NCBI RefSeq assembly: GCF_001685485.1 | Contig: NZ_BDEL01000001.1 | Location: forward strand, 1,485,501-1,549,500 | DNA length: 64,000 nt | Reading direction: 5' to 3' | Origin: Formosa haliotis | GTDB lineage: Bacteria; Bacteroidota; Bacteroidia; Flavobacteriales; Flavobacteriaceae | Shown: positions 1-64,000 of the stretch, piece by piece | Layout of the letters: each line of letters starts with the position of its first letter | How positions within the stretch are numbered: the first letter of the stretch is position 1 | Translations under genes and position numbers: made by a program | Notes under the pieces: generated by a model | Told to the model about the DNA's origin: nothing | What the model saw: only the letters and a program-made list of their open reading frames with translations | Database searches by the model: none

Positions 1-3383
<3,383 letters not shown>

Positions 3384-3402
3384 GATGTGGTTAATTATTT
3401 TT

Positions 3403-4737
3403 TTATTTATACAATTTATTAAGATTCTTTACTTTTAGAACTCGCACCTTAGAAGCCTTTGTTTCAGCAACTCCTTCTCCATCTATTTGGATCACATTTT
3501 GAACAAAAACATCCAATTCTTTTTTACTATTCCACAAATTAATATCATAATTCGGCTCCCATTCCCCTACTGAAGTTTCACTTAAATCTTTCACATTCCA
3601 CTCTGTCCTATTGTTTAAACTCGCGTATGCTAAAGACACTTTATTCTGTCTTTCTTCATCTCTAAAAAGCAGATTAATGTATGTTTGTTTATTGAAGTCA
3701 TTAATAAAAATATCGGGTCTGGAAATTGGAATTTTTTTAGTCCCGCCGCCACCTAAAGTAAAGGTTGTTGTTCTAAATCCTGTATTTATTTTTTGCCATG
3801 CATTATCCTTTAAATACACGATTTGATATTGAGTAATATCATTCTCATTCCAATAGGACGCTATAAACGGATTACCATGAGCATCCGTACTCATAGCCGT
3901 TTGATTGATAAGATTACTGTTTTGGGGGATTTTCCAGGCCTGTTCTGCTGAAGCTAGTGTGATTGGTAAGTTATAACGCTCTCCAGTAGATTTCTCCCAA
4001 GTTACACCACCATCTTTGGATCGTGCGTAGCATATATCGTGATTAGTGGATACATCCCAAGTTTCTCTCCAAACCCAAGAAATATGAATAACGCCCTTTG
4101 TGTCTATGCAAGTTTGCCAATAAGCACTCCGTTTGTTTTCTCCGTCTATAAGGTTGTGTTGCAACTGCTTCCAGGTGTCTTTATTAACATCATAAGAATT
4201 CAAAACTAAATTTCCTCGACCTGATTGACCTGAACGGTAGCAAAATAATAAATTGCCATTGGGTAAATTATAAAATTCTGGATAAGTTACTTTATCTTCT
4301 AGCAAGCCCGTCATTTGCATTTCTGATCCCAGTTCTAACCCATAAGGTTTTACGCTTTTTACATACCTCAATTTAGTATCATGATGATTCCAACTAACGT
4401 GAACAAACCCGTTACCGTCTATAGCTATACTAATGCTATTATGTGCATCTTTAGTATGTCCTTTATAAGCTGATTTTAAAATCTCCCATTTTTTTGATTG
4501 TAATTTACGTTTGCCCAACACCAAATGACTATCCGCATCATAATATGCTACGAATTGATAATTCCCAGATGTTGTTAAAGCATTTTTTCTAAATTTAACC
4601 GTATTTATAGAATTGGCACTCCAGCCTTCTCCAACATAAGTATCTGTTATCTGTTTTGTACATGAGGTAACACTCAATAATAGAATGAATAATACTTTAG
4701 TATTTTTTAATTTCAAAAACGTTTTAAAGTTGTTCAT
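3403..4737 (-). CDS. BNR_4-type beta-propeller lipoprotein, candidate rhamnosyl-uronate lyase or hydrolase
   Basis: A 444-residue lipoprotein (lipobox LLSVTSC, Cys26) with the signature of the BNR_4 seven-bladed propeller family: DAHNSISIAIDGNGFVHVSW followed by NHHD (His99-Asn100 and His118-His119) and several Asp-box-like strands such as SKDGGVTWE. Known BNR_4-like propellers acting on glycans include ulvan lyases (PL24, PL25), the rhamnose-glucuronate lyase family PL42 and the GH145 rhamnosidase-type enzymes, all acting at Rha-GlcA linkages. That matches the context: GH88 just downstream would remove an unsaturated uronate, and the locus has a full rhamnose pathway. The exact family and mechanism are inference; the paired histidines fit a catalytic role. 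An uncharacterised binding protein is the alternative. It starts 18 bp after the GH115 gene. Confidence 0.6.
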   Translation of the reverse strand: MNNFKTFLKLKNTKVLFILLLSVTSCTKQITDTYVGEGWSANSINTVKFRKNALTTSGNYQFVAYYDADSHLVLGKRKLQSKKWEILKSAYKGHTKDAHNSISIAIDGNGFVHVSWNHHDTKLRYVKSVKPYGLELGSEMQMTGLLEDKVTYPEFYNLPNGNLLFCYRSGQSGRGNLVLNSYDVNKDTWKQLQHNLIDGENKRSAYWQTCIDTKGVIHISWVWRETWDVSTNHDICYARSKDGGVTWEKSTGERYNLPITLASAEQAWKIPQNSNLINQTAMSTDAHGNPFIASYWNENDITQYQIVYLKDNAWQKINTGFRTTTFTLGGGGTKKIPISRPDIFINDFNKQTYINLLFRDEERQNKVSLAYASLNNRTEWNVKDLSETSVGEWEPNYDINLWNSKKELDVFVQNVIQIDGEGVAETKASKVRVLKVKNLNKLYK

Positions 4738-4755
4738 TAAGAATTTTACAAAAAA

Positions 4756-7659
4756 TTAATGATTAATTGTTTCTGACACTATTGGGTAAACTTCCGAAGT
4801 TTCACCTGTGTTTAAAACAAAATAATCTAACAACACACCAGCATCTACCGGATATACCTTTAAGGTTTGTTTTCCTTTGTTTTTTATTGGAGCTTGAATG
4901 TGTTTGATGGCTTTGTTACGCAGCACATTTTGTTTCCATTCATCACTTCTTCCTTTAGTTTTAAAATCTATTATTTTTATAGGTTCGTCATTCCATTGTA
5001 CAGCAATTCTTATTTTCCCATCTGTATTTAAAGGATGGGTTGGCATGGCAACAATATCTATCATGGCTTTTTCCGTTATGGTTTCAGTAAAAAATTCATA
5101 AGATAAAACGGGAGCTTTTGGTTGGTCCAAAACAGATTTAGCACTTAAGGGTGATGCTTGCATGCTGCTTTTAGAATGTCCTAATCCTTTTAATTCTTTC
5201 CATGTTAAACCTTCTTTTTTTTCATTGTTCATAAAATTATTCGCATACACAATTGCCTTTCCGTTTTTTTCTACAATGCTGTTTTTAGGAACATTTACAT
5301 AACTATCAGAAATATTAATTTGAAGGTTTTTTTCAAAACCTTCTGCTTTTATCTTTAATGTTACTGAATTTGGTTTTCCTGCTTTTTTCCAAAGATTCCA
5401 GTTGATTGACAACTGTATTCTACGCTCTAAATTCTTTTCATTTAACCGTCCTGATGTTTTGGTTGCTGTAATCCAATTTGGTAATGCATCAAACTTCCAA
5501 TGCGCTTTATTTGCAGATTTTAAATAGATATCTATAAAGTGTGATAACGTCTCATTCACATAAAAAGTTGGCAATTTATCAATCCCTTCTCTTGTCTTCA
5601 ACGTATCTTCTAAAGTGATTCCTATGACGTCTTTATCACTATTTTCTGCAAGATTTATTTCAGGGTTGTCAAAAACAGGCAATCGTCTTGGTTTCATATC
5701 CATTATACCTTGCCATTTTCCGTTATTCAATCCATTGTACTTTTTTGTTAAAGACACCATTTTATCATAGGCCTTTGCTGATAAATCTTTATAATGCGCT
5801 GCACTTTTTCGACCTTCTTGGGCATACGTCATCGCTTTGTCTCTGTACAGAAACTTTTTATTCATATTGGCAGCTCCTTCTACAGGATAACTAACCAATT
5901 GAATAAAACTACTTTTAAATTCTTTTGGCAATTGATTTTCTATTTTTTGTACTTGCTTTTCAATTGTTTGATAAGCATGGATACGTTGTTCAATTTCATC
6001 ACCATTAGCCAAAGTATTATATGCCGTATTGTAAATAGGCGTTGTTTTTTCTGTTTGACTCCATCCCATAAACTCTGGTTTGCGTTCAAAAGCCAATTGA
6101 TAATAGGTGTTTTTTATTTCAGCAATCTCACTTCCCAACTCATTTCCATAAATATCACTAAAAAATTGTTGTTGATGTGTGGACACATATTCTGATTTTT
6201 GAAATTGTTCTGCATCATAAGCCATGTCTAAAAACAACTGTGTATTATATTCTGCTGGTTTGATGTCTCCTACATTTAAAATCCAAATTTCTTTGTTGTT
6301 TAAGTTGTAAGCTTTCATCATTTCTTCTTGAATTAAATACGGATTGATAGCACTTAACCACAAATAATCATGAGGTCTTCCCCAATAAGACGCATGGTAA
6401 TACACGCCTCCGCCACCAGCACGTTTTTGCTCATCTGCATTGCTTAATGCTCTTATATATCCGTAATTATCGTCTGTCCACACCAAGGTAATATCTTCAG
6501 GAACTTCTAACCCATTTTTATATAAATCCAAAACCTCTTTGTACACTGTAAAAGCTTGCGGCACATTTGCCGCCTCTGGATTAATGTACTTTTTTATCAA
6601 TCCTCTCTGGTCTACAATCACCTCATTTAAAACAGCAATAGCCTCTTCTATGTTTTTTACACCTTCCATTCCACTATCGTGCACACCACGCATTCCAATG
6701 GTATAAATAGCATCAATATCTCTGGCTGCTTTTACTCTGTCTTTCCAATACTCATAGACATTGGTTTTGTTAGTTTTATAATTAAAACTCCCAAAAGATT
6801 TTTTATCCCATTCATCTACATTGTTCCGTAACATGGGTTCTGCATGAGAGCTTCCTAAAACAATATTGTACAACGCTGCCATTTTAGGATTTCCAGGATA
6901 ATGAAAAAATGCCTTGGTACTTGGGTGCATGGCTGGCCAAATGGAATTCGCATTTAAACGCAATAGTAATTCAAAAATTTTAGCATAGGTTTTTGGACCA
7001 ATATCTCCTGTTTCAGGTTCAAAGCTTTTTTCAGCCCAAGGTTGTAACCCCCAATCTTCATCATTTAAAAAGATACCTCTATATTTTACCGATGGCGCTT
7101 TACTATAATATTCTGGTTGATTTATTATCAGTTCCTTACTTTTTTTAACGGGCACATCTGCCCACCAATACCAAGGATTCACTCCAATTATTTTTGAAAT
7201 ATTAAACACGCCATAAGCTGTCCCTCTAGGGTTTGTTCCTGCAATAACAAAAGCTTTGTCGATGGTTTTAGTTGGATTTGTGATGGTTTTGTACAAATAA
7301 CTTTCCCACTGATTTTTAAATCCTTCCTTAATATTCTTATCATCTATAAATTGATTGACCAAATCTGAATCCACACGACCAATAACAATTACATGTCCTT
7401 TGGCTTGTTTAATATCTGTAATTACTTTGGGTTTATAATTGGTTACTTTATAAATATCATCTGCTAGAAGATTGGCCGTTACAGAATCTAGAGCCGATGC
7501 GTTTTTGTCATACAAAATAATGGCTTCGCTTTTCGAACTATAAATTTCAAATACAACGTCCTTACTGTTTTGAAGGGTATCTGAATTTGCCATGCCTGAA
7601 ATGGGCAGCAAAACAGTTACTAATAATAAAATTTTGTTTTTAATACTATTGATAATCAT
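4756..7659 (-). CDS. GH115 alpha-glucuronidase
   Basis: Removes alpha-linked glucuronic acid (or 4-O-methylglucuronic acid) side groups from polysaccharides. The 967-residue protein has a signal peptide ending in GMANS, an N-terminal alpha/beta domain (about 30-180), then the GH115 barrel with motifs KYRGIFLNDEDWGLQPW, TIGMRGVHDSGMEG, LVWTDDNYGYIR and YYHASYWGRPHDYLW, and C-terminal beta domains ending near residue 967. Length and motif order fit the family well. It follows the GH2 gene by 5 bp and precedes the BNR_4 gene by 18 bp, so it is cotranscribed. GH115 is best known from xylan, but the surrounding GH28, GH106 and lyase genes indicate another glucuronate-bearing glycan here. Together with uxuA and the UxuB-like gene, it suggests that glucuronate is really released and used. 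Confidence 0.9.
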   Translation of the reverse strand: MIINSIKNKILLLVTVLLPISGMANSDTLQNSKDVVFEIYSSKSEAIILYDKNASALDSVTANLLADDIYKVTNYKPKVITDIKQAKGHVIVIGRVDSDLVNQFIDDKNIKEGFKNQWESYLYKTITNPTKTIDKAFVIAGTNPRGTAYGVFNISKIIGVNPWYWWADVPVKKSKELIINQPEYYSKAPSVKYRGIFLNDEDWGLQPWAEKSFEPETGDIGPKTYAKIFELLLRLNANSIWPAMHPSTKAFFHYPGNPKMAALYNIVLGSSHAEPMLRNNVDEWDKKSFGSFNYKTNKTNVYEYWKDRVKAARDIDAIYTIGMRGVHDSGMEGVKNIEEAIAVLNEVIVDQRGLIKKYINPEAANVPQAFTVYKEVLDLYKNGLEVPEDITLVWTDDNYGYIRALSNADEQKRAGGGGVYYHASYWGRPHDYLWLSAINPYLIQEEMMKAYNLNNKEIWILNVGDIKPAEYNTQLFLDMAYDAEQFQKSEYVSTHQQQFFSDIYGNELGSEIAEIKNTYYQLAFERKPEFMGWSQTEKTTPIYNTAYNTLANGDEIEQRIHAYQTIEKQVQKIENQLPKEFKSSFIQLVSYPVEGAANMNKKFLYRDKAMTYAQEGRKSAAHYKDLSAKAYDKMVSLTKKYNGLNNGKWQGIMDMKPRRLPVFDNPEINLAENSDKDVIGITLEDTLKTREGIDKLPTFYVNETLSHFIDIYLKSANKAHWKFDALPNWITATKTSGRLNEKNLERRIQLSINWNLWKKAGKPNSVTLKIKAEGFEKNLQINISDSYVNVPKNSIVEKNGKAIVYANNFMNNEKKEGLTWKELKGLGHSKSSMQASPLSAKSVLDQPKAPVLSYEFFTETITEKAMIDIVAMPTHPLNTDGKIRIAVQWNDEPIKIIDFKTKGRSDEWKQNVLRNKAIKHIQAPIKNKGKQTLKVYPVDAGVLLDYFVLNTGETSEVYPIVSETINH

Positions 7660-7664
7660 TTATT

Positions 7665-10100
7665 TTAATCTTTTGAACTTAAAATTACTTTTGCTGTTTT
7701 TAAACCTTTTCCGGAAACAGTCAATTCCATTTTTCCTGCTTCTTTTGTAGACTGTACTAGCACCACCAATTTACCACTAAATAATTTCATAATTGGTAAA
7801 TGAAATTGTTCTAAAGATGTAGCATCGCCATTGCAAGCAGCCCTGTATCTCCCTTTTCCAGTTACCTTAAATTTTAATTGATTGGTCGCTATTGGACAAG
7901 GAATTCCAGCTTTATCGACAACAGAAACCTCTACATAAGACAAATCTTTTCCATCTGCTTTAATAATTTTTCGATCGGGACTCAGCACGAGTTGATCAGC
8001 TTTTCCTGCGGTTTTAATTTCCCTTTCGGCCACAGGTTTTCCTCCTTTATTAAAAGCAACAACTTTTACCGTTCCAGGTTCGTACTTAACATCCATCCAC
8101 ATTAAACGATATCTAGTTTGTGGGGTGTCTTTATTCTTTTTTTGAATTCCCTTACTTTTCCCATTAATAAATAGTTCTGCACTATCGTAATTGGTGTATA
8201 CAAAAACAGGTGTTATTTCACCTTCTCGTCCCTCCCAATTCCAATGCGGTAAAACATGTAAGGTTTCTTCTTTTTTATTCCAACGGCATCTATATAAATA
8301 ATATCTATCTTTTGGTAAGCCAGCTAAATCTGAAATACCAAAATACGAACTCCTTGAAGGCCAATAATTATCGTAGGGCGTAGGTTCTCCTAAATAATCG
8401 AAACCTGTCCATACAAATTCGCCTATCACCCAATCTTTGTCATCCTGTAAAACAAAATCTTCATCGGGCACATTAGACCAGCTACAGGCTTCTAAATCGT
8501 AAGATGAACTCTGCAAATCTGGATATTGCTTTCCTTTTCCTTGAACTACGGGAAATTTATATATTCCACGAGAACTTACTGTCGAGGCGGTTTCCGAACC
8601 TAAAATCATGCCTTGTGGAAATTTCTCATAAGCTTCTTCGTATAAATGCACGCGGTAATTTAAACCCAGCACATCCAAAAGTGACGCAAAACCCGATTCC
8701 ATAACGGCCTTTACTTGATCCATACCTACAGTTACAGGTCGTGTGGGATCTTCACGATGAAAAATATCTTGCAATTTTTTAGCACGCTTTAGGCCTTCTG
8801 CCCCCCATTGATCTGGTACTTCGTTGCCCGAACTCCACATGACAATACTAGGATGGTTTCGTGTGGCATGCACTAAGTTCACAATATCTTTTTCTGCATA
8901 GTCATCGAAAAACCGATGGTATCCATTTTTCATTTTTGGTTTTTTCCACTCATCAAAACTTTCAGCTAAAAACAAAAACCCCATTTCATCACATAATTCC
9001 AATTGCTCTAAAGATGGCATATTGTGAGAACTTCGAATCGCATTTGCTCCCATATCTTTAAGAATTGTTAACTGCCTACGTAGCGCTGCTTTATTAATGG
9101 CCGTACCTAACTGGCCTAAATCGTGATGTAAACACACCCCTTTAAATTTGGTAGTTTTTCCATTTAATTGAAACCCGTTTTCGGCTGTATACTTAATATC
9201 TCGAATTCCAAAACGCGTTGTTAATTCATCTTTTAATTCATCGTCAACATAAACCTGAGACACAACTGTATATAAATATGGAGTTTCTGGGCTCCATAAT
9301 TTAGGGTGTTCTACTTTTAAATTTTGATCAAATGATTTTCCAAATTGTGTAGTAGAACTATTAGTCGTTACCCATTTTTTATCGGCATCATAAATAGTCG
9401 TTTTTAAGGTTATTTTTTCTCCTGAAACCTGTGTCTTGACATTAACACGAGCCAACTTATCACTAACCAAAGGAGTGGTAATAAAGGTACCCCATTGGTC
9501 GATACTTTCCTTATTTTTTACTATTAGAGATACATTTCTATAAATCCCTGCTCCTGGATACCAACGTGAAGAAAACTCAGGATTTGATGCTTTTACTGCT
9601 AATGTGTTTTTTCCTTTTTTTAAAGCATTAGAAATATCAAAATAAAAATAGCTATAACCATATTTCCACTCTCCAATTTTTTCACCGTTTAAATAGATCT
9701 CAGGCTCACTCATTACGCCTTCAAAAAGTAAAATAACGGTCTTCCCTGTCTCGAAACTAGGAACTTCAAATGTATTTCTATACCAAGCTGTACCTATAAA
9801 TGGTAAAGAACCTGTTCTACCGGTCTTCTCTGTTGCCTCTTTTTCATTATTCTGAGAAATAGCAATATTTTGCTTATCAATGTCTTTATCAAAAGGTCCG
9901 TAAATAGCCCAATCGTGTGGCACAGTTACTTGTTCCCATTTTGAATCGTCAAACTGTACTTTAAAGGCATCTGAAGACTTTCCTTTTTTAAAAGCCCATC
10001 CCTCTTCTAACACCTGCACCGTTCGATTTTGTGCTAGTAATTGAAAGGTAACCACACACATACTACATATTAAAAACAGATGCCTTGTTACTCCTGTCAT
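7665..10100 (-). CDS. GH2 glycoside hydrolase with C-terminal DUF4982-type region
   Basis: An 811-residue exported GH2 enzyme, probably a beta-galactosidase or beta-glucuronidase. A signal peptide (ending FQLLAQ) is followed by the jelly-roll domain (WYRNTFEVP), an Ig-like domain, the TIM barrel (GVCLHHDLGQLG; acid/base in VMWSSGNEVPD; nucleophile in LGSETASTVSS) and a C-terminal region with FINGKSKG and an extra beta domain (residues about 600-811) typical of Bacteroidetes GH2 proteins. The start at 10100 is supported by the signal peptide. It lies 5 bp before the GH115 gene and 131 bp after the GH28 gene; the 10101-10231 gap has no other gene. Substrate cannot be decided: the TIM-barrel motifs differ from the LacZ-type GH2 at the left edge, so it should have a different specificity. 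Confidence 0.85.
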   Translation of the reverse strand: MTGVTRHLFLICSMCVVTFQLLAQNRTVQVLEEGWAFKKGKSSDAFKVQFDDSKWEQVTVPHDWAIYGPFDKDIDKQNIAISQNNEKEATEKTGRTGSLPFIGTAWYRNTFEVPSFETGKTVILLFEGVMSEPEIYLNGEKIGEWKYGYSYFYFDISNALKKGKNTLAVKASNPEFSSRWYPGAGIYRNVSLIVKNKESIDQWGTFITTPLVSDKLARVNVKTQVSGEKITLKTTIYDADKKWVTTNSSTTQFGKSFDQNLKVEHPKLWSPETPYLYTVVSQVYVDDELKDELTTRFGIRDIKYTAENGFQLNGKTTKFKGVCLHHDLGQLGTAINKAALRRQLTILKDMGANAIRSSHNMPSLEQLELCDEMGFLFLAESFDEWKKPKMKNGYHRFFDDYAEKDIVNLVHATRNHPSIVMWSSGNEVPDQWGAEGLKRAKKLQDIFHREDPTRPVTVGMDQVKAVMESGFASLLDVLGLNYRVHLYEEAYEKFPQGMILGSETASTVSSRGIYKFPVVQGKGKQYPDLQSSSYDLEACSWSNVPDEDFVLQDDKDWVIGEFVWTGFDYLGEPTPYDNYWPSRSSYFGISDLAGLPKDRYYLYRCRWNKKEETLHVLPHWNWEGREGEITPVFVYTNYDSAELFINGKSKGIQKKNKDTPQTRYRLMWMDVKYEPGTVKVVAFNKGGKPVAEREIKTAGKADQLVLSPDRKIIKADGKDLSYVEVSVVDKAGIPCPIATNQLKFKVTGKGRYRAACNGDATSLEQFHLPIMKLFSGKLVVLVQSTKEAGKMELTVSGKGLKTAKVILSSKD

Positions 10101-10231
10101 ATTCTAATTTTTGAGGAATAAATATTTTTTATTCTTAAGTATTCTTTATTAACTCCCTGCTATTGAGTCGATAAAATCATCTTAGAATAAAGGTGAATAC
10201 ATACAGGAAATTAATTTAAGGTATCTAACTT

Positions 10232-11557
10232 TTATTTAATCAATTTATCGTTCACATAAACATTCTTAAATGAAATACCATCCACTAAATTCTTATTAAT
10301 AGAAGCATCTTTAGATATGATCTTAGAATCTTCGAAGGTGAAATCATTAAGCTTAATGTTATCATACTCGTCTACTGCAAAAAAACGATCGCAATTTAAA
10401 TTCAAGTTTTTTAATGTAATGTTTGATCCTGTCGAAAGTGGTGGATCTTTTCTTCCTTTTAAATCAAAAAACTGGCTCCATTGATATACAACTAACCCGC
10501 GCTTTACCTTCCCTTTTATATTATCTAAGGTAATATATTCATAATGTTGTGGGGTATCTGGTCGCATTTTAAGCCAAAGTAAACGCGAAGGCCCATCGAC
10601 TTTACAATTACGAAAAATAACATTTCGATTATGAATAGATTCGCTTCCATTTGTTAATGCAGAATGGCAATATCCAAATTCACAATCTTCTATAATAATA
10701 TTAGTGTTTTCACCATTCCCTTCTTGTGTGTCTGCCCAAGGGCCTTTCCCTCCTTTTAACGCTATGGCATCATCATTTACAGACATATAACATCCTTTTA
10801 TTAACACATTTGAACAGACATCAATATCAATAGCATCTGTACTTGGTGCTTTTACGGGCTGATATGGCGAATAAATGTACAGATCTAACAATTTAATATT
10901 GTTGCATTGGTAATAATGACTAGTCCAGAACCCTGCATTGATTAATTTTACATCTTGAAGTTGAACATTATTCGATTTCCAAATAAAAACCAATCTAGGT
11001 CTTGAGACTTCTAGATTTGTACACTTTGGATTAACTTTTCGTCGTTCCCAAAATGCTTTCCAATAATTTAGCCCATTTCCGTTAATAGTTCCGTGACCTG
11101 AAATAGTAAAACCATCAACTCCATAAGCGTTTACTAATGCTGGAAAATAATCTAAATTTTGACCTTCCATTCTCGACGGCATAATTGGGTAATTTGAGAT
11201 ATCATCAGATCCTTTTAAAACTCCGGCTTTATCCACATATAAATGTGTTTTAGGTTTAAAAAATAATGCTCCACTTAAAAACACTCCTTTAGGAATAACA
11301 ATTACACCTCCTCCATTTTTTGCTGCCTGATCAATAACATTTTGAATTTTAACGGTTTGGACTATTGTACTGTCGTTTACAACACCATAATCCGTAATTT
11401 TATATTGCTTGCCTAAATTTTTTAGTTGAATTTTAGATGTGTCTCTAAACCAATCTGGAATTGCTGTTCCATCAGGAAATACATCTTTGCTATCTTGCGC
11501 ATTTGAAATCGAAATACATCCGATAATACAAATAATACATTTTAAAATAGTTTTCAT
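10232..11557 (-). CDS. GH28 family polygalacturonase-like hydrolase with altered motifs
   Basis: A 441-residue exported right-handed beta-helix protein of GH28, the family of polygalacturonases and rhamnogalacturonan hydrolases. After the signal peptide (ISNAQ) comes the YKITDYGVVNDS motif seen at the start of many GH28 enzymes. The catalytic core reads APSTDAIDID and VNDDAIALKGG where classical enzymes have NTDG and G/QDD; GYCHSALTNGSES replaces the GHG motif with the histidine kept, and LLWLKMRPD replaces RIK with the lysine kept. These changes suggest a specialised exo-enzyme rather than a true endopolygalacturonase. It pairs with a second GH28 upstream (gap 51 bp) and is in the susCD operon. 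Family membership is sure; substrate is inferred to be a uronic-acid-containing, pectin-like chain. Confidence 0.85.
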   Translation of the reverse strand: MKTILKCIICIIGCISISNAQDSKDVFPDGTAIPDWFRDTSKIQLKNLGKQYKITDYGVVNDSTIVQTVKIQNVIDQAAKNGGGVIVIPKGVFLSGALFFKPKTHLYVDKAGVLKGSDDISNYPIMPSRMEGQNLDYFPALVNAYGVDGFTISGHGTINGNGLNYWKAFWERRKVNPKCTNLEVSRPRLVFIWKSNNVQLQDVKLINAGFWTSHYYQCNNIKLLDLYIYSPYQPVKAPSTDAIDIDVCSNVLIKGCYMSVNDDAIALKGGKGPWADTQEGNGENTNIIIEDCEFGYCHSALTNGSESIHNRNVIFRNCKVDGPSRLLWLKMRPDTPQHYEYITLDNIKGKVKRGLVVYQWSQFFDLKGRKDPPLSTGSNITLKNLNLNCDRFFAVDEYDNIKLNDFTFEDSKIISKDASINKNLVDGISFKNVYVNDKLIK

Positions 11558-11608
11558 ACTGTTTACTTTTAATTATGTTTAAGTTTAAAATTTTATAATC
11601 CTTACCAA

Positions 11609-13000
11609 TTATTCTTTGGTTATTTCAATAAATCCAATAACATGTTCATGATGACTATGTTCTTCCTCTGCTAAGTCGACAACAACATTTTTTAAATGAA
11701 TATTTTCTACAGGTAATTCTTCCTGCCCTAAAATTCGAGACACATATTTTACGTGACCAGCTCTAATATTCTCTAGAAAAACATTTTTAATAGGCGTAAG
11801 TTTACGCTCTATAGTTGGTACTAAATCTCGCCATTGGTATAAAACATCTGTTTCTATTCCTAATACTCCATTTTTCATAGCTCCAGACTTTATATTACTA
11901 ACAAATATATTTTTAACATATCCTCCACGTCTTTCATTCGTTTTAATAAATACTAAATGATACATATTTGCATCCTCTACAACTTCACAATTATCGACAA
12001 ATACGTTTTCTATCCCCCCTGAAAGTTCACTACCAATTGCCAATAATTGATGTCCATTCTTAACTACACAATTACGCATAACAATATTTTTTGAAGGTGT
12101 ATGTAAACGCCAAGCATCTTGATTTCTACCAGATTTTACAGCAATAGCATCATCTCCTTGATCGAAAACACAATTTTCAATTAATACATTCTGACTCATT
12201 TCGGGATCTACACCGTCGTTATTATGACCATGGGCATATACATTAACGTTTCTAATAACAACATCTTGAGATAGATAGGGATGAATCGTCCAAAATGGGC
12301 TATTTGTAATTGTAATACCTTCAATTAAAATATGCTTACTTCTATTGAATTGAATAAATTGTGGACGAAAATGAGCTGTACCATTTACCATTTGTCGTTT
12401 AATAACTGGGCTATTATTTGCAGCTAAATTGTAAAGTATTTTAAGGTTTTGCATATGACCTTCTGGTCTTGCATACCATTTTTCCCAAACATCTAATTTA
12501 GCTTTAATTTCACCATCACCTGTAATTGCGATATTCTCGCAATTGTATGCATAAATTAATGGTGAATAATTATAGCACTCCATTCCTTCCCATGTTGTAT
12601 GTACAACAGGCAAATAATCTTGAGGATCTTCTGAAAAAAGTAAGGTTGCCCCCTTTTCCAAATGTAAATTCACATTACTTTTAAGCTGTATTTTTTTTGT
12701 TAACCATTCTCCCTTAGGAATAATAACAGTTCCTCCTTCATTTTTATTTGCTAAATCTATGGCCTCATGTATGGCGTTATAATTTTTATTTTTATCCTCT
12801 GGTATTGCTCCAAAATCGGTAATATTATATTGTTTTGTTTTCCTAAAGTCCGGAATTTTTATGCCAGGCATCACGAATGGAGCTTTAACATCAATCGTAT
12901 TAAAAGTTAAAACTCTATTAGACAGATCTTCTGAATTCCTTTTACATCCTACTAATAAGATGACGGTAAGAATTACGAGGTTATTTATTAGATTTTTCAT
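11609..13000 (-). CDS. GH28 family hydrolase (lipoprotein)
   Basis: A 463-residue GH28 beta-helix lipoprotein (lipobox VILLVGC). It starts with KQYNITDFGAIPED and shows HNNDGVDPEMSQNV, FDQGDDAIAVKSG, NGHQLLAIGSELSGG and HLVFIKTNERRGG, which correspond to the four GH28 motifs (NTD, GDD, GHG, RIK) with the aspartates, histidine and lysine kept. It is only distantly similar to its 441-residue neighbour, so the two are likely to cut different bonds. A cluster of histidines near the C-terminus (EEEHSHHEH) could bind a metal or be a loop feature. It lies 33 bp after the sulfatase gene and 51 bp before the other GH28 in the same leftward operon. Exo-acting alpha-galacturonosidase or rhamnogalacturonan-type activity is the best guess. 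Confidence 0.85.
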   Translation of the reverse strand: MKNLINNLVILTVILLVGCKRNSEDLSNRVLTFNTIDVKAPFVMPGIKIPDFRKTKQYNITDFGAIPEDKNKNYNAIHEAIDLANKNEGGTVIIPKGEWLTKKIQLKSNVNLHLEKGATLLFSEDPQDYLPVVHTTWEGMECYNYSPLIYAYNCENIAITGDGEIKAKLDVWEKWYARPEGHMQNLKILYNLAANNSPVIKRQMVNGTAHFRPQFIQFNRSKHILIEGITITNSPFWTIHPYLSQDVVIRNVNVYAHGHNNDGVDPEMSQNVLIENCVFDQGDDAIAVKSGRNQDAWRLHTPSKNIVMRNCVVKNGHQLLAIGSELSGGIENVFVDNCEVVEDANMYHLVFIKTNERRGGYVKNIFVSNIKSGAMKNGVLGIETDVLYQWRDLVPTIERKLTPIKNVFLENIRAGHVKYVSRILGQEELPVENIHLKNVVVDLAEEEHSHHEHVIGFIEITKE

Positions 13001-13033
13001 TTTATATATTTTTGTTCTAACTAGGCCTTTTAA

Positions 13034-14416
13034 TTATTTTAAACCAACATTCACGGTTTTATCATCTTTTAAAAACTGATTAATTAAAAGATTCTTAAGT
13101 TTTAAAGTTAAACTTGAATCTCTATTAATTATATTGTGTTTTTCTTCAGGATCAACTTCTATATTGTATAACTGGTAGGTTGGCAAAGAGTTATCTTTAT
13201 ATCTATTTCTGATAATTTTCCAAGGTTTATGAATTAAACTTTCTTGGATATGTCCTCTTATATAGATATCATGAGTGGTTTCTCTATTCATGTTCTTTAT
13301 AGACTCCCAAACATTCTCACCTTCTACTTGTTTAGGAATATCTGCATGTATCAGCCCAAGTAAAGAAGGCATTATATCTGAAACAGATATATAATTATAG
13401 TTTTTTTGATGTTTTAATTTATTTTTCCAGTACACTACAGCAGGAATTCTAATAGCTCCTTCGTAATTTGAACCTTTCCAATCTCTAAATGGAAAATTAC
13501 TTCCTAAAACAGGATTAGGGCCATGCACACCATTATATTGTGTTGTAGGGTACCAGTTTTCCATTGCACCATTATCGCTAATGAAAATAATCACTGTGTT
13601 TTCATCGAGATTTTGTTTTTGTAAAGTTTCTAAAACTAAACCAATACTAAAATCCATGTGAGACATTGCTGCTGCAAAATCTCTTCGTGAGTTATTCTCT
13701 ATCGTTTCTAAATAAGGCAATTTCCATTTTTCCTCTTCCTGAAGAGGGAAATGTGGAGCACTATAAGCCAATTGTACATAAAAACCTTTGGTTGTATCCC
13801 TTTCTTCTGTAATCCATCGAATAAAATCATTGGTCAATAAATCTGTTGTATGTCCATTTTCTTCTAAAAATTTGCCATTTCTATGCCAACTTAAATCACC
13901 ATTTTTATAATGATGTGTATACTGATCTATTTGGCCATGTAAAAACCCATATGAATAGTCAAACCCAAATGTATTTGGACCATTTAAGGCATTTAAACCT
14001 AGATGCCATTTGCCAAATAATGCATTCTGATAATTACTTTTCTTTAAAACCTGAGGTAAGGTTATAATAGAATCTGGAAGTGTTTTTTTACTTTTCCCAC
14101 TAATAGGAGAGACAACCCCTATTCTACTTGAAGGCATACCTGTTAATAATGACACTCTAGAAGGAGAACACGTGGGATTTGTATAAAACCGTTGCAGTTG
14201 AACCCCATGGCTAGCTAACCAATCGATATGTGGTGTTTTAATAACTGAACCATTATACCCAACATCGTTCCAACCAGCATCATCTGCAATAATTATCAAA
14301 AAATTGGGAGTATTATTTTGTGTGATATTTCGATCGGTATTTTTACAATTGAAAAGAGAAGCCATTATGAATAAAATATACCCAAAATGCAGCACTCTAT
14401 TTTTAAAATTCCTCAT
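13034..14416 (-). CDS. Family S1 sulfatase (lipoprotein)
   Basis: A type I, formylglycine-dependent sulfatase of 460 residues that should remove sulfate esters from sugars. The lipoprotein signal (IMASLFNC, Cys24) is followed by the metal-binding IIIADDAGWNDVGYNG (Asp45-Asp46) and the formylglycine site TCSPSRVSLLTG (Cys83 in the CxPxR motif). Further motifs are GKWHLG and FISDNGAMENW. Its presence argues that the target glycan is at least partly sulfated, which is typical of marine algal material and unusual for land-plant pectin. It is the only sulfatase in the window, and no maturation enzyme is encoded here. It begins the enzyme part of the leftward operon, separated from susD by a strong hairpin at 14486-14516. 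Confidence 0.92.
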   Translation of the reverse strand: MRNFKNRVLHFGYILFIMASLFNCKNTDRNITQNNTPNFLIIIADDAGWNDVGYNGSVIKTPHIDWLASHGVQLQRFYTNPTCSPSRVSLLTGMPSSRIGVVSPISGKSKKTLPDSIITLPQVLKKSNYQNALFGKWHLGLNALNGPNTFGFDYSYGFLHGQIDQYTHHYKNGDLSWHRNGKFLEENGHTTDLLTNDFIRWITEERDTTKGFYVQLAYSAPHFPLQEEEKWKLPYLETIENNSRRDFAAAMSHMDFSIGLVLETLQKQNLDENTVIIFISDNGAMENWYPTTQYNGVHGPNPVLGSNFPFRDWKGSNYEGAIRIPAVVYWKNKLKHQKNYNYISVSDIMPSLLGLIHADIPKQVEGENVWESIKNMNRETTHDIYIRGHIQESLIHKPWKIIRNRYKDNSLPTYQLYNIEVDPEEKHNIINRDSSLTLKLKNLLINQFLKDDKTVNVGLK

Positions 14417-14478
14417 ATATCAATAATTTTAAATCTATTTCAACCTTAGAATATTGAAGTTTCTAAATTTATCAAAGT

Positions 14479-14516
14479 AAAAAACAAACGCTATTATAAA
14501 AATTATAATAGCGTTT
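14479..14516 (-). terminator. Intrinsic terminator/attenuator after susD
   Basis: A perfect 14-bp inverted repeat (14486-14499 with 14503-14516) with a 3-base loop. Read on the minus strand it is followed by a run of T at 14478-14484. It lies between the susD stop (14553) and the sulfatase start (14416). Such a hairpin would stop most transcripts after susCD and let a minority read through to the enzyme genes, giving more SusCD than enzymes. No other promoter motif stands out in the 136-bp gap. Confidence 0.75.
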
Positions 14517-14552
14517 GCCGTTTTAAAAAACACAATTATTAACTATTATAAA

Positions 14553-16421
14553 TTAATAACCTGGATTTTGCATTTGGTTTCTTTCGTCTGGAGGCAACAA
14601 ATTTCCTCCTACTGTTACCGATTCTAAATAGCTTTGAGGTATCGGTCTTAATGCATGATGTTGATCAACATTAGGAGCTGCTTCTGGATTGAATGCTTTT
14701 GCTCTACTAACTAATGTATTTGTTCGTGCTAAATCTACCCAACGATGGAATTCCCCCATCAGCTCTCGAGCTCTTTCATTTAGAACAAAATGAATAAACA
14801 TTTCTGGTTTTGAAGATACTCCTGGAGGATATAATTCTCCTGCAGACTCCTGAGTACCAGGTGTAAAATATGCTTCTGTTGCTTGCATTGCGCTAAGAGT
14901 ACTTGTTTCGTCTCCTTCTGCAACCTGTTCTGCTAAATAATAAACAGAACTTCTAGCTTCCCCTTCTTTAAAAGCCGCTCTACTCCTTATTTGATTAATA
15001 TAGTTTAAAGCTGTACCATAATCACCCATTCTACCATATGCCTCTGCGGCAATCAAATATGTCTCTCCAAGACGTGCTAAGATCCCATCTCTGGTTCCTT
15101 TTGCATCATTAAAAGATGTACGAAAAGGGTCTCTATATTTAGATAATGAAGGATAAGTACTTACATCGTAATCCGTTCCTTCCGAATCATTTGTATATCT
15201 TACTAGCATAAGAGGGGCAAAGGAATCCTTGTATTCAGGCGTAAACCTATTATCTTCTTCATCATTTATTAACATAACAATAGCAGTATCCCCTATTCCA
15301 AACTTAGGTTGACCAACTAGACTTGGGTCTGGTGCATTTGTAGCAGACCAATTAGGAATACCATTGGTATTTACAGCAGTATAACTTGTTTGAAAACTCT
15401 TATAAAAACGAGAATCGTTTTTTCTATCAAATACATCTAGAGCAAAATCTGTAGGTTTTAAACGTTGAAATTCTCTACCATCATAAAGGTTTCTTGTCAT
15501 TCCAGGGAAATTTCTATATACCGATAAAAAATACATATGTGTTTGGTTACCATAGCGTCCCAATAATGCTTGTGTATCATCGAATTGTGATGATAAAATA
15601 ATTTCACTTAAAGTTTCATTTGGTCCATTAACACTTGTATAGTTAAATATATCGTTATAGTCTGGGGCCAATGTGCGGCTAGAAATCACCATTTCTGCAA
15701 ACTTTGCAGCGTTCTCCAAATCTGTAGATTGTGTCAAATCTGCATTTTGTTCGCTAGCTCTATTTAAATATACTTTGGCTAAAAAATGTTGAGCTGCAGT
15801 TTTTGTAATGCGACCTACTTGACCAGGTGTTGCTGGAAGCAATTCCTCTGCACGTGTTAAATCTTCTATTATTAGGTTAAAAACATCTTCCTTGCTTGCT
15901 CTAGGAAACTCTGCCGTATCTTCCGATATAGGTGATGTTGTTATTGGAACTCCTCCAAATTGTTCAATCAATTTTAAATAATCGAACCCTCTTAAAAAGT
16001 ATACTTCTCCTAAACGAGTTTTCATTAGTTCTTCATCTAATGGATCCCCTAAAACCACTGGAATATTTTGAATACCAATATTACATAAGTTTATTTGAGC
16101 ATACATATTATCCCAAAGAGGAGCTAAATTTCTTGTTTCCAAAGGATCTAAAACAGGAGAATATGTATTCCATTGTACATGGTCTCTACCTCCTCCATTT
16201 GTAAATTCGTCTGTTCCATAATTTGTTAAGGTATATGACCATTCGTAATTATGATGGTAACGTAAGCCTTCGTATGCTCCATTAACCAACTCTTCTATTC
16301 CTTCTTTAGTATCGTAACGCTCTTGGGTTAGCGTAGAAACCATTTCTTCCTCTAAAAAGTCGCTACATGACGATAATAATCCTGTAACACTAATTAATGT
16401 TATTATTAATATTTTTTTCAT
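14553..16421 (-). CDS. SusD/RagB family outer-membrane glycan-binding lipoprotein
   Basis: Cell-surface glycan-binding lipoprotein that caps the SusC channel. The 622-residue protein starts with a lipoprotein signal (TGLLSSC) followed by the acidic SDFLEEE stretch typical of surface export in Bacteroidetes. Family motifs include NGAYEGLR near the N-terminus, EVYFLRGFDYLKLIEQFGGV (about 145-165), TKTAAQHFLAKVYLNRA, and the C-terminal ETYLIAAEAYGRMG and FVLNERARELMGEFHRW. It follows susC by 11 bp, the usual order, and is followed by a strong terminator-like hairpin. Ligand specificity cannot be read from the sequence; the locus implies a rhamnose- and uronate-containing oligosaccharide. Confidence 0.95.
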   Translation of the reverse strand: MKKILIITLISVTGLLSSCSDFLEEEMVSTLTQERYDTKEGIEELVNGAYEGLRYHHNYEWSYTLTNYGTDEFTNGGGRDHVQWNTYSPVLDPLETRNLAPLWDNMYAQINLCNIGIQNIPVVLGDPLDEELMKTRLGEVYFLRGFDYLKLIEQFGGVPITTSPISEDTAEFPRASKEDVFNLIIEDLTRAEELLPATPGQVGRITKTAAQHFLAKVYLNRASEQNADLTQSTDLENAAKFAEMVISSRTLAPDYNDIFNYTSVNGPNETLSEIILSSQFDDTQALLGRYGNQTHMYFLSVYRNFPGMTRNLYDGREFQRLKPTDFALDVFDRKNDSRFYKSFQTSYTAVNTNGIPNWSATNAPDPSLVGQPKFGIGDTAIVMLINDEEDNRFTPEYKDSFAPLMLVRYTNDSEGTDYDVSTYPSLSKYRDPFRTSFNDAKGTRDGILARLGETYLIAAEAYGRMGDYGTALNYINQIRSRAAFKEGEARSSVYYLAEQVAEGDETSTLSAMQATEAYFTPGTQESAGELYPPGVSSKPEMFIHFVLNERARELMGEFHRWVDLARTNTLVSRAKAFNPEAAPNVDQHHALRPIPQSYLESVTVGGNLLPPDERNQMQNPGY

Positions 16422-16432
16422 TGTTTTTTTTA

Positions 16433-19400
16433 TTAAAATATTAAACTTAATCCTAATACAAAACTTGTTGGAGCACCATCACTATCTATAAAATCCGTTT
16501 TAGAATACAACCAAGGGTTGTTAGCTTGAGCATAAATTTTAAATTTTGTCATCCCTAAATTATCTAGTACTTGATCTGGCATATAATATCCTAAAGAAAG
16601 GTTTCTCAGTTTTACAAAAGATCCGTCTTGATAATTCATTGCACTATAATGTACTGGTTGCCCTCCGTTATTAAAATCTGCGATAGGATATTCGTTTGTT
16701 GGATTATCTGGTCTCCAATAATCTACCTTTCTACTAGCATAGCGGCCTTGCATATCTACTGCTCCCCCTGATACCGTATGCCCCCATCTAGAGAATAAAA
16801 ACACATAAAGCTCGAAGTTTTTATAGGTAAAAGTATTTTGTAAACCTGCAATCCATTTAGGGTTTGCCTGTCCAATAATTTTCTGATCTTCGTTAGCGTC
16901 AATTTTATTATCGCCATTTATATCTCTAACTTTTATATCTCCAGCCTTGTAATCGTGTCCGTTAGCGTTGAACAATGCCATTTCTTCGGCATCGTCTAGT
17001 TGCCATATACCTGTTTTTTCGTAATCGTAGTATACACTAATAGGCTGCCCAATAAACCAACGGTTAACTAAATCATCTTCCCCAGTCACCAAGCTTACAA
17101 TTTCTTCTTTATTTTTAGTAAAAGTAAAGTCTGTAGACCAAGTAAAATCTTTAGAATCAACGTTTATAGAGGATAACGCAATTTCAATACCGCTGTTTTT
17201 TGTTTCACCAGCATTTACAGTAATATTACCATAACCAGTAACCGAATTTGGACGCTTGTCTAATAAAATATCTTTAGTATCAGCACTGTAGTAATCGATA
17301 GACCCTGTTAATCTGTTTTTGAAGAATCCAAAATCCAACCCAAAATTAAACGAGCTTGTCTTTTCCCATCCTAAGGTTCTATTTGGTATAGAGCCTCTAT
17401 TGGCTTCTGAGGCTTTTGGATCTCCTGTAATGTAACCTTTTGCAGGATCACTACCAAACACATAAGCCGACGATTGTAATGCTCCAGATGTACCATATGG
17501 ATCTACCGCTTGGTTACCAACTGTACCATAACCACCTCTTAATGCCAATTGACTAATCCATGAAACATCTTGAAGGAAGATTTCTTCATCTAGTTTCCAT
17601 TTCAATGCTACAGAAGGAAAGAAGTCCCATTTATGTCCTTGACTTAACACTGAGGACCCATCTGAACGTCCTGTAACAGTTACAATATATTTATCTTTAA
17701 AGGCATAATTAACACGGGCCATGTAAGATAATAAAGTTTGTTTACTATATCCAGAACCCCAACCGTCTAGAGCTCCTCTGTTTGTAGAACCTAAGTTATA
17801 CCATAGTTGACTATCGTAAGGTAAATCAGATGCTACCATACTAGAAGATTCATTTTGGATCGCAGACGAACTTTGTAATAATGTTACCCCTAAACGATGA
17901 TTTTCATTAAAAGTTTTATCGTAGGTTAGTAAATTCTCTAAGGTCCAAGATAAATTTCTCCCCTCATCTGACCTAGCATAATTTGTTGAAGAAGGAGCAC
18001 CACCTCCTCTTAAACTAGAATCTGCTGTTTGGAACTGTCCGTTCTTATACGTTCTAATATCTGGTCCAAAAATGGTTTTAAAATTAAGACCTTCAATTAT
18101 TCTAAAATTAGCAAAGAAACTTCCAAAAACTCTTAAATTTGTTCGCTCATTAATAACTTCTTCAAAATCCCTAATTGGATTTACAATATTTGTATCAGCT
18201 CCTGGATTGAAAATAAAATTTCCATCAGCATCATACGGCACAGCAAAAGGTAATTGTCCTCGAGCTTTAGCATATAAATTGCCAGCACCTCTCGAGCCTC
18301 CTTCTACATATCCATAGTCTTGTACACTATATAATGTATTTAAAGTACCTCCCATGGTAAACCATTCCGTAGCTTTAAGTTCAGCACTTACTAACCCTGT
18401 ATATTTAGTATACTCTTGGCCTTTTACAGCTCCCGTTTGATGTAAATAACCTCCAGACACAAAGGCTTTAAGTTTTTCTGTACCTCCACTTGCACTTAAA
18501 TTATATTGCTCGGTTATCCCTGTTTGTGTAACGTAATCTGCCCAATCCGTGGTACGCACATTAGATTCATCATAAATAGGATTTCCATTTTGATCTAATT
18601 GTGGAATCAAATTATCCTTATCTACCCATGTGTATCCTGCTGCGATACTCTCCCAAGCCGAAGCGTCTTGTCCAAAATATTGAAAATCTTTTACTGGGTC
18701 TGCATAATTCATAACATTACCGTCTGCATCATTGTACAAACCTGCTGTTCGTAAAGCATCTCTTCTATATTTAGCGTATTCACCTCCGTTGAAATAATCG
18801 GCTTTATCATAGATTTCTTCAAAAGACACTGAGTTTTCAAAATTAATTTGCATTTTTCCACCACTTCCTCTTTTTGTAGTCACCAATACCACACCATTTG
18901 AACCTCGTGATCCATAAATAGCTGTAGCCGATGCGTCCTTTAGAATTTCAATCGATTCAATATCATTTGTGTTTAACATTTCCAAACCACCTGTTTGCAA
19001 TGGTACCCCGTCTACAACATATAGTGGACCATTACCTCCGGAAATAGATCTATTTCCTCGAATTCGAATACTTCCGACTTCTCCTGGACGCGCATTAGAG
19101 GTAATATCTACCCCTGCAGCTTTTCCTTGCACACCTTGTAAAGCATTACTAGTTGGCTGAATGACTAATTCCTCTGAGGAAACTGAAGAAATGGCTCCTG
19201 TAATATCACTTTTTTTCTGTGTTCCATAACCAACAACCAATACTTCTTCCAAAACAGCAGTATCAGGATTCAGTACAACATCCAGTACATTAGAAGAACC
19301 TACATTTTTTTCAACTGTTAGAAATCCAACGTAAGAAAATACCAATGTTTCACCTGCTAATGCAGAAATTTCATAGTTTCCATCAAAATCGGAAACTGTT

Positions 19401-19555
19401 CCTTTTGTGGTACCTTTTAGTATCACATTAACTCCCGGTATAGGCATACCTGAGTCATCAATTATTGTTCCTTGTATTACCTTGGTTTGAGCATAACTGG
19501 CGCTCGATAATAAAGAAAAAACAAATACCAATAAATAAATTAGTTTTCTTCTCAT
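16433..19555 (-). CDS. SusC/RagA family TonB-dependent outer-membrane transporter
   Basis: TonB-dependent channel that imports the oligosaccharides bound by SusD. The 1040-residue protein has a signal peptide (SSASYAQ), a carboxypeptidase-regulatory-like domain (about 25-100: GTIIDDSGMPIPGVNV, VSDFDGNYEI), the junction EEVLVVGYGTQKKSDITGA typical of the SusC class, the plug domain (IRIRGNRSISGGNGPLYVVD, ATAIYGSRGSNGVVLVTTK) and a long beta-barrel ending in aromatic SLIF. There is no N-terminal anti-sigma signalling extension, so control by an ECF sigma/anti-sigma pair is unlikely. It is first in the leftward operon, with an operator and -7 box at 19586-19621, about 30 bp upstream of its start. 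Confidence 0.96.
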   Translation of the reverse strand: MRRKLIYLLVFVFSLLSSASYAQTKVIQGTIIDDSGMPIPGVNVILKGTTKGTVSDFDGNYEISALAGETLVFSYVGFLTVEKNVGSSNVLDVVLNPDTAVLEEVLVVGYGTQKKSDITGAISSVSSEELVIQPTSNALQGVQGKAAGVDITSNARPGEVGSIRIRGNRSISGGNGPLYVVDGVPLQTGGLEMLNTNDIESIEILKDASATAIYGSRGSNGVVLVTTKRGSGGKMQINFENSVSFEEIYDKADYFNGGEYAKYRRDALRTAGLYNDADGNVMNYADPVKDFQYFGQDASAWESIAAGYTWVDKDNLIPQLDQNGNPIYDESNVRTTDWADYVTQTGITEQYNLSASGGTEKLKAFVSGGYLHQTGAVKGQEYTKYTGLVSAELKATEWFTMGGTLNTLYSVQDYGYVEGGSRGAGNLYAKARGQLPFAVPYDADGNFIFNPGADTNIVNPIRDFEEVINERTNLRVFGSFFANFRIIEGLNFKTIFGPDIRTYKNGQFQTADSSLRGGGAPSSTNYARSDEGRNLSWTLENLLTYDKTFNENHRLGVTLLQSSSAIQNESSSMVASDLPYDSQLWYNLGSTNRGALDGWGSGYSKQTLLSYMARVNYAFKDKYIVTVTGRSDGSSVLSQGHKWDFFPSVALKWKLDEEIFLQDVSWISQLALRGGYGTVGNQAVDPYGTSGALQSSAYVFGSDPAKGYITGDPKASEANRGSIPNRTLGWEKTSSFNFGLDFGFFKNRLTGSIDYYSADTKDILLDKRPNSVTGYGNITVNAGETKNSGIEIALSSINVDSKDFTWSTDFTFTKNKEEIVSLVTGEDDLVNRWFIGQPISVYYDYEKTGIWQLDDAEEMALFNANGHDYKAGDIKVRDINGDNKIDANEDQKIIGQANPKWIAGLQNTFTYKNFELYVFLFSRWGHTVSGGAVDMQGRYASRKVDYWRPDNPTNEYPIADFNNGGQPVHYSAMNYQDGSFVKLRNLSLGYYMPDQVLDNLGMTKFKIYAQANNPWLYSKTDFIDSDGAPTSFVLGLSLIF

Positions 19556-19585
19556 ATTAATAAAATAGTTAGATGTTTATTTACC

Positions 19586-19630
19586 CAAATATATATTATA
19601 GACAAAATGATACCATCCTGTGCTTACCTG
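19586..19630 (-). promoter_or_regulatory. susC promoter with TACAGGA-type operator
   Basis: On the minus strand the operator reads CAGGTAAGCACAGGAT, followed by exactly 21 bp and the -7 box TATATTTG (19593-19586), a full match to the Bacteroidetes TAnnTTTG. No TTG lies at the usual -33 position; the operator takes its place, as expected for a regulator acting directly on RNA polymerase. The start codon is 31 bp beyond the box. The two CAGG units are 10 bp apart, one helical turn. The same module occurs at five other places in the window. Confidence 0.65.
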
Positions 19631-19870
19631 AACTTTCTACTTTTTACTAGAAAAAATAAACATAAACACCTACAAAACAAATGATTAAAAAATTAACAAA
19701 TAATTAATATTTTTTTATTGAATTTAAAACTTTCCTTATTTACTTATCTTACTATTTACAGAACAGCAATTAATTGCTAATTGATTAATAAATTATGATT
19801 TTCACTTAAACAAAAAGCCAACTCACTAAAAACGAAATAAATACCTAAATTATCACAACCATTTAACTCA

Positions 19871-19920
19871 TAGTACAGGATGCTACAGGATACAAGTACA
19901 TTTGAAATAATCTAATTTTA
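19871..19920 (+). promoter_or_regulatory. PL22-operon promoter with tandem TACAGGA-type operator
   Basis: Two ACAGGAT units sit 10 bp apart (19875-19881 and 19885-19891). The second is followed by exactly 21 bp and the near-consensus -7 box TAATTTTA (19913-19920). A perfect TAnnTTTG match (TACATTTG, 19897-19904) also lies here but is only 5 bp past the second unit. Spacing shared with the other modules favours the TAATTTTA box; the sequence alone does not settle this. The first gene starts at 19959. Confidence 0.6.
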
Positions 19921-19958
19921 AAACTGTTTAGAAGTCATTTATCTAGTAAATATTATTT

Positions 19959-21215
19959 ATGAAACTCCAATCCCAGATAGTTTTTAACTTTTTTTTAATA
20001 GCAGTTTTTTTGGGTTGTAAAACAGAACAAAAAAAAGGTGTAGATATTTCAGGTAAACTTCCGTTTTTAGAAACGGGAAGCTTAGACGCAATGCCTGCCA
20101 TTTGGATTGATAAAGTCACAAAACATAGAATAAGAAAGCTTACAAACAGAATCGGTACAAACCGTAGTTTTTACTTCCACAATAATCCTTTCCTAAAATC
20201 TAAAGATGGTAATACCGATTTAATGATTTTTTATGGCGGCAACGGAAATGCTAAACATTTATACACAGTAAACTTAGAAACGCAGGAAACAGAACAAATC
20301 ACCAATAAGCCAGGGAATAAATATGGTGAAATTCTTGGAGTCCAAACAAGAAAAGTATATTACACCATAAACGATAGTATTTTTGCCACGCATATTGATA
20401 CAAAAAAAAATGAATTCATTTATAAATTTCCAGATAGCGTAAGAGGTTCGGTGGTTACCTTAAATGCTTCAGAAAATTTGTTAGCAGGTACAATTATTAG
20501 TAAAAAGGAAGACGACTTACTTCGAAAAACTTTAGACGGTAACGGCAATTTCGATAAAATATATGAAGCCAAATCAGAACGCACTTTAGTAACTATTAAT
20601 ATAGAAACCAAACAAATGCAGCCTATTTATAAAGAACGGGCCTGGCTAAATCATTTACAGTTTTCACCAACCAATCCAGATCTATTAATGTATTGCCACG
20701 AGGGTCCATGGCATAAAGTAGATAGAATTTGGAATATTAACATTAAAACCAAGGAAAAGCAACTCATCCATAAAAGAACGGTAGATCGTGAAATAGCAGG
20801 CCATGAATTTTTTAGTCCTGATGGTAATACCATTTGGTTCGACCTTCAAATTCCAAGAGGAGAAACTTTTTATGTAGCAGGTAAACATTTGGATACAGTT
20901 GATGAAACACAGTACGGTTTAAAAAGAGATGAATGGTCTATACATTATAATATATCACCAGATTTAAAAACATTTGCTGGAGACGGCGGCGATGAAAGTC
21001 AGGTAGCACATGCCAAAGATGGTAAATGGTTATACCACTTCACTCCTACTAAAGATTCATTGGTTTCTGAAAAATTGGTAAACATGGCACATCATGATTA
21101 TAATCTCGAACCTAACGTTCATTTTTCACCTGATGGTAAATGGGTTATTTTTAGAGCTAATTTTGAAAGCAACACACAAATTTATGCCGTTGAATTGAAA
21201 AAATCTAACATTTAA
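19959..21215 (+). CDS. PL22 oligogalacturonide lyase-like lipoprotein
   Basis: A 418-residue beta-propeller lyase of family PL22, which cleaves short uronic-acid oligosaccharides by beta-elimination. The lipoprotein signal (IAVFLGC) places it in the periplasm or outer membrane rather than the cytoplasm, where classical Ogl acts. Family motifs are intact: RSFYFHNNPFL, AWLNHLQFSPTNPDLLMYCH then EGPWHKVDRIW, GHEFFSPDGNTIWFD, EWSIHYNISPDLKTFAGDGG and a histidine-rich NMAHHDYNLEPNVHFSPDG. These His and Gln positions bind the metal and the substrate carboxylate in known PL22 enzymes. It starts the rightward operon and is 2 bp before the GH106 gene. Digalacturonate-type or other diuronate substrates are possible. 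Confidence 0.85.
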   Translation: MKLQSQIVFNFFLIAVFLGCKTEQKKGVDISGKLPFLETGSLDAMPAIWIDKVTKHRIRKLTNRIGTNRSFYFHNNPFLKSKDGNTDLMIFYGGNGNAKHLYTVNLETQETEQITNKPGNKYGEILGVQTRKVYYTINDSIFATHIDTKKNEFIYKFPDSVRGSVVTLNASENLLAGTIISKKEDDLLRKTLDGNGNFDKIYEAKSERTLVTINIETKQMQPIYKERAWLNHLQFSPTNPDLLMYCHEGPWHKVDRIWNINIKTKEKQLIHKRTVDREIAGHEFFSPDGNTIWFDLQIPRGETFYVAGKHLDTVDETQYGLKRDEWSIHYNISPDLKTFAGDGGDESQVAHAKDGKWLYHFTPTKDSLVSEKLVNMAHHDYNLEPNVHFSPDGKWVIFRANFESNTQIYAVELKKSNI

Positions 21216-21217
21216 AC

Positions 21218-23956
21218 ATGATAAAACATACCTATATCATTGTATTTCTAACAGCTATTATTGTTACATCTTGTACTATAAAAGCCCAAAATGAACAGAA
21301 AAACAAAGAAGCTTGGCCAAACATTAAAAACACTTCTAAACCCTGGACCCGTTGGTGGTGGATGGGTAGCGCTGTAGACAAACCCAACATTAAAGACAAT
21401 TTAATCAAACTCCACAAAGTTGGTATAGGAGGCGTAGAAATAGCGCCCATATATGGGGTTAAAGGGGAAGAAGATCATTTTATAGATTATCTATCTCCAA
21501 AATGGATGGAAATGCTAGATTACACCATTAAAATTGCAGATAGTTTAAACATGCAAGTAGACTTAACTTTAGGAACGGGTTGGCCTTATGGTGGGCCACA
21601 AGTTACACCTGAATTTGCGGCTACAAAACTGATATCCCAAAAATATAATGTAAAAAAAGGAGCAATATTTAACAAAACCATTGTTGTTGAAAATCCGAAA
21701 GAAAAACAACCTGCCAAATTACTTTATGTGTTAGCATATGGCGAAAACGGCACCTACCACAATTTGACAAAGCAAGTTGAGAATCAGCAATTAAATTGGA
21801 CGCCAACAGATTCTAATTACGACATATATGCTATTTTTGAAGGTAAAACTGGCCAGAAAGTAAAACGCGCCGCACCGGGTGGTGATGGCTTTACCTTAGA
21901 TCATTATTCCAAAGCCGCTTTAAACGCTTATGTAAAACCATTCGATACGGCTTTGGTGGGCTTTAATGGAAAAATCAGATCCATTTTCAACGATAGTTTC
22001 GAGGTGTACGGTACCAATTTTACACCTAACTTTTTTGAAGCTTTTCAAAACTTACGCGGTTACGACTTAAAGCCCTATATTAATCTGTTATTGAAAGAAG
22101 CAGACGATCCAATAGCAAACCGTATTAAAAGTGATTATCGCGAAACGCTATCGGATTTATTGTTGCACGATTTTGATGAACCTTGGACAAATTGGGCACA
22201 TAAACATAATTTTAAATCCAGATTGCAGGCTCATGGCTCCCCTGGTAATTTAATAGATATGTATGCGGCTGCCGATATTCCAGAATGCGAAACCTTCGGT
22301 TCTATGCCTTACGATATTCCGGGATTCCGCAGAGAACAAGAAGACATCCGCGAAGGTGATGCCGATCCCGTAATGCTTAAATTCTCTTCCTCTGCAGCAC
22401 ATATTGCAGGCAAACCTTTAACCTCGTCTGAAACGTTTACTTGGTTAAGAGATCATTTTAAAGTAGCGCTTTCGCAATGTAAACCAGAGTTAGAAGATTT
22501 ATTTTTAAACGGTATCAACCACGTGTTTTTACACGGTACCACCTACTCGCCAGACCGCGCTGCTTGGCCGGGATGGAAATTCTACGCTTCAACAAACTTC
22601 AATCCGAACCTTACAATTGGCGAAGATGAATCGGAATTATTTAGTTATATCGCCAATTGTCAATCGTTTTTACAATCGGGACAAGCCGATAATGACGTCT
22701 TGCTGTACTGGCCTATTTACGATGTTTGGGACGATTATTTGAAAGGCACCTTATTTTTTCAGTTTAAAATTCACTCTTTGGATGAATGGTTACACGACAC
22801 GCCGTTTTACAAAACCACAACCAACTTAATGCAACAAGGCTATTCCTTGGATTTTATTTCGGATAATTTTATTGCCCAAGCTAAAGTTGAAAATGGCCAT
22901 ATTATCGTACCCGGCGGACAATATAAATCTTTAGTGATTCCGCACTGCGACAACATGCCCTTGAAAACATTGAAGAAATTAATGGAATTACAAAAACAAG
23001 GCGCTTCCATCATTTTTGAAAACAAACCAAAATCGGTGCCTGGTAATTTCAATTTAGAGCAACAAAATAATGAATTGCAAACCGTAGCTAAAACCATTAC
23101 AACAAGTAGTGATGTGTTTTCCGATTTAGCAAAAGCAAATATTCACCCGGAAACTTTAGTAAATACTGGACTTAAATACATAAAACGTGCGGTTGATGGC
23201 GAGACCATTTATTATCTTGTTAATCACACAGCCAAGCCGGTTAACAGCTTTATTCCGATAAACAGCAGCAACAAAGATGTGATTATTTTCGATCCGTTAA
23301 CGCGACATTTCGGAAAGGCTGCAACAAAAAACAGCGACAACAAAACTTTGGTTAAAGTCCAAATTGAACCAGGACAATCGCTATTCTTAAAAACAGAAAC
23401 AAATAGCTCCATTGCCGACTGGCAGTATTTTGAAACCGAAAAAGAAACCTATCCTATTTCAGGAACTTGGAAACTCGAATTTATAAAAGGTGGTCCAAAA
23501 CTACCGCAAGCCACCGAAATTTTAGATTTAGTTTCCTGGACGACTTTAGATCCGGAATACGAAGCATTTTCAGGAACTGCAAAATACAGTATCAACTTTA
23601 AAAATCCTGATACTGCCATTAAACATTGGCAACTTCATTTAGGCGATGTTAGAGAAAGTGCTAAAGTCTGGCTTAATGGCAAACTTGTAGGAACGGCTTG
23701 GTCGGTGCCTTATCAATTAAAATTGGATAATTTACAAGCTGGCGACAATCAATTAACCATAGAAGTAACCAACCTCGCGGCCAATCGCATTAGAGCCAAA
23801 GAAATGCGTGGCGAGGAATGGAAAAATTTCTACGAAATCAATATGGTCGATAAAGACTATCAAAAATTCGATGCGACTAAATGGAAGCCAATGCCTTCTG
23901 GTTTATTGAATCCTATAACATTAACACCCTTAAAACTTATAACACATGAAAAATAA
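21218..23956 (+). CDS. GH106 alpha-L-rhamnosidase (lipoprotein)
   Basis: Releases terminal alpha-L-rhamnose. The 912-residue lipoprotein (lipobox IIVTSC) opens its catalytic domain with the GH106 hallmark PWTRWWWMGSAV and continues with GVGGVEIAPIYG-like and DLTLGTGWPYGGPQVTPE stretches, HNFKSRLQAHGSPGNLIDMY, TSSETFTWLRDHF, and DLFLNGINHVFLHGTTYSPD, which are the conserved barrel segments containing the acidic catalytic residues. C-terminal jelly-roll domains (about 780-912, including VWLNGKLVGTAWSVPYQL) complete the fold. Length fits the family. It is 2 bp after PL22 and overlaps the next gene by 11 bp, so translation is coupled. Together with RhaM and the rhamnose operon it supplies and uses rhamnose. 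Confidence 0.92.
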   Translation: MIKHTYIIVFLTAIIVTSCTIKAQNEQKNKEAWPNIKNTSKPWTRWWWMGSAVDKPNIKDNLIKLHKVGIGGVEIAPIYGVKGEEDHFIDYLSPKWMEMLDYTIKIADSLNMQVDLTLGTGWPYGGPQVTPEFAATKLISQKYNVKKGAIFNKTIVVENPKEKQPAKLLYVLAYGENGTYHNLTKQVENQQLNWTPTDSNYDIYAIFEGKTGQKVKRAAPGGDGFTLDHYSKAALNAYVKPFDTALVGFNGKIRSIFNDSFEVYGTNFTPNFFEAFQNLRGYDLKPYINLLLKEADDPIANRIKSDYRETLSDLLLHDFDEPWTNWAHKHNFKSRLQAHGSPGNLIDMYAAADIPECETFGSMPYDIPGFRREQEDIREGDADPVMLKFSSSAAHIAGKPLTSSETFTWLRDHFKVALSQCKPELEDLFLNGINHVFLHGTTYSPDRAAWPGWKFYASTNFNPNLTIGEDESELFSYIANCQSFLQSGQADNDVLLYWPIYDVWDDYLKGTLFFQFKIHSLDEWLHDTPFYKTTTNLMQQGYSLDFISDNFIAQAKVENGHIIVPGGQYKSLVIPHCDNMPLKTLKKLMELQKQGASIIFENKPKSVPGNFNLEQQNNELQTVAKTITTSSDVFSDLAKANIHPETLVNTGLKYIKRAVDGETIYYLVNHTAKPVNSFIPINSSNKDVIIFDPLTRHFGKAATKNSDNKTLVKVQIEPGQSLFLKTETNSSIADWQYFETEKETYPISGTWKLEFIKGGPKLPQATEILDLVSWTTLDPEYEAFSGTAKYSINFKNPDTAIKHWQLHLGDVRESAKVWLNGKLVGTAWSVPYQLKLDNLQAGDNQLTIEVTNLAANRIRAKEMRGEEWKNFYEINMVDKDYQKFDATKWKPMPSGLLNPITLTPLKLITHEK

Positions 23957-25076
23957 AATCCTTTGTATTTGCCTAACTCTGGCAAGCTTTTCGTCGGTAT
24001 TTGCTCAAGACTTACCCGACCGAAAAGCCGTATTAGAAACCATGATTTTAACCAACGATTACTTTATGAAAAAGTGGCCCGATGTTGGTAAAACTATCGT
24101 CACTAATAAAGAACGCCCAAGTAACATCTGGACGCGCGGCGTGTATTACGAAGGTTTAATGGCCTTGTACAATATTTGGCCAAAAGAAGAATACTATCAA
24201 TACGCATATGACTGGTCCGAATTTCATAAATGGAATTTTAGATACGGAGCAGCAAACCGCAATGCAGACGATTATTGTGCGGCACAAACCTATATCGATT
24301 TATACAATTTAACGCCTGATCCTAAAATGCTAAAAAGCACCAGAGCCTGTATGAACATGTTGTTAAATACACCTCAAAATGACGATTGGTGGTGGATTGA
24401 CGCTTTACAAATGGGCATGCCTGTTTTTGCGAAAATGGGCGTGTTGGAAAACGATAATCGCTATTACGAAAAAATGTACGACATGTACATGTATACCCGC
24501 GATAAACATGGCGAAAAAGGCCTTTACAACCCAAAAGATGGTTTATGGTGGCGCGATGCCGATTTCGATCCGCCTTACACCGAACCAAATGGTGAAGATT
24601 CGTATTGGAGTCGCGGTAATGGTTGGGTAATCGCAGCTTTGGCGCGCGTATTAAACATTATGCCAGAAGATGCGCCACATCGCGACCAGTACATTAAAGA
24701 TTTTAAAGCAATGGCCGAAGCCTTAGTGCCAATTCAGCGAAAAGATGGTTTTTGGAATGTTAGCTTACACGACCCAAAACATTTTGGCGGTAAAGAAACT
24801 TCGGGAACAGCACTGTTCGTCTATGCGATGGCTTATGGTGTAAACACAGGCATTTTAGATCGCGACACTTACTTGCCTGTACTTTTAAAAGGTTGGAATG
24901 CGATGGTTAAGGAAGCGGTTCATAAAAACGGATTCTTAGGTTGGTTACAATCTACTGGTAAAGAACCAAAAGATGGTCAGCCGTTGTCTTACGACAAAGT
25001 TCCAGATTTTGAAGATTACGGTTTAGGTTGCTTCTTATTAGCCGGTACCGAAGTTTATAGATTGGAAGAAAAATAA
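23946..25076 (+). CDS. GH105 unsaturated rhamnogalacturonyl/glucuronyl hydrolase
   Basis: A 376-residue (alpha/alpha)6-barrel hydrolase that removes the 4,5-unsaturated uronic acid produced by lyases. It has a signal peptide (SSVFAQ). The catalytic aspartate is in WWWIDALQMGMPVFAKMG, and the family motif DSYWSRGNGWVIAALARV as well as the C-terminal SGTALFVYAMAYG are intact. GH105 enzymes act on rhamnogalacturonan, ulvan and arabinogalactan fragments. Its ATG lies 11 bp inside the end of the GH106 gene. A long-stem hairpin follows at 25122-25175, so it may end a first transcript. With the GH88 at 2178 the locus carries two unsaturated-uronate hydrolases of different families. Confidence 0.9.
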   Translation: MKNKILCICLTLASFSSVFAQDLPDRKAVLETMILTNDYFMKKWPDVGKTIVTNKERPSNIWTRGVYYEGLMALYNIWPKEEYYQYAYDWSEFHKWNFRYGAANRNADDYCAAQTYIDLYNLTPDPKMLKSTRACMNMLLNTPQNDDWWWIDALQMGMPVFAKMGVLENDNRYYEKMYDMYMYTRDKHGEKGLYNPKDGLWWRDADFDPPYTEPNGEDSYWSRGNGWVIAALARVLNIMPEDAPHRDQYIKDFKAMAEALVPIQRKDGFWNVSLHDPKHFGGKETSGTALFVYAMAYGVNTGILDRDTYLPVLLKGWNAMVKEAVHKNGFLGWLQSTGKEPKDGQPLSYDKVPDFEDYGLGCFLLAGTEVYRLEEK

Positions 25077-25121
25077 TTATACCTAATTAGACAGCTTGCC
25101 TTTTGTAACTTTTAAATAACT

Positions 25122-25179
25122 AACGCGGAGTCGAGACAGCAAATTAATTTTTTAACACATTCACGACTCCGCGTTTTTT
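25122..25179 (+). terminator. Long-loop hairpin terminator after GH105
   Basis: A perfect 12-bp inverted repeat, AACGCGGAGTCG (25122-25133) and its complement (25164-25175), is followed on the plus strand by TTTT. The GC-rich stem is striking in this AT-rich DNA. The loop is 30 bases, longer than usual for an intrinsic terminator. It would separate PL22-GH106-GH105 from the GH43 group; no operator of the shared type is seen between it and the GH43 start at 25235. Confidence 0.6.
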
Positions 25180-25234
25180 CATTATTAATCCATCAGTATT
25201 CCAATAATTGCCAACACATTAAGAATTCATCTAA

Positions 25235-27169
25235 ATGAAACCAACAACCAAACTAACAGCATTACATCTTATTTTAATCTGCCTTTCCCTCCAAATGTAC
25301 GGTCAAAAAAGACAAGGCATAGAAGAGAAAGATTATACCGCTTATTTATTCACCTATTTTACAGGAAATAAACAATCGCAGGAACAAATTCACTTTGCTG
25401 TAAGTCAGGATGGTTATCATTTTAAGGCACTAAATAATAATCAACCGGTTATCAATTCGGAAACCATTAGCTCCAGTGGCGGTGTACGAGATCCACATAT
25501 TTTAAGATCCGAAGATGGCAAAACATTTTATATGGTTGCTACCGATATGGTGACTTCTAAAGGTTGGGATTCTAACAGGGCTTTTGTTATGCTCAAATCG
25601 ACCGATTTAATTCATTGGACACATTCGGTCATTCACATCCCGAAAAAATACGGCGGCCATGAGGATTTAAAACGTGTTTGGGCACCACAAACCGTGTTCG
25701 ATCACGAAGCAAAAAAATACCTGATATATTGGTCTATGAAGCACGGCGATGCTAACGACATTATTTATTACGCTTACACCAACGACGATTTTACCGATAT
25801 TATTGGCGAGCCTAAACCTCTTTTCATTCCTAAATCGGGAGATTTCTGTATCGATGGCGATATCATTTTTAAAGATGATATTTATTATATGTATTACAAA
25901 ACCGGAACGCTGGACAATAACGGTTTACGAATGGCTAAAACACGTTCGCTAACCAGTAATAACTGGATAGAATTCAACGATTTTGTTGAAAGCACTAAAG
26001 AGGATGTGGAAGGCTCTGGTTTATTCAAACTGAATAATTCTGAAGACTATATTTTAATGTACGATGTGTACCGTAAACACCAATATCAATTTACAAGAAC
26101 TACCGATTTTCAAAACTTTGAAATCGTCGATCAAGATATCCAAATGGATTTTCAGCCCAGACATGGCACAGTAATTTCCATCACAAACAACGAATTGAAA
26201 GCGTTAACTAAAACTTACGGCATACCAGAAGGCCTAGCGCCTATTCCTAACAACCCGGTTTTGCAAGGCTATTACGCCGATCCGGATATTATGTATTCCG
26301 AAAAAAACAAAAAATTCTATATGTACCCTACTTCCGATGGTTTTAACGAGTGGTCGGGCACTTATTTTGAAGCGTTTTCATCTGACAACCTAGTGGATTG
26401 GAACAATGAGGGCGTGATTTTGGATTTGGAAAAAGATGTATCTTGGACTAACACCAACGCGTGGGCGCCTTGTATCATTGAAAAGAAAACTAAATCCGGT
26501 TACAAGTACTACTATTATTTTACGGCGGGAAAATTTATTGGTGTAGCCACTGCCGACGAACCGGAAGGGCCTTTTAAAGATTCTGGGAAACGCATAATCG
26601 ACAAAAAACCAGAAGGAACCAATCGCGGTATCGAAATAGATCCCGAAGTATTCCATGACCCTGTAAGCAATAAGGATTACCTCTATTACGGCAACGGCTA
26701 TATGGCGGTAGCCGAATTGAAACCAAACATGACTGAAATTGATGAATCCAGCATCAAATTATTAAATCCGTCCCATTACCGCGAAGGCACGACAGTATTT
26801 TACCGTAACGGCATTTACTATTTTTTATGGTCCGAAAACGACACCAGACATGTGAATTATCGCATTCGTTATGCGACTTCCAACTCGCCAACAGGTCCAT
26901 TACATATTCCTGAAGATAATATCATTTTGGCAAAAGATCCAAGTCAGGGCATTTATGCCACGGGACATAATTCCGTGATTCAAGTTCCGGGGAAAGACGC
27001 ATGGTACATTGTGTATCATCGGTTTTCGTATCCCAACGGCATCAACATAGGGCGTGCTGCTGGTTACCATCGCGAAGTGTGTATAGACACCTTGAAATTT
27101 AATGCCGATGGCAGTATTAAACCAACGAAACCAACCCATACCGGCATTAAACCTATTCAATTAAATTGA
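25235..27169 (+). CDS. Double-domain GH43 glycoside hydrolase
   Basis: A 644-residue exported protein with two GH43 five-bladed propellers in tandem, expected to release arabinose or xylose. Domain 1 (about 35-330) starts YLFTYFTGNKQSQEQIHFAV and has the base motif GVRDPHIL and KRVWAPQTVFD. Domain 2 (about 345-640) has the base motif GYYADPDIMY, TNAWAPCIIEKK, RGIEIDPEVFHDP and HREGTTVFYRNGIYYFLW with the acid glutamate. Both halves keep the aspartate of the RDP/ADP motif, so both may be active. Domain 1 resembles the separate GH43 at 31265. The signal peptide ends near MYGQ. It opens the second group of the rightward arm, 8 bp before the next GH43 gene. Confidence 0.88.
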   Translation: MKPTTKLTALHLILICLSLQMYGQKRQGIEEKDYTAYLFTYFTGNKQSQEQIHFAVSQDGYHFKALNNNQPVINSETISSSGGVRDPHILRSEDGKTFYMVATDMVTSKGWDSNRAFVMLKSTDLIHWTHSVIHIPKKYGGHEDLKRVWAPQTVFDHEAKKYLIYWSMKHGDANDIIYYAYTNDDFTDIIGEPKPLFIPKSGDFCIDGDIIFKDDIYYMYYKTGTLDNNGLRMAKTRSLTSNNWIEFNDFVESTKEDVEGSGLFKLNNSEDYILMYDVYRKHQYQFTRTTDFQNFEIVDQDIQMDFQPRHGTVISITNNELKALTKTYGIPEGLAPIPNNPVLQGYYADPDIMYSEKNKKFYMYPTSDGFNEWSGTYFEAFSSDNLVDWNNEGVILDLEKDVSWTNTNAWAPCIIEKKTKSGYKYYYYFTAGKFIGVATADEPEGPFKDSGKRIIDKKPEGTNRGIEIDPEVFHDPVSNKDYLYYGNGYMAVAELKPNMTEIDESSIKLLNPSHYREGTTVFYRNGIYYFLWSENDTRHVNYRIRYATSNSPTGPLHIPEDNIILAKDPSQGIYATGHNSVIQVPGKDAWYIVYHRFSYPNGINIGRAAGYHREVCIDTLKFNADGSIKPTKPTHTGIKPIQLN

Positions 27170-27176
27170 TAACAAT

Positions 27177-28187
27177 ATGAAGTCTAGAATAACAACATAT
27201 ATAAAAATTGTATTAACAGGGTTTTGTCTGTGTCTTTTAGTACAAAAGTCGCAAGCCCAAGCGGTTAATTCATCTAAAATAATTCATAAATGGAAAGCAA
27301 CAGGAAACCCTATTGTAACCCATAAATACACTTGCGATCCGGCCGCCTTGGTACATAACGACACCTTGTTCATTTTTACGGGAGAAGATTTTGAAGGCGG
27401 GCAAAAACGATACAATATCCTCAATTGGTGTGTGTTCGCTACTACCGATATGGAGACCTTTTGGGAATATGAAACACCGCTAAAAGCCCCCGATTTTAAA
27501 TGGGGTGAACAAAATGCCGCTTGGGCTAGTCAGGTTATCGAACGAAATGGTAAATTTTATTGGTATTCTAGCTCGCAACGAACAGGAATTGGCGTAGCGC
27601 TTGCAGACAGTCCTAAAGGCCCTTACAAAGATGCTATTGGCAAGCCACTTTTAACTAACGACGATAGCTTCGGGAAAAAGCACAGTTGGCGCACTATCGA
27701 TCCAACGGTTATGATAGACGACGATGGTCAAGCTTGGTTATACTGGGGAAATGGCGCTTGTTGGTTGGTAAAACTCAATGACGATATGGTTTCCTACGAC
27801 AAAAATTACGGAGTTAAAGAAGTGAAATTTAACGGTGAACTCGATTTCCCGTTTACCGAAGCACCGTGGATTCACAAAAAAGATGGCCTGTATTTCTTAT
27901 CGTTTGCCATTGGATTTCCAGAGCGCATTGCTTACGCCATTAGCGATAAACCAGAAGGGCCTTTTGAATACAAAGGCATCATAAATGAGATTGCTGGCAA
28001 CTCCAACACCAATCATCAGGCCATAATCGAATATAAAGACAATTGGTATTTTATTTACCATAATGGCGGCATACAAACAGATGGTGGTAGCCATAGCAGA
28101 AGCATCTGTATCGACAAATTAGAATTTGACGAAAATGGTCTGTATAAAACGATTAAAATGACAACTAACGGCGTTCAAAATAAATAA
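27177..28187 (+). CDS. GH43 glycoside hydrolase
   Basis: A 336-residue exported single-domain GH43 enzyme, probably an arabinofuranosidase, xylosidase or exo-galactosidase. The signal peptide ends QKSQAQ. The catalytic base lies in YTCDPAALVHND, the pKa modulator in WRTIDPTVMIDDDGQAWLYW and the acid in FPFTEAPWIHKKDGLYFLSF; the metal or substrate histidine is in NTNHQAIIEYKDNWYFIYH. All are intact and length is normal. It follows the double GH43 by 7 bp and precedes the GH2 gene by 37 bp, so these are cotranscribed. The subfamily is not decidable by eye. Confidence 0.88.
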   Translation: MKSRITTYIKIVLTGFCLCLLVQKSQAQAVNSSKIIHKWKATGNPIVTHKYTCDPAALVHNDTLFIFTGEDFEGGQKRYNILNWCVFATTDMETFWEYETPLKAPDFKWGEQNAAWASQVIERNGKFYWYSSSQRTGIGVALADSPKGPYKDAIGKPLLTNDDSFGKKHSWRTIDPTVMIDDDGQAWLYWGNGACWLVKLNDDMVSYDKNYGVKEVKFNGELDFPFTEAPWIHKKDGLYFLSFAIGFPERIAYAISDKPEGPFEYKGIINEIAGNSNTNHQAIIEYKDNWYFIYHNGGIQTDGGSHSRSICIDKLEFDENGLYKTIKMTTNGVQNK

Positions 28188-28224
28188 TCGAAATATAAAC
28201 AAAATAAGGAATAACACAAAACCT

Positions 28225-31200
28225 ATGATTAGTCACCATTATTTAAACCGTTACACCGCAATTTTACTCGTTTTGTTTTTGTCAAATCTACTAAGTGCTC
28301 AAGATTTTAAAAGAATAAAATATAATTTCAATTCCGATTGGAAGTTTAAAATCGGAGACTTCAACCAAGCCGAAAGCAATAGCTTTAACGATGCCAATTG
28401 GCAAAACGTAACCCTGCCCTACGCCTTCAATCAAGAAGAAGCATTTTTAAAAGACATTGTAGACCTAACAACAGGCATTGTTTGGTATAGAAAAACCTTT
28501 CAGCTTCCAAAAAACACAGAAGACAAAAAAATATTTATCGAATTTGAAGGTATCCGGCAAGGTGGTGTAATTTACGTAAATGGAGAGAAAGTAGGCCTAC
28601 ACGAAAATGGCGTTATGGCCTTTGGTTTCGATATTTCAAACTATTTAAAACCTTACCCCTATAAAAACGTAATAGCTTTACGAATAGACAACAACTGGGA
28701 TTATAAAGAAACAGCAACGGATGCCACATACCGATGGAATAACAAAAATTTTAATGCGAATTATGGCGGGATTCCAAAAAATGTTTTCCTTCATATTACC
28801 GATAAATTATATCAAACTTTACCCCTATTTTCAAATTTAGAAACAACTGGTGTTTATGTGTATGCTAAAAGTTTCGATATGACAAATAACAGTGCCTCAA
28901 TCCATATAGAATCTCAGGTTAAAAACGAATTTAACACTAAAAAGGAAGTCGCGTTAGTTGTTGAAGTACGCGATATGGACAACAAAAAAATAGCTGAATT
29001 TACTTCGGAAAAACACACCTTACCAGCTCATTCAACAGAAACTTTAAAAACCAACAAAAGGCTGAATGATTTAAATTTCTGGAGTTGGGGATACGGTTAT
29101 TTATATACTATTAAAACGATTTTAAAAGTAAATGGCATTACAATAGACGAAGTAAACACCAAAACAGGTTTTCGAAAAACAGCCTTCAAAAATGGTGAAG
29201 TTGTTTTAAACGATCGCGTTATACAAATTAAAGGTTATGCCCAACGAACCAGTAACGAATGGCCTGCAATAGGCATGTCGGTTCCGCCATGGTTAAGCGA
29301 TTTTAGTAATAAAATGATGTTGGAAAGTAATGCCAATTTAGTCCGTTGGATGCATGTTACCCCATGGAAGCAGGATATAGAATCCTGCGATCGCGTTGGC
29401 CTTATGCAAGCCATGCCTGCGGGAGATGCCGAAAAAGATTCGCAAGGAGCACATTGGGAACAACGCGTCAATTTAATGCGCGATGCCATTATTTACAATC
29501 GAAATAACCCAAGTATCATTTTTTACGAATGCGGAAATGAAGTTATTAGCGAACCCCATATGCATGAAATGAAAAGCCTCCGAAATACCTACGACCCGTT
29601 TGGGGGTCGCGCAATTGGATCGCGAGAAATGTTGGATAGCCAAGAAGCTGAATATGGTGGCGAAATGCTATACATAAACAAAAGTGCCGGAAAACCACTT
29701 TGGGCAACCGAATATTCCAGAGATGAAGGTTTACGCAAATATTGGGACGAATTTTCGCCACCCTACCATAAAGAAGGTGTTGGTCCGCTATACCGTGGAA
29801 AAGATGCCTCCGAATATAATCACAATCAAGATGCTCACGCTATCGAGAATATAACACGTTGGTACGATTATTATCGGGAACGTCCAGGCACGGGACATCG
29901 CGTTAGTTCGGGAGGTGTAAATATTGTATTTTCAGACACCAATACGCACCACAGAGGCGAATCTAATTACCGAACCAGTGGCGAAGTAGACCCTATGCGT
30001 ATTCCTAAAGACGGCTTTTTTGCCCATCAGGTAATGTGGGACGGTTGGGTCGATATCGAACAACATCGCACACATATTTTAGGTCATTGGAACTACGAAA
30101 AAGGCACCACCAAAAACATGTATGTTGTTAGCTCTGGTGCTAAAGTGGAACTTTTTATTAATGGAAAGTCGCAAGGTTTTGGGGAACAGTCCAAACAATT
30201 TCTATTCACTTTTAAAGACATTTCTTGGGAATCTGGCACCTTAAAAGCTATTAGTTATAATGAGGATGGAACAATAATATCGGAAGCGACTAAAACAACC
30301 GCAGGAAAACCTGTTGCTATTAAATTAACATCGCACACAAGTCCAGATGGCTTTTTAGCAAATGGTGCCGATGTCGCTTTAATTGATGTTGAAGTTGTGG
30401 ATAAAAACGGAAACCGCTGCCCTACTAATAATAGTATGATTGACTTTTCAATAAAAGGTGAAGCGAGCTGGTTGGGCGGAATAGCACAAGGTAAAAACAA
30501 CTACATTTTGGGTAAACAGTTGCCAGTTGAAAACGGGGTTAATAGAATCATGATCCGTTCCGGCATAAAAGCCGATCGTATTAGCATTCAAGCAAAATCT
30601 AACAATCTAAAACCTTCAAATATACAGCTAGAAACAACAGGGTTTTCGACTAAGAGTGGGCTTTCAACACAATTACCCGGCGACAATTTACCGTCTAATT
30701 TAGAACGTGGATCAACACCAAAATCACCATCGTATACCATTAAAAGAATCCCTGTATTTATCCGCTCTGCAACCGCTTTGGCAAATTCAGAAACAGCGTA
30801 TCAAAGTTACGACGATAACGAATTAACCGAATGGCGTAATGATGGCCGCATAAATACAGGAAAAATAACCTACACCTTAGCCAAAGAATCTGTAGTAAAA
30901 CAATGTGTCATTAAATTAACTGGATGGCGTACCAAAAGTTACCCGATAAGAATAGTAGCAGATGACACAGAAGTTTTTAAAGGAGAAACATCACAAAGTT
31001 TAGGTTATATTACGATTGACTTGAAACCTGTCTCAGCCAAATCAATTACAATTGAACTGATTGGTGCCAATACCGAAAACGATGCTTTTAACCAGATTGT
31101 TGAAGTAGACCCTACTAAAGAATTAGACTTATATAAAGATAAAGCAAGCACCAATGCCAAAGGACAATTACGCATTGTAGAAATTGAATTTTACGAATAA
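28225..31200 (+). CDS. GH2 glycoside hydrolase with C-terminal carbohydrate-binding-like domain
   Basis: A 991-residue exported GH2 enzyme, the third in the locus. The signal peptide ends NLLSAQ. The jelly-roll (WYRKTFQLP), Ig-like domain and TIM barrel follow; the acid/base is in IIFYECGNEVISE and the nucleophile in PLWATEYSRDEG. Residues about 640-760 form further beta domains (VELFINGKSQGFG). The last 150 residues (TEWRNDGRINTGKITYTLAK, SITIELIGANTENDAF) look like a discoidin-type binding module. Large multidomain GH2 proteins of this kind include beta-galactosidases and beta-glucuronidases. It lies between two GH43 genes. The acid/base motif (FYECGNE) differs from the other two GH2 enzymes, which suggests three distinct linkages. 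Confidence 0.87.
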   Translation: MISHHYLNRYTAILLVLFLSNLLSAQDFKRIKYNFNSDWKFKIGDFNQAESNSFNDANWQNVTLPYAFNQEEAFLKDIVDLTTGIVWYRKTFQLPKNTEDKKIFIEFEGIRQGGVIYVNGEKVGLHENGVMAFGFDISNYLKPYPYKNVIALRIDNNWDYKETATDATYRWNNKNFNANYGGIPKNVFLHITDKLYQTLPLFSNLETTGVYVYAKSFDMTNNSASIHIESQVKNEFNTKKEVALVVEVRDMDNKKIAEFTSEKHTLPAHSTETLKTNKRLNDLNFWSWGYGYLYTIKTILKVNGITIDEVNTKTGFRKTAFKNGEVVLNDRVIQIKGYAQRTSNEWPAIGMSVPPWLSDFSNKMMLESNANLVRWMHVTPWKQDIESCDRVGLMQAMPAGDAEKDSQGAHWEQRVNLMRDAIIYNRNNPSIIFYECGNEVISEPHMHEMKSLRNTYDPFGGRAIGSREMLDSQEAEYGGEMLYINKSAGKPLWATEYSRDEGLRKYWDEFSPPYHKEGVGPLYRGKDASEYNHNQDAHAIENITRWYDYYRERPGTGHRVSSGGVNIVFSDTNTHHRGESNYRTSGEVDPMRIPKDGFFAHQVMWDGWVDIEQHRTHILGHWNYEKGTTKNMYVVSSGAKVELFINGKSQGFGEQSKQFLFTFKDISWESGTLKAISYNEDGTIISEATKTTAGKPVAIKLTSHTSPDGFLANGADVALIDVEVVDKNGNRCPTNNSMIDFSIKGEASWLGGIAQGKNNYILGKQLPVENGVNRIMIRSGIKADRISIQAKSNNLKPSNIQLETTGFSTKSGLSTQLPGDNLPSNLERGSTPKSPSYTIKRIPVFIRSATALANSETAYQSYDDNELTEWRNDGRINTGKITYTLAKESVVKQCVIKLTGWRTKSYPIRIVADDTEVFKGETSQSLGYITIDLKPVSAKSITIELIGANTENDAFNQIVEVDPTKELDLYKDKASTNAKGQLRIVEIEFYE

Positions 31201-31264
31201 ATGTCTTTCAATTAAAACGCATTAAATAATCAGCACTTAACTATAATTAAGACTTTAAATAATA

Positions 31265-32305
31265 ATGAAACTTCTAACATCAAACCGCAGCAATTACGCA
31301 AGACTTATTTTATGTTGCTTTTTTATTCTAAAATTAAATGCAAAATCGGAAATTAGCAATACTAGTAATAGCCTCATAGTTAATAATAATCCCCTAAATT
31401 TAAAAAGTGACAGTTTAAAAGAGCAAGATTCAATTTACCTATTTTCCTATTTTAAAGGCAATGGGGAAGATGGCTTGCATTTAGCCTACAGCAAGGATGG
31501 ATATACATTTAAAGCCTTAAATAACGACCAAAGTTTACTAACACCCGAAATTGGTCCAAACAAACTGATGCGCGACCCGTGTATTATTCAAGGGCCAGAT
31601 AAAACCTACCACATGGTCTGGACAACGGGCTGGACAGACAAAGGTATTGGTTATGCACAGTCTAAGGATTTAATCAATTGGTCCAAACAACAGTATATCC
31701 CCGTAATGGAACACGAAGCTGAAGCCAGAAACTGTTGGGCTCCCGAAGTCACTTACGATGCTAAGTCTAAGCAATTCATCATTTATTGGGCAACAACCAT
31801 TACGGGTAAATTCCCCGAAACCCAAACCGATGCCGATAAGGGGTATAACCACAGAATGTATTTTACGACCACAACAGACTTTAAAAATTTCAGTAAAACT
31901 AAACTACTATACGAACCTGGTTTTAATGTCATCGATGCTACAATTAAAAAAGAAGGCAATCAATATATCATGTTTTTAAAGGATGAAACGAAGACTCCTA
32001 AAGCAGAAAAAAATATTAGAATTGCAACCAGTAAATCACTAATAGGACCTTATTCTAAAGCCAGCTCTCCAATTACCGGTAATTACTGGGCAGAAGGACC
32101 GAGTGCTATTAAAGTAAACGGCAATTGGATTATATATTTTGATAAATATACCAATCACGAATACGGCGCTGTACAATCTAAAAATTTAAAAGATTGGGAA
32201 GATATTTCAGAGCATATTTCTTTTCCTGAAGGAACGAGGCATGGTACCATTTTTAAAGTATCTAAAGCTACTTTCAACCAACTACAATCTTCTTTAACAC
32301 CTTAA
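31265..32305 (+). CDS. GH43 family glycoside hydrolase
   Basis: A 346-residue exported propeller of the GH43 type. The start of the mature domain, [20 protein letters not shown] followed by [12 protein letters not shown], closely resembles the first half of the double GH43 at 25235, so the two are probably paralogues. The catalytic base is in [13 protein letters not shown] and further motifs are [30 protein letters not shown] and [13 protein letters not shown] with the acid glutamate. It is 65 bp after the GH2 gene and only 4 bp before rhaM. Arabinose or xylose release is most likely. Confidence 0.83.
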
Positions 32306-32309
32306 ATTT

Positions 32310-32624
32310 ATGATAAGAAAAGCTTTTAAAATGAAATTATATTCTGAAAAAATTGAAGAATATAAACAACGTCATAACCCCATTTGGGGCGAACTAAAAC
32401 ACGTGCTTAAGGCTCACGGGGTACATAATTACAGTATCTTTTTAGATGAAGACACTTACCATACCTTTGGTTATGTGGAAATAGAATCGGAAAAACATTG
32501 GAATGAAATTGCTTCAACTGAAACTTGTAAAAATTGGTGGAAATATATGGCAAGTCTCATGGAAACCAACCCTGATAACAGTCCCGTTTCCACCGAATTA
32601 ATTGAATTATTTCATTTAGATTAA
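32310..32624 (+). CDS. rhaM: L-rhamnose mutarotase RhaM
   Basis: Interconverts the alpha and beta anomers of L-rhamnose so that the isomerase receives its preferred form. The 104-residue protein matches Escherichia coli RhaM along its whole length: MIRKAF at the start, [20 protein letters not shown] then [46 protein letters not shown] and a final ELFHLD. The catalytic-site histidine and tyrosine region (RHNPIW, HNYSI) is intact. It has no signal peptide, so it is cytoplasmic. It is the last gene of the rightward arm, 4 bp after a GH43 gene, which links rhamnose release to the catabolic operon at 41995-52417. Confidence 0.96.
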
Positions 32625-33480
32625 TGAATATATTTATAAACTATTATCTTTTGATATAATGTTATTCTACTAAAAAATTTTCATAAACAGCAAGCTAAAC
32701 CGCTAAGACTAAAGTCAAACGGTTTATGACACTGGAAACTACCCCTCTTTGTTATTACTCTAGAAATGAAATTTGGATTATCAGAATTAGTACTTCTGTC
32801 GTGTTCTAATATTTATTTATTATTTCTTCTGTTATATTTTCTGTACTTCAAACACCATAAACTGTTGCCCAGAAATGTTTAACTCAATATTGTTTCCTTA
32901 ATCTAGGAAATTTCTATTATAAATTCCCAAAACCCATTTCTTTCATTTGTGGCTTCGAAAAACTATACTTTACTTTGGACTATTCTGCTTCACATATTTT
33001 GTGAGTAAATCCTAGCAACTAGACTCTATACCCCCTTCTAACACGTTATATCTATATCATGGTAAATAATAAATAACAACTTAAACGACTCAATGTAGGA
33101 TTTCCTTTTTATTGATATCTTCTCATTTAATAAGGAAATAATGTTTTTATTATTAATTTGCTGTAATTAAAACACATGAGTTTAGCCCCAAATTTGGACC
33201 AAAAAAAATATTCGTATAGGTAATAAACATATAATAAATAATACTTAGTCCTCTAACCTCCAATTAAAAGTTCATCATATCACAAAAAATAACTTGATTC
33301 ATTACTCCTACTCTTTAACTAAATTTGAATTGATCCTTTGAAATTTAGCAAGTCGTTTTTTAAAGTTTTTCAAGTGTTTAAGTTTTTAACTTATTTTTAC
33401 ATAGACTTTAATTTGACACCATTTTATAGCCCATATTAAAATCTAACATATTATACTCCATATTGAATATATTAATAAAA

Positions 33481-33823
33481 CCTTTCATTAATATATTAAT
33501 CTAATGAAAGGCTTATCAAACAAACAAACTAAAAAACAAACTAAATAAACTCAATATTATTATTTAATTAAAGTAACTAGACATTAACTATTTTATATTC
33601 AACAATTTTTTTTAAATTAATAATGCCTATATTTCCGTATTAACCTCTCCACATCCTTAATTTGTAATTCTTTAATCCGGTCCCAGAATATAAGAACTAT
33701 CTGTCTGAAATTAAATTATTTATAGAGTGCTAATATCAACTTTTATTTTATCTATAGGATATAACCACATGGTTATAATTGATTAATAATATTATATAGA
33801 CAAAGATTCCAATGACAATATCA
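33481..33823 (-). ncRNA. Candidate leftward small RNA or relic transcript
   Basis: Predicted only from its ends. The regulon-type promoter at 33829-33869 points left and would start transcription near 33820. A 10-bp perfect hairpin (33481-33490 with 33502-33511) followed on the minus strand by TTTTATT would end it about 340 bases later. No frame longer than about 30 codons is open between them. It could be a noncoding RNA of the glycan regulon, or the leader of a decayed gene. There is no sequence match to a known RNA family that I can recognise. Confidence 0.25.
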
Positions 33824-33828
33824 TAACT

Positions 33829-33873
33829 GAAAGATAAATAAAATAAAAAAACAAACCATCCTGTACTATAGGG
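33829..33873 (-). promoter_or_regulatory. Sixth copy of the regulon promoter module, facing left
   Basis: On the minus strand the site reads CCTATAGTACAGGAT, then exactly 21 bp, then TATCTTTC (33836-33829), one base from TAnnTTTG. The spacing is the same as at the five other modules. It lies 109 bp upstream of the divergent GntR-type regulator gene, so it could also serve as that gene's operator. Around its centre it is a palindrome, CCTnTAnTAnAGG (33860-33872), unlike the other copies. Confidence 0.55.
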
Positions 33874-33983
33874 CTTTTGCAAAAAAAGTAATGTAATATC
33901 CACACTTATATCTTATTTATAATTAAATTGCAATTCAATTAATAATTTTAATAAAAAAACTTAAAGAAAATAAATTTGTGGAC

Positions 33984-35024
33984 ATGTTAGAATTTATTAA
34001 AATCGATGAGAACTCTAGAAAGCCAAAATACAAACAAATTGTTGATACTATAATCTATAATATTTCAATTGGAAATTTAAAAGTAGATGACAAAATCCCA
34101 TCTATCAATAAATTTAGTGAAGATTATTACTTATCTCGAGATACAGTTGAGAAAGCATATAGTGTTTTAAAAGATCGTAAAATAATTTCTTCAATTAGGG
34201 GGAAAGGTTATTATATAACACGTACAAAGTTAATTTCCAAAATTAATATTTTGTTCTTAATAAATAAGTTGAGCTCTTATAAATTACGCATACATAATGC
34301 TTTTGTAGATAGTATTGGAGGAAATTCGCATACAGATTTAATTATTTACCATTGCGATGAGTCCTTATTTTTAAATTTAATGGAAAAAAATTTAGGGGCG
34401 TACGACTATTATATTATTATGCCTCATTTTAAAAACGATAATTTAAAACATATTAGTATAACAGACAAAATTGTTAATTCGATAAACAAAATACCAAAAG
34501 AAAAACTTATCATATTAGATAATAACAAATTAAACCAAGTAGATGCAAGTATAGAAATTTATCAGGATTTTGAAAACGATATCTACAATGCGTTGGTTGA
34601 AGGCATGAAAAAAATACAAAAATACAAGAAAGTGTTTTTAGTATATCCTAACAAAGCGGTCTACCCATATCCTAGGCGAATTTTGCACGGGTTCAGAAAA
34701 TTCTGCGTAAATCATGATATGCTTTTTGAAATTATAGATGAAGTTTACGAAGATATGATATTAAAAGAGAACGACCTTTTTATAACCATCGAAGAGCCTG
34801 ATCTAGTAAATTTAATTAAACAGATTAGAGAGAGTGAATTTGTTCTGGGAGAAAATATTGGTATTATCTCTTATAATGATACGCCTCTTAAAGAGCTTTT
34901 AGGTATTACTGTAATATCAACAGATTTTAAGGCTATGGGTGAAACAGCTGCTCAAATGATTTTAAATAAGAAAAAAGGTAAAATAAAAAACCCTTTTAAT
35001 TTTATAGAGCGAAATTCAGTTTAA
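33984..35024 (+). CDS. GntR-family regulator with LacI-like sugar-sensing domain
   Basis: Transcription factor with an N-terminal winged helix of the GntR type (about residues 5-80: PKYKQIVDTIIYNISIG, DKIPSINKFSEDYYLSRDTV, SSIRGKGYYI) and a C-terminal periplasmic-binding-protein-like domain (about 90-340, ending in ISYNDTPLKELLGITVIS and GETAAQMIL) of the kind found in LacI and in AraR-type GntR regulators. It should bind a sugar or sugar phosphate, likely from rhamnose or uronate catabolism. I place the start at ATG 33984; a GTG six bases earlier is also possible. It is the only regulator in the glycan locus and lies near one of the six shared operator sites, so it is the leading candidate for control of that regulon. 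It converges on the GH43 gene at 35081. Confidence 0.9.
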   Translation: MLEFIKIDENSRKPKYKQIVDTIIYNISIGNLKVDDKIPSINKFSEDYYLSRDTVEKAYSVLKDRKIISSIRGKGYYITRTKLISKINILFLINKLSSYKLRIHNAFVDSIGGNSHTDLIIYHCDESLFLNLMEKNLGAYDYYIIMPHFKNDNLKHISITDKIVNSINKIPKEKLIILDNNKLNQVDASIEIYQDFENDIYNALVEGMKKIQKYKKVFLVYPNKAVYPYPRRILHGFRKFCVNHDMLFEIIDEVYEDMILKENDLFITIEEPDLVNLIKQIRESEFVLGENIGIISYNDTPLKELLGITVISTDFKAMGETAAQMILNKKKGKIKNPFNFIERNSV

Positions 35025-35080
35025 ATAAAATTATTTTAATTACATAAACTACTATATATTAGATTATTAGCGCGAGCCTT

Positions 35081-36085
35081 CTAATCTTTTGTATTTTGCA
35101 TAAAATCTGGGAACCCTGATTCTGTCCATTTCACAATTCGTGCACGAGTAGCTCGATTTTTATCAGAAAGTTCATGACCCTGGATATGCTTGTAGTCCCG
35201 AGCATGGTAAATCATAATTGTTGTTTCTCCATCCTTAGATGTTGTAAATGAATTATGACCTGGGCCATATCGTTTTAAATCTTCATTTGTAAAAAACACA
35301 GGGCCTGGCGATTTATGCCAATTAGAAGGATTTAATAAATCTTCATCTTCATTAATCCATAACAGCCCCATACAATAATTCTCATTTGTTGCACTTGCAG
35401 AATAGGCTACAAATATTTTATCATATTTTTTAATAACAGCAGGGCCTTCGTTAACATTATATTTCACTTTTTCCCAACCAAATTCGGGTTCAGATAAAAC
35501 TACTTCTGGTCCTATTAGGCTTGTTGGATTTTTCATTTCAGAAAGAACCAGACCAGTTCCATGATTTTCTTCACTCACATTTTGTGCCCATAACAGATAG
35601 CGCTTCCCCTTATTCACAAAGGTGGTTGCATCTAACGAGAAGGACTCTCTTTTTGTAATTATTTGTCCTTCTTCTATCCAGTCTCCTTGCATGGGATCTT
35701 TTGATGAATTTGACAACACCCACATTCTTATATTCCAAACATTTTCAGTTTCCCCTGCTGCGAAATAAATATACCATTTTCCCTCTATTTTATGTAATTC
35801 TGGCGCCCAAATATGATGCCCCATTACTCCTGTATTATGCTTCTGCCAAATTACTTTTTCTTTGGCGTCTCTTAAACCATTTATACTTTTTGCCTGTCGT
35901 ATTACAATTCTATCATATTCCGGTACGGTTGCTATTAAGTAATACTCGCCATCCTCCGTTTTGTAAACCCAAGGATCTGCACGTTTTTCAGCAATAGGAT
36001 TATTAAATTGAAGTGTCTGTGCAGTACCATCATGTATAAACGAAACAGCTATAAGTACACCTGTAATCCATCGAAATAAATTCAT
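35081..36085 (-). CDS. GH43 glycoside hydrolase, arabinofuranosidase-like
   Basis: A 334-residue exported GH43 enzyme, resembling bacterial alpha-L-arabinofuranosidases. The signal peptide ends HDGTAQ. The base motif is EKRADPWVYKTEDGEYYLIA, followed by GHHIWAPELHKIEGKWYIYF, FSLDATTFVNKGKRYLLWAQ and VNEGPAVIKKYDKIFVAYS, which holds the acid glutamate; the final histidine motif is YGPGHNSF. All are intact and length is normal. It is the third gene of the uxu group, 85 bp after uxuA, and meets the regulator gene tail to tail 56 bp away. Placement of an exported hydrolase behind cytoplasmic uronate genes fits a single regulon rather than a single pathway step. Confidence 0.88.
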   Translation of the reverse strand: MNLFRWITGVLIAVSFIHDGTAQTLQFNNPIAEKRADPWVYKTEDGEYYLIATVPEYDRIVIRQAKSINGLRDAKEKVIWQKHNTGVMGHHIWAPELHKIEGKWYIYFAAGETENVWNIRMWVLSNSSKDPMQGDWIEEGQIITKRESFSLDATTFVNKGKRYLLWAQNVSEENHGTGLVLSEMKNPTSLIGPEVVLSEPEFGWEKVKYNVNEGPAVIKKYDKIFVAYSASATNENYCMGLLWINEDEDLLNPSNWHKSPGPVFFTNEDLKRYGPGHNSFTTSKDGETTIMIYHARDYKHIQGHELSDKNRATRARIVKWTESGFPDFMQNTKD

Positions 36086-36170
36086 AATTGTAAAGTTTTA
36101 TATAAAATTCGTTATATAATCTTGTTAAATTAATCTACGAGACTCTATCTAATTAGTTTTGTTTAATTTT

Positions 36171-37331
36171 TTATAAACTTCGCAAAATGCCAAGTTCTAA
36201 TCCTCTTATCTCAGCTAAACCTTTTAAACGACCAATAGCTGAATACCCTGAATAAGCCGAATTTGTTTCCAAGTCCTGCAACATTTGATGCCCATGATCT
36301 GGTCGCATAGGCAATTGTACTTTGCGTGAATTTTCAATTTCTAAAGCAGCTTTTACAACATGATACATATCTGTAGAACCTTCTAAGTGATTGTCTTCAT
36401 AAAAGCTGCCATTAGCTTCTCTTTTCACATTTCTAAGATGTAAAAAGTGTATGCGGTTTGCAAACTTCTTAATCATTTTTGGTAGATCGTTATCAGGATT
36501 TGCGCCTAATGATCCTGTACAAAAAGTAATGCCGTTTGAAGGGCTATCAATAAAACCAACCAAATCATCTAAATCGGCTTCCGATTTAATAATTCTGGGA
36601 AGCCCCATAATATCTATTGGCGGATCGTCTGGATGAATGGCCAAAACAACGCCAAGTGTTTCACAAAGGGGAATAACTTCATTTAAAAAATAGGATAAAT
36701 TGGCTTTTAAATCGGCATGGGTTAAATGCTCGTATTGCGCAATCATTTCCTTAAAAACAGGTATCGTTAAATCATCAACCGTTCCGGGTAGACCTTTTAA
36801 AATACTGTCTTCAAGTTGCTGTTTTTCTTCAGTAGTCATTTTAGCAAACAACTGTTTAGCTTGCTCTAATACCTCTGGAGAGTATGATGCTTCAACATCT
36901 TTCCGTTTCATAATGTAACTTTCAAAAACTGCCATTTCAACCTTATCAAATCTCAAGGCTGTACTGCCATTTGGTAATTTCCAATACAATTGAGTTCGGG
37001 TCCAATCCAGAACAGGCATAAAATTATAACATACGTTTTTAATGCCGCAGGTCGCTACATTTTTCAAACTTTGTTTATAGTTTGCAATGCGCTGTAAATA
37101 ATCGCCTTTTTTTAGCTTTATATTTTCATGGATTGGAATACTTTCAATAAAAGTCCACTCTAAATCTTGTGCTTCAATGGTGCTTTTAACTTTTAAAATC
37201 TCGTCAACTTCCCAAACTTCACCATTGGGTATATGATGTAATGCTGTTACAACTCCTGAGGCTCCTGCTTGTTTGATATGTGATAATTTTACGGGGTCTG
37301 AAACTCCAAACCATCTAAATGTTTGTTTCAT
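36171..37331 (-). CDS. uxuA: Mannonate dehydratase UxuA
   Basis: Dehydrates D-mannonate to 2-keto-3-deoxy-D-gluconate in the glucuronate branch of hexuronate catabolism. The 386-residue cytoplasmic protein shows the family landmarks: MKQTFRWFGVSDPVKLSHIK at the start, GVVTALHHIPNGEVW, CYNFMPVLDWTRT, LAIHPDDPPIDIMGLPRI, ITFCTGSLGANPDNDLP, FLHLRNV and MRPDHGHQM. The His and Cys residues in HPDDPP, FCTGS and HLRNV and the Asp in RPDHG are those that bind the metal. It follows the UxuB-like dehydrogenase by 12 bp. It shows that free glucuronate, from GH115 or GH2 action, is a real product of this locus. The isomerase UxaC and KDG kinase/aldolase are not in the window. Confidence 0.96.
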   Translation of the reverse strand: MKQTFRWFGVSDPVKLSHIKQAGASGVVTALHHIPNGEVWEVDEILKVKSTIEAQDLEWTFIESIPIHENIKLKKGDYLQRIANYKQSLKNVATCGIKNVCYNFMPVLDWTRTQLYWKLPNGSTALRFDKVEMAVFESYIMKRKDVEASYSPEVLEQAKQLFAKMTTEEKQQLEDSILKGLPGTVDDLTIPVFKEMIAQYEHLTHADLKANLSYFLNEVIPLCETLGVVLAIHPDDPPIDIMGLPRIIKSEADLDDLVGFIDSPSNGITFCTGSLGANPDNDLPKMIKKFANRIHFLHLRNVKREANGSFYEDNHLEGSTDMYHVVKAALEIENSRKVQLPMRPDHGHQMLQDLETNSAYSGYSAIGRLKGLAEIRGLELGILRSL

Positions 37332-37343
37332 TTTATAATTTAT

Positions 37344-38157
37344 TTAAACGCCACTAAAAGCACTAAAACCGCCATCAACAGGAATAACAATACCTGTTAC
37401 AAATTTTGATGCATCGCTACACAAAAAATGTAGTGCGCCATGCAATTCGTTAGCTTCTCCAAAACGTTTCATTGGTGTATTTTGTATTATGGTATGGCCT
37501 CTATCGGTATAAGTACCATCTTCGTTTAGCAACAATGCTCTGTTTTGATTTCCTATAAAAACCCCAGGAGCAATAGCATTTACACGTAATCCATCGCCAT
37601 ATTTTGTAGCCAGTTCTACTGATAACCATTTGGTATAATTATCTATTGCTGCCTTGGATGCCGAATACCCTGCAACGCGAGTTATGGCACGATCTGAAGC
37701 CATGGATGAGATATTAATAATAATTCCGGAGCCATTTTTTACCATTTCTTTACCAAAAACAACCGAGGGGATAATGCTTCCAAATAAATTTAAATCCACT
37801 ACTTTTTTAAAGTCGTCCATATTAATATCGAAAAAAGACTGATTTGGTCCAATGGTTGCTCCTGGCATGTTTCCACCAGCTGCGTTAATGAGAACATCTA
37901 TTTTTCCGTACTTTTTAATAATGGCATCCGAAGCTTCTTGAAGACTTTCCTGTTCGACAACATTACATACAAACCCATCGACTTTATCGCTAAATAGCCC
38001 TTAACTTTTTAACAGTAGCTTCAACCGTTTTTTGTTTGTAATGCAATACAATTACAGTTGCTTCATTTGCTAATAAGTATTCTGCCATACTTCCTCCTAA
38101 CACACCGCCTGCACCTGTTACAAGTACTACTTTATCTTTAAGATTAAATAAATTCAT
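37344..38157 (-). pseudogene. SDR-family mannonate/fructuronate oxidoreductase (UxuB-like), frameshifted
   Basis: Short-chain dehydrogenase that would reduce D-fructuronate to D-mannonate before UxuA. The N-terminal NAD-binding part (ATG at 38157: NLKDKVVLVTGAGGVLGGSM) runs into a stop at about 37992. The rest is open in the next frame, from DKVDGFVCNVVEQESLQEAS through INAAGGNMPGAT, INISSMASDRAITRVAGYSA then SKAAIDNYTKW (the catalytic YxxxK), to SDASKFVTGIVIPVDGG. Removing one base from the CCC at 37998-38000 joins the two parts as KKLR-LFSDKVDGF. Without it, a shorter protein could only begin at the internal ATG at 37868 and would lack the dinucleotide fold. It is first in the uxu operon, under the operator at 38207-38250. 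A base-call error is possible. Confidence 0.8.
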
Positions 38158-38596
38158 AGTCTATTTTAATTTGCTTTGTACTTTTTTTTTAAAACTTGAG
38201 ATATAACAAATTTAAACAATACCCATAAGAATACTTCCCTGTACTACCCTTTTAAATTTAACAACGTCTAGTTCATTTTCTCTACTGCCCTAAATTAGAT
38301 TGACCAATTTTAAATATTTATTTCGAGATTTAAGGCATCCTTAATTGATAGTGTAAAAAACCCTCTATTTTTCCTGAAAGTAATGAAGCATAAATATCTC
38401 GAAATTCCGAATTGCTGTACGAATTGCTAGAAACACATTTAAAGCATTATATCAATTTGTTGGAATAACAATAACGTTTAAAATGAGCTGGATTGCCTAA
38501 AAACGCATATTACCCCTAAACAACCTACTCTATAATTATTCATAAATAAACCGTTACAAATACTAGCAACGGTTTAATATAAATGCCTTAAAACAA
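38158..38596. other. Intergenic region with uxu promoter and PL1 3' region
   Basis: A 439-bp gene-free stretch. It carries the uxu operon promoter at 38207-38250 and, near its other end, an 8-bp inverted repeat (38548-38555 with 38568-38575) downstream of the PL1 gene that could be a weak terminator without a T tract. On the minus strand a 28-codon open piece ending FRDIYASLLSGKIEGFLHYQ (near 38335-38420) has no start codon and I regard it as noise or a relic. Confidence 0.7.
38207..38250 (-). promoter_or_regulatory. uxu operon promoter with TACAGGG-type operator
   Basis: On the minus strand the operator reads AGGGTAGTACAGGGA; exactly 21 bp follow, then TAAATTTG (38214-38207), a perfect TAnnTTTG box. 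The two AGGG units are 10 bp apart. The gene start at 38157 is 49 bp beyond the box. This is the clearest case supporting the shared module, because both the box and the spacing are ideal. Confidence 0.7.
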
Positions 38597-41581
38597 TTAT
38601 TCTACAACAATTTTAAAATGGGTATGTATATGCTCTCCAGAGATATTTAGAATGTATATTCCAGAAGTATGGGAGTGTGATACATTTAACATATAGGAAC
38701 TATTGATTTTAGAATGAAGTTTTTCTTTCAGTATAACCTTTCCTGTCATATCAAACAAAGTTGCTGTAGCTCCATTTAAATTGGTTTTACCTGCTTGAAT
38801 GAAAATATGATTTTTTACGGGATTTGGATAGATCTTAATACGACTCGAGTCTGTATAGAATGTTTCATTAATAGAAAGTGTATTATCATATAACTGAGCC
38901 ACTTCGCTTTCGGTTAAAGCATAATTAAATATCTCAAGTTCGTCAAACAAGCCTTTATAAGGAGCAGGCGCTGTTCCCGCTGCTAATTCATGAACTCCAA
39001 TATTTCCTATAATTAAATCACTAGCTTCAGAAATACCAGTTACAGAGCTTTCATCAAGTTCAGCAGTAAAAATACCATTGGTGTAAATTCTTATTTTATG
39101 AGCAGGAATATCTCTCATTATAACGACATTCACCCATTCTCCAGTAAAAAAGTTAGCGGCCGTTGTGCTTAACTCTTTTTTGGTAATATTGTCGTCTATA
39201 GCAAATCGTAAAACATCTCCTTTTACCTCTACATTAAATCGTTTACCAGTCGCTCCCGTTGTTTCATTTTTTGTAAACGACCCTTTACATAGTATGTACA
39301 TGCTCTCGCTAGAGGATTGGGGTAACAAACTTGGATCGGCTTTCATCCAAAAAGAAACCGTAAACGAACTGTTGTCGAATAAAAGTTGATTTTGGCTAGG
39401 AATATTAACCATGTATTTAGAGTCTAATGAGGTTGCAAAATCTATAGCTTGATTTGTTTTACCAGCTACACGTACATTTGCATTATCAAAATCAGGGTCT
39501 AGTTTACCGTGGTTTTCATAAGGTGACATATCAGCTATTTGCATGCCTGCACCAGCAACTTCTTTAAACGGCCAGTGCCCCACATGTTCTGGAGTAAGCA
39601 CTTTAAAAGTCCATACATCACCAGGCGTCGTTCCTTTATCGTTAATAGCATCTACTCGCCAATAATAGTTTGTTCCAGGGGTTAATTCTGTAACTTGATA
39701 CGAAGGTGTTTCCGAATAGGTTACATCTGCCAATTTGTTTAGATTTTCGGAATCTGTCCCTAAATATATAGTGTAACTTACCGTATTATCACTTCCGTTC
39801 CATTTTAAATTTAATTGGCCGTTTAATAATTCGGTATTTTTAAATCCCGATGTTGGTATGGGGCTATTTGCTTTATCTGGTGCAGATGGAATACGCTGGG
39901 TAGTTACCGATGCTATGGTATTATAAACCGAAGATTCGGTACTGTTTATGGCTTTTACTCTATAGTAATAGGTTGTGTTTGGCGTTAATCCCGTATCAGT
40001 ATAACTAATAGTATTCGCATCAAGCGTGCTAATTACAGTAAAGTCGGTTCCGTTATCAGAACGCTCTACAACATAATGGTCTTCATTTGTTGCATTATCA
40101 CCCCAATTAACAGTTAAAGCTGCTGAAGGAGGTGTTTCTGTAGAAACAATTTCTGTAAATGTGATATCGGATGGTGGATAAATAAAATCAGGAGGTGTTT
40201 CATTAGTTATCCCATTAATATACACTTCAATATTTAAATACGGTGGTTGCAGAGTGCTTTCGGCTAAAGCATCGGGTGTGTTTTTATCTAAGCCATTGGC
40301 GTCTTCCCAGGCATCTGGCATACCATCATTATCTGAATCTAAAGGAGCTGGTGCGCCGTAAACATGACCTAAACCCCCATTTATAAACGGCAAATCGTAT
40401 TCGCGATACACGTAAAAAGCTTCAGTACCTTTCGAAATTAAATTAGCAATCATTAAACTATCTACTTGATCGCGTTTTGGATAAGAGGCCCCCACATCTA
40501 ATACCACTTTATCAAAAGCATCCTGTGCAGATAACGTTGCGTTTTTTTCTGGATAATCGTAAGGTGTAGCTTGTAGACTTAAATCATCACCAGTTGGGTA
40601 TCCTGTTAAATCTTCAGAAACCAATTCGCCATCTAAGATTCCGTTTTTATTATTATCGAAGTAGTTTCCAGATCCGTACAGAAAGAAATTAGAATTTCCT
40701 CTATTAAAGGGAGTAGATACATTATTGCTAGTATGAGGCCCTCCAATAAAATAATTATTTATGATGTTTACTTTTGAAATGCCTTCGGAATCACCTCCCA
40801 TAATATAAGCATCACCAGATTCAGTATGCCCATAAGTATTACCATAATTCCCCCAATTATAAACTACATTATTTACAAACTCGTTTATGCCCTTTACTTT
40901 AGGGTTTCTGGTTTTGTTACTCAAATATAAATTGCCTATAATACTTAATTTACCTTCTGATGGTTGCATTAAGCCACCTGCAGAGTGGTTATGACGGTGT
41001 AATCCTTGTGCAATAATAGAATTTTGAATGGTTATATTATCTGGACTTTCACCTTTATTATCCCAATTTACTGAGAAAACTTCATCAGTTCCCCAAGAAA
41101 AAGTCATATGGTCCAGAATAATATCCCTTCCATTTGAAATTCCAGAGGCATCCTGATTTTGTGCGCCCCCCACATAACGAATGCGCACATATCGTGCAAT
41201 GGTATTACTTGCTCCTGTAAAGGACACTCTAGGCCCAGCAAGAACAATACCTTCTCCTGTAGCCGTTTGTCCTGCAATGGTAGTATTTTTAGAAACTACG
41301 ATTTGAGATTCTAAGTTTATAATTCCGCCAACTTTGAAAATAACAAAACGGCCTTCCTTACTTACCGCATCGCGAAACGAACCTGGTCCATTATCGTTTA
41401 AATTAGTAACTAAGTATATTTCGGGGTTTGCAGCACCTCTAGCTCCAGTTGTATATCTACCAAAACCAGTAGCTTCGGGAAAAGCGAGTGTTTGGGCACT
41501 TAATGTGGAACACATGGTAATAAGCCCCGAAAATAAGCATGCTTTTGATAAAAGTTTAAAGTTAAGTCTGTTTGTTTTCAT
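38597..41581 (-). CDS. PL1-type pectate lyase-like multidomain protein with type IX secretion tail
   Basis: A 994-residue secreted enzyme. After the signal peptide (STLSAQ) comes a right-handed beta-helix of the pectate lyase type (about 30-400): FPEATGFGRYTTGARG, DNGPGSFRDAVSKEGRFVIF, YVRIRYVGG, ISNGRDIILDHMTFSWGTDE and KGINEFVNNVVYNW. Then follow a calcium-binding thrombospondin-3-like segment (DSDNDGMPDAWE), two fibronectin type III domains (about 480-660), a laminin-G/concanavalin-like domain (about 670-890) and a type IX sorting domain (IKIYPNPVKNHIFIQ to FKIVVE). It is the only enzyme here with a sorting domain, so it is likely the released or surface endo-enzyme that first cuts the polymer. 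It is a single-gene unit with its own operator at 41639-41657. Confidence 0.88.
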   Translation of the reverse strand: MKTNRLNFKLLSKACLFSGLITMCSTLSAQTLAFPEATGFGRYTTGARGAANPEIYLVTNLNDNGPGSFRDAVSKEGRFVIFKVGGIINLESQIVVSKNTTIAGQTATGEGIVLAGPRVSFTGASNTIARYVRIRYVGGAQNQDASGISNGRDIILDHMTFSWGTDEVFSVNWDNKGESPDNITIQNSIIAQGLHRHNHSAGGLMQPSEGKLSIIGNLYLSNKTRNPKVKGINEFVNNVVYNWGNYGNTYGHTESGDAYIMGGDSEGISKVNIINNYFIGGPHTSNNVSTPFNRGNSNFFLYGSGNYFDNNKNGILDGELVSEDLTGYPTGDDLSLQATPYDYPEKNATLSAQDAFDKVVLDVGASYPKRDQVDSLMIANLISKGTEAFYVYREYDLPFINGGLGHVYGAPAPLDSDNDGMPDAWEDANGLDKNTPDALAESTLQPPYLNIEVYINGITNETPPDFIYPPSDITFTEIVSTETPPSAALTVNWGDNATNEDHYVVERSDNGTDFTVISTLDANTISYTDTGLTPNTTYYYRVKAINSTESSVYNTIASVTTQRIPSAPDKANSPIPTSGFKNTELLNGQLNLKWNGSDNTVSYTIYLGTDSENLNKLADVTYSETPSYQVTELTPGTNYYWRVDAINDKGTTPGDVWTFKVLTPEHVGHWPFKEVAGAGMQIADMSPYENHGKLDPDFDNANVRVAGKTNQAIDFATSLDSKYMVNIPSQNQLLFDNSSFTVSFWMKADPSLLPQSSSESMYILCKGSFTKNETTGATGKRFNVEVKGDVLRFAIDDNITKKELSTTAANFFTGEWVNVVIMRDIPAHKIRIYTNGIFTAELDESSVTGISEASDLIIGNIGVHELAAGTAPAPYKGLFDELEIFNYALTESEVAQLYDNTLSINETFYTDSSRIKIYPNPVKNHIFIQAGKTNLNGATATLFDMTGKVILKEKLHSKINSSYMLNVSHSHTSGIYILNISGEHIHTHFKIVVE

Positions 41582-41994
41582 ATTAGTAGGTTACATAGTT
41601 AATAATGCATGAATTTAATAAGGCCGCATTATTTAATCATCCTGTAGTATCCTGTTTATATGCTAGTTGGCGATTATTTGTTGTTTATTTATAGATCTTG
41701 ATTCAGGTTTTGTTGGTTCCGAGTGAAACAACATGGAGCGTGACAATCTATTTATTTTGAGTTGTAAATTGTGAAATTCGTATAGATAAAAGAGCATAGC
41801 TATTTGTCAATTAAATTCAAAAGGCTGATCGTTACATCCAAATACGCTTAGCCTATTAAACTAGAATGTTATTCCTCTCATTGTCGGAATGACATTCTGG
41901 TTAAAATGCATAAATGTTTAATGGATTCCTGCAAAAATGAAATAATAGCACATCTCAACTCCTTTCGATATTACCGACGGTTGGTTTTTAGTAT
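41582..41994. other. Intergenic region upstream of the PL1 gene
   Basis: A 413-bp gene-free stretch between the permease stop (41995) and the PL1 start (41581). It holds the PL1 promoter module at 41610-41657. At about 41870-41940 there is a CATTGTCGGAATGACATTC stretch and a GGATTCCTGCAAAAATG stretch that look like a decayed intergenic repeat of the kind scattered in many genomes; only one copy is in the window. I see no terminator for the rhamnose operon. Confidence 0.6.
41610..41657 (-). promoter_or_regulatory. PL1 gene promoter with tandem TACAGGA-type operator
   Basis: On the minus strand two ACAGGAT units 10 bp apart (ACAGGATACTACAGGAT) are followed by exactly 21 bp and TAAATTCA (41617-41610), a weaker match to TAnnTTTG. 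The tandem is almost identical to that before the PL22 operon (one base differs). The start codon is 29 bp beyond the box. Confidence 0.6.
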
Positions 41995-43428
41995 TTAGTT
42001 CGCTTTTTTCTCGACACTTGATACTCTTTGATACATTTTACTAAAGACTAAAAATAACACTCCACATAACAACCATGCAGGTAAGGTTACAAAAGATAAG
42101 AACACATCAAACTGAAGCGATATAAAGTAAAAAACACCAAAGCTTATAGCCCATGCGAAAAACACAGATTTATTAAAAGAAAGTTGAGCTACTTCTGCAT
42201 AATTTTTTACAATCCCTGCTTGTTTATGGAAGAAATGTTCAAAGACGATTACCGCTCCAAATGGTGCTAGAATAAATCCGTAGAGCGCTACAAAACCTAA
42301 TAATTTCATAGCAAAGGCCGGAAACAATCCTGCTATGGTTGCTACTGTTCCTGCTAATATTGTTACTTTAGCTGTAGACAATTTTGGTAAAATAGCTTGA
42401 AAGGCTAATCCTGCTCTGTATATGGTAGGGTTAGCTGTAGTCCATCCCGCTAAAACAACTGCAATAATTCCTAAGATTCCAATAGCATTGTTTGCTAAAG
42501 GTCCTGGAGCTACAGGAGGAGCTTCTCCGTTACTTAAAAAGGCCTGAGCTTCTGGCGATTTTAAATAAACTGCGTATAATAAGGCCGCTGCAATCCACGC
42601 CATATAATGCCCAACATACATCCCTGCTGCAGTTGCCCATCCCGCTTTAGCTTCCTTTGCGAATCTAAACACAGACAAATCGGACATACCAATATGCATC
42701 GCACCATTAGCAAACCATGACCAAATGACTACATGCCAAAAGGTAAATTTTATTTGTCCTGGGAAAGGCTCGGAACCTTCTCCCCAAATATTCCAGAAGT
42801 CTGAAAAACTTTGAACTCCTAATTGATTAAGGGCAACGATTCCACAAGCTACAAACGCAATTACAATAACTGGAGACATCCAGTTTGCTGCTTTGGTAAC
42901 CGTATCGTAACCTCTAGCCGCAATTATAGAAATAACGGCACCAATAAGAATAACAATTACAATCCAAGTTAAACCATTAGGCATCGTATCGGTTAATTTT
43001 GGCATGGGCATATCGAAAGGTATACCTACCGCAGTTGCCGAAACTGTTATCATTGATCCCGCCAAAAAACAAAACAGAATCCCATTGGCCAAATTATAAC
43101 CTGTCACTAATTTTTTACCACAAATTTTCTCTAATTGAAAATATAAAGTGAGCCTATTTTTCACAGCAATTTCGGCCGTTAAAAAACGCCAGCATAAAAC
43201 CGCTAATATATTACCTATAAGGAGTCCAATTATTAAATCGAAGGCGCTTACCCCGGCAGTTAAAAATAAAGGACCTATCATAAATTCTGTTCCGGCAGCA
43301 TGCTCCCCGGCATACATCCCTATAAAACTTTTCCATCCTTTAAGTTTAGATTGTGGTACAGGTGTTCTTTCAAATTCTCCACCTGCTATTTGCTCTATAG
43401 CATCTTGTTCTTGACTATATTCTGACAT
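41995..43428 (-). CDS. NCS1-type cytosine/purine permease-like transporter in the rhamnose operon
   Basis: A 477-residue inner-membrane protein with about 12 hydrophobic segments, related to the NCS1 nucleobase-cation symporters (start region SFIGMYAGEHAAGTEFMIGP; AARGYDTVTKAANWMSPVIV; WSWFANGAMHIGMSDLSVFR; AGWTTANPTIYRAGLAFQAI). Known NCS1 members carry nucleobases, hydantoins, allantoin or vitamins. Here it closes the rhamnose operon, which otherwise has no transporter such as RhaT or an MFS rhamnose permease. It may therefore bring in rhamnose or an oligosaccharide, or move lactate or lactaldehyde; this is inference from context only. It follows aldA by 134 bp. Confidence 0.75.
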   Translation of the reverse strand: MSEYSQEQDAIEQIAGGEFERTPVPQSKLKGWKSFIGMYAGEHAAGTEFMIGPLFLTAGVSAFDLIIGLLIGNILAVLCWRFLTAEIAVKNRLTLYFQLEKICGKKLVTGYNLANGILFCFLAGSMITVSATAVGIPFDMPMPKLTDTMPNGLTWIVIVILIGAVISIIAARGYDTVTKAANWMSPVIVIAFVACGIVALNQLGVQSFSDFWNIWGEGSEPFPGQIKFTFWHVVIWSWFANGAMHIGMSDLSVFRFAKEAKAGWATAAGMYVGHYMAWIAAALLYAVYLKSPEAQAFLSNGEAPPVAPGPLANNAIGILGIIAVVLAGWTTANPTIYRAGLAFQAILPKLSTAKVTILAGTVATIAGLFPAFAMKLLGFVALYGFILAPFGAVIVFEHFFHKQAGIVKNYAEVAQLSFNKSVFFAWAISFGVFYFISLQFDVFLSFVTLPAWLLCGVLFLVFSKMYQRVSSVEKKAN

Positions 43429-43562
43429 TTTTAGTTGTTAGTTTGTTTTAATTTAAATTCTTTTCTCGATAGTTAATTGGTTATTTTTAAATTTAATGGC
43501 CCATGATGGTTAAACATAAGCTTATAAATCATAAAACTAAAAAATCCCTTTTAACTTATAGT

Positions 43563-45002
43563 TTAATAATACTTTGCATAAACCACTCGGGTGTGCAAAT
43601 ATTCTTCCATACCATGTTTTCCATCTGCACCACCGACACCTGACTTTTTCCATCCGGCGTGGAAACCTTGTATGGCTTCAAAATGTTCTCTGTTTACATA
43701 GGTTTCTCCAAATTGCAAACTATTGGTAGCATGCATGATGTTATTATAATTTTCTGAGAATATAGATGATGTTAAACCATATTGACAATCGTTAGACAAC
43801 GCTATGGCCTCATCTAATGTGTTAAATTTCATTACTGGTAATACAGGACCAAATACTTCTTCTTGTACCACCTGCATGTCCTGTGTACAATTGGTTAAAA
43901 GTGTAGGCTCATAGAAATACCCTTTACTAAATTTTTCCGGACGCTTTCCTCCAACAAGAACTTCGGCACCCTCTTTTTTAGCAAATTCGACCATTTCAGA
44001 AATTTTATCGACTTGAGATTTAGAAACTAAACTACTCATATCGGCATTCACTCCGGTTAAAGCATCTTCAACCGTAACTTCACTCATCTTTTTAGTCAGT
44101 TTTTCAACAAATTCATCGTAGATACTGTCTTCTACATAAACGCGTTCTGCACAATTACATACTTGTCCGCTAAAAATCACTTTTGAAGACACTACAGCAT
44201 TAACTGCTAATTCTAAATTGGCATCTGCACAAACAATCGCAGGTGCCTTCCCTCCTAATTCTAAAGAGACTTTTGTAATATTTTCGGCTGCAGCAGTTAT
44301 AATTTGTTGTCCAGCACCAACACTTCCTGTTAAACTAATTATCCCCGTAATTGGACTTTTTGAAAGCGCGTTACCAACTGTTCTACCAGATCCACACACA
44401 AAATTTAATACACCTTTTGGCAAATCTATTTTTTGAATAAAATCGGCAAATTCCATAATCGTATTTGGTGCTTCAGAACTTGGTTTTATAACACAGGTGT
44501 TACCGGTAATTAACGAAGCTGCAACTTTTCTTGCCATGACGAAAAAAGGAAAGTTCCAAGGACAAATACCAACAGCAACACCAATTGGCACTTTATGAAG
44601 GTAAATGTGTTCTTTGGCACGATCACTCTGGATAATTTCCCCCTCAATACGTCTTGCCCATCCCGCATTATAATCGAAATAATCTGCTGTGACGTCAATT
44701 TCTACTTGTGCTAAACCGATAACTTTTGCTTGTTCTTTAGACAAGGTTTCTGCCAAAAACACTCTGTTTTCTCTAATAACATCTGCCATTTTATGTAAAA
44801 AAGCAGCTCTTTGAATGGCTGGTAATGCTTCCCATGCTGGTTGTGCTGCTTGCGCTGCTTCTAAAGCATTGTTAGCGTCATCAACTGTTCCTGTAGAAAT
44901 GGTGCTTAAAATTTCTTCTGTACAGGGATTTAAAATTTCAATGACATCTGTAGCTTTTGAGTCTACAAATTGTCCGTTTATATATTGCTTATAATGTTTC
45001 AT
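43563..45002 (-). CDS. aldA: Lactaldehyde dehydrogenase AldA
   Basis: Oxidises L-lactaldehyde, made by rhamnulose-1-phosphate cleavage, to L-lactate with NAD. The 479-residue protein has the same length as E. coli AldA and is very similar throughout: WARRIEGEIIQSDRAKEHIY, PWNFPFFVMARKVAASLITG then NTCVIKPS, LELGGKAPAIV with the catalytic glutamate, FSGQVCNCAERVYVEDSIYD with the catalytic cysteine, and GFHAGWKKSGVGGADGKHGM near the end. It is cytoplasmic. It lies between the lactate dehydrogenase gene (32 bp upstream) and the permease. The RhaW half of RhaEW is also a lactaldehyde dehydrogenase, so the operon may encode this step twice. Confidence 0.94.
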   Translation of the reverse strand: MKHYKQYINGQFVDSKATDVIEILNPCTEEILSTISTGTVDDANNALEAAQAAQPAWEALPAIQRAAFLHKMADVIRENRVFLAETLSKEQAKVIGLAQVEIDVTADYFDYNAGWARRIEGEIIQSDRAKEHIYLHKVPIGVAVGICPWNFPFFVMARKVAASLITGNTCVIKPSSEAPNTIMEFADFIQKIDLPKGVLNFVCGSGRTVGNALSKSPITGIISLTGSVGAGQQIITAAAENITKVSLELGGKAPAIVCADANLELAVNAVVSSKVIFSGQVCNCAERVYVEDSIYDEFVEKLTKKMSEVTVEDALTGVNADMSSLVSKSQVDKISEMVEFAKKEGAEVLVGGKRPEKFSKGYFYEPTLLTNCTQDMQVVQEEVFGPVLPVMKFNTLDEAIALSNDCQYGLTSSIFSENYNNIMHATNSLQFGETYVNREHFEAIQGFHAGWKKSGVGGADGKHGMEEYLHTRVVYAKYY

Positions 45003-45034
45003 TTTAAAAAATTATTATGCTATTATAATTTGTA

Positions 45035-46183
45035 TTATTTAATTAAGTGATCTGGAAAATCACTTGTTGTTGCACAACAAAGCTGATCCATGACTTGTTG
45101 TAATTCTGTTTTCAATAAGGAAATGGTATGATTTCCACCTTGTTTTCCAAGTGCAGAAACACCGTACATAAAGGAGCGTCCCATGAAAGTGAATTTAGCC
45201 CCACTTGCCATGGCACGTGCCACATCGGGACCGGAACGAATCCCACTGTCCATCATCACCTCTATCTGGTCACCATACTTTTCGGCAATGGTGCTTAACG
45301 GTTTTATCGTGGACTGTCCAGCGTCTAATTGACGTCCGCCGTGATTGGACACAATTATTCCATCAAGACCTAACCTAATCGCTTCTTCTGTATCAAATTC
45401 GGAAGCCACACCTTTAAGCACTAATTTACCTTTCCACATATCGCGAATAGGTTTTATTTTTTCTTCATTTAATCGACCACTAAAAGTATCGTCCATAAAC
45501 TTACCCAATTGTGTTAAGTCTAGTCCTTTAGGCATATAGGGCTTTAAAACTTCAAAGCTTGGGATACCATGTTTTAAGGTTTGCAAACTCCAATCTGGTC
45601 GTCCAAATGCTTGTAAAATGTTAGTGAGATTCATTTTTGGAGGCATTGCCAAGCCATTCCTAATATCTCTTGGTCTAAACCCGAATGTTGGGACATCGCA
45701 CAGAATAACTAAAACTGGACACTCTGCCGCTTCTGCACGTTTAATAATATCGTCTCTCAATCGATTTTCGGTTGGATGATACAATTGAAACCATGCTTTT
45801 CCTTGGGTTAATTCGCTTGCGCGCTCGATACTCGTCGTGGTTACTGTGCTGAGAATAAAAGGAATATTATGCTCAAAAGCGGCTTTAGCCAATATCTCTG
45901 GCGAATTGGGCCACATTAATCCTTGTAAACCTACCGGTGCAATGCCAAAAGGTGCGTCGTATTCGATCCCAAATAATTTTGTTTTTAAAGATGCTCCTTG
46001 ATGTGCCCTTAAATAATTTGGCTTGAGTTGTACATCTCTTAATTCTGATGTATTTCGTTTTAAATTTACATCTTCATTACATCCCCCATCTAAATATTCA
46101 AAAGCAAATTTTGGTATTTTTTTCTGAGCTTTAGCTCTTAAATCATCTATTGAAGGATAGCGATTATCAAACTTTATGGCCAT
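45035..46183 (-). CDS. lldD: FMN-dependent alpha-hydroxy-acid (L-lactate) dehydrogenase
   Basis: Oxidises L-lactate to pyruvate, completing the conversion of the rhamnose C4-C6 half. The 382-residue protein starts with YPSIDDLRAKAQKKIPKFAF then EYLDGGCNED, the standard opening of the LldD family, and carries the FMN and catalytic motifs FGIAPVGLQGLMWP, LSTVTTTSIE, WFQLYHP, GIIVSNHGGRQLD (catalytic His and substrate Arg) and VMMDSGIRSGPDVARAMASG then AKFTFMGR. Length is normal. It follows the aldolase-like gene by 10 bp and precedes aldA by 32 bp. The substrate lactate is an inference from the operon; other small 2-hydroxy acids are possible for the family. Confidence 0.9.
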   Translation of the reverse strand: MAIKFDNRYPSIDDLRAKAQKKIPKFAFEYLDGGCNEDVNLKRNTSELRDVQLKPNYLRAHQGASLKTKLFGIEYDAPFGIAPVGLQGLMWPNSPEILAKAAFEHNIPFILSTVTTTSIERASELTQGKAWFQLYHPTENRLRDDIIKRAEAAECPVLVILCDVPTFGFRPRDIRNGLAMPPKMNLTNILQAFGRPDWSLQTLKHGIPSFEVLKPYMPKGLDLTQLGKFMDDTFSGRLNEEKIKPIRDMWKGKLVLKGVASEFDTEEAIRLGLDGIIVSNHGGRQLDAGQSTIKPLSTIAEKYGDQIEVMMDSGIRSGPDVARAMASGAKFTFMGRSFMYGVSALGKQGGNHTISLLKTELQQVMDQLCCATTSDFPDHLIK

Positions 46184-46193
46184 AATTTTCTGT

Positions 46194-47483
46194 TTATGAT
46201 AAAAACTTTTTTCGTAAATCTTCTACCTGTTCATCATTGATAGGCACCATGTCTCCTAAGGAATTCCCTAGAACTATTGATTTTGCACTAAATTCTGCGA
46301 CTTCTAAATAATCAAAAGTTTGTAGTAATTTATCGCCTGTAATAATTACTGAATCATTTTCAATAATTAATGCTGTGGCACAATTATCTATGATTTCAGA
46401 ATTATTATTTTCTCTAAAATGATTACCGTATTTCACCATATTTATATCTTGTAAAAAGATCCAACTTTCTGGAATAGTACGCACGTTTAAATAACTTTTT
46501 GTAACTCCAAATGCCATTAAATACGGAGATTGTGTCATTATAATGGAGTTAACCTTTGGGTTACGGTTGTAAATCTCTTGATGTATCCAAGCGGCTCTAC
46601 TTGGTTTTTTACCAGCCTCGCGCTTGCCGTCTTTTATTTGAACAATATCGTCTAAATCTATATCCCAACGATTAATTCCTGTTGGCGTTATAAGAAAATC
46701 ATTGTCGTTCCAACGCATAGAAACCGTCCCGTAAGAGCTTATCATCAAGCCTTGCTGACAGGAACGCTGTACGATTTCACATATTTCAAGTCGTTTTTCA
46801 ACTTCATCTGCAGGATACTCGGTAGTCTCCATTTCTGGCAAAACTCCTGTTGCCTGTGCTTCAAATTTTGCTATCTGTGCATCCGACAAATAATGAGGTG
46901 TCCCTATTTGCGACCCGTACAAAATAGTGCGTGCACAAAACTCTAAAGCTTCAAAACGTTCAAAAGCATCGGTTAAATCACTTCCGCCTAAAACAGTTCC
47001 ATGATTTTCCATGATAATAGCTTTGAATCCTTTTTTGAATTCTTCTGCAATCACATCGCCTAAATCTTCACTCCCTGGCAATCTATACTCTGCATAGCCT
47101 ATAGGCCCACAAATATGTTTGGCTTGAGAAATGATGTTCGTATTTGGAATTTGACGTACAATACTAAATGACACTAAGGCCGGTGGATGCGCATGAATAA
47201 CCGATTTTATATCTGGACGCGCTTCATAAATCGCTTTATGGAAAGGAAATTCTGAAGAGGGTTTATGTTTACCAATAATAGTTCCATCCTTTTTTACACA
47301 AATAATATCTGAAGCTCTTAAAGAGCCTTTATCAATCGCAGAAGGAGTTACCCAAATATCGCCGTTATCGTCTATTATTGAAATATTACCACCAGAAGTT
47401 GTGGTCATTCCACGTTTATAAATTCTACTAATTATTGTAGTAATTTGGTCTCTTGGATGAATTAATTTATTTTTTCTTTTCAT
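46194..47483 (-). CDS. Tandem class II aldolase/adducin protein with a degenerate second half
   Basis: A 429-residue cytoplasmic protein made of two class II aldolase domains. The first (about 5-205) keeps the zinc and catalytic residues: Glu78 in SSEFPFHKAIYE, His97 and His99 in VIHAHPPALV, and His161 in MENHGTVLGG. The second (about 225-425) keeps the fold (SSYGTVSMRWNDNDFLITPT, PKVNSIIMTQSPYLMAFG, ALIIENDSVIITG) but the E, HxH and NHG positions read A, MTQ and NDS. So only the first half can be an active aldolase or decarboxylase. Because RhaEW already contains the rhamnulose-phosphate aldolase, its role is unclear; it may act on a related sugar phosphate such as fuculose phosphate. It lies between rhaB (34 bp) and lldD (10 bp). 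Confidence 0.85.
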   Translation of the reverse strand: MKRKNKLIHPRDQITTIISRIYKRGMTTTSGGNISIIDDNGDIWVTPSAIDKGSLRASDIICVKKDGTIIGKHKPSSEFPFHKAIYEARPDIKSVIHAHPPALVSFSIVRQIPNTNIISQAKHICGPIGYAEYRLPGSEDLGDVIAEEFKKGFKAIIMENHGTVLGGSDLTDAFERFEALEFCARTILYGSQIGTPHYLSDAQIAKFEAQATGVLPEMETTEYPADEVEKRLEICEIVQRSCQQGLMISSYGTVSMRWNDNDFLITPTGINRWDIDLDDIVQIKDGKREAGKKPSRAAWIHQEIYNRNPKVNSIIMTQSPYLMAFGVTKSYLNVRTIPESWIFLQDINMVKYGNHFRENNNSEIIDNCATALIIENDSVIITGDKLLQTFDYLEVAEFSAKSIVLGNSLGDMVPINDEQVEDLRKKFLS

Positions 47484-47517
47484 TTTTTTAAGTTGAATAT
47501 TAAAAATATCCTAAGGT

Positions 47518-48894
47518 TTAGCTTACTATAAAAGGTACATGCTTTTTAAGGGCGTAATTCTTTTTTAGAAATTTAGAATTTAATTTGGCATCAGAAATAG
47601 CAATCGCTGCTCCCAATGCAGAACCTAAAGAGGAATCGGTAGTACGTAATTTCATATGTCTAAATTCATGCGCTAATAATTTTATATACACATCGTTATC
47701 ACTAAAACCACCATCGACATATAATCTTGAAATCGCATCGGTACCAATGGCTTTTTGTATGCTTTGTATTTGAAGTAAAACCAGCTCGGTCATTAATTGA
47801 TGATACGCCTGCTCGTAATTTTCAAAAGCCATATTGGTTTTTTCAGCCATAGTTTCATCATCAATACTTTCCCATTTAAAACAAGGTTTAAAGTTGTCTG
47901 TAATTTTTGAATACAACTCGTAATCAAACTTAACATGGCGGTGATAATCATCGGCAACCCCAAAAGCTTCATCTAATTTCTTTACTTGTAATTTGTATTC
48001 ATTGCCTAAAAATAAACGTGTTGCTTTTACTGGCTTCCCATTAATTCGCATGTAATTAATAGCTTCGTTTCCTTCAACTTCGGTCGCAATGGGCTGCTCT
48101 GTAAACGGATTAAAAACTATGCTCCACGTCCCTGTAGAGACTAATACAAATTTCTTTTTTATGCTTCTTACATAAGGCAGAAGTGCTGCAGAACTATCAT
48201 GAATACCAACACCTATCTTAATTCGTGTACCATTATAATTCATGTTAACACTAGTCTCTGTAGACACTATTGGTGGTAAAATCGTATGAAATCCTTCGTT
48301 ATAAACCCAACTGTGATAATCCATTTTTACATAATCCCAAAGTCCAGTATGGCAGCCAATACTCGTGTATTCACTTAAAGGTATACCAGTAAAAACATAA
48401 CTAAGATATTGCGGTAAATGCAAGCTGTATTTAATTTTTTTATAGACCTCTGGTTGCTCTTTTTTTAACCAATACAACTGTAGACCTGAGTTTAACATAC
48501 TCAAATCTGAGCACCCTGTGGTTTTTAGAAAAGCCTCTCTTGGCCCGTAGGTATCGAAAAAAGAAGTTACTATATGTTCGGGTAACGACTTTGTATAATT
48601 GTAAAGCGGCGTTAAAGGATTCCCATTTTCATCGATATGAACCAAACTAGCACCATAGGTAGAAAAGTTTATAGCTTTTACATCAAATTCCTCCGCTTTA
48701 AGAATACGATTAAACACGTCTTTTAACCACGCTTGTAAGGCCTGAAGGTTTTCTGTAGGATGCCCGTCTTCATCTTCTATTTCATCAAATGAAATGTACT
48801 CTTTATGTACTTCCTTAAAATCCTTATCGAATAAGAAAAATTTCTTGTTGGTCTTGCCTATATCAAATACGGCTGTTACTTTTTTCTTCATCAA
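47518..48894 (-). CDS. rhaB: L-rhamnulokinase
   Basis: Phosphorylates L-rhamnulose to L-rhamnulose-1-phosphate. The 458-residue FGGY-family kinase opens with AVFDIGKTNKKFFLFD (phosphate-binding loop 1), has NFSTYGASLVHIDENGNPL, KKFVLVSTGTWSIVFNPFTE, and the second ATP site YVDGGFSDNDVYIKLLAHEF then SALGAAIAIS. The N-terminal GKTNKK form is typical of the Bacteroidetes carbohydrate kinases of this operon. It lies 12 bp after rhaI and 34 bp before the tandem aldolase gene, so cotranscription is clear. Specificity for rhamnulose is inferred from neighbours rhaI and rhaEW. Confidence 0.9.
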   Translation of the reverse strand: MMKKKVTAVFDIGKTNKKFFLFDKDFKEVHKEYISFDEIEDEDGHPTENLQALQAWLKDVFNRILKAEEFDVKAINFSTYGASLVHIDENGNPLTPLYNYTKSLPEHIVTSFFDTYGPREAFLKTTGCSDLSMLNSGLQLYWLKKEQPEVYKKIKYSLHLPQYLSYVFTGIPLSEYTSIGCHTGLWDYVKMDYHSWVYNEGFHTILPPIVSTETSVNMNYNGTRIKIGVGIHDSSAALLPYVRSIKKKFVLVSTGTWSIVFNPFTEQPIATEVEGNEAINYMRINGKPVKATRLFLGNEYKLQVKKLDEAFGVADDYHRHVKFDYELYSKITDNFKPCFKWESIDDETMAEKTNMAFENYEQAYHQLMTELVLLQIQSIQKAIGTDAISRLYVDGGFSDNDVYIKLLAHEFRHMKLRTTDSSLGSALGAAIAISDAKLNSKFLKKNYALKKHVPFIVS

Positions 48895-48906
48895 TCTAAG
48901 CTTTAA

Positions 48907-50187
48907 TTATAACCCGGAAGCAATACTGTGTTTTCCACGTTCTTGAATTAAAGCCTCTCTAATTTTTAATTCTCGGTACACCCCTAACGGATCTAAAGCG
49001 CCACCAGATTGTAGTCTTGCTTGTGCTAATAACGGACGTACATCGGTGCGGTAAGCCTTTTGTAAAATTTCTTGACATGCCACCACATCATGAGCCGATT
49101 GAGCTTGCTTTAATTGTGCTTGATCTACTAATAAAGCTTTTGCATAAGCTTCTTGAATAGCTTCTAAAGATTGAATTAAATCCTCTAACGGATCTTTTAT
49201 ATTATGGCTCGCATCAATCATCCAAGACAATTCTGGATTTTGCGGATTGTTTTGCATACCGTAAACCAATTCATTAAAAATTAAAAATAGAGCGTATGGT
49301 TTTACACTTCCCACAGTGACATCATCGTCGCCATATTTACTATCGTTAAAATGAAATCCACCTAATTTACCTTTCAGCATTAGAGTTGATACAATCTGTT
49401 CGATGTTTGTATTTGGTAAATGATGCCCTAAATCTACTAACGTATACGCTTTATCACCACAAGCATTGGCCAACATAAACGAGGTTCCCCAATCTTGAAT
49501 AACGGTGCTGTAGAAATTAGGTTCGTAAGGTTTGTATTCTATAAACAGTTTCCAGTCGTCTGGAAGCGTTTTGTATATCGATTTTAAGCTGCTTTCAGTA
49601 TTTGAAAGTGCCGTTTGAAAATTATTTTGTCCAGGAAAATTAGAACCATCGGCTAACCAAACGGTTAAACTTTTAGACCCCAATTGTTCACCAATTTTTA
49701 TAACCTCTTGGTTGTGCGCAATGGCTTGCTCTCGAACTGCTTGACTGGTATTGCTTAAAGATCCGTATTTATAACTTTCTTTAGCATCCTTTTGATCTTG
49801 AAAGGTATTAGAATTTACAGCATCGAACTTTAAATTTAAACTATTTGCTTGATCTTTAATCGCGCTATAATCCTCTGGTATGTCCCAAGGAATATGTAAC
49901 GACACTGCTCCTGCTGTTTGCGTTAAACTATGTAAAAGTCCAACATCGTCTAATTTCTGAGTTAAATTTGAAGGCTCGCCATAATAAGAAAAACGCCCAA
50001 AACGCGTACCTCCAGCACCTAAAGCCCAACTTGGAATAGCCACCTGAAATTCAGCCAGACTATTAATGATGCTTTTGGTATTGTGGTTGTTTTTTTCTAA
50101 TGTATTTGCTAAGAAATCAAATTGACTCTTATGATTTTCACTTCCTTTTTGGTTTAATTCTGATATTTGAGATTTCTGTAATTTCAT
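48907..50187 (-). CDS. rhaI: L-rhamnose isomerase, RhaI type
   Basis: Converts L-rhamnose to L-rhamnulose. The 426-residue protein belongs to the RhaI group, unrelated in detail to E. coli RhaA but with the same xylose-isomerase-like barrel. Visible motifs are IPSWALGAGGTRFGRFSYYG near residue 50, VSLHIPWDIPEDY, LTVWLADGSNFPGQ, WKLFIEYKPYEPNFY (metal-binding Glu), TLVDLGHHLPNTN, GGFHFNDSKYGDDDVTVGS then VKPY (His, Asp metal ligands) and WMIDASHNIKDPLED. All expected acidic and histidine ligands are present. It follows rhaEW by 124 bp, in which a stem-loop (50213-50238) lies, and precedes rhaB by 12 bp. Confidence 0.93.
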   Translation of the reverse strand: MKLQKSQISELNQKGSENHKSQFDFLANTLEKNNHNTKSIINSLAEFQVAIPSWALGAGGTRFGRFSYYGEPSNLTQKLDDVGLLHSLTQTAGAVSLHIPWDIPEDYSAIKDQANSLNLKFDAVNSNTFQDQKDAKESYKYGSLSNTSQAVREQAIAHNQEVIKIGEQLGSKSLTVWLADGSNFPGQNNFQTALSNTESSLKSIYKTLPDDWKLFIEYKPYEPNFYSTVIQDWGTSFMLANACGDKAYTLVDLGHHLPNTNIEQIVSTLMLKGKLGGFHFNDSKYGDDDVTVGSVKPYALFLIFNELVYGMQNNPQNPELSWMIDASHNIKDPLEDLIQSLEAIQEAYAKALLVDQAQLKQAQSAHDVVACQEILQKAYRTDVRPLLAQARLQSGGALDPLGVYRELKIREALIQERGKHSIASGL

Positions 50188-50212
50188 AATTCCTGATTTT
50201 TTTTAAATAAGA

Positions 50213-50238
50213 CCTTTCAAGGGTTTCCCAATGAAAGG
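50213..50238 (-). other. Stem-loop between rhaEW and rhaI
   Basis: CCTTTCA (50213-50219) pairs with TGAAAGG (50232-50238), with an inner GGG/CCC pair set and a TTT loop. The minus strand continues TCTTATTT, a poor T tract, so it is a possible attenuator or processing site rather than a full terminator. The stem and its flank (GAAAGGC, TC, AACAAAC, CTAA) resemble the hairpin at 33481-33530, which suggests a common element. Confidence 0.4.
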
Positions 50239-50311
50239 CCTCTCTAACAAACTAACAATTTAACATACTTAATTAGCCATTTACTACTAATTAAAGACAT
50301 CAATTTTAAAA

Positions 50312-52417
50312 CTAACGCACAAATGCATTAGCCATTCCACCGTCTACATTAATAATATTTCCGGTCGATTTATCTAAAACTCCTACTAGTGCAAATACGC
50401 CGTTGGCAATATCGTTTGGAGTAATAATTTCGTTTAATAAATTTCTTTTAGCATAAAATGCAGGTAATTCTTCAACAGTTATTCCATTGGCTTTTGCACG
50501 TCCTTCTGCCCAAGCTCCTTCCCAAATTTTACTACCTACTATAACGCCATCTGGGTTTACGGTGTTTACTCTAATTTTATCTTTAGCTAACTCGGCTGCT
50601 AATAAACGCACCATGTGTTGTTGAGCTGCTTTTGCAGTACCGTAAGCCACATTGTTTGGCCCTGCGACCAATCCGTTTTTACTGGCTATAGAAATATAAT
50701 CGCCACCTAAATTTTGTTTTCTCATGATTTCAGTTGAAAACTTCGCTAGGTTAAATTGTCCTTTTACTAAAATGTTTTGTAAAATATCCCAATCTTTATC
50801 TGTTGTTTCTTCTAAAGGCTTAGAGATCGCTAATCCTGCGCTGTGCACTACGATATCTACGCCTCCAAATTCAATACATGCTTTTTTGTAAGCCTTATTA
50901 ATTGAATCTGTATTGGTAACATCGCAAACTGCCGTTGCAGCAACGTCGCGTTTGTAGGTTGCCAAAGCTTCTGCAAGACTGTCTTCATTAATATCTGTAA
51001 GTACCACGTTCGCACCTTCAGCGGCTAGCTTATCGGCAATTGCTTTTCCAATTCCTCCACCAGCTCCAGTAACAAAGGCTACTTTGCGAGATAACGGTTG
51101 TTCCTTAGGCATACGCTGTAATTTGGCTTCTTCTAACAACCAATATTCTATATCAAAAGCTTCTTGCCTTGGTAATGAGGTATACGATGAAATCGCTTCT
51201 GCCCCACGCATCACGTTAATGGCATTAATATAAAATTCGCTTGCCACACGTGTAGTTTGTTTGTTTTTGGCAAAACTGAACATCCCTACACCCGGATAAA
51301 TAATAATTACCGGATTGGCATCACGAATGGCTGGACTGTTGTCCTTTTTACACGTGTTGTAGTAATCTGCGTATTCCTGTCGGTAAGTTTCAAAAGCAGG
51401 TTCTAATTTTTTAAGAATAGCTTCTGAATCTGATAAGTCTTCATCTTTATCTAAAGTCAACACTAATGGTTGAATTTTTGTTCTTAAAAAATGATCTGGG
51501 CACGAAGTTCCCATAGGTGCTAAACGCTCTAAATCATTACTATTGATATATTCTAAAACCACATCGGTATCAGAAAAATGACCAATCATTCTGTTTTCCG
51601 AAGAACATAATCCTCTTAATAAAGGCATTAATTGTGCGGCTTTTTCTAAACGCTCCGCTTTAGGTAGAGACTCTATTTTTTGTCCGCCGAAAACAGATCC
51701 TTTTTCAGCAATCTTTTTTTCGATATACTCTGAAGCCATTTCAATAACTTCCAAACTATTCATATAACAGTCGTACGAAGTATCTCCCCAAGTAAATAAT
51801 CCGTGAGATCCTAATACAATGCCACGAATGCCAGGGTTATCGGCTAAACATTTTTCTAATTGTAAACCCAAATCGAAACCTGGACGTTGCCAAGGCACCC
51901 ACCCCATAGTATCTCCCCAAATTTCTTTGGTAACCTTTTCGCTATCCTCTGCTGCCGCAACGGCTATTAAAGCATCTGGATGTAAGTGGTCGATATGTGC
52001 AAAGGGTAATAAACCGTGTAAAGGGGTGTCTATAGATGGTGCTTTACTGTCTAAATCGTAAATACAATGGTTAAAAAGTCCAACCATACGATCTTCATCT
52101 TCTAATCCGCCATAAACATTTTTTAAATCACGTAAGCGATCTGTATACAAACCTGCGATTCCTGCACGTGTTAAGGTTCCGATATCTCCTCCAGATCCTT
52201 TTACCCACATTACTTCTACATTATCTCCTGTTAAAGGGTCTTTTTCTATGGTTTTACAACTCGTATTTCCACCGCCATAATTAGTAATCCTTAAATCTGC
52301 TCCTAAAATATTTGACCGGTATAAAAATAAGGCGACTTGATCGTCTCCTAATTCTGATGCTTTTTCGTTATCCCAAAGGTAATCGACGTAATTAAATTGT
52401 TTAACAAGATTATCCAT
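50312..52417 (-). CDS. rhaEW: Bifunctional rhamnulose-1-phosphate aldolase/lactaldehyde dehydrogenase RhaEW
   Basis: Splits L-rhamnulose-1-phosphate to dihydroxyacetone phosphate and L-lactaldehyde, then oxidises the lactaldehyde. The 701-residue fusion has an N-terminal class II aldolase domain (about 20-420: LRITNYGGGNTSCKT, VMWVKGSGGDIG, LLPFAHIDHLHPDALIAVAA with the zinc histidines, VLGSHGLFTWGD) and a C-terminal short-chain dehydrogenase (about 430-700: VAFVTGAGGGIGKAIADKLA, VHSAGLA, SIASKNGLVAGPNNVAYGTA then KAA with the YxxxK). Both active sites are intact. It is first in the rhamnose operon and is preceded by the operator at 52445-52486. Confidence 0.93.
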   Translation of the reverse strand: MDNLVKQFNYVDYLWDNEKASELGDDQVALFLYRSNILGADLRITNYGGGNTSCKTIEKDPLTGDNVEVMWVKGSGGDIGTLTRAGIAGLYTDRLRDLKNVYGGLEDEDRMVGLFNHCIYDLDSKAPSIDTPLHGLLPFAHIDHLHPDALIAVAAAEDSEKVTKEIWGDTMGWVPWQRPGFDLGLQLEKCLADNPGIRGIVLGSHGLFTWGDTSYDCYMNSLEVIEMASEYIEKKIAEKGSVFGGQKIESLPKAERLEKAAQLMPLLRGLCSSENRMIGHFSDTDVVLEYINSNDLERLAPMGTSCPDHFLRTKIQPLVLTLDKDEDLSDSEAILKKLEPAFETYRQEYADYYNTCKKDNSPAIRDANPVIIIYPGVGMFSFAKNKQTTRVASEFYINAINVMRGAEAISSYTSLPRQEAFDIEYWLLEEAKLQRMPKEQPLSRKVAFVTGAGGGIGKAIADKLAAEGANVVLTDINEDSLAEALATYKRDVAATAVCDVTNTDSINKAYKKACIEFGGVDIVVHSAGLAISKPLEETTDKDWDILQNILVKGQFNLAKFSTEIMRKQNLGGDYISIASKNGLVAGPNNVAYGTAKAAQQHMVRLLAAELAKDKIRVNTVNPDGVIVGSKIWEGAWAEGRAKANGITVEELPAFYAKRNLLNEIITPNDIANGVFALVGVLDKSTGNIINVDGGMANAFVR

Positions 52418-52444
52418 ATTCTTATTTTAAAATTAATAGTGTTG

Positions 52445-52486
52445 TAAATCTAAAACGATAGAAAAATTTATCCGTCCTGTACTATA
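52445..52486 (-). promoter_or_regulatory. Rhamnose operon promoter with TACAGGA-type operator
   Basis: On the minus strand the operator reads GGTATAGTACAGGAC, then exactly 21 bp, then TAGATTTA (52452-52445), one base from TAnnTTTG. The rhaEW start at 52417 is 27 bp beyond. Only one clear CAGG unit is present here. The rest of the 52418-52640 gap has no gene and no clear terminator for the upstream integrase gene. Confidence 0.62.
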
Positions 52487-52640
52487 CCGCTTAAAATGAA
52501 AAACTTCATTTTTTTTAAACTATACATTCCATTTCTGGTATTTTAACTAAAAATTAATTTTCATAATACAGAGGTTATTCGATACGTATTTGCCCATTAT
52601 GAAGAACAACTTTGTGAGGAATTAAGATATGAATGCCTTT

Positions 52641-53885
52641 TCAAACGTTCATAATTTCGTTATCAATATCATTCAAACTCTTCATTCTTGTCAACAACTT
52701 ACTAAAATCTTCACTAATCTTGCTCTCAACTACTCTTGCATAAATTTGAGTTGTCGATAATTTTGTATGGCCTAATAGTTTTGAAACCGTTTCTATAGGC
52801 ACACCATTTGATAGCATTACTGTTGTTGCAAAAGTATGTCGCGCGACATGAAATGTTAGTTTCTTTTGAAAGTTACAGTCCATAGCTATTTCCTTTAAAT
52901 ATTTGTTTGTTTTCTGATTCGATATCATGGGAAAAACATAATCTGTTGAATAATCTTTATATTTTTCTATAATTTGCATTGCCTTGGGAAGAATTGGCAC
53001 CTTAACGGTTTGTGATGTTTTTTCTCGTCTTGTAAAAATCCAATAGTTACCGTCGATACCCTTAGTAATTTGTTTTTTAATTAGATTCTTTTCATCTATG
53101 AAGGATAAACCCGTGTAACACGCAAACAAAAAACAATCCTTAACCCTCTCTAATCTATCATTATAATAATGAGTATCTTCTAAAAACTGCAGCTCTTTAG
53201 TTGTCAGATAAGCCCTATCATGCTTATCGAACTTTAATTTAATTTTTTCAAAGGGATTTCTTTCAATCCATTCTAATTTAACGCCTAAATTCAAAATCTT
53301 CTTAAAACGCTCTAGATGTTTCATTACCCCGTTATTGGCTAATGACAGATTACCCTTTACATTTTTTAAGCGTCGTAAAAAGAATTCAAAATCTGTTACA
53401 AAACGATAATTTAATTGTTTCAAATACACATCATCAACTTTTAAACTAGTACTTAAAAATTGCTTTAAGTACTTTTCGGAAGTATAATAATTTTTCATAG
53501 TTCCAGGCTTCAAAACTTGAAGCATAGTTGTATTATGATACGTTATTAAATCTGTTAGTGTTTTATAAACATCACCCTCCCCTAAATATTTAGCCTTTAT
53601 GGTTTTTGAAGTAATAAGGTCACCTTGTTCTAATAATTGTCTATGACAATCTAGTAGCTTAATATAGGCTTGATCCAAATACGTATTTAAGACAGTTATC
53701 TCCTTTGACTTCCCTTTACCTCTACTCTTGGAGCTATCCCATTGGCTCAATAAAACATGTCTTTTAAGACTAATTTCCGAGCGTTTTCCATTAACAGTTA
53801 CTCGTGCATAAATAGATAAATTTTTCGAGTCTGTTTTAGATTTTCTTGTGAAGAAAATAATCGCGAATGTGTTTGTTGTTTGCAT
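52641..53885 (-). CDS. Tyrosine recombinase/integrase, Bacteroidetes type
   Basis: Site-specific recombinase of about 414 residues. It has an arm-binding N-terminal domain (AIIFFTRKSKTDSKNLSIYA, WDSSKSRGKGKSKEI), a SAM-like core-binding domain (about 115-215) and the catalytic domain: ACYTGLSFIDEKNL, TRREKTSQTVKVPIL with the lysine, HVARHTFATTVMLSNGVPIE, LLGHTKLSTTQIYARV with the nucleophilic tyrosine. The box I arginine is replaced by Ser in TGLS, as in IntDOT-like integrases of conjugative elements. I prefer the ATG at 53885 (MQTTNTFAIIFF) over the upstream ATG at 53930, because family proteins begin near this sequence. It sits just past the 3' end of tRNA-Pro, the classic position of an island integrase. 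Confidence 0.9.
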   Translation of the reverse strand: MQTTNTFAIIFFTRKSKTDSKNLSIYARVTVNGKRSEISLKRHVLLSQWDSSKSRGKGKSKEITVLNTYLDQAYIKLLDCHRQLLEQGDLITSKTIKAKYLGEGDVYKTLTDLITYHNTTMLQVLKPGTMKNYYTSEKYLKQFLSTSLKVDDVYLKQLNYRFVTDFEFFLRRLKNVKGNLSLANNGVMKHLERFKKILNLGVKLEWIERNPFEKIKLKFDKHDRAYLTTKELQFLEDTHYYNDRLERVKDCFLFACYTGLSFIDEKNLIKKQITKGIDGNYWIFTRREKTSQTVKVPILPKAMQIIEKYKDYSTDYVFPMISNQKTNKYLKEIAMDCNFQKKLTFHVARHTFATTVMLSNGVPIETVSKLLGHTKLSTTQIYARVVESKISEDFSKLLTRMKSLNDIDNEIMNV

Positions 53886-54051
53886 CTTACAAAGCTTTAA
53901 TTGAACATTTGTTTTGTGAATGACAAACAAAAATTACCCTTTAAAGTTCTTTAAATGTACAACTATTTGATCTAGAGACGCTTCTAAAAACGACTCACCG
54001 AATGACTCACCTTTAATATGATATCTTATGATATTATATAATAGCACCAAA

Positions 54052-54089
54052 AACAAAAAACACTGAAAATCAATAGATTAACAGTGTTT
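54052..54089 (-). terminator. Intrinsic terminator of tRNA-Pro
   Basis: AAACACTG (54058-54065) pairs with CAGTGTTT (54082-54089) around a 16-base loop. On the minus strand it is followed by TTTTTTG and TTTTT. It lies 25 bases past the tRNA-Pro 3' end and would end its transcript before the integrase gene region. Two GACTCACC copies near 53992-54011 may be recombinase or regulatory sites. Confidence 0.65.
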
Positions 54090-54113
54090 ATATTGCTACT
54101 TGAATCAAGTTAG

Positions 54114-54188
54114 TCGGGGTGGCAGGATTCGAACCTGCGACCTCCGCGTCCCAAACGCGGCGCGATAACCGGGCTACGCTACACCCCG
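54114..54188 (-). tRNA. tRNA-Pro (anticodon TGG)
   Basis: On the minus strand the gene begins CGGGGTG, followed by TAGCGTAGCCCGGT (D arm), an anticodon stem-loop CCGCGTTTGGGACGCGG whose loop TTTGGGA gives anticodon TGG, a T arm GCAGGTTCGAATCCTGC, and the acceptor CACCCCG with discriminator A. All stems pair. CCA is not encoded. Its 3' end faces the integrase gene, which suggests it is the attachment site of the neighbouring element. Confidence 0.95.
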
Positions 54189-54279
54189 AAAAAATTATCG
54201 AGGTGCAAATATATACCTTTTATTTAAAAACAAACAACTTTTTTTAAGTAAATTAGTCTTAATTTTTAAAATAAACATT

Positions 54280-55386
54280 ATGACTAAGGTAAAACACTTA
54301 TTATCAATAGTTTTGTTGTTGCACTTTTTTGCTTGTGCTCAAGATAAAAATACCAACGTAGCTAATTACGAATACGAAACTGTAGTTAATGACCTTGAAA
54401 TTCCTTGGGGGTTTGTGTTTTTACCAGATAATTCTATGTTAATTACTGAAAAAGCTGGAACATTAATTCATTTTAAAAATGGTAAAAAAACAGAAATAAC
54501 GGGGTTACCGGCTATAAAACGTCACGGTCAAGGTGGCTTAATGGACATTGCATTGCATCCCGATTATAAAAACAATGGTTGGATTTACTTTACTTATGCC
54601 TCTGCCGAGGGTGAAGGCTCTGGTGCAAACACTGCACTTATGCGCGCAAAAATTAGCAATAACACGTTAACCAATAAAGAATTACTTTATAAAGCTACTC
54701 CAAACTTTTCTGGGCCAGATCATTTCGGGTCTCGAATCATATTCGATAAAAACAATTATTTATTTTTTAGCATTGGCGAACGTGGCGAGCGCGATCTTAA
54801 TCCGCAGGATCTTACTAGAGATGGCGGAAAAATTTACCGTTTAAAGGACGACGGTAGTATTCCAGCAGACAATCCATTTGTAAATACACCAAATGCAAAA
54901 AAAGCAATTTATACTTATGGCCACAGGAATCCGCAAGGCTTAATTTATATCGAAGAAACAAACAGCATTTGGTCTCACGAACACGGACCTAAAGGGGGCG
55001 ATGAAATAAATATTATTGAAGCAGGTAAAAATTACGGTTGGCCTGTAATTACCTACGGTATTAATTATTGGGGCACCAAAATTACAGATATTACCGAAAA
55101 AGAAGGCATGGAACAACCTATTCATTATTGGACGCCTTCTATTGCTCCTTCCGGTATGTGTTATGTAACTAGCGACAAATACAAAGGTTGGAAAGGCAAT
55201 ATTTTAGTAGGATCGTTAAGATTTCAATACTTAGATCGTTGTGTTATTAAGAATAATAAGGTGGTATATGAGGAAAAATTATTGGATAATTTAGGACGTG
55301 TACGCTCTGTAGTTCAGGGGCCCGATGGCTATATTTATGCCGGGGTAGAAAATGTTGGAATAGTTAAAATTATTCCGAAAAATTAA
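54280..55386 (+). CDS. PQQ-dependent sugar dehydrogenase-like lipoprotein
   Basis: A 368-residue lipoprotein (LLLHFFAC, Cys19) of the glucose/sorbosone dehydrogenase family, a six-bladed propeller that can oxidise sugars with PQQ. Visible motifs: LEIPWGFVFLPDNSMLITEK, RHGQGGLMDIALHPDY, FSGPDHFGSRIIFDK, GERGERDLNPQDLTRDGGKI, YGHRNPQGLIYIE, SHEHGPKGGDEINIIEAGKN and YGWPVITYGINYWG. The histidine and arginine residues that hold PQQ and the substrate are present. Many family members have no proven substrate. It is separated from tRNA-Pro by 91 bp and reads away from it, marking the start of the conserved chromosome to the right of the island. Confidence 0.85.
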   Translation: MTKVKHLLSIVLLLHFFACAQDKNTNVANYEYETVVNDLEIPWGFVFLPDNSMLITEKAGTLIHFKNGKKTEITGLPAIKRHGQGGLMDIALHPDYKNNGWIYFTYASAEGEGSGANTALMRAKISNNTLTNKELLYKATPNFSGPDHFGSRIIFDKNNYLFFSIGERGERDLNPQDLTRDGGKIYRLKDDGSIPADNPFVNTPNAKKAIYTYGHRNPQGLIYIEETNSIWSHEHGPKGGDEINIIEAGKNYGWPVITYGINYWGTKITDITEKEGMEQPIHYWTPSIAPSGMCYVTSDKYKGWKGNILVGSLRFQYLDRCVIKNNKVVYEEKLLDNLGRVRSVVQGPDGYIYAGVENVGIVKIIPKN

Positions 55387-55420
55387 CCTTAAATTTGTAG
55401 ACTCTTAAAACAAAAATTCA

Positions 55421-56029
55421 ATGCTAATTATAGGAATTACCGGTGGTACGGGTTGTGGTAAAACAACAGTAGTAAATCAGATATTAAACGAACTCCCAGA
55501 TGCCGAAGTAGGAGTAATTTCTCAAGATTCCTATTATAACGACACCTCTCACCTGTCGTACGACGAGCGTAAAAAAATTAATTTCGACCATCCTAAATCG
55601 ATTGATTTTGATTTGCTAGTCGATCATTTAAAACAACTTAAATCGGGTGAGGCCATACAACAACCTGTTTATTCGTTTGTAAAACATAACAGAACGGGAG
55701 ACACTATTTTGACGCATCCGCGGAAGGTGATGATTGTAGAGGGCATTTTAATTTTTACACATCCTGAAATTCGAAACTTATTCGATATTAAAATATTTGT
55801 TCATGCCGATAGTGACGAACGATTAATTAGACGTTTAAAACGTGATATTGCCGAGCGTGGCCGTGATTTAGACGAGGTTTTAAACCGATACCAAACCACG
55901 TTAAAACCCATGCATCAGCAGTTTATCGAGCCTATGAAAGAGTATGCAGATCTTATTGTACCTAACAACAAATTTAATACGGTTGCCATAAATGTAGTGC
56001 GTACCATTATTAACGAAAAACTATTATGA
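55421..56029 (+). CDS. udk: Uridine kinase
   Basis: Phosphorylates uridine and cytidine in pyrimidine salvage. The 202-residue protein has the P-loop GITGGTGCGKTTVVNQIL at the start, SQDSYYND, NFDHPKSIDFDLL, QPVYSFVKHNRT, VEGILIFTHPEIRNLFDIKI and IRRLKRDIAERGRDLDEVLN, all standard for Udk. It is cytoplasmic and of normal length. It overlaps the next gene by 4 bp, so both are translated from one message. Upstream spacing is 34 bp from the sugar dehydrogenase gene. Confidence 0.96.
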   Translation: MLIIGITGGTGCGKTTVVNQILNELPDAEVGVISQDSYYNDTSHLSYDERKKINFDHPKSIDFDLLVDHLKQLKSGEAIQQPVYSFVKHNRTGDTILTHPRKVMIVEGILIFTHPEIRNLFDIKIFVHADSDERLIRRLKRDIAERGRDLDEVLNRYQTTLKPMHQQFIEPMKEYADLIVPNNKFNTVAINVVRTIINEKLL

Positions 56030-56355
56030 AGTTTAAATTTTTCAATCACAAATATGTTAAACCCTTCACAAATCCCTTCGTAATTCCTGGGATTGGCTTT
56101 GCTATTTGGATGTTATTCTTCGATAGTAATTCCTTTTTAATTCATAACGAATTAAACAACGACATCGACGAGCTTAATGAGCAAAAGGAATATTATATTA
56201 ATGAAATAACGAAAGATAGAAAAGCTTATAAAAAATTAAACACCGAAGAAGGAATCGAAAAATTCGCACGTGAAACGTACTATTTAAAGCGTGAAAATGA
56301 AGACATTTACATCATTGAATACGAAGATAGTTTAAAAACACAAAGCGATGAGTAA
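56026..56355 (+). CDS. FtsB/DivIC-like septum formation initiator protein
   Basis: A 109-residue single-pass membrane protein: a short cytoplasmic start, one hydrophobic segment (about 18-38: FVIPGIGFAIWMLFFDSNSF), then a coiled coil (ELNNDIDELNEQKEYYINEI) and a C-terminal FARETYYLKRENEDIYIIEY typical of FtsB/DivIC. It helps assemble the division machinery in the periplasm. It overlaps udk by 4 bp and mutA by 8 bp, a gene order often seen in Flavobacteria. Confidence 0.88.
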   Translation: MKFKFFNHKYVKPFTNPFVIPGIGFAIWMLFFDSNSFLIHNELNNDIDELNEQKEYYINEITKDRKAYKKLNTEEGIEKFARETYYLKRENEDIYIIEYEDSLKTQSDE

Positions 56356-57724
56356 GGCTAATTTGTTTGATGAATTTGATCCCGTTTCGGCTAAGGCTTG
56401 GAAACAAAAAATTCAATTCGATCTTAAAGGTGCCGACTACAATAACACCTTAATTTGGAATAGTAACGAAGGGATTCATGTTAAACCGTTCTATACAAAC
56501 GAAGATTTAAAATCCCCTTCTTATACTTCTAACACAAATTCGTTGCCATTCAACATCACGCAATCCATTTTTGTTAATTCTGAAGAAAAATCGAATCTTG
56601 CAGCACTAAATGCCTTACAAAATGGTGCTGAAGCTTTACATTTTATAATATCTAATACCACCTGTAAGCTTGAACGTCTTTTTGAAAGTATCGACCTTCA
56701 TCTTACCCCTATTTACTTCGAGCTACAATTTTGTTCTGCTGATTTTGTTATAAAACTAGATCAAATAGCATCTAAAAACAATGCTTTGTTTTATGTAAAT
56801 TTCGATAGTATTGGTCATTTAGCAGAAACTGGAAACTGGTATACTACGCTTCAATCCGATCATAAAACATTAGAATCTATATTAAAAACTTGTCGGCATT
56901 TAAAAAGTAATGTTAGTGTAAATATGGCTCTATATCAAAATGCGGGAGCAAACATTACCCAACAACTCGCATATAGTTTAGCACATGCCAACGAATACCT
57001 AAATTTGTTTGCGCAACATATTAAATCACGAATCACTTTTAAAGTAGCTATAGGCTCTAACTATTTCTTCGAAATCGCGAAACTTCGAGCTTTACGAATG
57101 TTATGGAAAACTGTGGCACAAACTTATAACTTGAGCCCAGATTGCCATATTATTGCCTTTCCTACAAAACGTAATAAAACCCTTTACGATGTTAACACAA
57201 ACATGTTACGAACAACTACAGAATGCATGAGTGCCATTTTGGGCGGTGCAGATAGTGTTTGCAACTTGGCTTTCGATGCCGTTTTTCATAAAAACAATGC
57301 GTTTGGGGAACGGATATCTAGAAATCAGTTAATTATTTTAAAAGAAGAAAGTGCTTTTGGAGCCGTGAATAACCCTGCCGATGGCTCATATTATATCGAA
57401 ACTTTAACCCTTCAATTGGCAGAACAAGCACTAGATTTATTTAAAGACCTTGAGGCCAATGGCGGATTTTTAAAAGCATTGAAAGCTGGTTTAATTCAGA
57501 AGAAAATAAAAGAAAGTGCTTTAAAAGAGCAAGAACAGTTTAATGCTAACGATATAATTTTAGTCGGTACAAATGCACACACCAATCCGAAAGACCAAAT
57601 GAAAGATAACTTGGAATTGTACCCCTTTGTAAAGCAAAACCCAAGAAAAACATTAATAGAACCTGTTATACAAAAACGTTTAGCAGAAACCTTAGAACAA
57701 ACTCGATTAAAGGCTGAGTCTTAA
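56348..57724 (+). CDS. mutA: Methylmalonyl-CoA mutase small subunit
   Basis: Non-catalytic partner of the B12-dependent methylmalonyl-CoA mutase. The 458-residue protein begins NLFDEFDPVSAKAWKQKIQF, the standard opening in Bacteroidetes, and shows IAFPTKRNKTLYDVNTNMLR, TTECMSAILGGADSVCNLAF, RISRNQLIILKEESAFGAVN and DPADGSYYIE-like sequence (NPADGSYYIETLTLQLAEQA). It normally acts as a heterodimer with the large subunit encoded next to it, but here only a degenerate fragment of that gene follows. It should therefore be inactive unless a large subunit lies elsewhere. It overlaps the FtsB-like gene by 8 bp. Confidence 0.9.
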   Translation: MSKANLFDEFDPVSAKAWKQKIQFDLKGADYNNTLIWNSNEGIHVKPFYTNEDLKSPSYTSNTNSLPFNITQSIFVNSEEKSNLAALNALQNGAEALHFIISNTTCKLERLFESIDLHLTPIYFELQFCSADFVIKLDQIASKNNALFYVNFDSIGHLAETGNWYTTLQSDHKTLESILKTCRHLKSNVSVNMALYQNAGANITQQLAYSLAHANEYLNLFAQHIKSRITFKVAIGSNYFFEIAKLRALRMLWKTVAQTYNLSPDCHIIAFPTKRNKTLYDVNTNMLRTTTECMSAILGGADSVCNLAFDAVFHKNNAFGERISRNQLIILKEESAFGAVNNPADGSYYIETLTLQLAEQALDLFKDLEANGGFLKALKAGLIQKKIKESALKEQEQFNANDIILVGTNAHTNPKDQMKDNLELYPFVKQNPRKTLIEPVIQKRLAETLEQTRLKAES

Positions 57725-57909
57725 TTTACCTGAAACCATCCGAATGCAGGAGTTGCTGTTTTACTTCTAGTGTCGCATTTTTTTTATGCTGAAAAAAAGA
57801 GCTAAATTTAAGATCAATTGCGAAACTATTACCTTTAGTGAAGTAAAACGAGAGCTGATCCTATTCATAAATAAAGAAATCTATATCAACCTTAAATCAG
57901 AAAAGATGC
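57725..57909 (+). other. Deleted region between mutA and the B12-domain remnant
   Basis: Only 185 bp separate mutA from the B12-domain remnant, where an intact genome would hold about 1.6 kb of large-subunit coding sequence. I see no piece of the catalytic barrel of the mutase. A small frame at 57786-57920 (44 codons, MLKKRAKFKINCETITFSE at its start) is open but unlike any mutase sequence and lacks support. Confidence 0.55.
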
Positions 57910-58374
57910 ATGGATATTAATAACGACAAATCTGTTACAAAAGCGAAAGAACTCGCTAACCGTTTTGCAGATCAAGAAGGCCGACGCCCTAGGTTATTAC
58001 TGTCTAAACTTAGGCACCATAATGATGAGCTCGAGCTTAAAAGAAAAGCTTCTGCCTACGCCGATATAGGTTTCGATGTCGATTTAGCTCCACGTTTCCA
58101 ATCGGCTAAGGCTATTGCAAAACAAGCGGTAGAAAACGATGTACATGTACTTTACCTATCGGCCATTCAAAAAGACGACATCATTTTAATTTCAGAAATA
58201 ATAACTGCCCTTCTAAATTTCAATTGTGGTCATATTTTAGTCGTGGTAGACAGTCAACAGCTTTCGGAAGCCGATGTTAAAAAATTATCTAATTCCGGTG
58301 TTGCTATCTGCCTAAATTCTGAAATAAAAATTAACGATGCTGCTATTCAAATTTTAAATATCTTAATCGCATAG
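57910..58374 (+). CDS. Free-standing, degenerate B12-binding domain from the mutase large subunit
   Basis: A 154-residue protein that corresponds to the C-terminal cobalamin-binding domain of the methylmalonyl-CoA mutase large subunit: EGRRPRLLLSKL, ASAYADIGFDVDLAPRFQSA, AKQAVENDVHVLYLSAI. In the working domain the next residues hold the DxHxxG cobalamin motif; here that stretch reads SKLRHHNDELELKRKA (about 32-47) with no such motif, and the glycine-rich GG turn is VVVDSQQL. The entire catalytic barrel of about 550 residues is missing. It still has a start codon and an open frame, so it may be expressed. It looks like a relic left by internal deletion, or a domain reused for another role. 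Confidence 0.8.
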   Translation: MDINNDKSVTKAKELANRFADQEGRRPRLLLSKLRHHNDELELKRKASAYADIGFDVDLAPRFQSAKAIAKQAVENDVHVLYLSAIQKDDIILISEIITALLNFNCGHILVVVDSQQLSEADVKKLSNSGVAICLNSEIKINDAAIQILNILIA

Positions 58375-58391
58375 TTAAATTGAAATTACCA

Positions 58392-58844
58392 ATGATTCAT
58401 ATTAAAAGAACGACTTCCGAAAACCCAGATTTTATAGAACTTGTAAAACAATTAGATGCCGATTTAGCGGTTAGAGACGGCGAAGACCATGCTTTTTACG
58501 CTCAATTTAATGGTATCGCTACGTTAAATCATGTTATTGTTGCTTATCACGATAAGCAGCCTGTAAGTTGTGGAGCGATTAAACCTTTTAATACAGACAC
58601 TTTAGAAGTGAAGCGTATGTACACTTTGCCGGATTATAGAGGTGAAGGGTTAGCCTCTAAAGTATTGGCAGAATTAGAACTTTGGGGTAAAACAATGCAT
58701 TACAACTATTGTATTTTAGAAACAGGCATGAAACAACCCGAAGCCATAGCGCTTTACAAGAAAAATGGATATCAGAGTATTCAAAATTACGGGCAGTATA
58801 TAGGTGTTGAAAATAGTGTTTGTTTTAAAAAAACACTGGAATGA
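58392..58844 (+). CDS. GNAT-family acetyltransferase
   Basis: A 150-residue N-acetyltransferase of unknown substrate. The GNAT signature is clear: VSCGAIKPFNTDTLEVKRMY, LPDYRGEGLASKVLAELELW (acetyl-CoA loop RGEGLA, close to R/QxxGxG/A) and YCILETGMKQPEAIALYKKN with GYQSIQNYG. It is cytoplasmic with no signal. I start it at ATG 58392; a TTG at 58380 would add four residues (KLP). It follows the B12-domain remnant by 17 bp and may be cotranscribed, but function is not linked to it. Confidence 0.85.
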   Translation: MIHIKRTTSENPDFIELVKQLDADLAVRDGEDHAFYAQFNGIATLNHVIVAYHDKQPVSCGAIKPFNTDTLEVKRMYTLPDYRGEGLASKVLAELELWGKTMHYNYCILETGMKQPEAIALYKKNGYQSIQNYGQYIGVENSVCFKKTLE

Positions 58845-58923
58845 ACAACTTAAACACTCATTTAAAGCTTTTTATTTTTCAAAAACTTGAAATTCCATTA
58901 CCTTGTTTAGAAATCGATTTTAT

Positions 58924-59379
58924 ATGAAACCCTTTCGGATTATTGTACTCCTTAGCCTAGTATGTTTCCATTGTAAAGAACAAAACAGTATTAAGCATAC
59001 ACCCGCTCTGCACACCGAAAAGACGGAATTAAAATTATCTTTGGGGTGTTATGAATTTAAAGATGATAAAAATGCAATTCGGTTTGAAATTTCTAAAATT
59101 TCTGATAGCGTTATAGGAAACCTCAGCTATCAATTATTTGAAAAAGATAAAAATTCGGGTAAATTTAAAGGTGTACAAATAGACCATAACATTTCAGGTA
59201 TATATACATTTATGTCGGAAGGCATTCAAAGTAAAAGACAAGTTGTTTTTTTAATCTTAAATGATACTTTGGTTGAAGGATATGGCCCATTGCATGAAGA
59301 CGGCACGACTTTTAAAAATATAGACCAGCTTGAGTTTCATTCTAGCATGCCTTTAACTAAAATAGATTGTCTAAAATAA
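58924..59379 (+). CDS. Hypothetical lipoprotein
   Basis: A 151-residue protein with no recognised domain. The ATG at 58924 gives a clean lipoprotein signal, MKPFRIIVLLSLVCFHCKEQ, so I prefer it to a TTG seven codons upstream. The mature part is rich in beta strands and lysine and contains LGCYEFKDDKNAIRFEISKI near its start, as in small Flavobacterial lipoproteins with a lipocalin- or META-like fold. It stands alone: 79 bp from the acetyltransferase gene and 176 bp from the Rrf2 gene, which has its own promoter. Confidence 0.6.
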   Translation: MKPFRIIVLLSLVCFHCKEQNSIKHTPALHTEKTELKLSLGCYEFKDDKNAIRFEISKISDSVIGNLSYQLFEKDKNSGKFKGVQIDHNISGIYTFMSEGIQSKRQVVFLILNDTLVEGYGPLHEDGTTFKNIDQLEFHSSMPLTKIDCLK

Positions 59380-59440
59380 ATTTATAGAATCAATTCACGG
59401 TACTTCATTATTAATTATCTTTATAGCAAATACAGTAGGT

Positions 59441-59460
59441 GGCTCTCAACTTTAAGAGCC
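59441..59460. other. Small hairpin after the lipoprotein gene
   Basis: GGCTCT (59441-59446) and AGAGCC (59455-59460) form a 6-bp stem with an 8-base loop. No T run follows, so it is at best a weak terminator between the lipoprotein gene and the Rrf2 unit. Confidence 0.3.
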
Positions 59461-59497
59461 AAATTATAAACAGTAAATTAATTTATTATTTTAATTC

Positions 59498-59536
59498 GGA
59501 TAATTTTGTCTTAATTAGATTTTATAATTATCTTTG
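59498..59536 (+). promoter_or_regulatory. Promoter and operator of the Rrf2 regulator gene
   Basis: A full Bacteroidetes promoter: TTG (59506-59508), 20 bp, TATCTTTG (59529-59536). The -33 element lies inside GGATAATTTTGTCTTA (59498-59513), which recurs with one change, in reverse orientation, before norB (60008-60023). Binding there would block the promoter, so autorepression is expected. The gene starts at 59556. Confidence 0.7.
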
Positions 59537-59555
59537 CATCAAATAAGTCAGATAT

Positions 59556-59990
59556 ATGTTTTCAAAAGCATGCGAATACGGTATTAGAGCCACTATTTTT
59601 ATAGCCCATAGTTCAATGGATGGACGACGAGTAAGTCCGAAAGAAATTGCACAAGAAATAGACTCTCCCGCTGCATTCACTGCTAAAATATTACAGGCTT
59701 TGGTAAGACATCAAGTTGTTGAATCTACAAAAGGCGCTCATGGTGGATTTGAGATTAACTTGAATAATATTAAAACTATAAAACTATCGGATATTGTAGA
59801 TGCTATAGATGGCGATAAAATTTATAAAGGCTGCGGATTAGGTTTACATGAATGCGATGAAAACAGACCCTGCCCTATGCACGACAAATTTAAGTCTATT
59901 AGAGACGAATTAAGAGTTATGTTAGAATCTACAGATTTAGAATCGTTAGCCCTAGACCTAAAATTGGGTGAAACCTTTTTAAAACGATAA
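59556..59990 (+). CDS. nsrR: Rrf2-family NO-sensing regulator, NsrR-like
   Basis: A 144-residue Rrf2-type transcription factor. The N-terminal winged helix (MFSKACEYGIRATIFIAHSS, SPKEIAQEIDSPAAFTAKIL, STKGAHGGFEI) is followed by three cysteines, Cys93, Cys100 and Cys106, in GCGLGLHECDENRPCPMHD. This is close to the three-cysteine pattern that binds an Fe-S cluster in NsrR. NO disrupts that cluster and relieves repression. It lies 66 bp before norB, and the shared operator GGATAA(A/T)TTTGTCTTA stands before both genes. NsrR identity is inferred from the cysteines and neighbours; another redox-sensing Rrf2 is possible. Confidence 0.85.
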   Translation: MFSKACEYGIRATIFIAHSSMDGRRVSPKEIAQEIDSPAAFTAKILQALVRHQVVESTKGAHGGFEINLNNIKTIKLSDIVDAIDGDKIYKGCGLGLHECDENRPCPMHDKFKSIRDELRVMLESTDLESLALDLKLGETFLKR

Positions 59991-60007
59991 AAAAATTTAC
60001 TACTAAA

Positions 60008-60023
60008 TAAGACAAATTTATCC
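60008..60023 (-). promoter_or_regulatory. Candidate NsrR-like operator before norB
   Basis: TAAGACAAATTTATCC is the reverse complement of GGATAAATTTGTCTTA, one base different from the site before the Rrf2 gene. The core GAnAAATTTnTC is nearly palindromic, as expected for a dimeric repressor. It lies 34 bp before the norB start. No clear TAnnTTTG box is seen next to it. Confidence 0.55.
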
Positions 60024-60056
60024 TAATTAAAAATTAATTATCAACCCTACTTTATT

Positions 60057-62303
60057 ATGAACAAAGAAAAAAAACTCTGGCTAATATTCGCCGCAGTGGT
60101 AATAAGCTCCTTTAGCGTATTGGGCTATTACGGTTTCGAAATTTATCAACAATCCCCTCCTATTCCAGACGCCATAGTTTCTACAAAAGGTGAAACTATA
60201 TTTACTAAAACCGACATTCAAGATGGTCAAAATATTTGGCAAAGTATTGGCGGACAAGAATTAGGATCTGTTTGGGGCCATGGTGCTTATGTCGCTCCAG
60301 ATTGGACCGCAGATTGGCTACATAGAGAAGCAGTTTATATTCTAGACATTTTTGCCAACCAAGATTTCGGAAAAAACTTCCAAGATATTTCAGATGAACA
60401 GCAGGCTGCCTTAAAAATAAGATTACAAAACGATGTTAGAACAAATACTTTTAACGCTTCGGCAAATACCATTACAATAAGTGAAAACCGCGTAAAAGCA
60501 ATTGATTATTTAAGTGAATACCACCACGGATTATTTACAAACGATCCTGCTTTCGATAAATTAAGAGCAGATTACGCTATTCCGAAAAACACCATAAAAG
60601 ACGAAGCTAAAATGCATAAAATGAATGCATTTTTCTTCTGGGCTACTTGGGCAACCGTAACCGAACGTCCGGGCAGTGAAGTAAGTTATACCCACAACTG
60701 GCCTGCAGACGATTTAGTAGGTAATGTACCGACTATGGATTTAATGGTGTGGTCTGGTGTAAGTATTATTCTACTTATTCTATGTATAGGAATACTTGTA
60801 TTTTACCACGTAAAATCTGGTGAAGACGAAGATATGCCGGTACCTGCAGAAGATCCTCTACTAAAACAAGGCATGACACCAAGTATGCTTTTAATTAAAA
60901 AATACTTCTGGGTTGTTACCTTACTTATGGTGCTTCAAATGCTATTAGGTATAGTAACTGCGCATTATGGTGTAGAAGGTGATGGTTTCTATGGTTTTGC
61001 TTTAGATCAAATTTTACCGTATTCTGTTACCCGAACTTGGCACACACAACTCGCTATTTTCTGGATTGCTACAGCTTGGTTAGCTACAGGATTATATATT
61101 GCACCGGCGGTGTCTGGTAAAGATCCTAAATTTCAAAAATTTGGTGTAAACTTCTTATTTATTGCGTTACTTATCATAGTGCTTGGTTCTATGATTGGCC
61201 AATGGTTTGGCGTTATGCAAAAATTAAACCTAGTCAATAATTTCTGGTTCGGTCATCAAGGATACGAGTATGTAGATTTAGGACGTTTCTGGCAAATATT
61301 CCTATTTATAGGCTTATTACTATGGTTAGCATTAATGATAAGACCATTATTACCTGTACTAAAACGTAAAACAGAAGAAAAGAACTTAATTATTATGTTC
61401 TTAATTTCTTGTACTGCTATCGCTTTATTCTATGCCTCTGGTTTAATGTGGGGACAACATACCAATCTTGCCATTGCAGAATATTGGAGATGGTGGTTAG
61501 TACACCTATGGGTTGAAGGCTTCTTTGAAGTATTTGCAACCGTAGTTATCGCCTTTTTATTTGTAAGATTAGGACTTTTAAAAACAAAAACGGCAACGTT
61601 AAATGTCCTTCTAGCCACCATAATATTTATGTCTGGAGGTATTTTAGGAACCTTCCATCATTTATATTTCTCTGGAACCCCAAAAGCGGTTATGGCATTA
61701 GGAGCTACTTTTAGTGCTTTAGAAGTTGTACCTCTTACGTTAATAGGTTACGAGGCTTATCACAACTATAAATTATCTAAAGCTACAAAATGGATTGCAG
61801 ATTATAAATGGCCGATTTACTTTATGATAGCCGTCGCATTCTGGAATTTCTTAGGAGCAGGTATCTTCGGATTTATTATTAATCCACCAATTGCATTATA
61901 CTATGTACAAGGATTAAATACCACACCATTACATGCACACACGGCTTTATTTGGTGTATATGGTATGCTAGGTATAGGGCTCATGCTATTTGTATTACGT
62001 AGTTTATACAGAAACGTACTATGGAATAATAAACTTATAAAAATTTCTTTCTGGTCCTTAAACATCGGGTTGTTAGCCATGGCTTTATTTAGCCTAATGC
62101 CTATGGGAATTTGGCAAGCTATTGAAAGTATAGAGCACGGTATGTGGTACGCACGTTCATCAGAACTTATGCAAAACCCTAACATGATTACGTTAAAATG
62201 GCTTAGAACGATAGGCGATGTCATTTTTGCTGTAGGTATCGTTACTATTTGCTGGTTTGTATTCGATTTAACACTGAAACATAAAATAACAAAAAACAAT
62301 TAA
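60057..62303 (+). CDS. norB: Quinol-dependent nitric oxide reductase (qNOR)
   Basis: Reduces NO to N2O using quinol electrons. The 748-residue protein is the long, single-subunit form: a fused N-terminal domain (about 30-230: GQNIWQSIGGQELGSVWGHG, AYVAPDWTADWLHREA) replaces cytochrome c, followed by about 12 membrane segments of the heme-copper oxidase fold. Histidine-bearing motifs are TWHTQLAIFWIATAWLATGL, FGHQGYEYVDLGRFWQIF, YWRWWLVHLWVEGFFEVFAT with the glutamate near the active site, GTFHHLYFSGTPK and LHAHTALFGVYGMLG. It belongs with the Rrf2 regulator before it and ric after it (11 bp) as a nitrosative-stress unit. It can act as detoxification or a denitrification step; no nitrite reductase is in the window. 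Confidence 0.95.
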   Translation: MNKEKKLWLIFAAVVISSFSVLGYYGFEIYQQSPPIPDAIVSTKGETIFTKTDIQDGQNIWQSIGGQELGSVWGHGAYVAPDWTADWLHREAVYILDIFANQDFGKNFQDISDEQQAALKIRLQNDVRTNTFNASANTITISENRVKAIDYLSEYHHGLFTNDPAFDKLRADYAIPKNTIKDEAKMHKMNAFFFWATWATVTERPGSEVSYTHNWPADDLVGNVPTMDLMVWSGVSIILLILCIGILVFYHVKSGEDEDMPVPAEDPLLKQGMTPSMLLIKKYFWVVTLLMVLQMLLGIVTAHYGVEGDGFYGFALDQILPYSVTRTWHTQLAIFWIATAWLATGLYIAPAVSGKDPKFQKFGVNFLFIALLIIVLGSMIGQWFGVMQKLNLVNNFWFGHQGYEYVDLGRFWQIFLFIGLLLWLALMIRPLLPVLKRKTEEKNLIIMFLISCTAIALFYASGLMWGQHTNLAIAEYWRWWLVHLWVEGFFEVFATVVIAFLFVRLGLLKTKTATLNVLLATIIFMSGGILGTFHHLYFSGTPKAVMALGATFSALEVVPLTLIGYEAYHNYKLSKATKWIADYKWPIYFMIAVAFWNFLGAGIFGFIINPPIALYYVQGLNTTPLHAHTALFGVYGMLGIGLMLFVLRSLYRNVLWNNKLIKISFWSLNIGLLAMALFSLMPMGIWQAIESIEHGMWYARSSELMQNPNMITLKWLRTIGDVIFAVGIVTICWFVFDLTLKHKITKNN

Positions 62304-62314
62304 ATAAATATATT

Positions 62315-63037
62315 ATGGAAGCTATAACACAAAAACACGTAGGAGCATTTGTTGCAGAAGATTTTAGAACTGCTGCCGTATTCACGAAATATGGAATCGA
62401 TTTTTGCTGCAGAGGAAACAGATCGTTAGAAGAAGTTTGTGAAAAAAACGGAATTTTAACCAGCGATTTAGTAGATAGTTTAGAGCATGTTCTTAACTCT
62501 AAAGCCGATCAATCTATAGATTACAAATCTTGGCCTTTAGATTTATTAATTGATTATATCGAGAAAAAACACCACCGTTACGTAGAAGAAAAAACGCCGA
62601 TAATTAAACAATTTTTAGATAAATTATGTAGAGTACATGGCGAGAGACACCCTGAATTATTTCAAATAAATGAATTATTTACGGCCTCTGCCGGAGATTT
62701 AGCACAGCATTTAAAAAAGGAAGAATTAGTATTATTTCCTTTCGTTAAACGTTTGCTTAAAGCAAAATCTACCAACACACCAATAGAAGCACCTGGCTTT
62801 GGAACTGTAAAAAATCCAATTGCAACCGTGATGCAAGAACACGATAATGAAGGTGTACGTTTTAGAGAAATTGCCGACATTACAAACAATTATACGCCAC
62901 CTACAGATGCTTGTAATACGTATAAAGTAACCTTTGCTATGTTACAAGAATTTGAACAAGATTTACACTTACATATACATCTTGAAAACAACATTCTTTT
63001 CCCTGCTGCAGAGAAATTAGAAAGCGAGTTTTGTTAA
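62315..63037 (+). CDS. ric: Iron-sulfur cluster repair di-iron protein (Ric/ScdA/YtfE)
   Basis: Repairs Fe-S clusters damaged by NO. The 240-residue protein has the ScdA N-terminal domain (about 5-60: VAEDFRTAAVFTKYGIDFCC, RGNRSLEEVC) and a hemerythrin-like di-iron domain with the histidine and glutamate ligands in EKKHHRYVEEKTPI, VHGERHPEL, AQHLKKEELVLFPFV, MQEHDNEGVRFREI and DLHLHIHLENNILFP. Length is typical. It starts 11 bp after norB and is followed by a strong terminator, so it ends the operon. Confidence 0.95.
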   Translation: MEAITQKHVGAFVAEDFRTAAVFTKYGIDFCCRGNRSLEEVCEKNGILTSDLVDSLEHVLNSKADQSIDYKSWPLDLLIDYIEKKHHRYVEEKTPIIKQFLDKLCRVHGERHPELFQINELFTASAGDLAQHLKKEELVLFPFVKRLLKAKSTNTPIEAPGFGTVKNPIATVMQEHDNEGVRFREIADITNNYTPPTDACNTYKVTFAMLQEFEQDLHLHIHLENNILFPAAEKLESEFC

Positions 63038-63056
63038 AATCTCATTTAAAAATTTT

Positions 63057-63096
63057 AAATTCCGAAACATTAATTTTATAATGTTTCGGAATTTTT
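63057..63096 (+). terminator. Intrinsic terminator of the nor-ric operon
   Basis: A perfect 16-bp stem (63057-63072 with 63079-63094) with a 6-base loop, ending in TTTTT. It lies 19 bp after the ric stop codon and could stop transcription from either direction, though the T run favours rightward. Confidence 0.9.
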
Positions 63097-63108
63097 ATTT
63101 ACCCTATT

Positions 63109-64000
63109 ATGATGCCTAAAAAATGCGTACTTGTATGTCTCTTTAATTTCCTAGTTGCAGGAATTATGGGACTTACCATGCGATTAGCCTTTATAACTGA
63201 CATCAATTTTAACTATCGGAATTTAACCCATGCACATTCGCATACCGCGATGCTTGGTTGGGTGTATTTAATACTTTTTGTATTGATTGTGCATTATTTT
63301 GTTCCCGAAAAACAAAAACTATTTAATCGGTTATTTTGGGTTACAGAAATTGCGGTTTTAGGAATGATGCTTAGTTTTCCTTTTCAAGGGTATGCAGCCA
63401 TATCTATTACCTTTTCTACATTACATATATTTTGCAGTTACTATTTTGTATATCTGGTTTTTAAGCATCAAAAAATAACTTCTGCCCCCACAAGAATATT
63501 ATTAAAAACAGCACTCATTTTTATGGTAATTTCTACCATTGGCGTGTGGTGTTTAGGTCCAGCTGTGGGACTGTTAGGCCAAGCCTCAGCGTTTTATCAA
63601 ATTGCGATACAATTCTTTCTCCATTTTCAATTTAATGGTTGGTTTTTAATTGCTATACTCGCCTTATTTTTTCATTATTTCAACATAAAAAACCATCACC
63701 TTTTTAAACGATTTCACTTTACCCTTATTCTGGCCACCATATGCACATTGGCCTTGCCTGTAAGTTGGTTTGCTCCCGCTCCTTTTTTAATTTGGATTAA
63801 TGGTTTTGGAATACTTTGCCTACTAGCATCATTCATTTTATTTATAAAAATGTCTAAACCTTATATTAAACAGCAATTTAAAGTCGTTTCAAAAGAAGTG
63901 AAATACCTATATACATTTGCTTTATTTTCATTCGCTTTAAAAATAGTATTTCAGAGTACATCTTTCTTTCCCGAAATTGGAAACCTCGCGAAACAAAATC
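63109..64000 (+). CDS. Polytopic membrane protein with conserved histidines, cut by window edge
   Basis: An open frame from ATG 63109 (or 63112) to the end of the window, at least 297 residues with about eight hydrophobic segments. Near the start of the second segment is LTHAHSHTAMLGWVYLILFV, and later FFLHFQFNGWFLIAILALFF; conserved membrane histidines like these resemble heme-binding helices of the heme-copper oxidase/NOR fold. It follows the nor-ric terminator. It may be a NO-related or heme-containing membrane protein, but I cannot name a family with confidence. The 3' end is outside the window. Confidence 0.75.
   Translation, partial: MMPKKCVLVCLFNFLVAGIMGLTMRLAFITDINFNYRNLTHAHSHTAMLGWVYLILFVLIVHYFVPEKQKLFNRLFWVTEIAVLGMMLSFPFQGYAAISITFSTLHIFCSYYFVYLVFKHQKITSAPTRILLKTALIFMVISTIGVWCLGPAVGLLGQASAFYQIAIQFFLHFQFNGWFLIAILALFFHYFNIKNHHLFKRFHFTLILATICTLALPVSWFAPAPFLIWINGFGILCLLASFILFIKMSKPYIKQQFKVVSKEVKYLYTFALFSFALKIVFQSTSFFPEIGNLAKQN

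Follow-up and report, generated by a model that had tools for sequence, protein, structure and literature searches.

When one short promoter module recurs ahead of several operons of a polysaccharide locus, it raises the questions of which protein reads it and to what effect. To our knowledge, little has been worked out on how marine flavobacteria regulate their polysaccharide loci, and most of the knowledge gained in Bacteroides concerns hybrid two-component systems. We analyzed a 64,000-nucleotide window (C1:1485501-1549500) within a 4.3-Mb single-contig genome, in which one short module ties uptake through the outer membrane to pectin lyases and to the catabolism of rhamnose in the cytoplasm, and points to its likely owner. 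We propose, with a probability of about 80%, that the module serves as the operator-promoter unit of a single regulon, which covers the breakdown of rhamnogalacturonan and pectin and the catabolism of L-rhamnose, and that it is owned by a protein encoded in the window (REG, RhaR-like; 348 aa; 33978..35024, + strand), which would work by class II activation and carry a sensor for L-rhamnose or a close product.

A tandem repeat at a fixed distance from the promoter box

The preliminary description of this DNA had reported a six-copy module in which exactly 21 bp separate ACAGGAT, or a variant of it, from a TAnnTTTG-like 8-base box; this spacing, and the reading of each individual site, held at six of the six sites. 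Scored with a weight matrix that had been trained without the box, the sites are those of the rhamnose operon (52472..52489, - strand; tandem repeat; score 26.7; N21 to the -7 box TAGATTTA at 52445..52452, -), the PL1 gene (41637..41654, -; score 24.2; box TAAATTCA at 41610..41617, -), uxuBA (38234..38251, -; score 6.9; strict box TAAATTTG at N21, 38207..38214, -), an orphan 'gap' promoter divergent from REG and 114 bp upstream of it (33856..33873, -; score 23.1; box TATCTTTC at 33829..33836, -), the PL22 operon (19876..19893, +; full 10-bp tandem repeat; score 22.9; box TAATTTTA at 19913..19920, +) and susCD (19613..19630, -; score 19.1; box TATATTTG at 19586..19593, -). The uxu site lies about 85 bp ahead of the apparent uxuB start. 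Its motif is weak, but only 0.05 sites that score 6.5 or more and have a strict box would be expected in the 109.5 kb formed by the window and the 45.5 kb to its left.

The motif reads CAGKAYAG-TA-CAGGAYAS and is a tandem repeat of period 10. Self-correlation of the matrix was 0.86 at a shift of 10 and 0.65 at a period of 5, and a palindromic reading, with a GTA-NNN-TAC core like the GntR consensus, was rejected because its best inverted alignment gave 0.50 against the 0.86 of the direct repeat. The matrix spans columns -13 to +8 around the A of ACAGGAT, excludes the box, and was built from the same 109.5 kb and 40 loci of relatives.

We considered the possibility that the pattern arises by chance or is a generic promoter feature of AT-rich DNA. 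In its favor, the loose two-block consensus with which a genome scan had been proposed gave 628 matches at up to two mismatches against 434 in the reversed control; this form of the pattern is unspecific and was dropped as a genome scanner. The repeat-based matrix, in contrast, does discriminate, with 116 matches of score at least 15 on real sequence against 3 on reversed sequence. A search with the core WGTACAGGATNG, one mismatch allowed, gave 81 matches against 40 and showed additional ones just left of the window. The 109.5 kb contain 10 matrix matches of score at least 15 (one is a second reading of the PL22 site, at its upstream unit), eight of them with the box at 21 bp, compared with 0.33 and 0 in Markov sequences. 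These controls, together with the spacing counts in both sets of loci and the co-occurrence with orthologs described below, refute a chance origin, whose probability we regard as practically negligible.

The scan of relatives that had been called for showed the same rigid spacing. When a passing box was defined as TA plus TTT[GA] with at most one deviation in the latter four bases, it was found at 21 bp in 87 of the 113 intergenic sites of score at least 13 in our own region and the 40 loci, and in 0-9 of the 113 at each of the other 44 spacings within 5-49. The 113 sites were taken from 136 matrix matches (score at least 12), omitting 20 inside ORFs of at least 150 aa and 3 scoring 12-13; a site in L075 with its box at N21 is absent from the count, presumably via the ORF filter. 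In 33 further loci, picked for the motif they carry or for the position of a regulator, the box was at 21 bp in 49 of 64 sites, with 0-6 at every other spacing; this second count is a hold-out of loci and not of genomes, and some genomes (e.g. G227 and G245) also fed the matrix. A passing box at 21 bp was absent in 26 of the 113 and 15 of the 64 sites. Several matrix matches are 5-bp- or 10-bp-shifted doubles of single sites, and in the second set about 10 of the 15 box-less sites are 5-bp-shifted doubles of good ones. At intergenic sites, the spacer columns between motif and box carried almost no information.

An absence of TTG at -33 had also been noted, and the comparison agrees with it: TTG at a spacer of 17-21 was present in one of 87 site promoters versus seven of 49 control promoters. 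The start-site map of Flavobacterium psychrophilum, in the available text of PMC9723704, puts the sigma-A box at -12 to -5, and because our box is placed accordingly, the motif covers approximately -49 to -32. Read from sequence, this position combined with the lack of a -33 element corresponds to the arrangement at class II activator sites.

Genes behind the sites

The genes behind the six sites span uptake, cleavage and catabolism. The rhamnose operon (43563..52417, -; Pfam/NCBIfam) comprises rhaEW (50312-52417), rhaI (48907-50187), an FGGY kinase (47518-48894), a class II aldolase (46194-47483), an FMN-dependent dehydrogenase (45035-46183) and an aldehyde dehydrogenase (43563-45002), all on the - strand. 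By similarity to the rhaEW described in the accessible text of PMC3870299, rhaEW is a bifunctional rhamnulose-phosphate aldolase/lactaldehyde dehydrogenase. At the end of this operon stands an NCS1-like transporter (41995..43428, -; NCBIfam ncs1 match far below cut-off), whose 90% identical relatives in L071 and L094 have a REG site of their own. The PL1 site precedes a secreted PL1-like pectate lyase (38597..41581, -; Pectate_lyase_4 at 23.5 bits, slightly below the cut-off of 24; secretion tail), and the uxu site precedes uxuA (36171-37331) and the C-terminal part of uxuB (37344-37868), identified by Pfam and together occupying 36171..37868 (-). The remaining intact targets are the SusD/SusC pair (14553..19555, -; Pfam and NCBIfam) and an operon of PL22, GH106, GH88/105, GH43, GH43, GH2, GH43 and rhaM (19959..32624, +; Pfam).

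The regulon extends beyond the window. The flanking 45.5 kb on the left side hold another five sites that score at least 13, at genome positions 1456385(-), 1456525(+), 1470087(-), 1470261(+) and 1476366(+), three of them with the box at 21 bp and two (1456385 and 1470087) with no passing box there. This stretch carries rhamnogalacturonan-I genes, namely a PL11 lyase, GDSL esterases, GH28, GH2 and GH43. Beyond this genome, the matrix finds further targets in dozens of genera. Across the 41 loci, rhaEW is the first gene behind 20 sites (one a shifted double) in 19 loci and is the usual gene behind a divergent site; other first genes are SusC (15 loci), sulfatases, a GH78-type rhamnosidase, GH3, rhaT and FBPase. 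The earlier suggestion of one regulon across the locus is backed by the 21-bp lock at 87/113 and 49/64 sites. The ligand of the regulon would be L-rhamnose or a close product, given that sites stand directly ahead of the rhamnose operon, rhaT and rhamnosidase genes of GH78 type or GH106.

The 'gap' promoter is a special case. It had been described as a leftward promoter, and the site with its box at 21 bp is indeed there, but no intact gene lies behind it and it looks like a relic: the 1.35-kb gap to the left of REG has no stop-free stretch of more than 54 codons. A segment at 33466..33547 (-) matches the rhaEW-rhaI junction of L066, from a genome of the same genus, with 78% identity over 86 columns (L066:6602-6687; E 5e-12), and more weakly (E 0.002) the window's own rhaEW-rhaI junction at about 50230. 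In L066, the regulator gene and rhaEW directly flank the site; in the window, the start of rhaEW is about 18 kb away and has its own site. The simplest reading of these alignments would be that an older rhamnose operon at the gap was lost and its promoter left behind.

The GntR/LacI-type protein as candidate owner

REG has an N-terminal GntR winged HTH (Pfam PF00392 at 34.9 bits, cut-off 27) and a C-terminal LacI/GalR- or ribose-binding-type sensor (Peripla_BP_3 at 25.4 bits, slightly below the cut-off of 26.5); in its AF2 model (pLDDT 90), residues 85-346 form a LacI fold. Its gene is linked to rhamnose genes and a site stands ahead of the rhamnose operon, as expected of a RhaR regulon. We suggest that this protein is most likely the owner of the sites, on the strength of the genomic comparisons that follow.

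Of the 299 genomes of the family, 131 contain a match to REG at E<=1e-20. A scan of genome contigs with REG yielded two loci only. Sixty genomes have a close REG ortholog (best E below 1e-98); the 16-base motif, one mismatch allowed, was present in 57 of them, the other three having no match to the pattern, and in 10 of 71 genomes with only distant REG relatives and 25 of 168 with none (57/60 against 35/239; Fisher p 6e-33; the motif counts draw on the complete set of genome rows, and the genome classes and the reversed-control list were compiled by hand). The reversed pattern matched 16 of the 60 close-ortholog genomes and 51 of the 239 others, which puts the motif at background level in the 239. 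At the level of single loci, 16 of 20 ortholog loci have a divergent site no more than 500 bp upstream of a regulator gene; among the rest, L081 has its site 79 bp downstream of the regulator gene and L075 at about 520 bp, and the nearest sites in L068 and L084 are at least 1.2 kb away. In a 395-genome sample of the phylum, rhaEW was within the 16 kb analyzed in 12 of 18 REG relatives (E<=1e-90).

A different regulator, encoded elsewhere (an AraC-type protein, a hybrid two-component system or a response regulator), might own the sites and simply travel with the pectin and rhamnose genes. The preliminary description had leaned towards AraC or response-regulator binding, and direct repeats are common for AraC-type rhamnose regulators and HTCS in the available parts of PMC3870299 and PMC3878776; moreover, our own genome has 21 AraC-type HTH (PF12833) matches elsewhere. 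However, those repeats have a periodicity of about 21 bp and not 10, and the nearest of the 21 matches, at 1314888, is approximately 140 kb from the leftmost site. With no AraC HTH in or near the locus in the genome-wide PF12833 search, an AraC owner was rejected; across the 299 genomes the motif follows the GntR/LacI-type gene instead. The site adjoins REG in most ortholog loci, and REG was the sole transcription factor in Pfam scans of 37 of the 43 window ORFs (at least 100 aa) and 10 of the 20 ORFs to the left (at least 150 aa), neither scan giving a competitor. In addition, where rhamnose operons have a diverged GntR/LacI regulator, the motif has diverged as well in three of four family loci. 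Ownership by such a distant regulator is therefore very improbable in our judgment, and we retain REG as the candidate.

Change of the repeat among regulators and mode of action

In several loci, as judged from the sequence, the motif changes along with the DNA-binding domain of the GntR/LacI-type regulator. In L106, L107 and L112, where the regulators are 41-44% identical to REG and adjoin rhaEW, ACAGAAC/T replaces ACAGGAT (CAGAAY-type repeats), still at N21 to the box; the family has four loci of this kind, and the fourth, L109, shows no CAGAAY-type repeat. The same repeat type was found in L167, from another family. Among 12 rhaEW-linked loci in other families, a repeat with a passing box was present only in L167, and L170 had a repeat with a failing box. 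A stricter script, applied to the stretches upstream of rhaEW in 16 loci, found an 8-of-9 tandem repeat only in L112. The seven loci L146-L152, around other distant REG relatives (five of the seven 46-51% identical to REG, among the matches listed), gave no pattern match with a box.

A third clade, 37-43% identical to REG, has the 10-bp tandem repeat CCTACYAG-NN-CCTACYAG. This repeat occurs within 200 bp before the clade's own regulator gene (at most two mismatches) in 14 of 15 cases versus 0 of 32 other regulator genes; of 940 random windows from the same loci, 4 matched at 0-1 mismatches and might contain these very sites. The sites are in both orientations and have box-like sequences 6-23 bp away, and for these reasons the third clade looks autorepressive. 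The use of 10-bp tandem repeats may thus be customary in the REG protein group, of which only the rhamnose branch shows the rigid promoter lock.

The sites, their rigid spacing, the missing -33 element, the co-occurrence with REG and the change of motif in several loci, all supported at the sequence level, suggest the following mechanism. Two head-to-tail winged-HTH units would bind the 10-bp tandem repeat at about -49 to -32, and REG would contact RNA polymerase and replace the missing -33 element by class II activation. To judge from the gene content, the LacI-like sensor would most likely bind L-rhamnose or a close product. Rigid spacing and the lack of a -33 TTG favor activation, and the direct activation suggested in the preliminary description appears likely on the same grounds.

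We also considered that REG owns the sites as a repressor, which would sit at -49 to -32 and block RNA polymerase until released by the sugar, as in AraR. AraR of Bacillus subtilis, which shares with REG the plan of a GntR winged HTH and a LacI-type sensor, does repress according to the available text of PMC4218819, and the CCTACYAG clade resembles an autorepressor. On the other hand, a repressor requires neither a set orientation nor a single spacing, whereas the distance is fixed at 21 bp in 87 of 113 sites, and the site promoters have no -33 element able to act unaided. AraR itself is only weakly similar to REG in sequence (DNA-binding domain, E 3.5e-5) and, in the same text, acts on palindromes, whereas the REG sites are direct repeats in tandem that keep a single position in the promoter; an AraR-like palindromic operator, which is not a defining feature of the subfamily, was not seen at REG sites (inverted 0.50 versus direct 0.86). 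We consider repression unlikely and prefer REG as an activator.

E. coli XylR is the closest system in working style, having a LacI-type sensor, activation and direct repeats (available text of PMC12125979), although its DNA-binding domain is AraC and that of REG is GntR. GntR subfamilies are divided by the C-terminal domain (PMC4494728, in its accessible part), and direct repeats are known exceptions in subfamilies other than that of AraR, as in NanR, FarR and NagQ (same source, and the available text of PMC5320631). The MocR-type regulators GabR, TauR and PdxR also combine a GntR winged HTH with direct repeats in many cases and are often divergent from the targets they activate (PMC5320631, same portion), but their C-terminal domain is aminotransferase-like and that of REG a LacI fold; NCBIfam MocR-type models matched REG on the HTH only and far below cut-off, which places it outside this group. 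The RhaR groups of rhamnose regulons belong to the AraC, DeoR and LacI families, and the word 'gntr' is absent from PMC3870299; DeoR-type RhaR shares the pathway and, in the available part of that paper, reads 10-11-bp direct repeats, but is of a different protein family from REG. Among the matches listed by our literature search, which covered few subscription papers, no paper described the motif or a GntR-type rhamnose activator. AusR of Zobellia galactanivorans is, like REG, a GntR-family regulator of a flavobacterial polysaccharide (alginate) system. The title of the AusR paper calls it a repressor. FucR/ManR of B. thetaiotaomicron are GntR regulators as well (available text of PMC3878776).

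REG is thus a candidate for an activator that combines a GntR fold with a LacI sensor and acts on tandem repeats; if this is true, it would show how an activator replaces the -33 element of a Bacteroidota promoter. We lean slightly towards a broader reading, in which a large Bacteroidota GntR/LacI clade would recognize 10-bp head-to-tail repeats and not palindromes, with the rhamnose branch as rigid class II activators replacing the -33 element of the phylum's unusual promoters and a sister branch as an orientation-free autorepressor; the recognition code might then be readable from paired changes of the repeat (CAGGAY, CAGAAY, CCTACYAG) and the recognition helix. With three sister clades having three different repeats, such a code is directly testable.

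Regulators related to REG

We also surveyed loci of relatives that carry REG, the regulator combining a GntR winged helix-turn-helix with a LacI-type sensor (33978-35024, + strand), or more distant regulators. In four of these loci (L068, L071, L077 and L079), the REG genes form a tandem pair preceded by a predicted REG site, a 10-bp tandem repeat, and the two copies are 61-66% and 72-74% identical to the REG of the window. A REG paralog with 30% identity was found at L094:11434-12411. The gene encoding this paralog is itself preceded by a REG-type site, an arrangement that suggests a regulator cascade. A second GntR/LacI clade, whose members are about 330 aa long, occurs in Flavivirga, Algibacter, Polaribacter and others (L108, L111 and L113-L125), and has its own tandem repeat, CCTACYAG, which lies upstream of the regulator gene in both orientations.

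Fructose-1,6-bisphosphatase behind sites

A fructose-1,6-bisphosphatase gene is the first gene after a site in two loci, L068:12772 (assigned by Pfam) and L084:8253 (assigned by clustering). Its position behind putative REG sites would link rhamnose use with gluconeogenesis.

Broken reading frames and a recombinase

The uxuB gene (37344-38157) contains a frameshift, such that its N-terminal part, which starts near 38157, about 85 bp downstream of the weak REG site before uxuBA, lies in one frame and the remainder in another. The frameshift may reflect genuine decay of the gene or an error in the sequencing. A GH2 gene and adjacent ORFs, one of them GH105-like as judged by position and size alone, also appear to be split into separate ORFs, at 1142-2155 in the window and in the 45.5 kb to its left (genome positions 1482525-1486606). 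Several genes here may therefore be undergoing decay, unless indel errors in the assembly account for the splits.

The rhamnose operon promoter of this genome lies away from its usual position beside the regulator, and a tyrosine recombinase with an arm-binding domain (52641-53930) directly adjoins this promoter.
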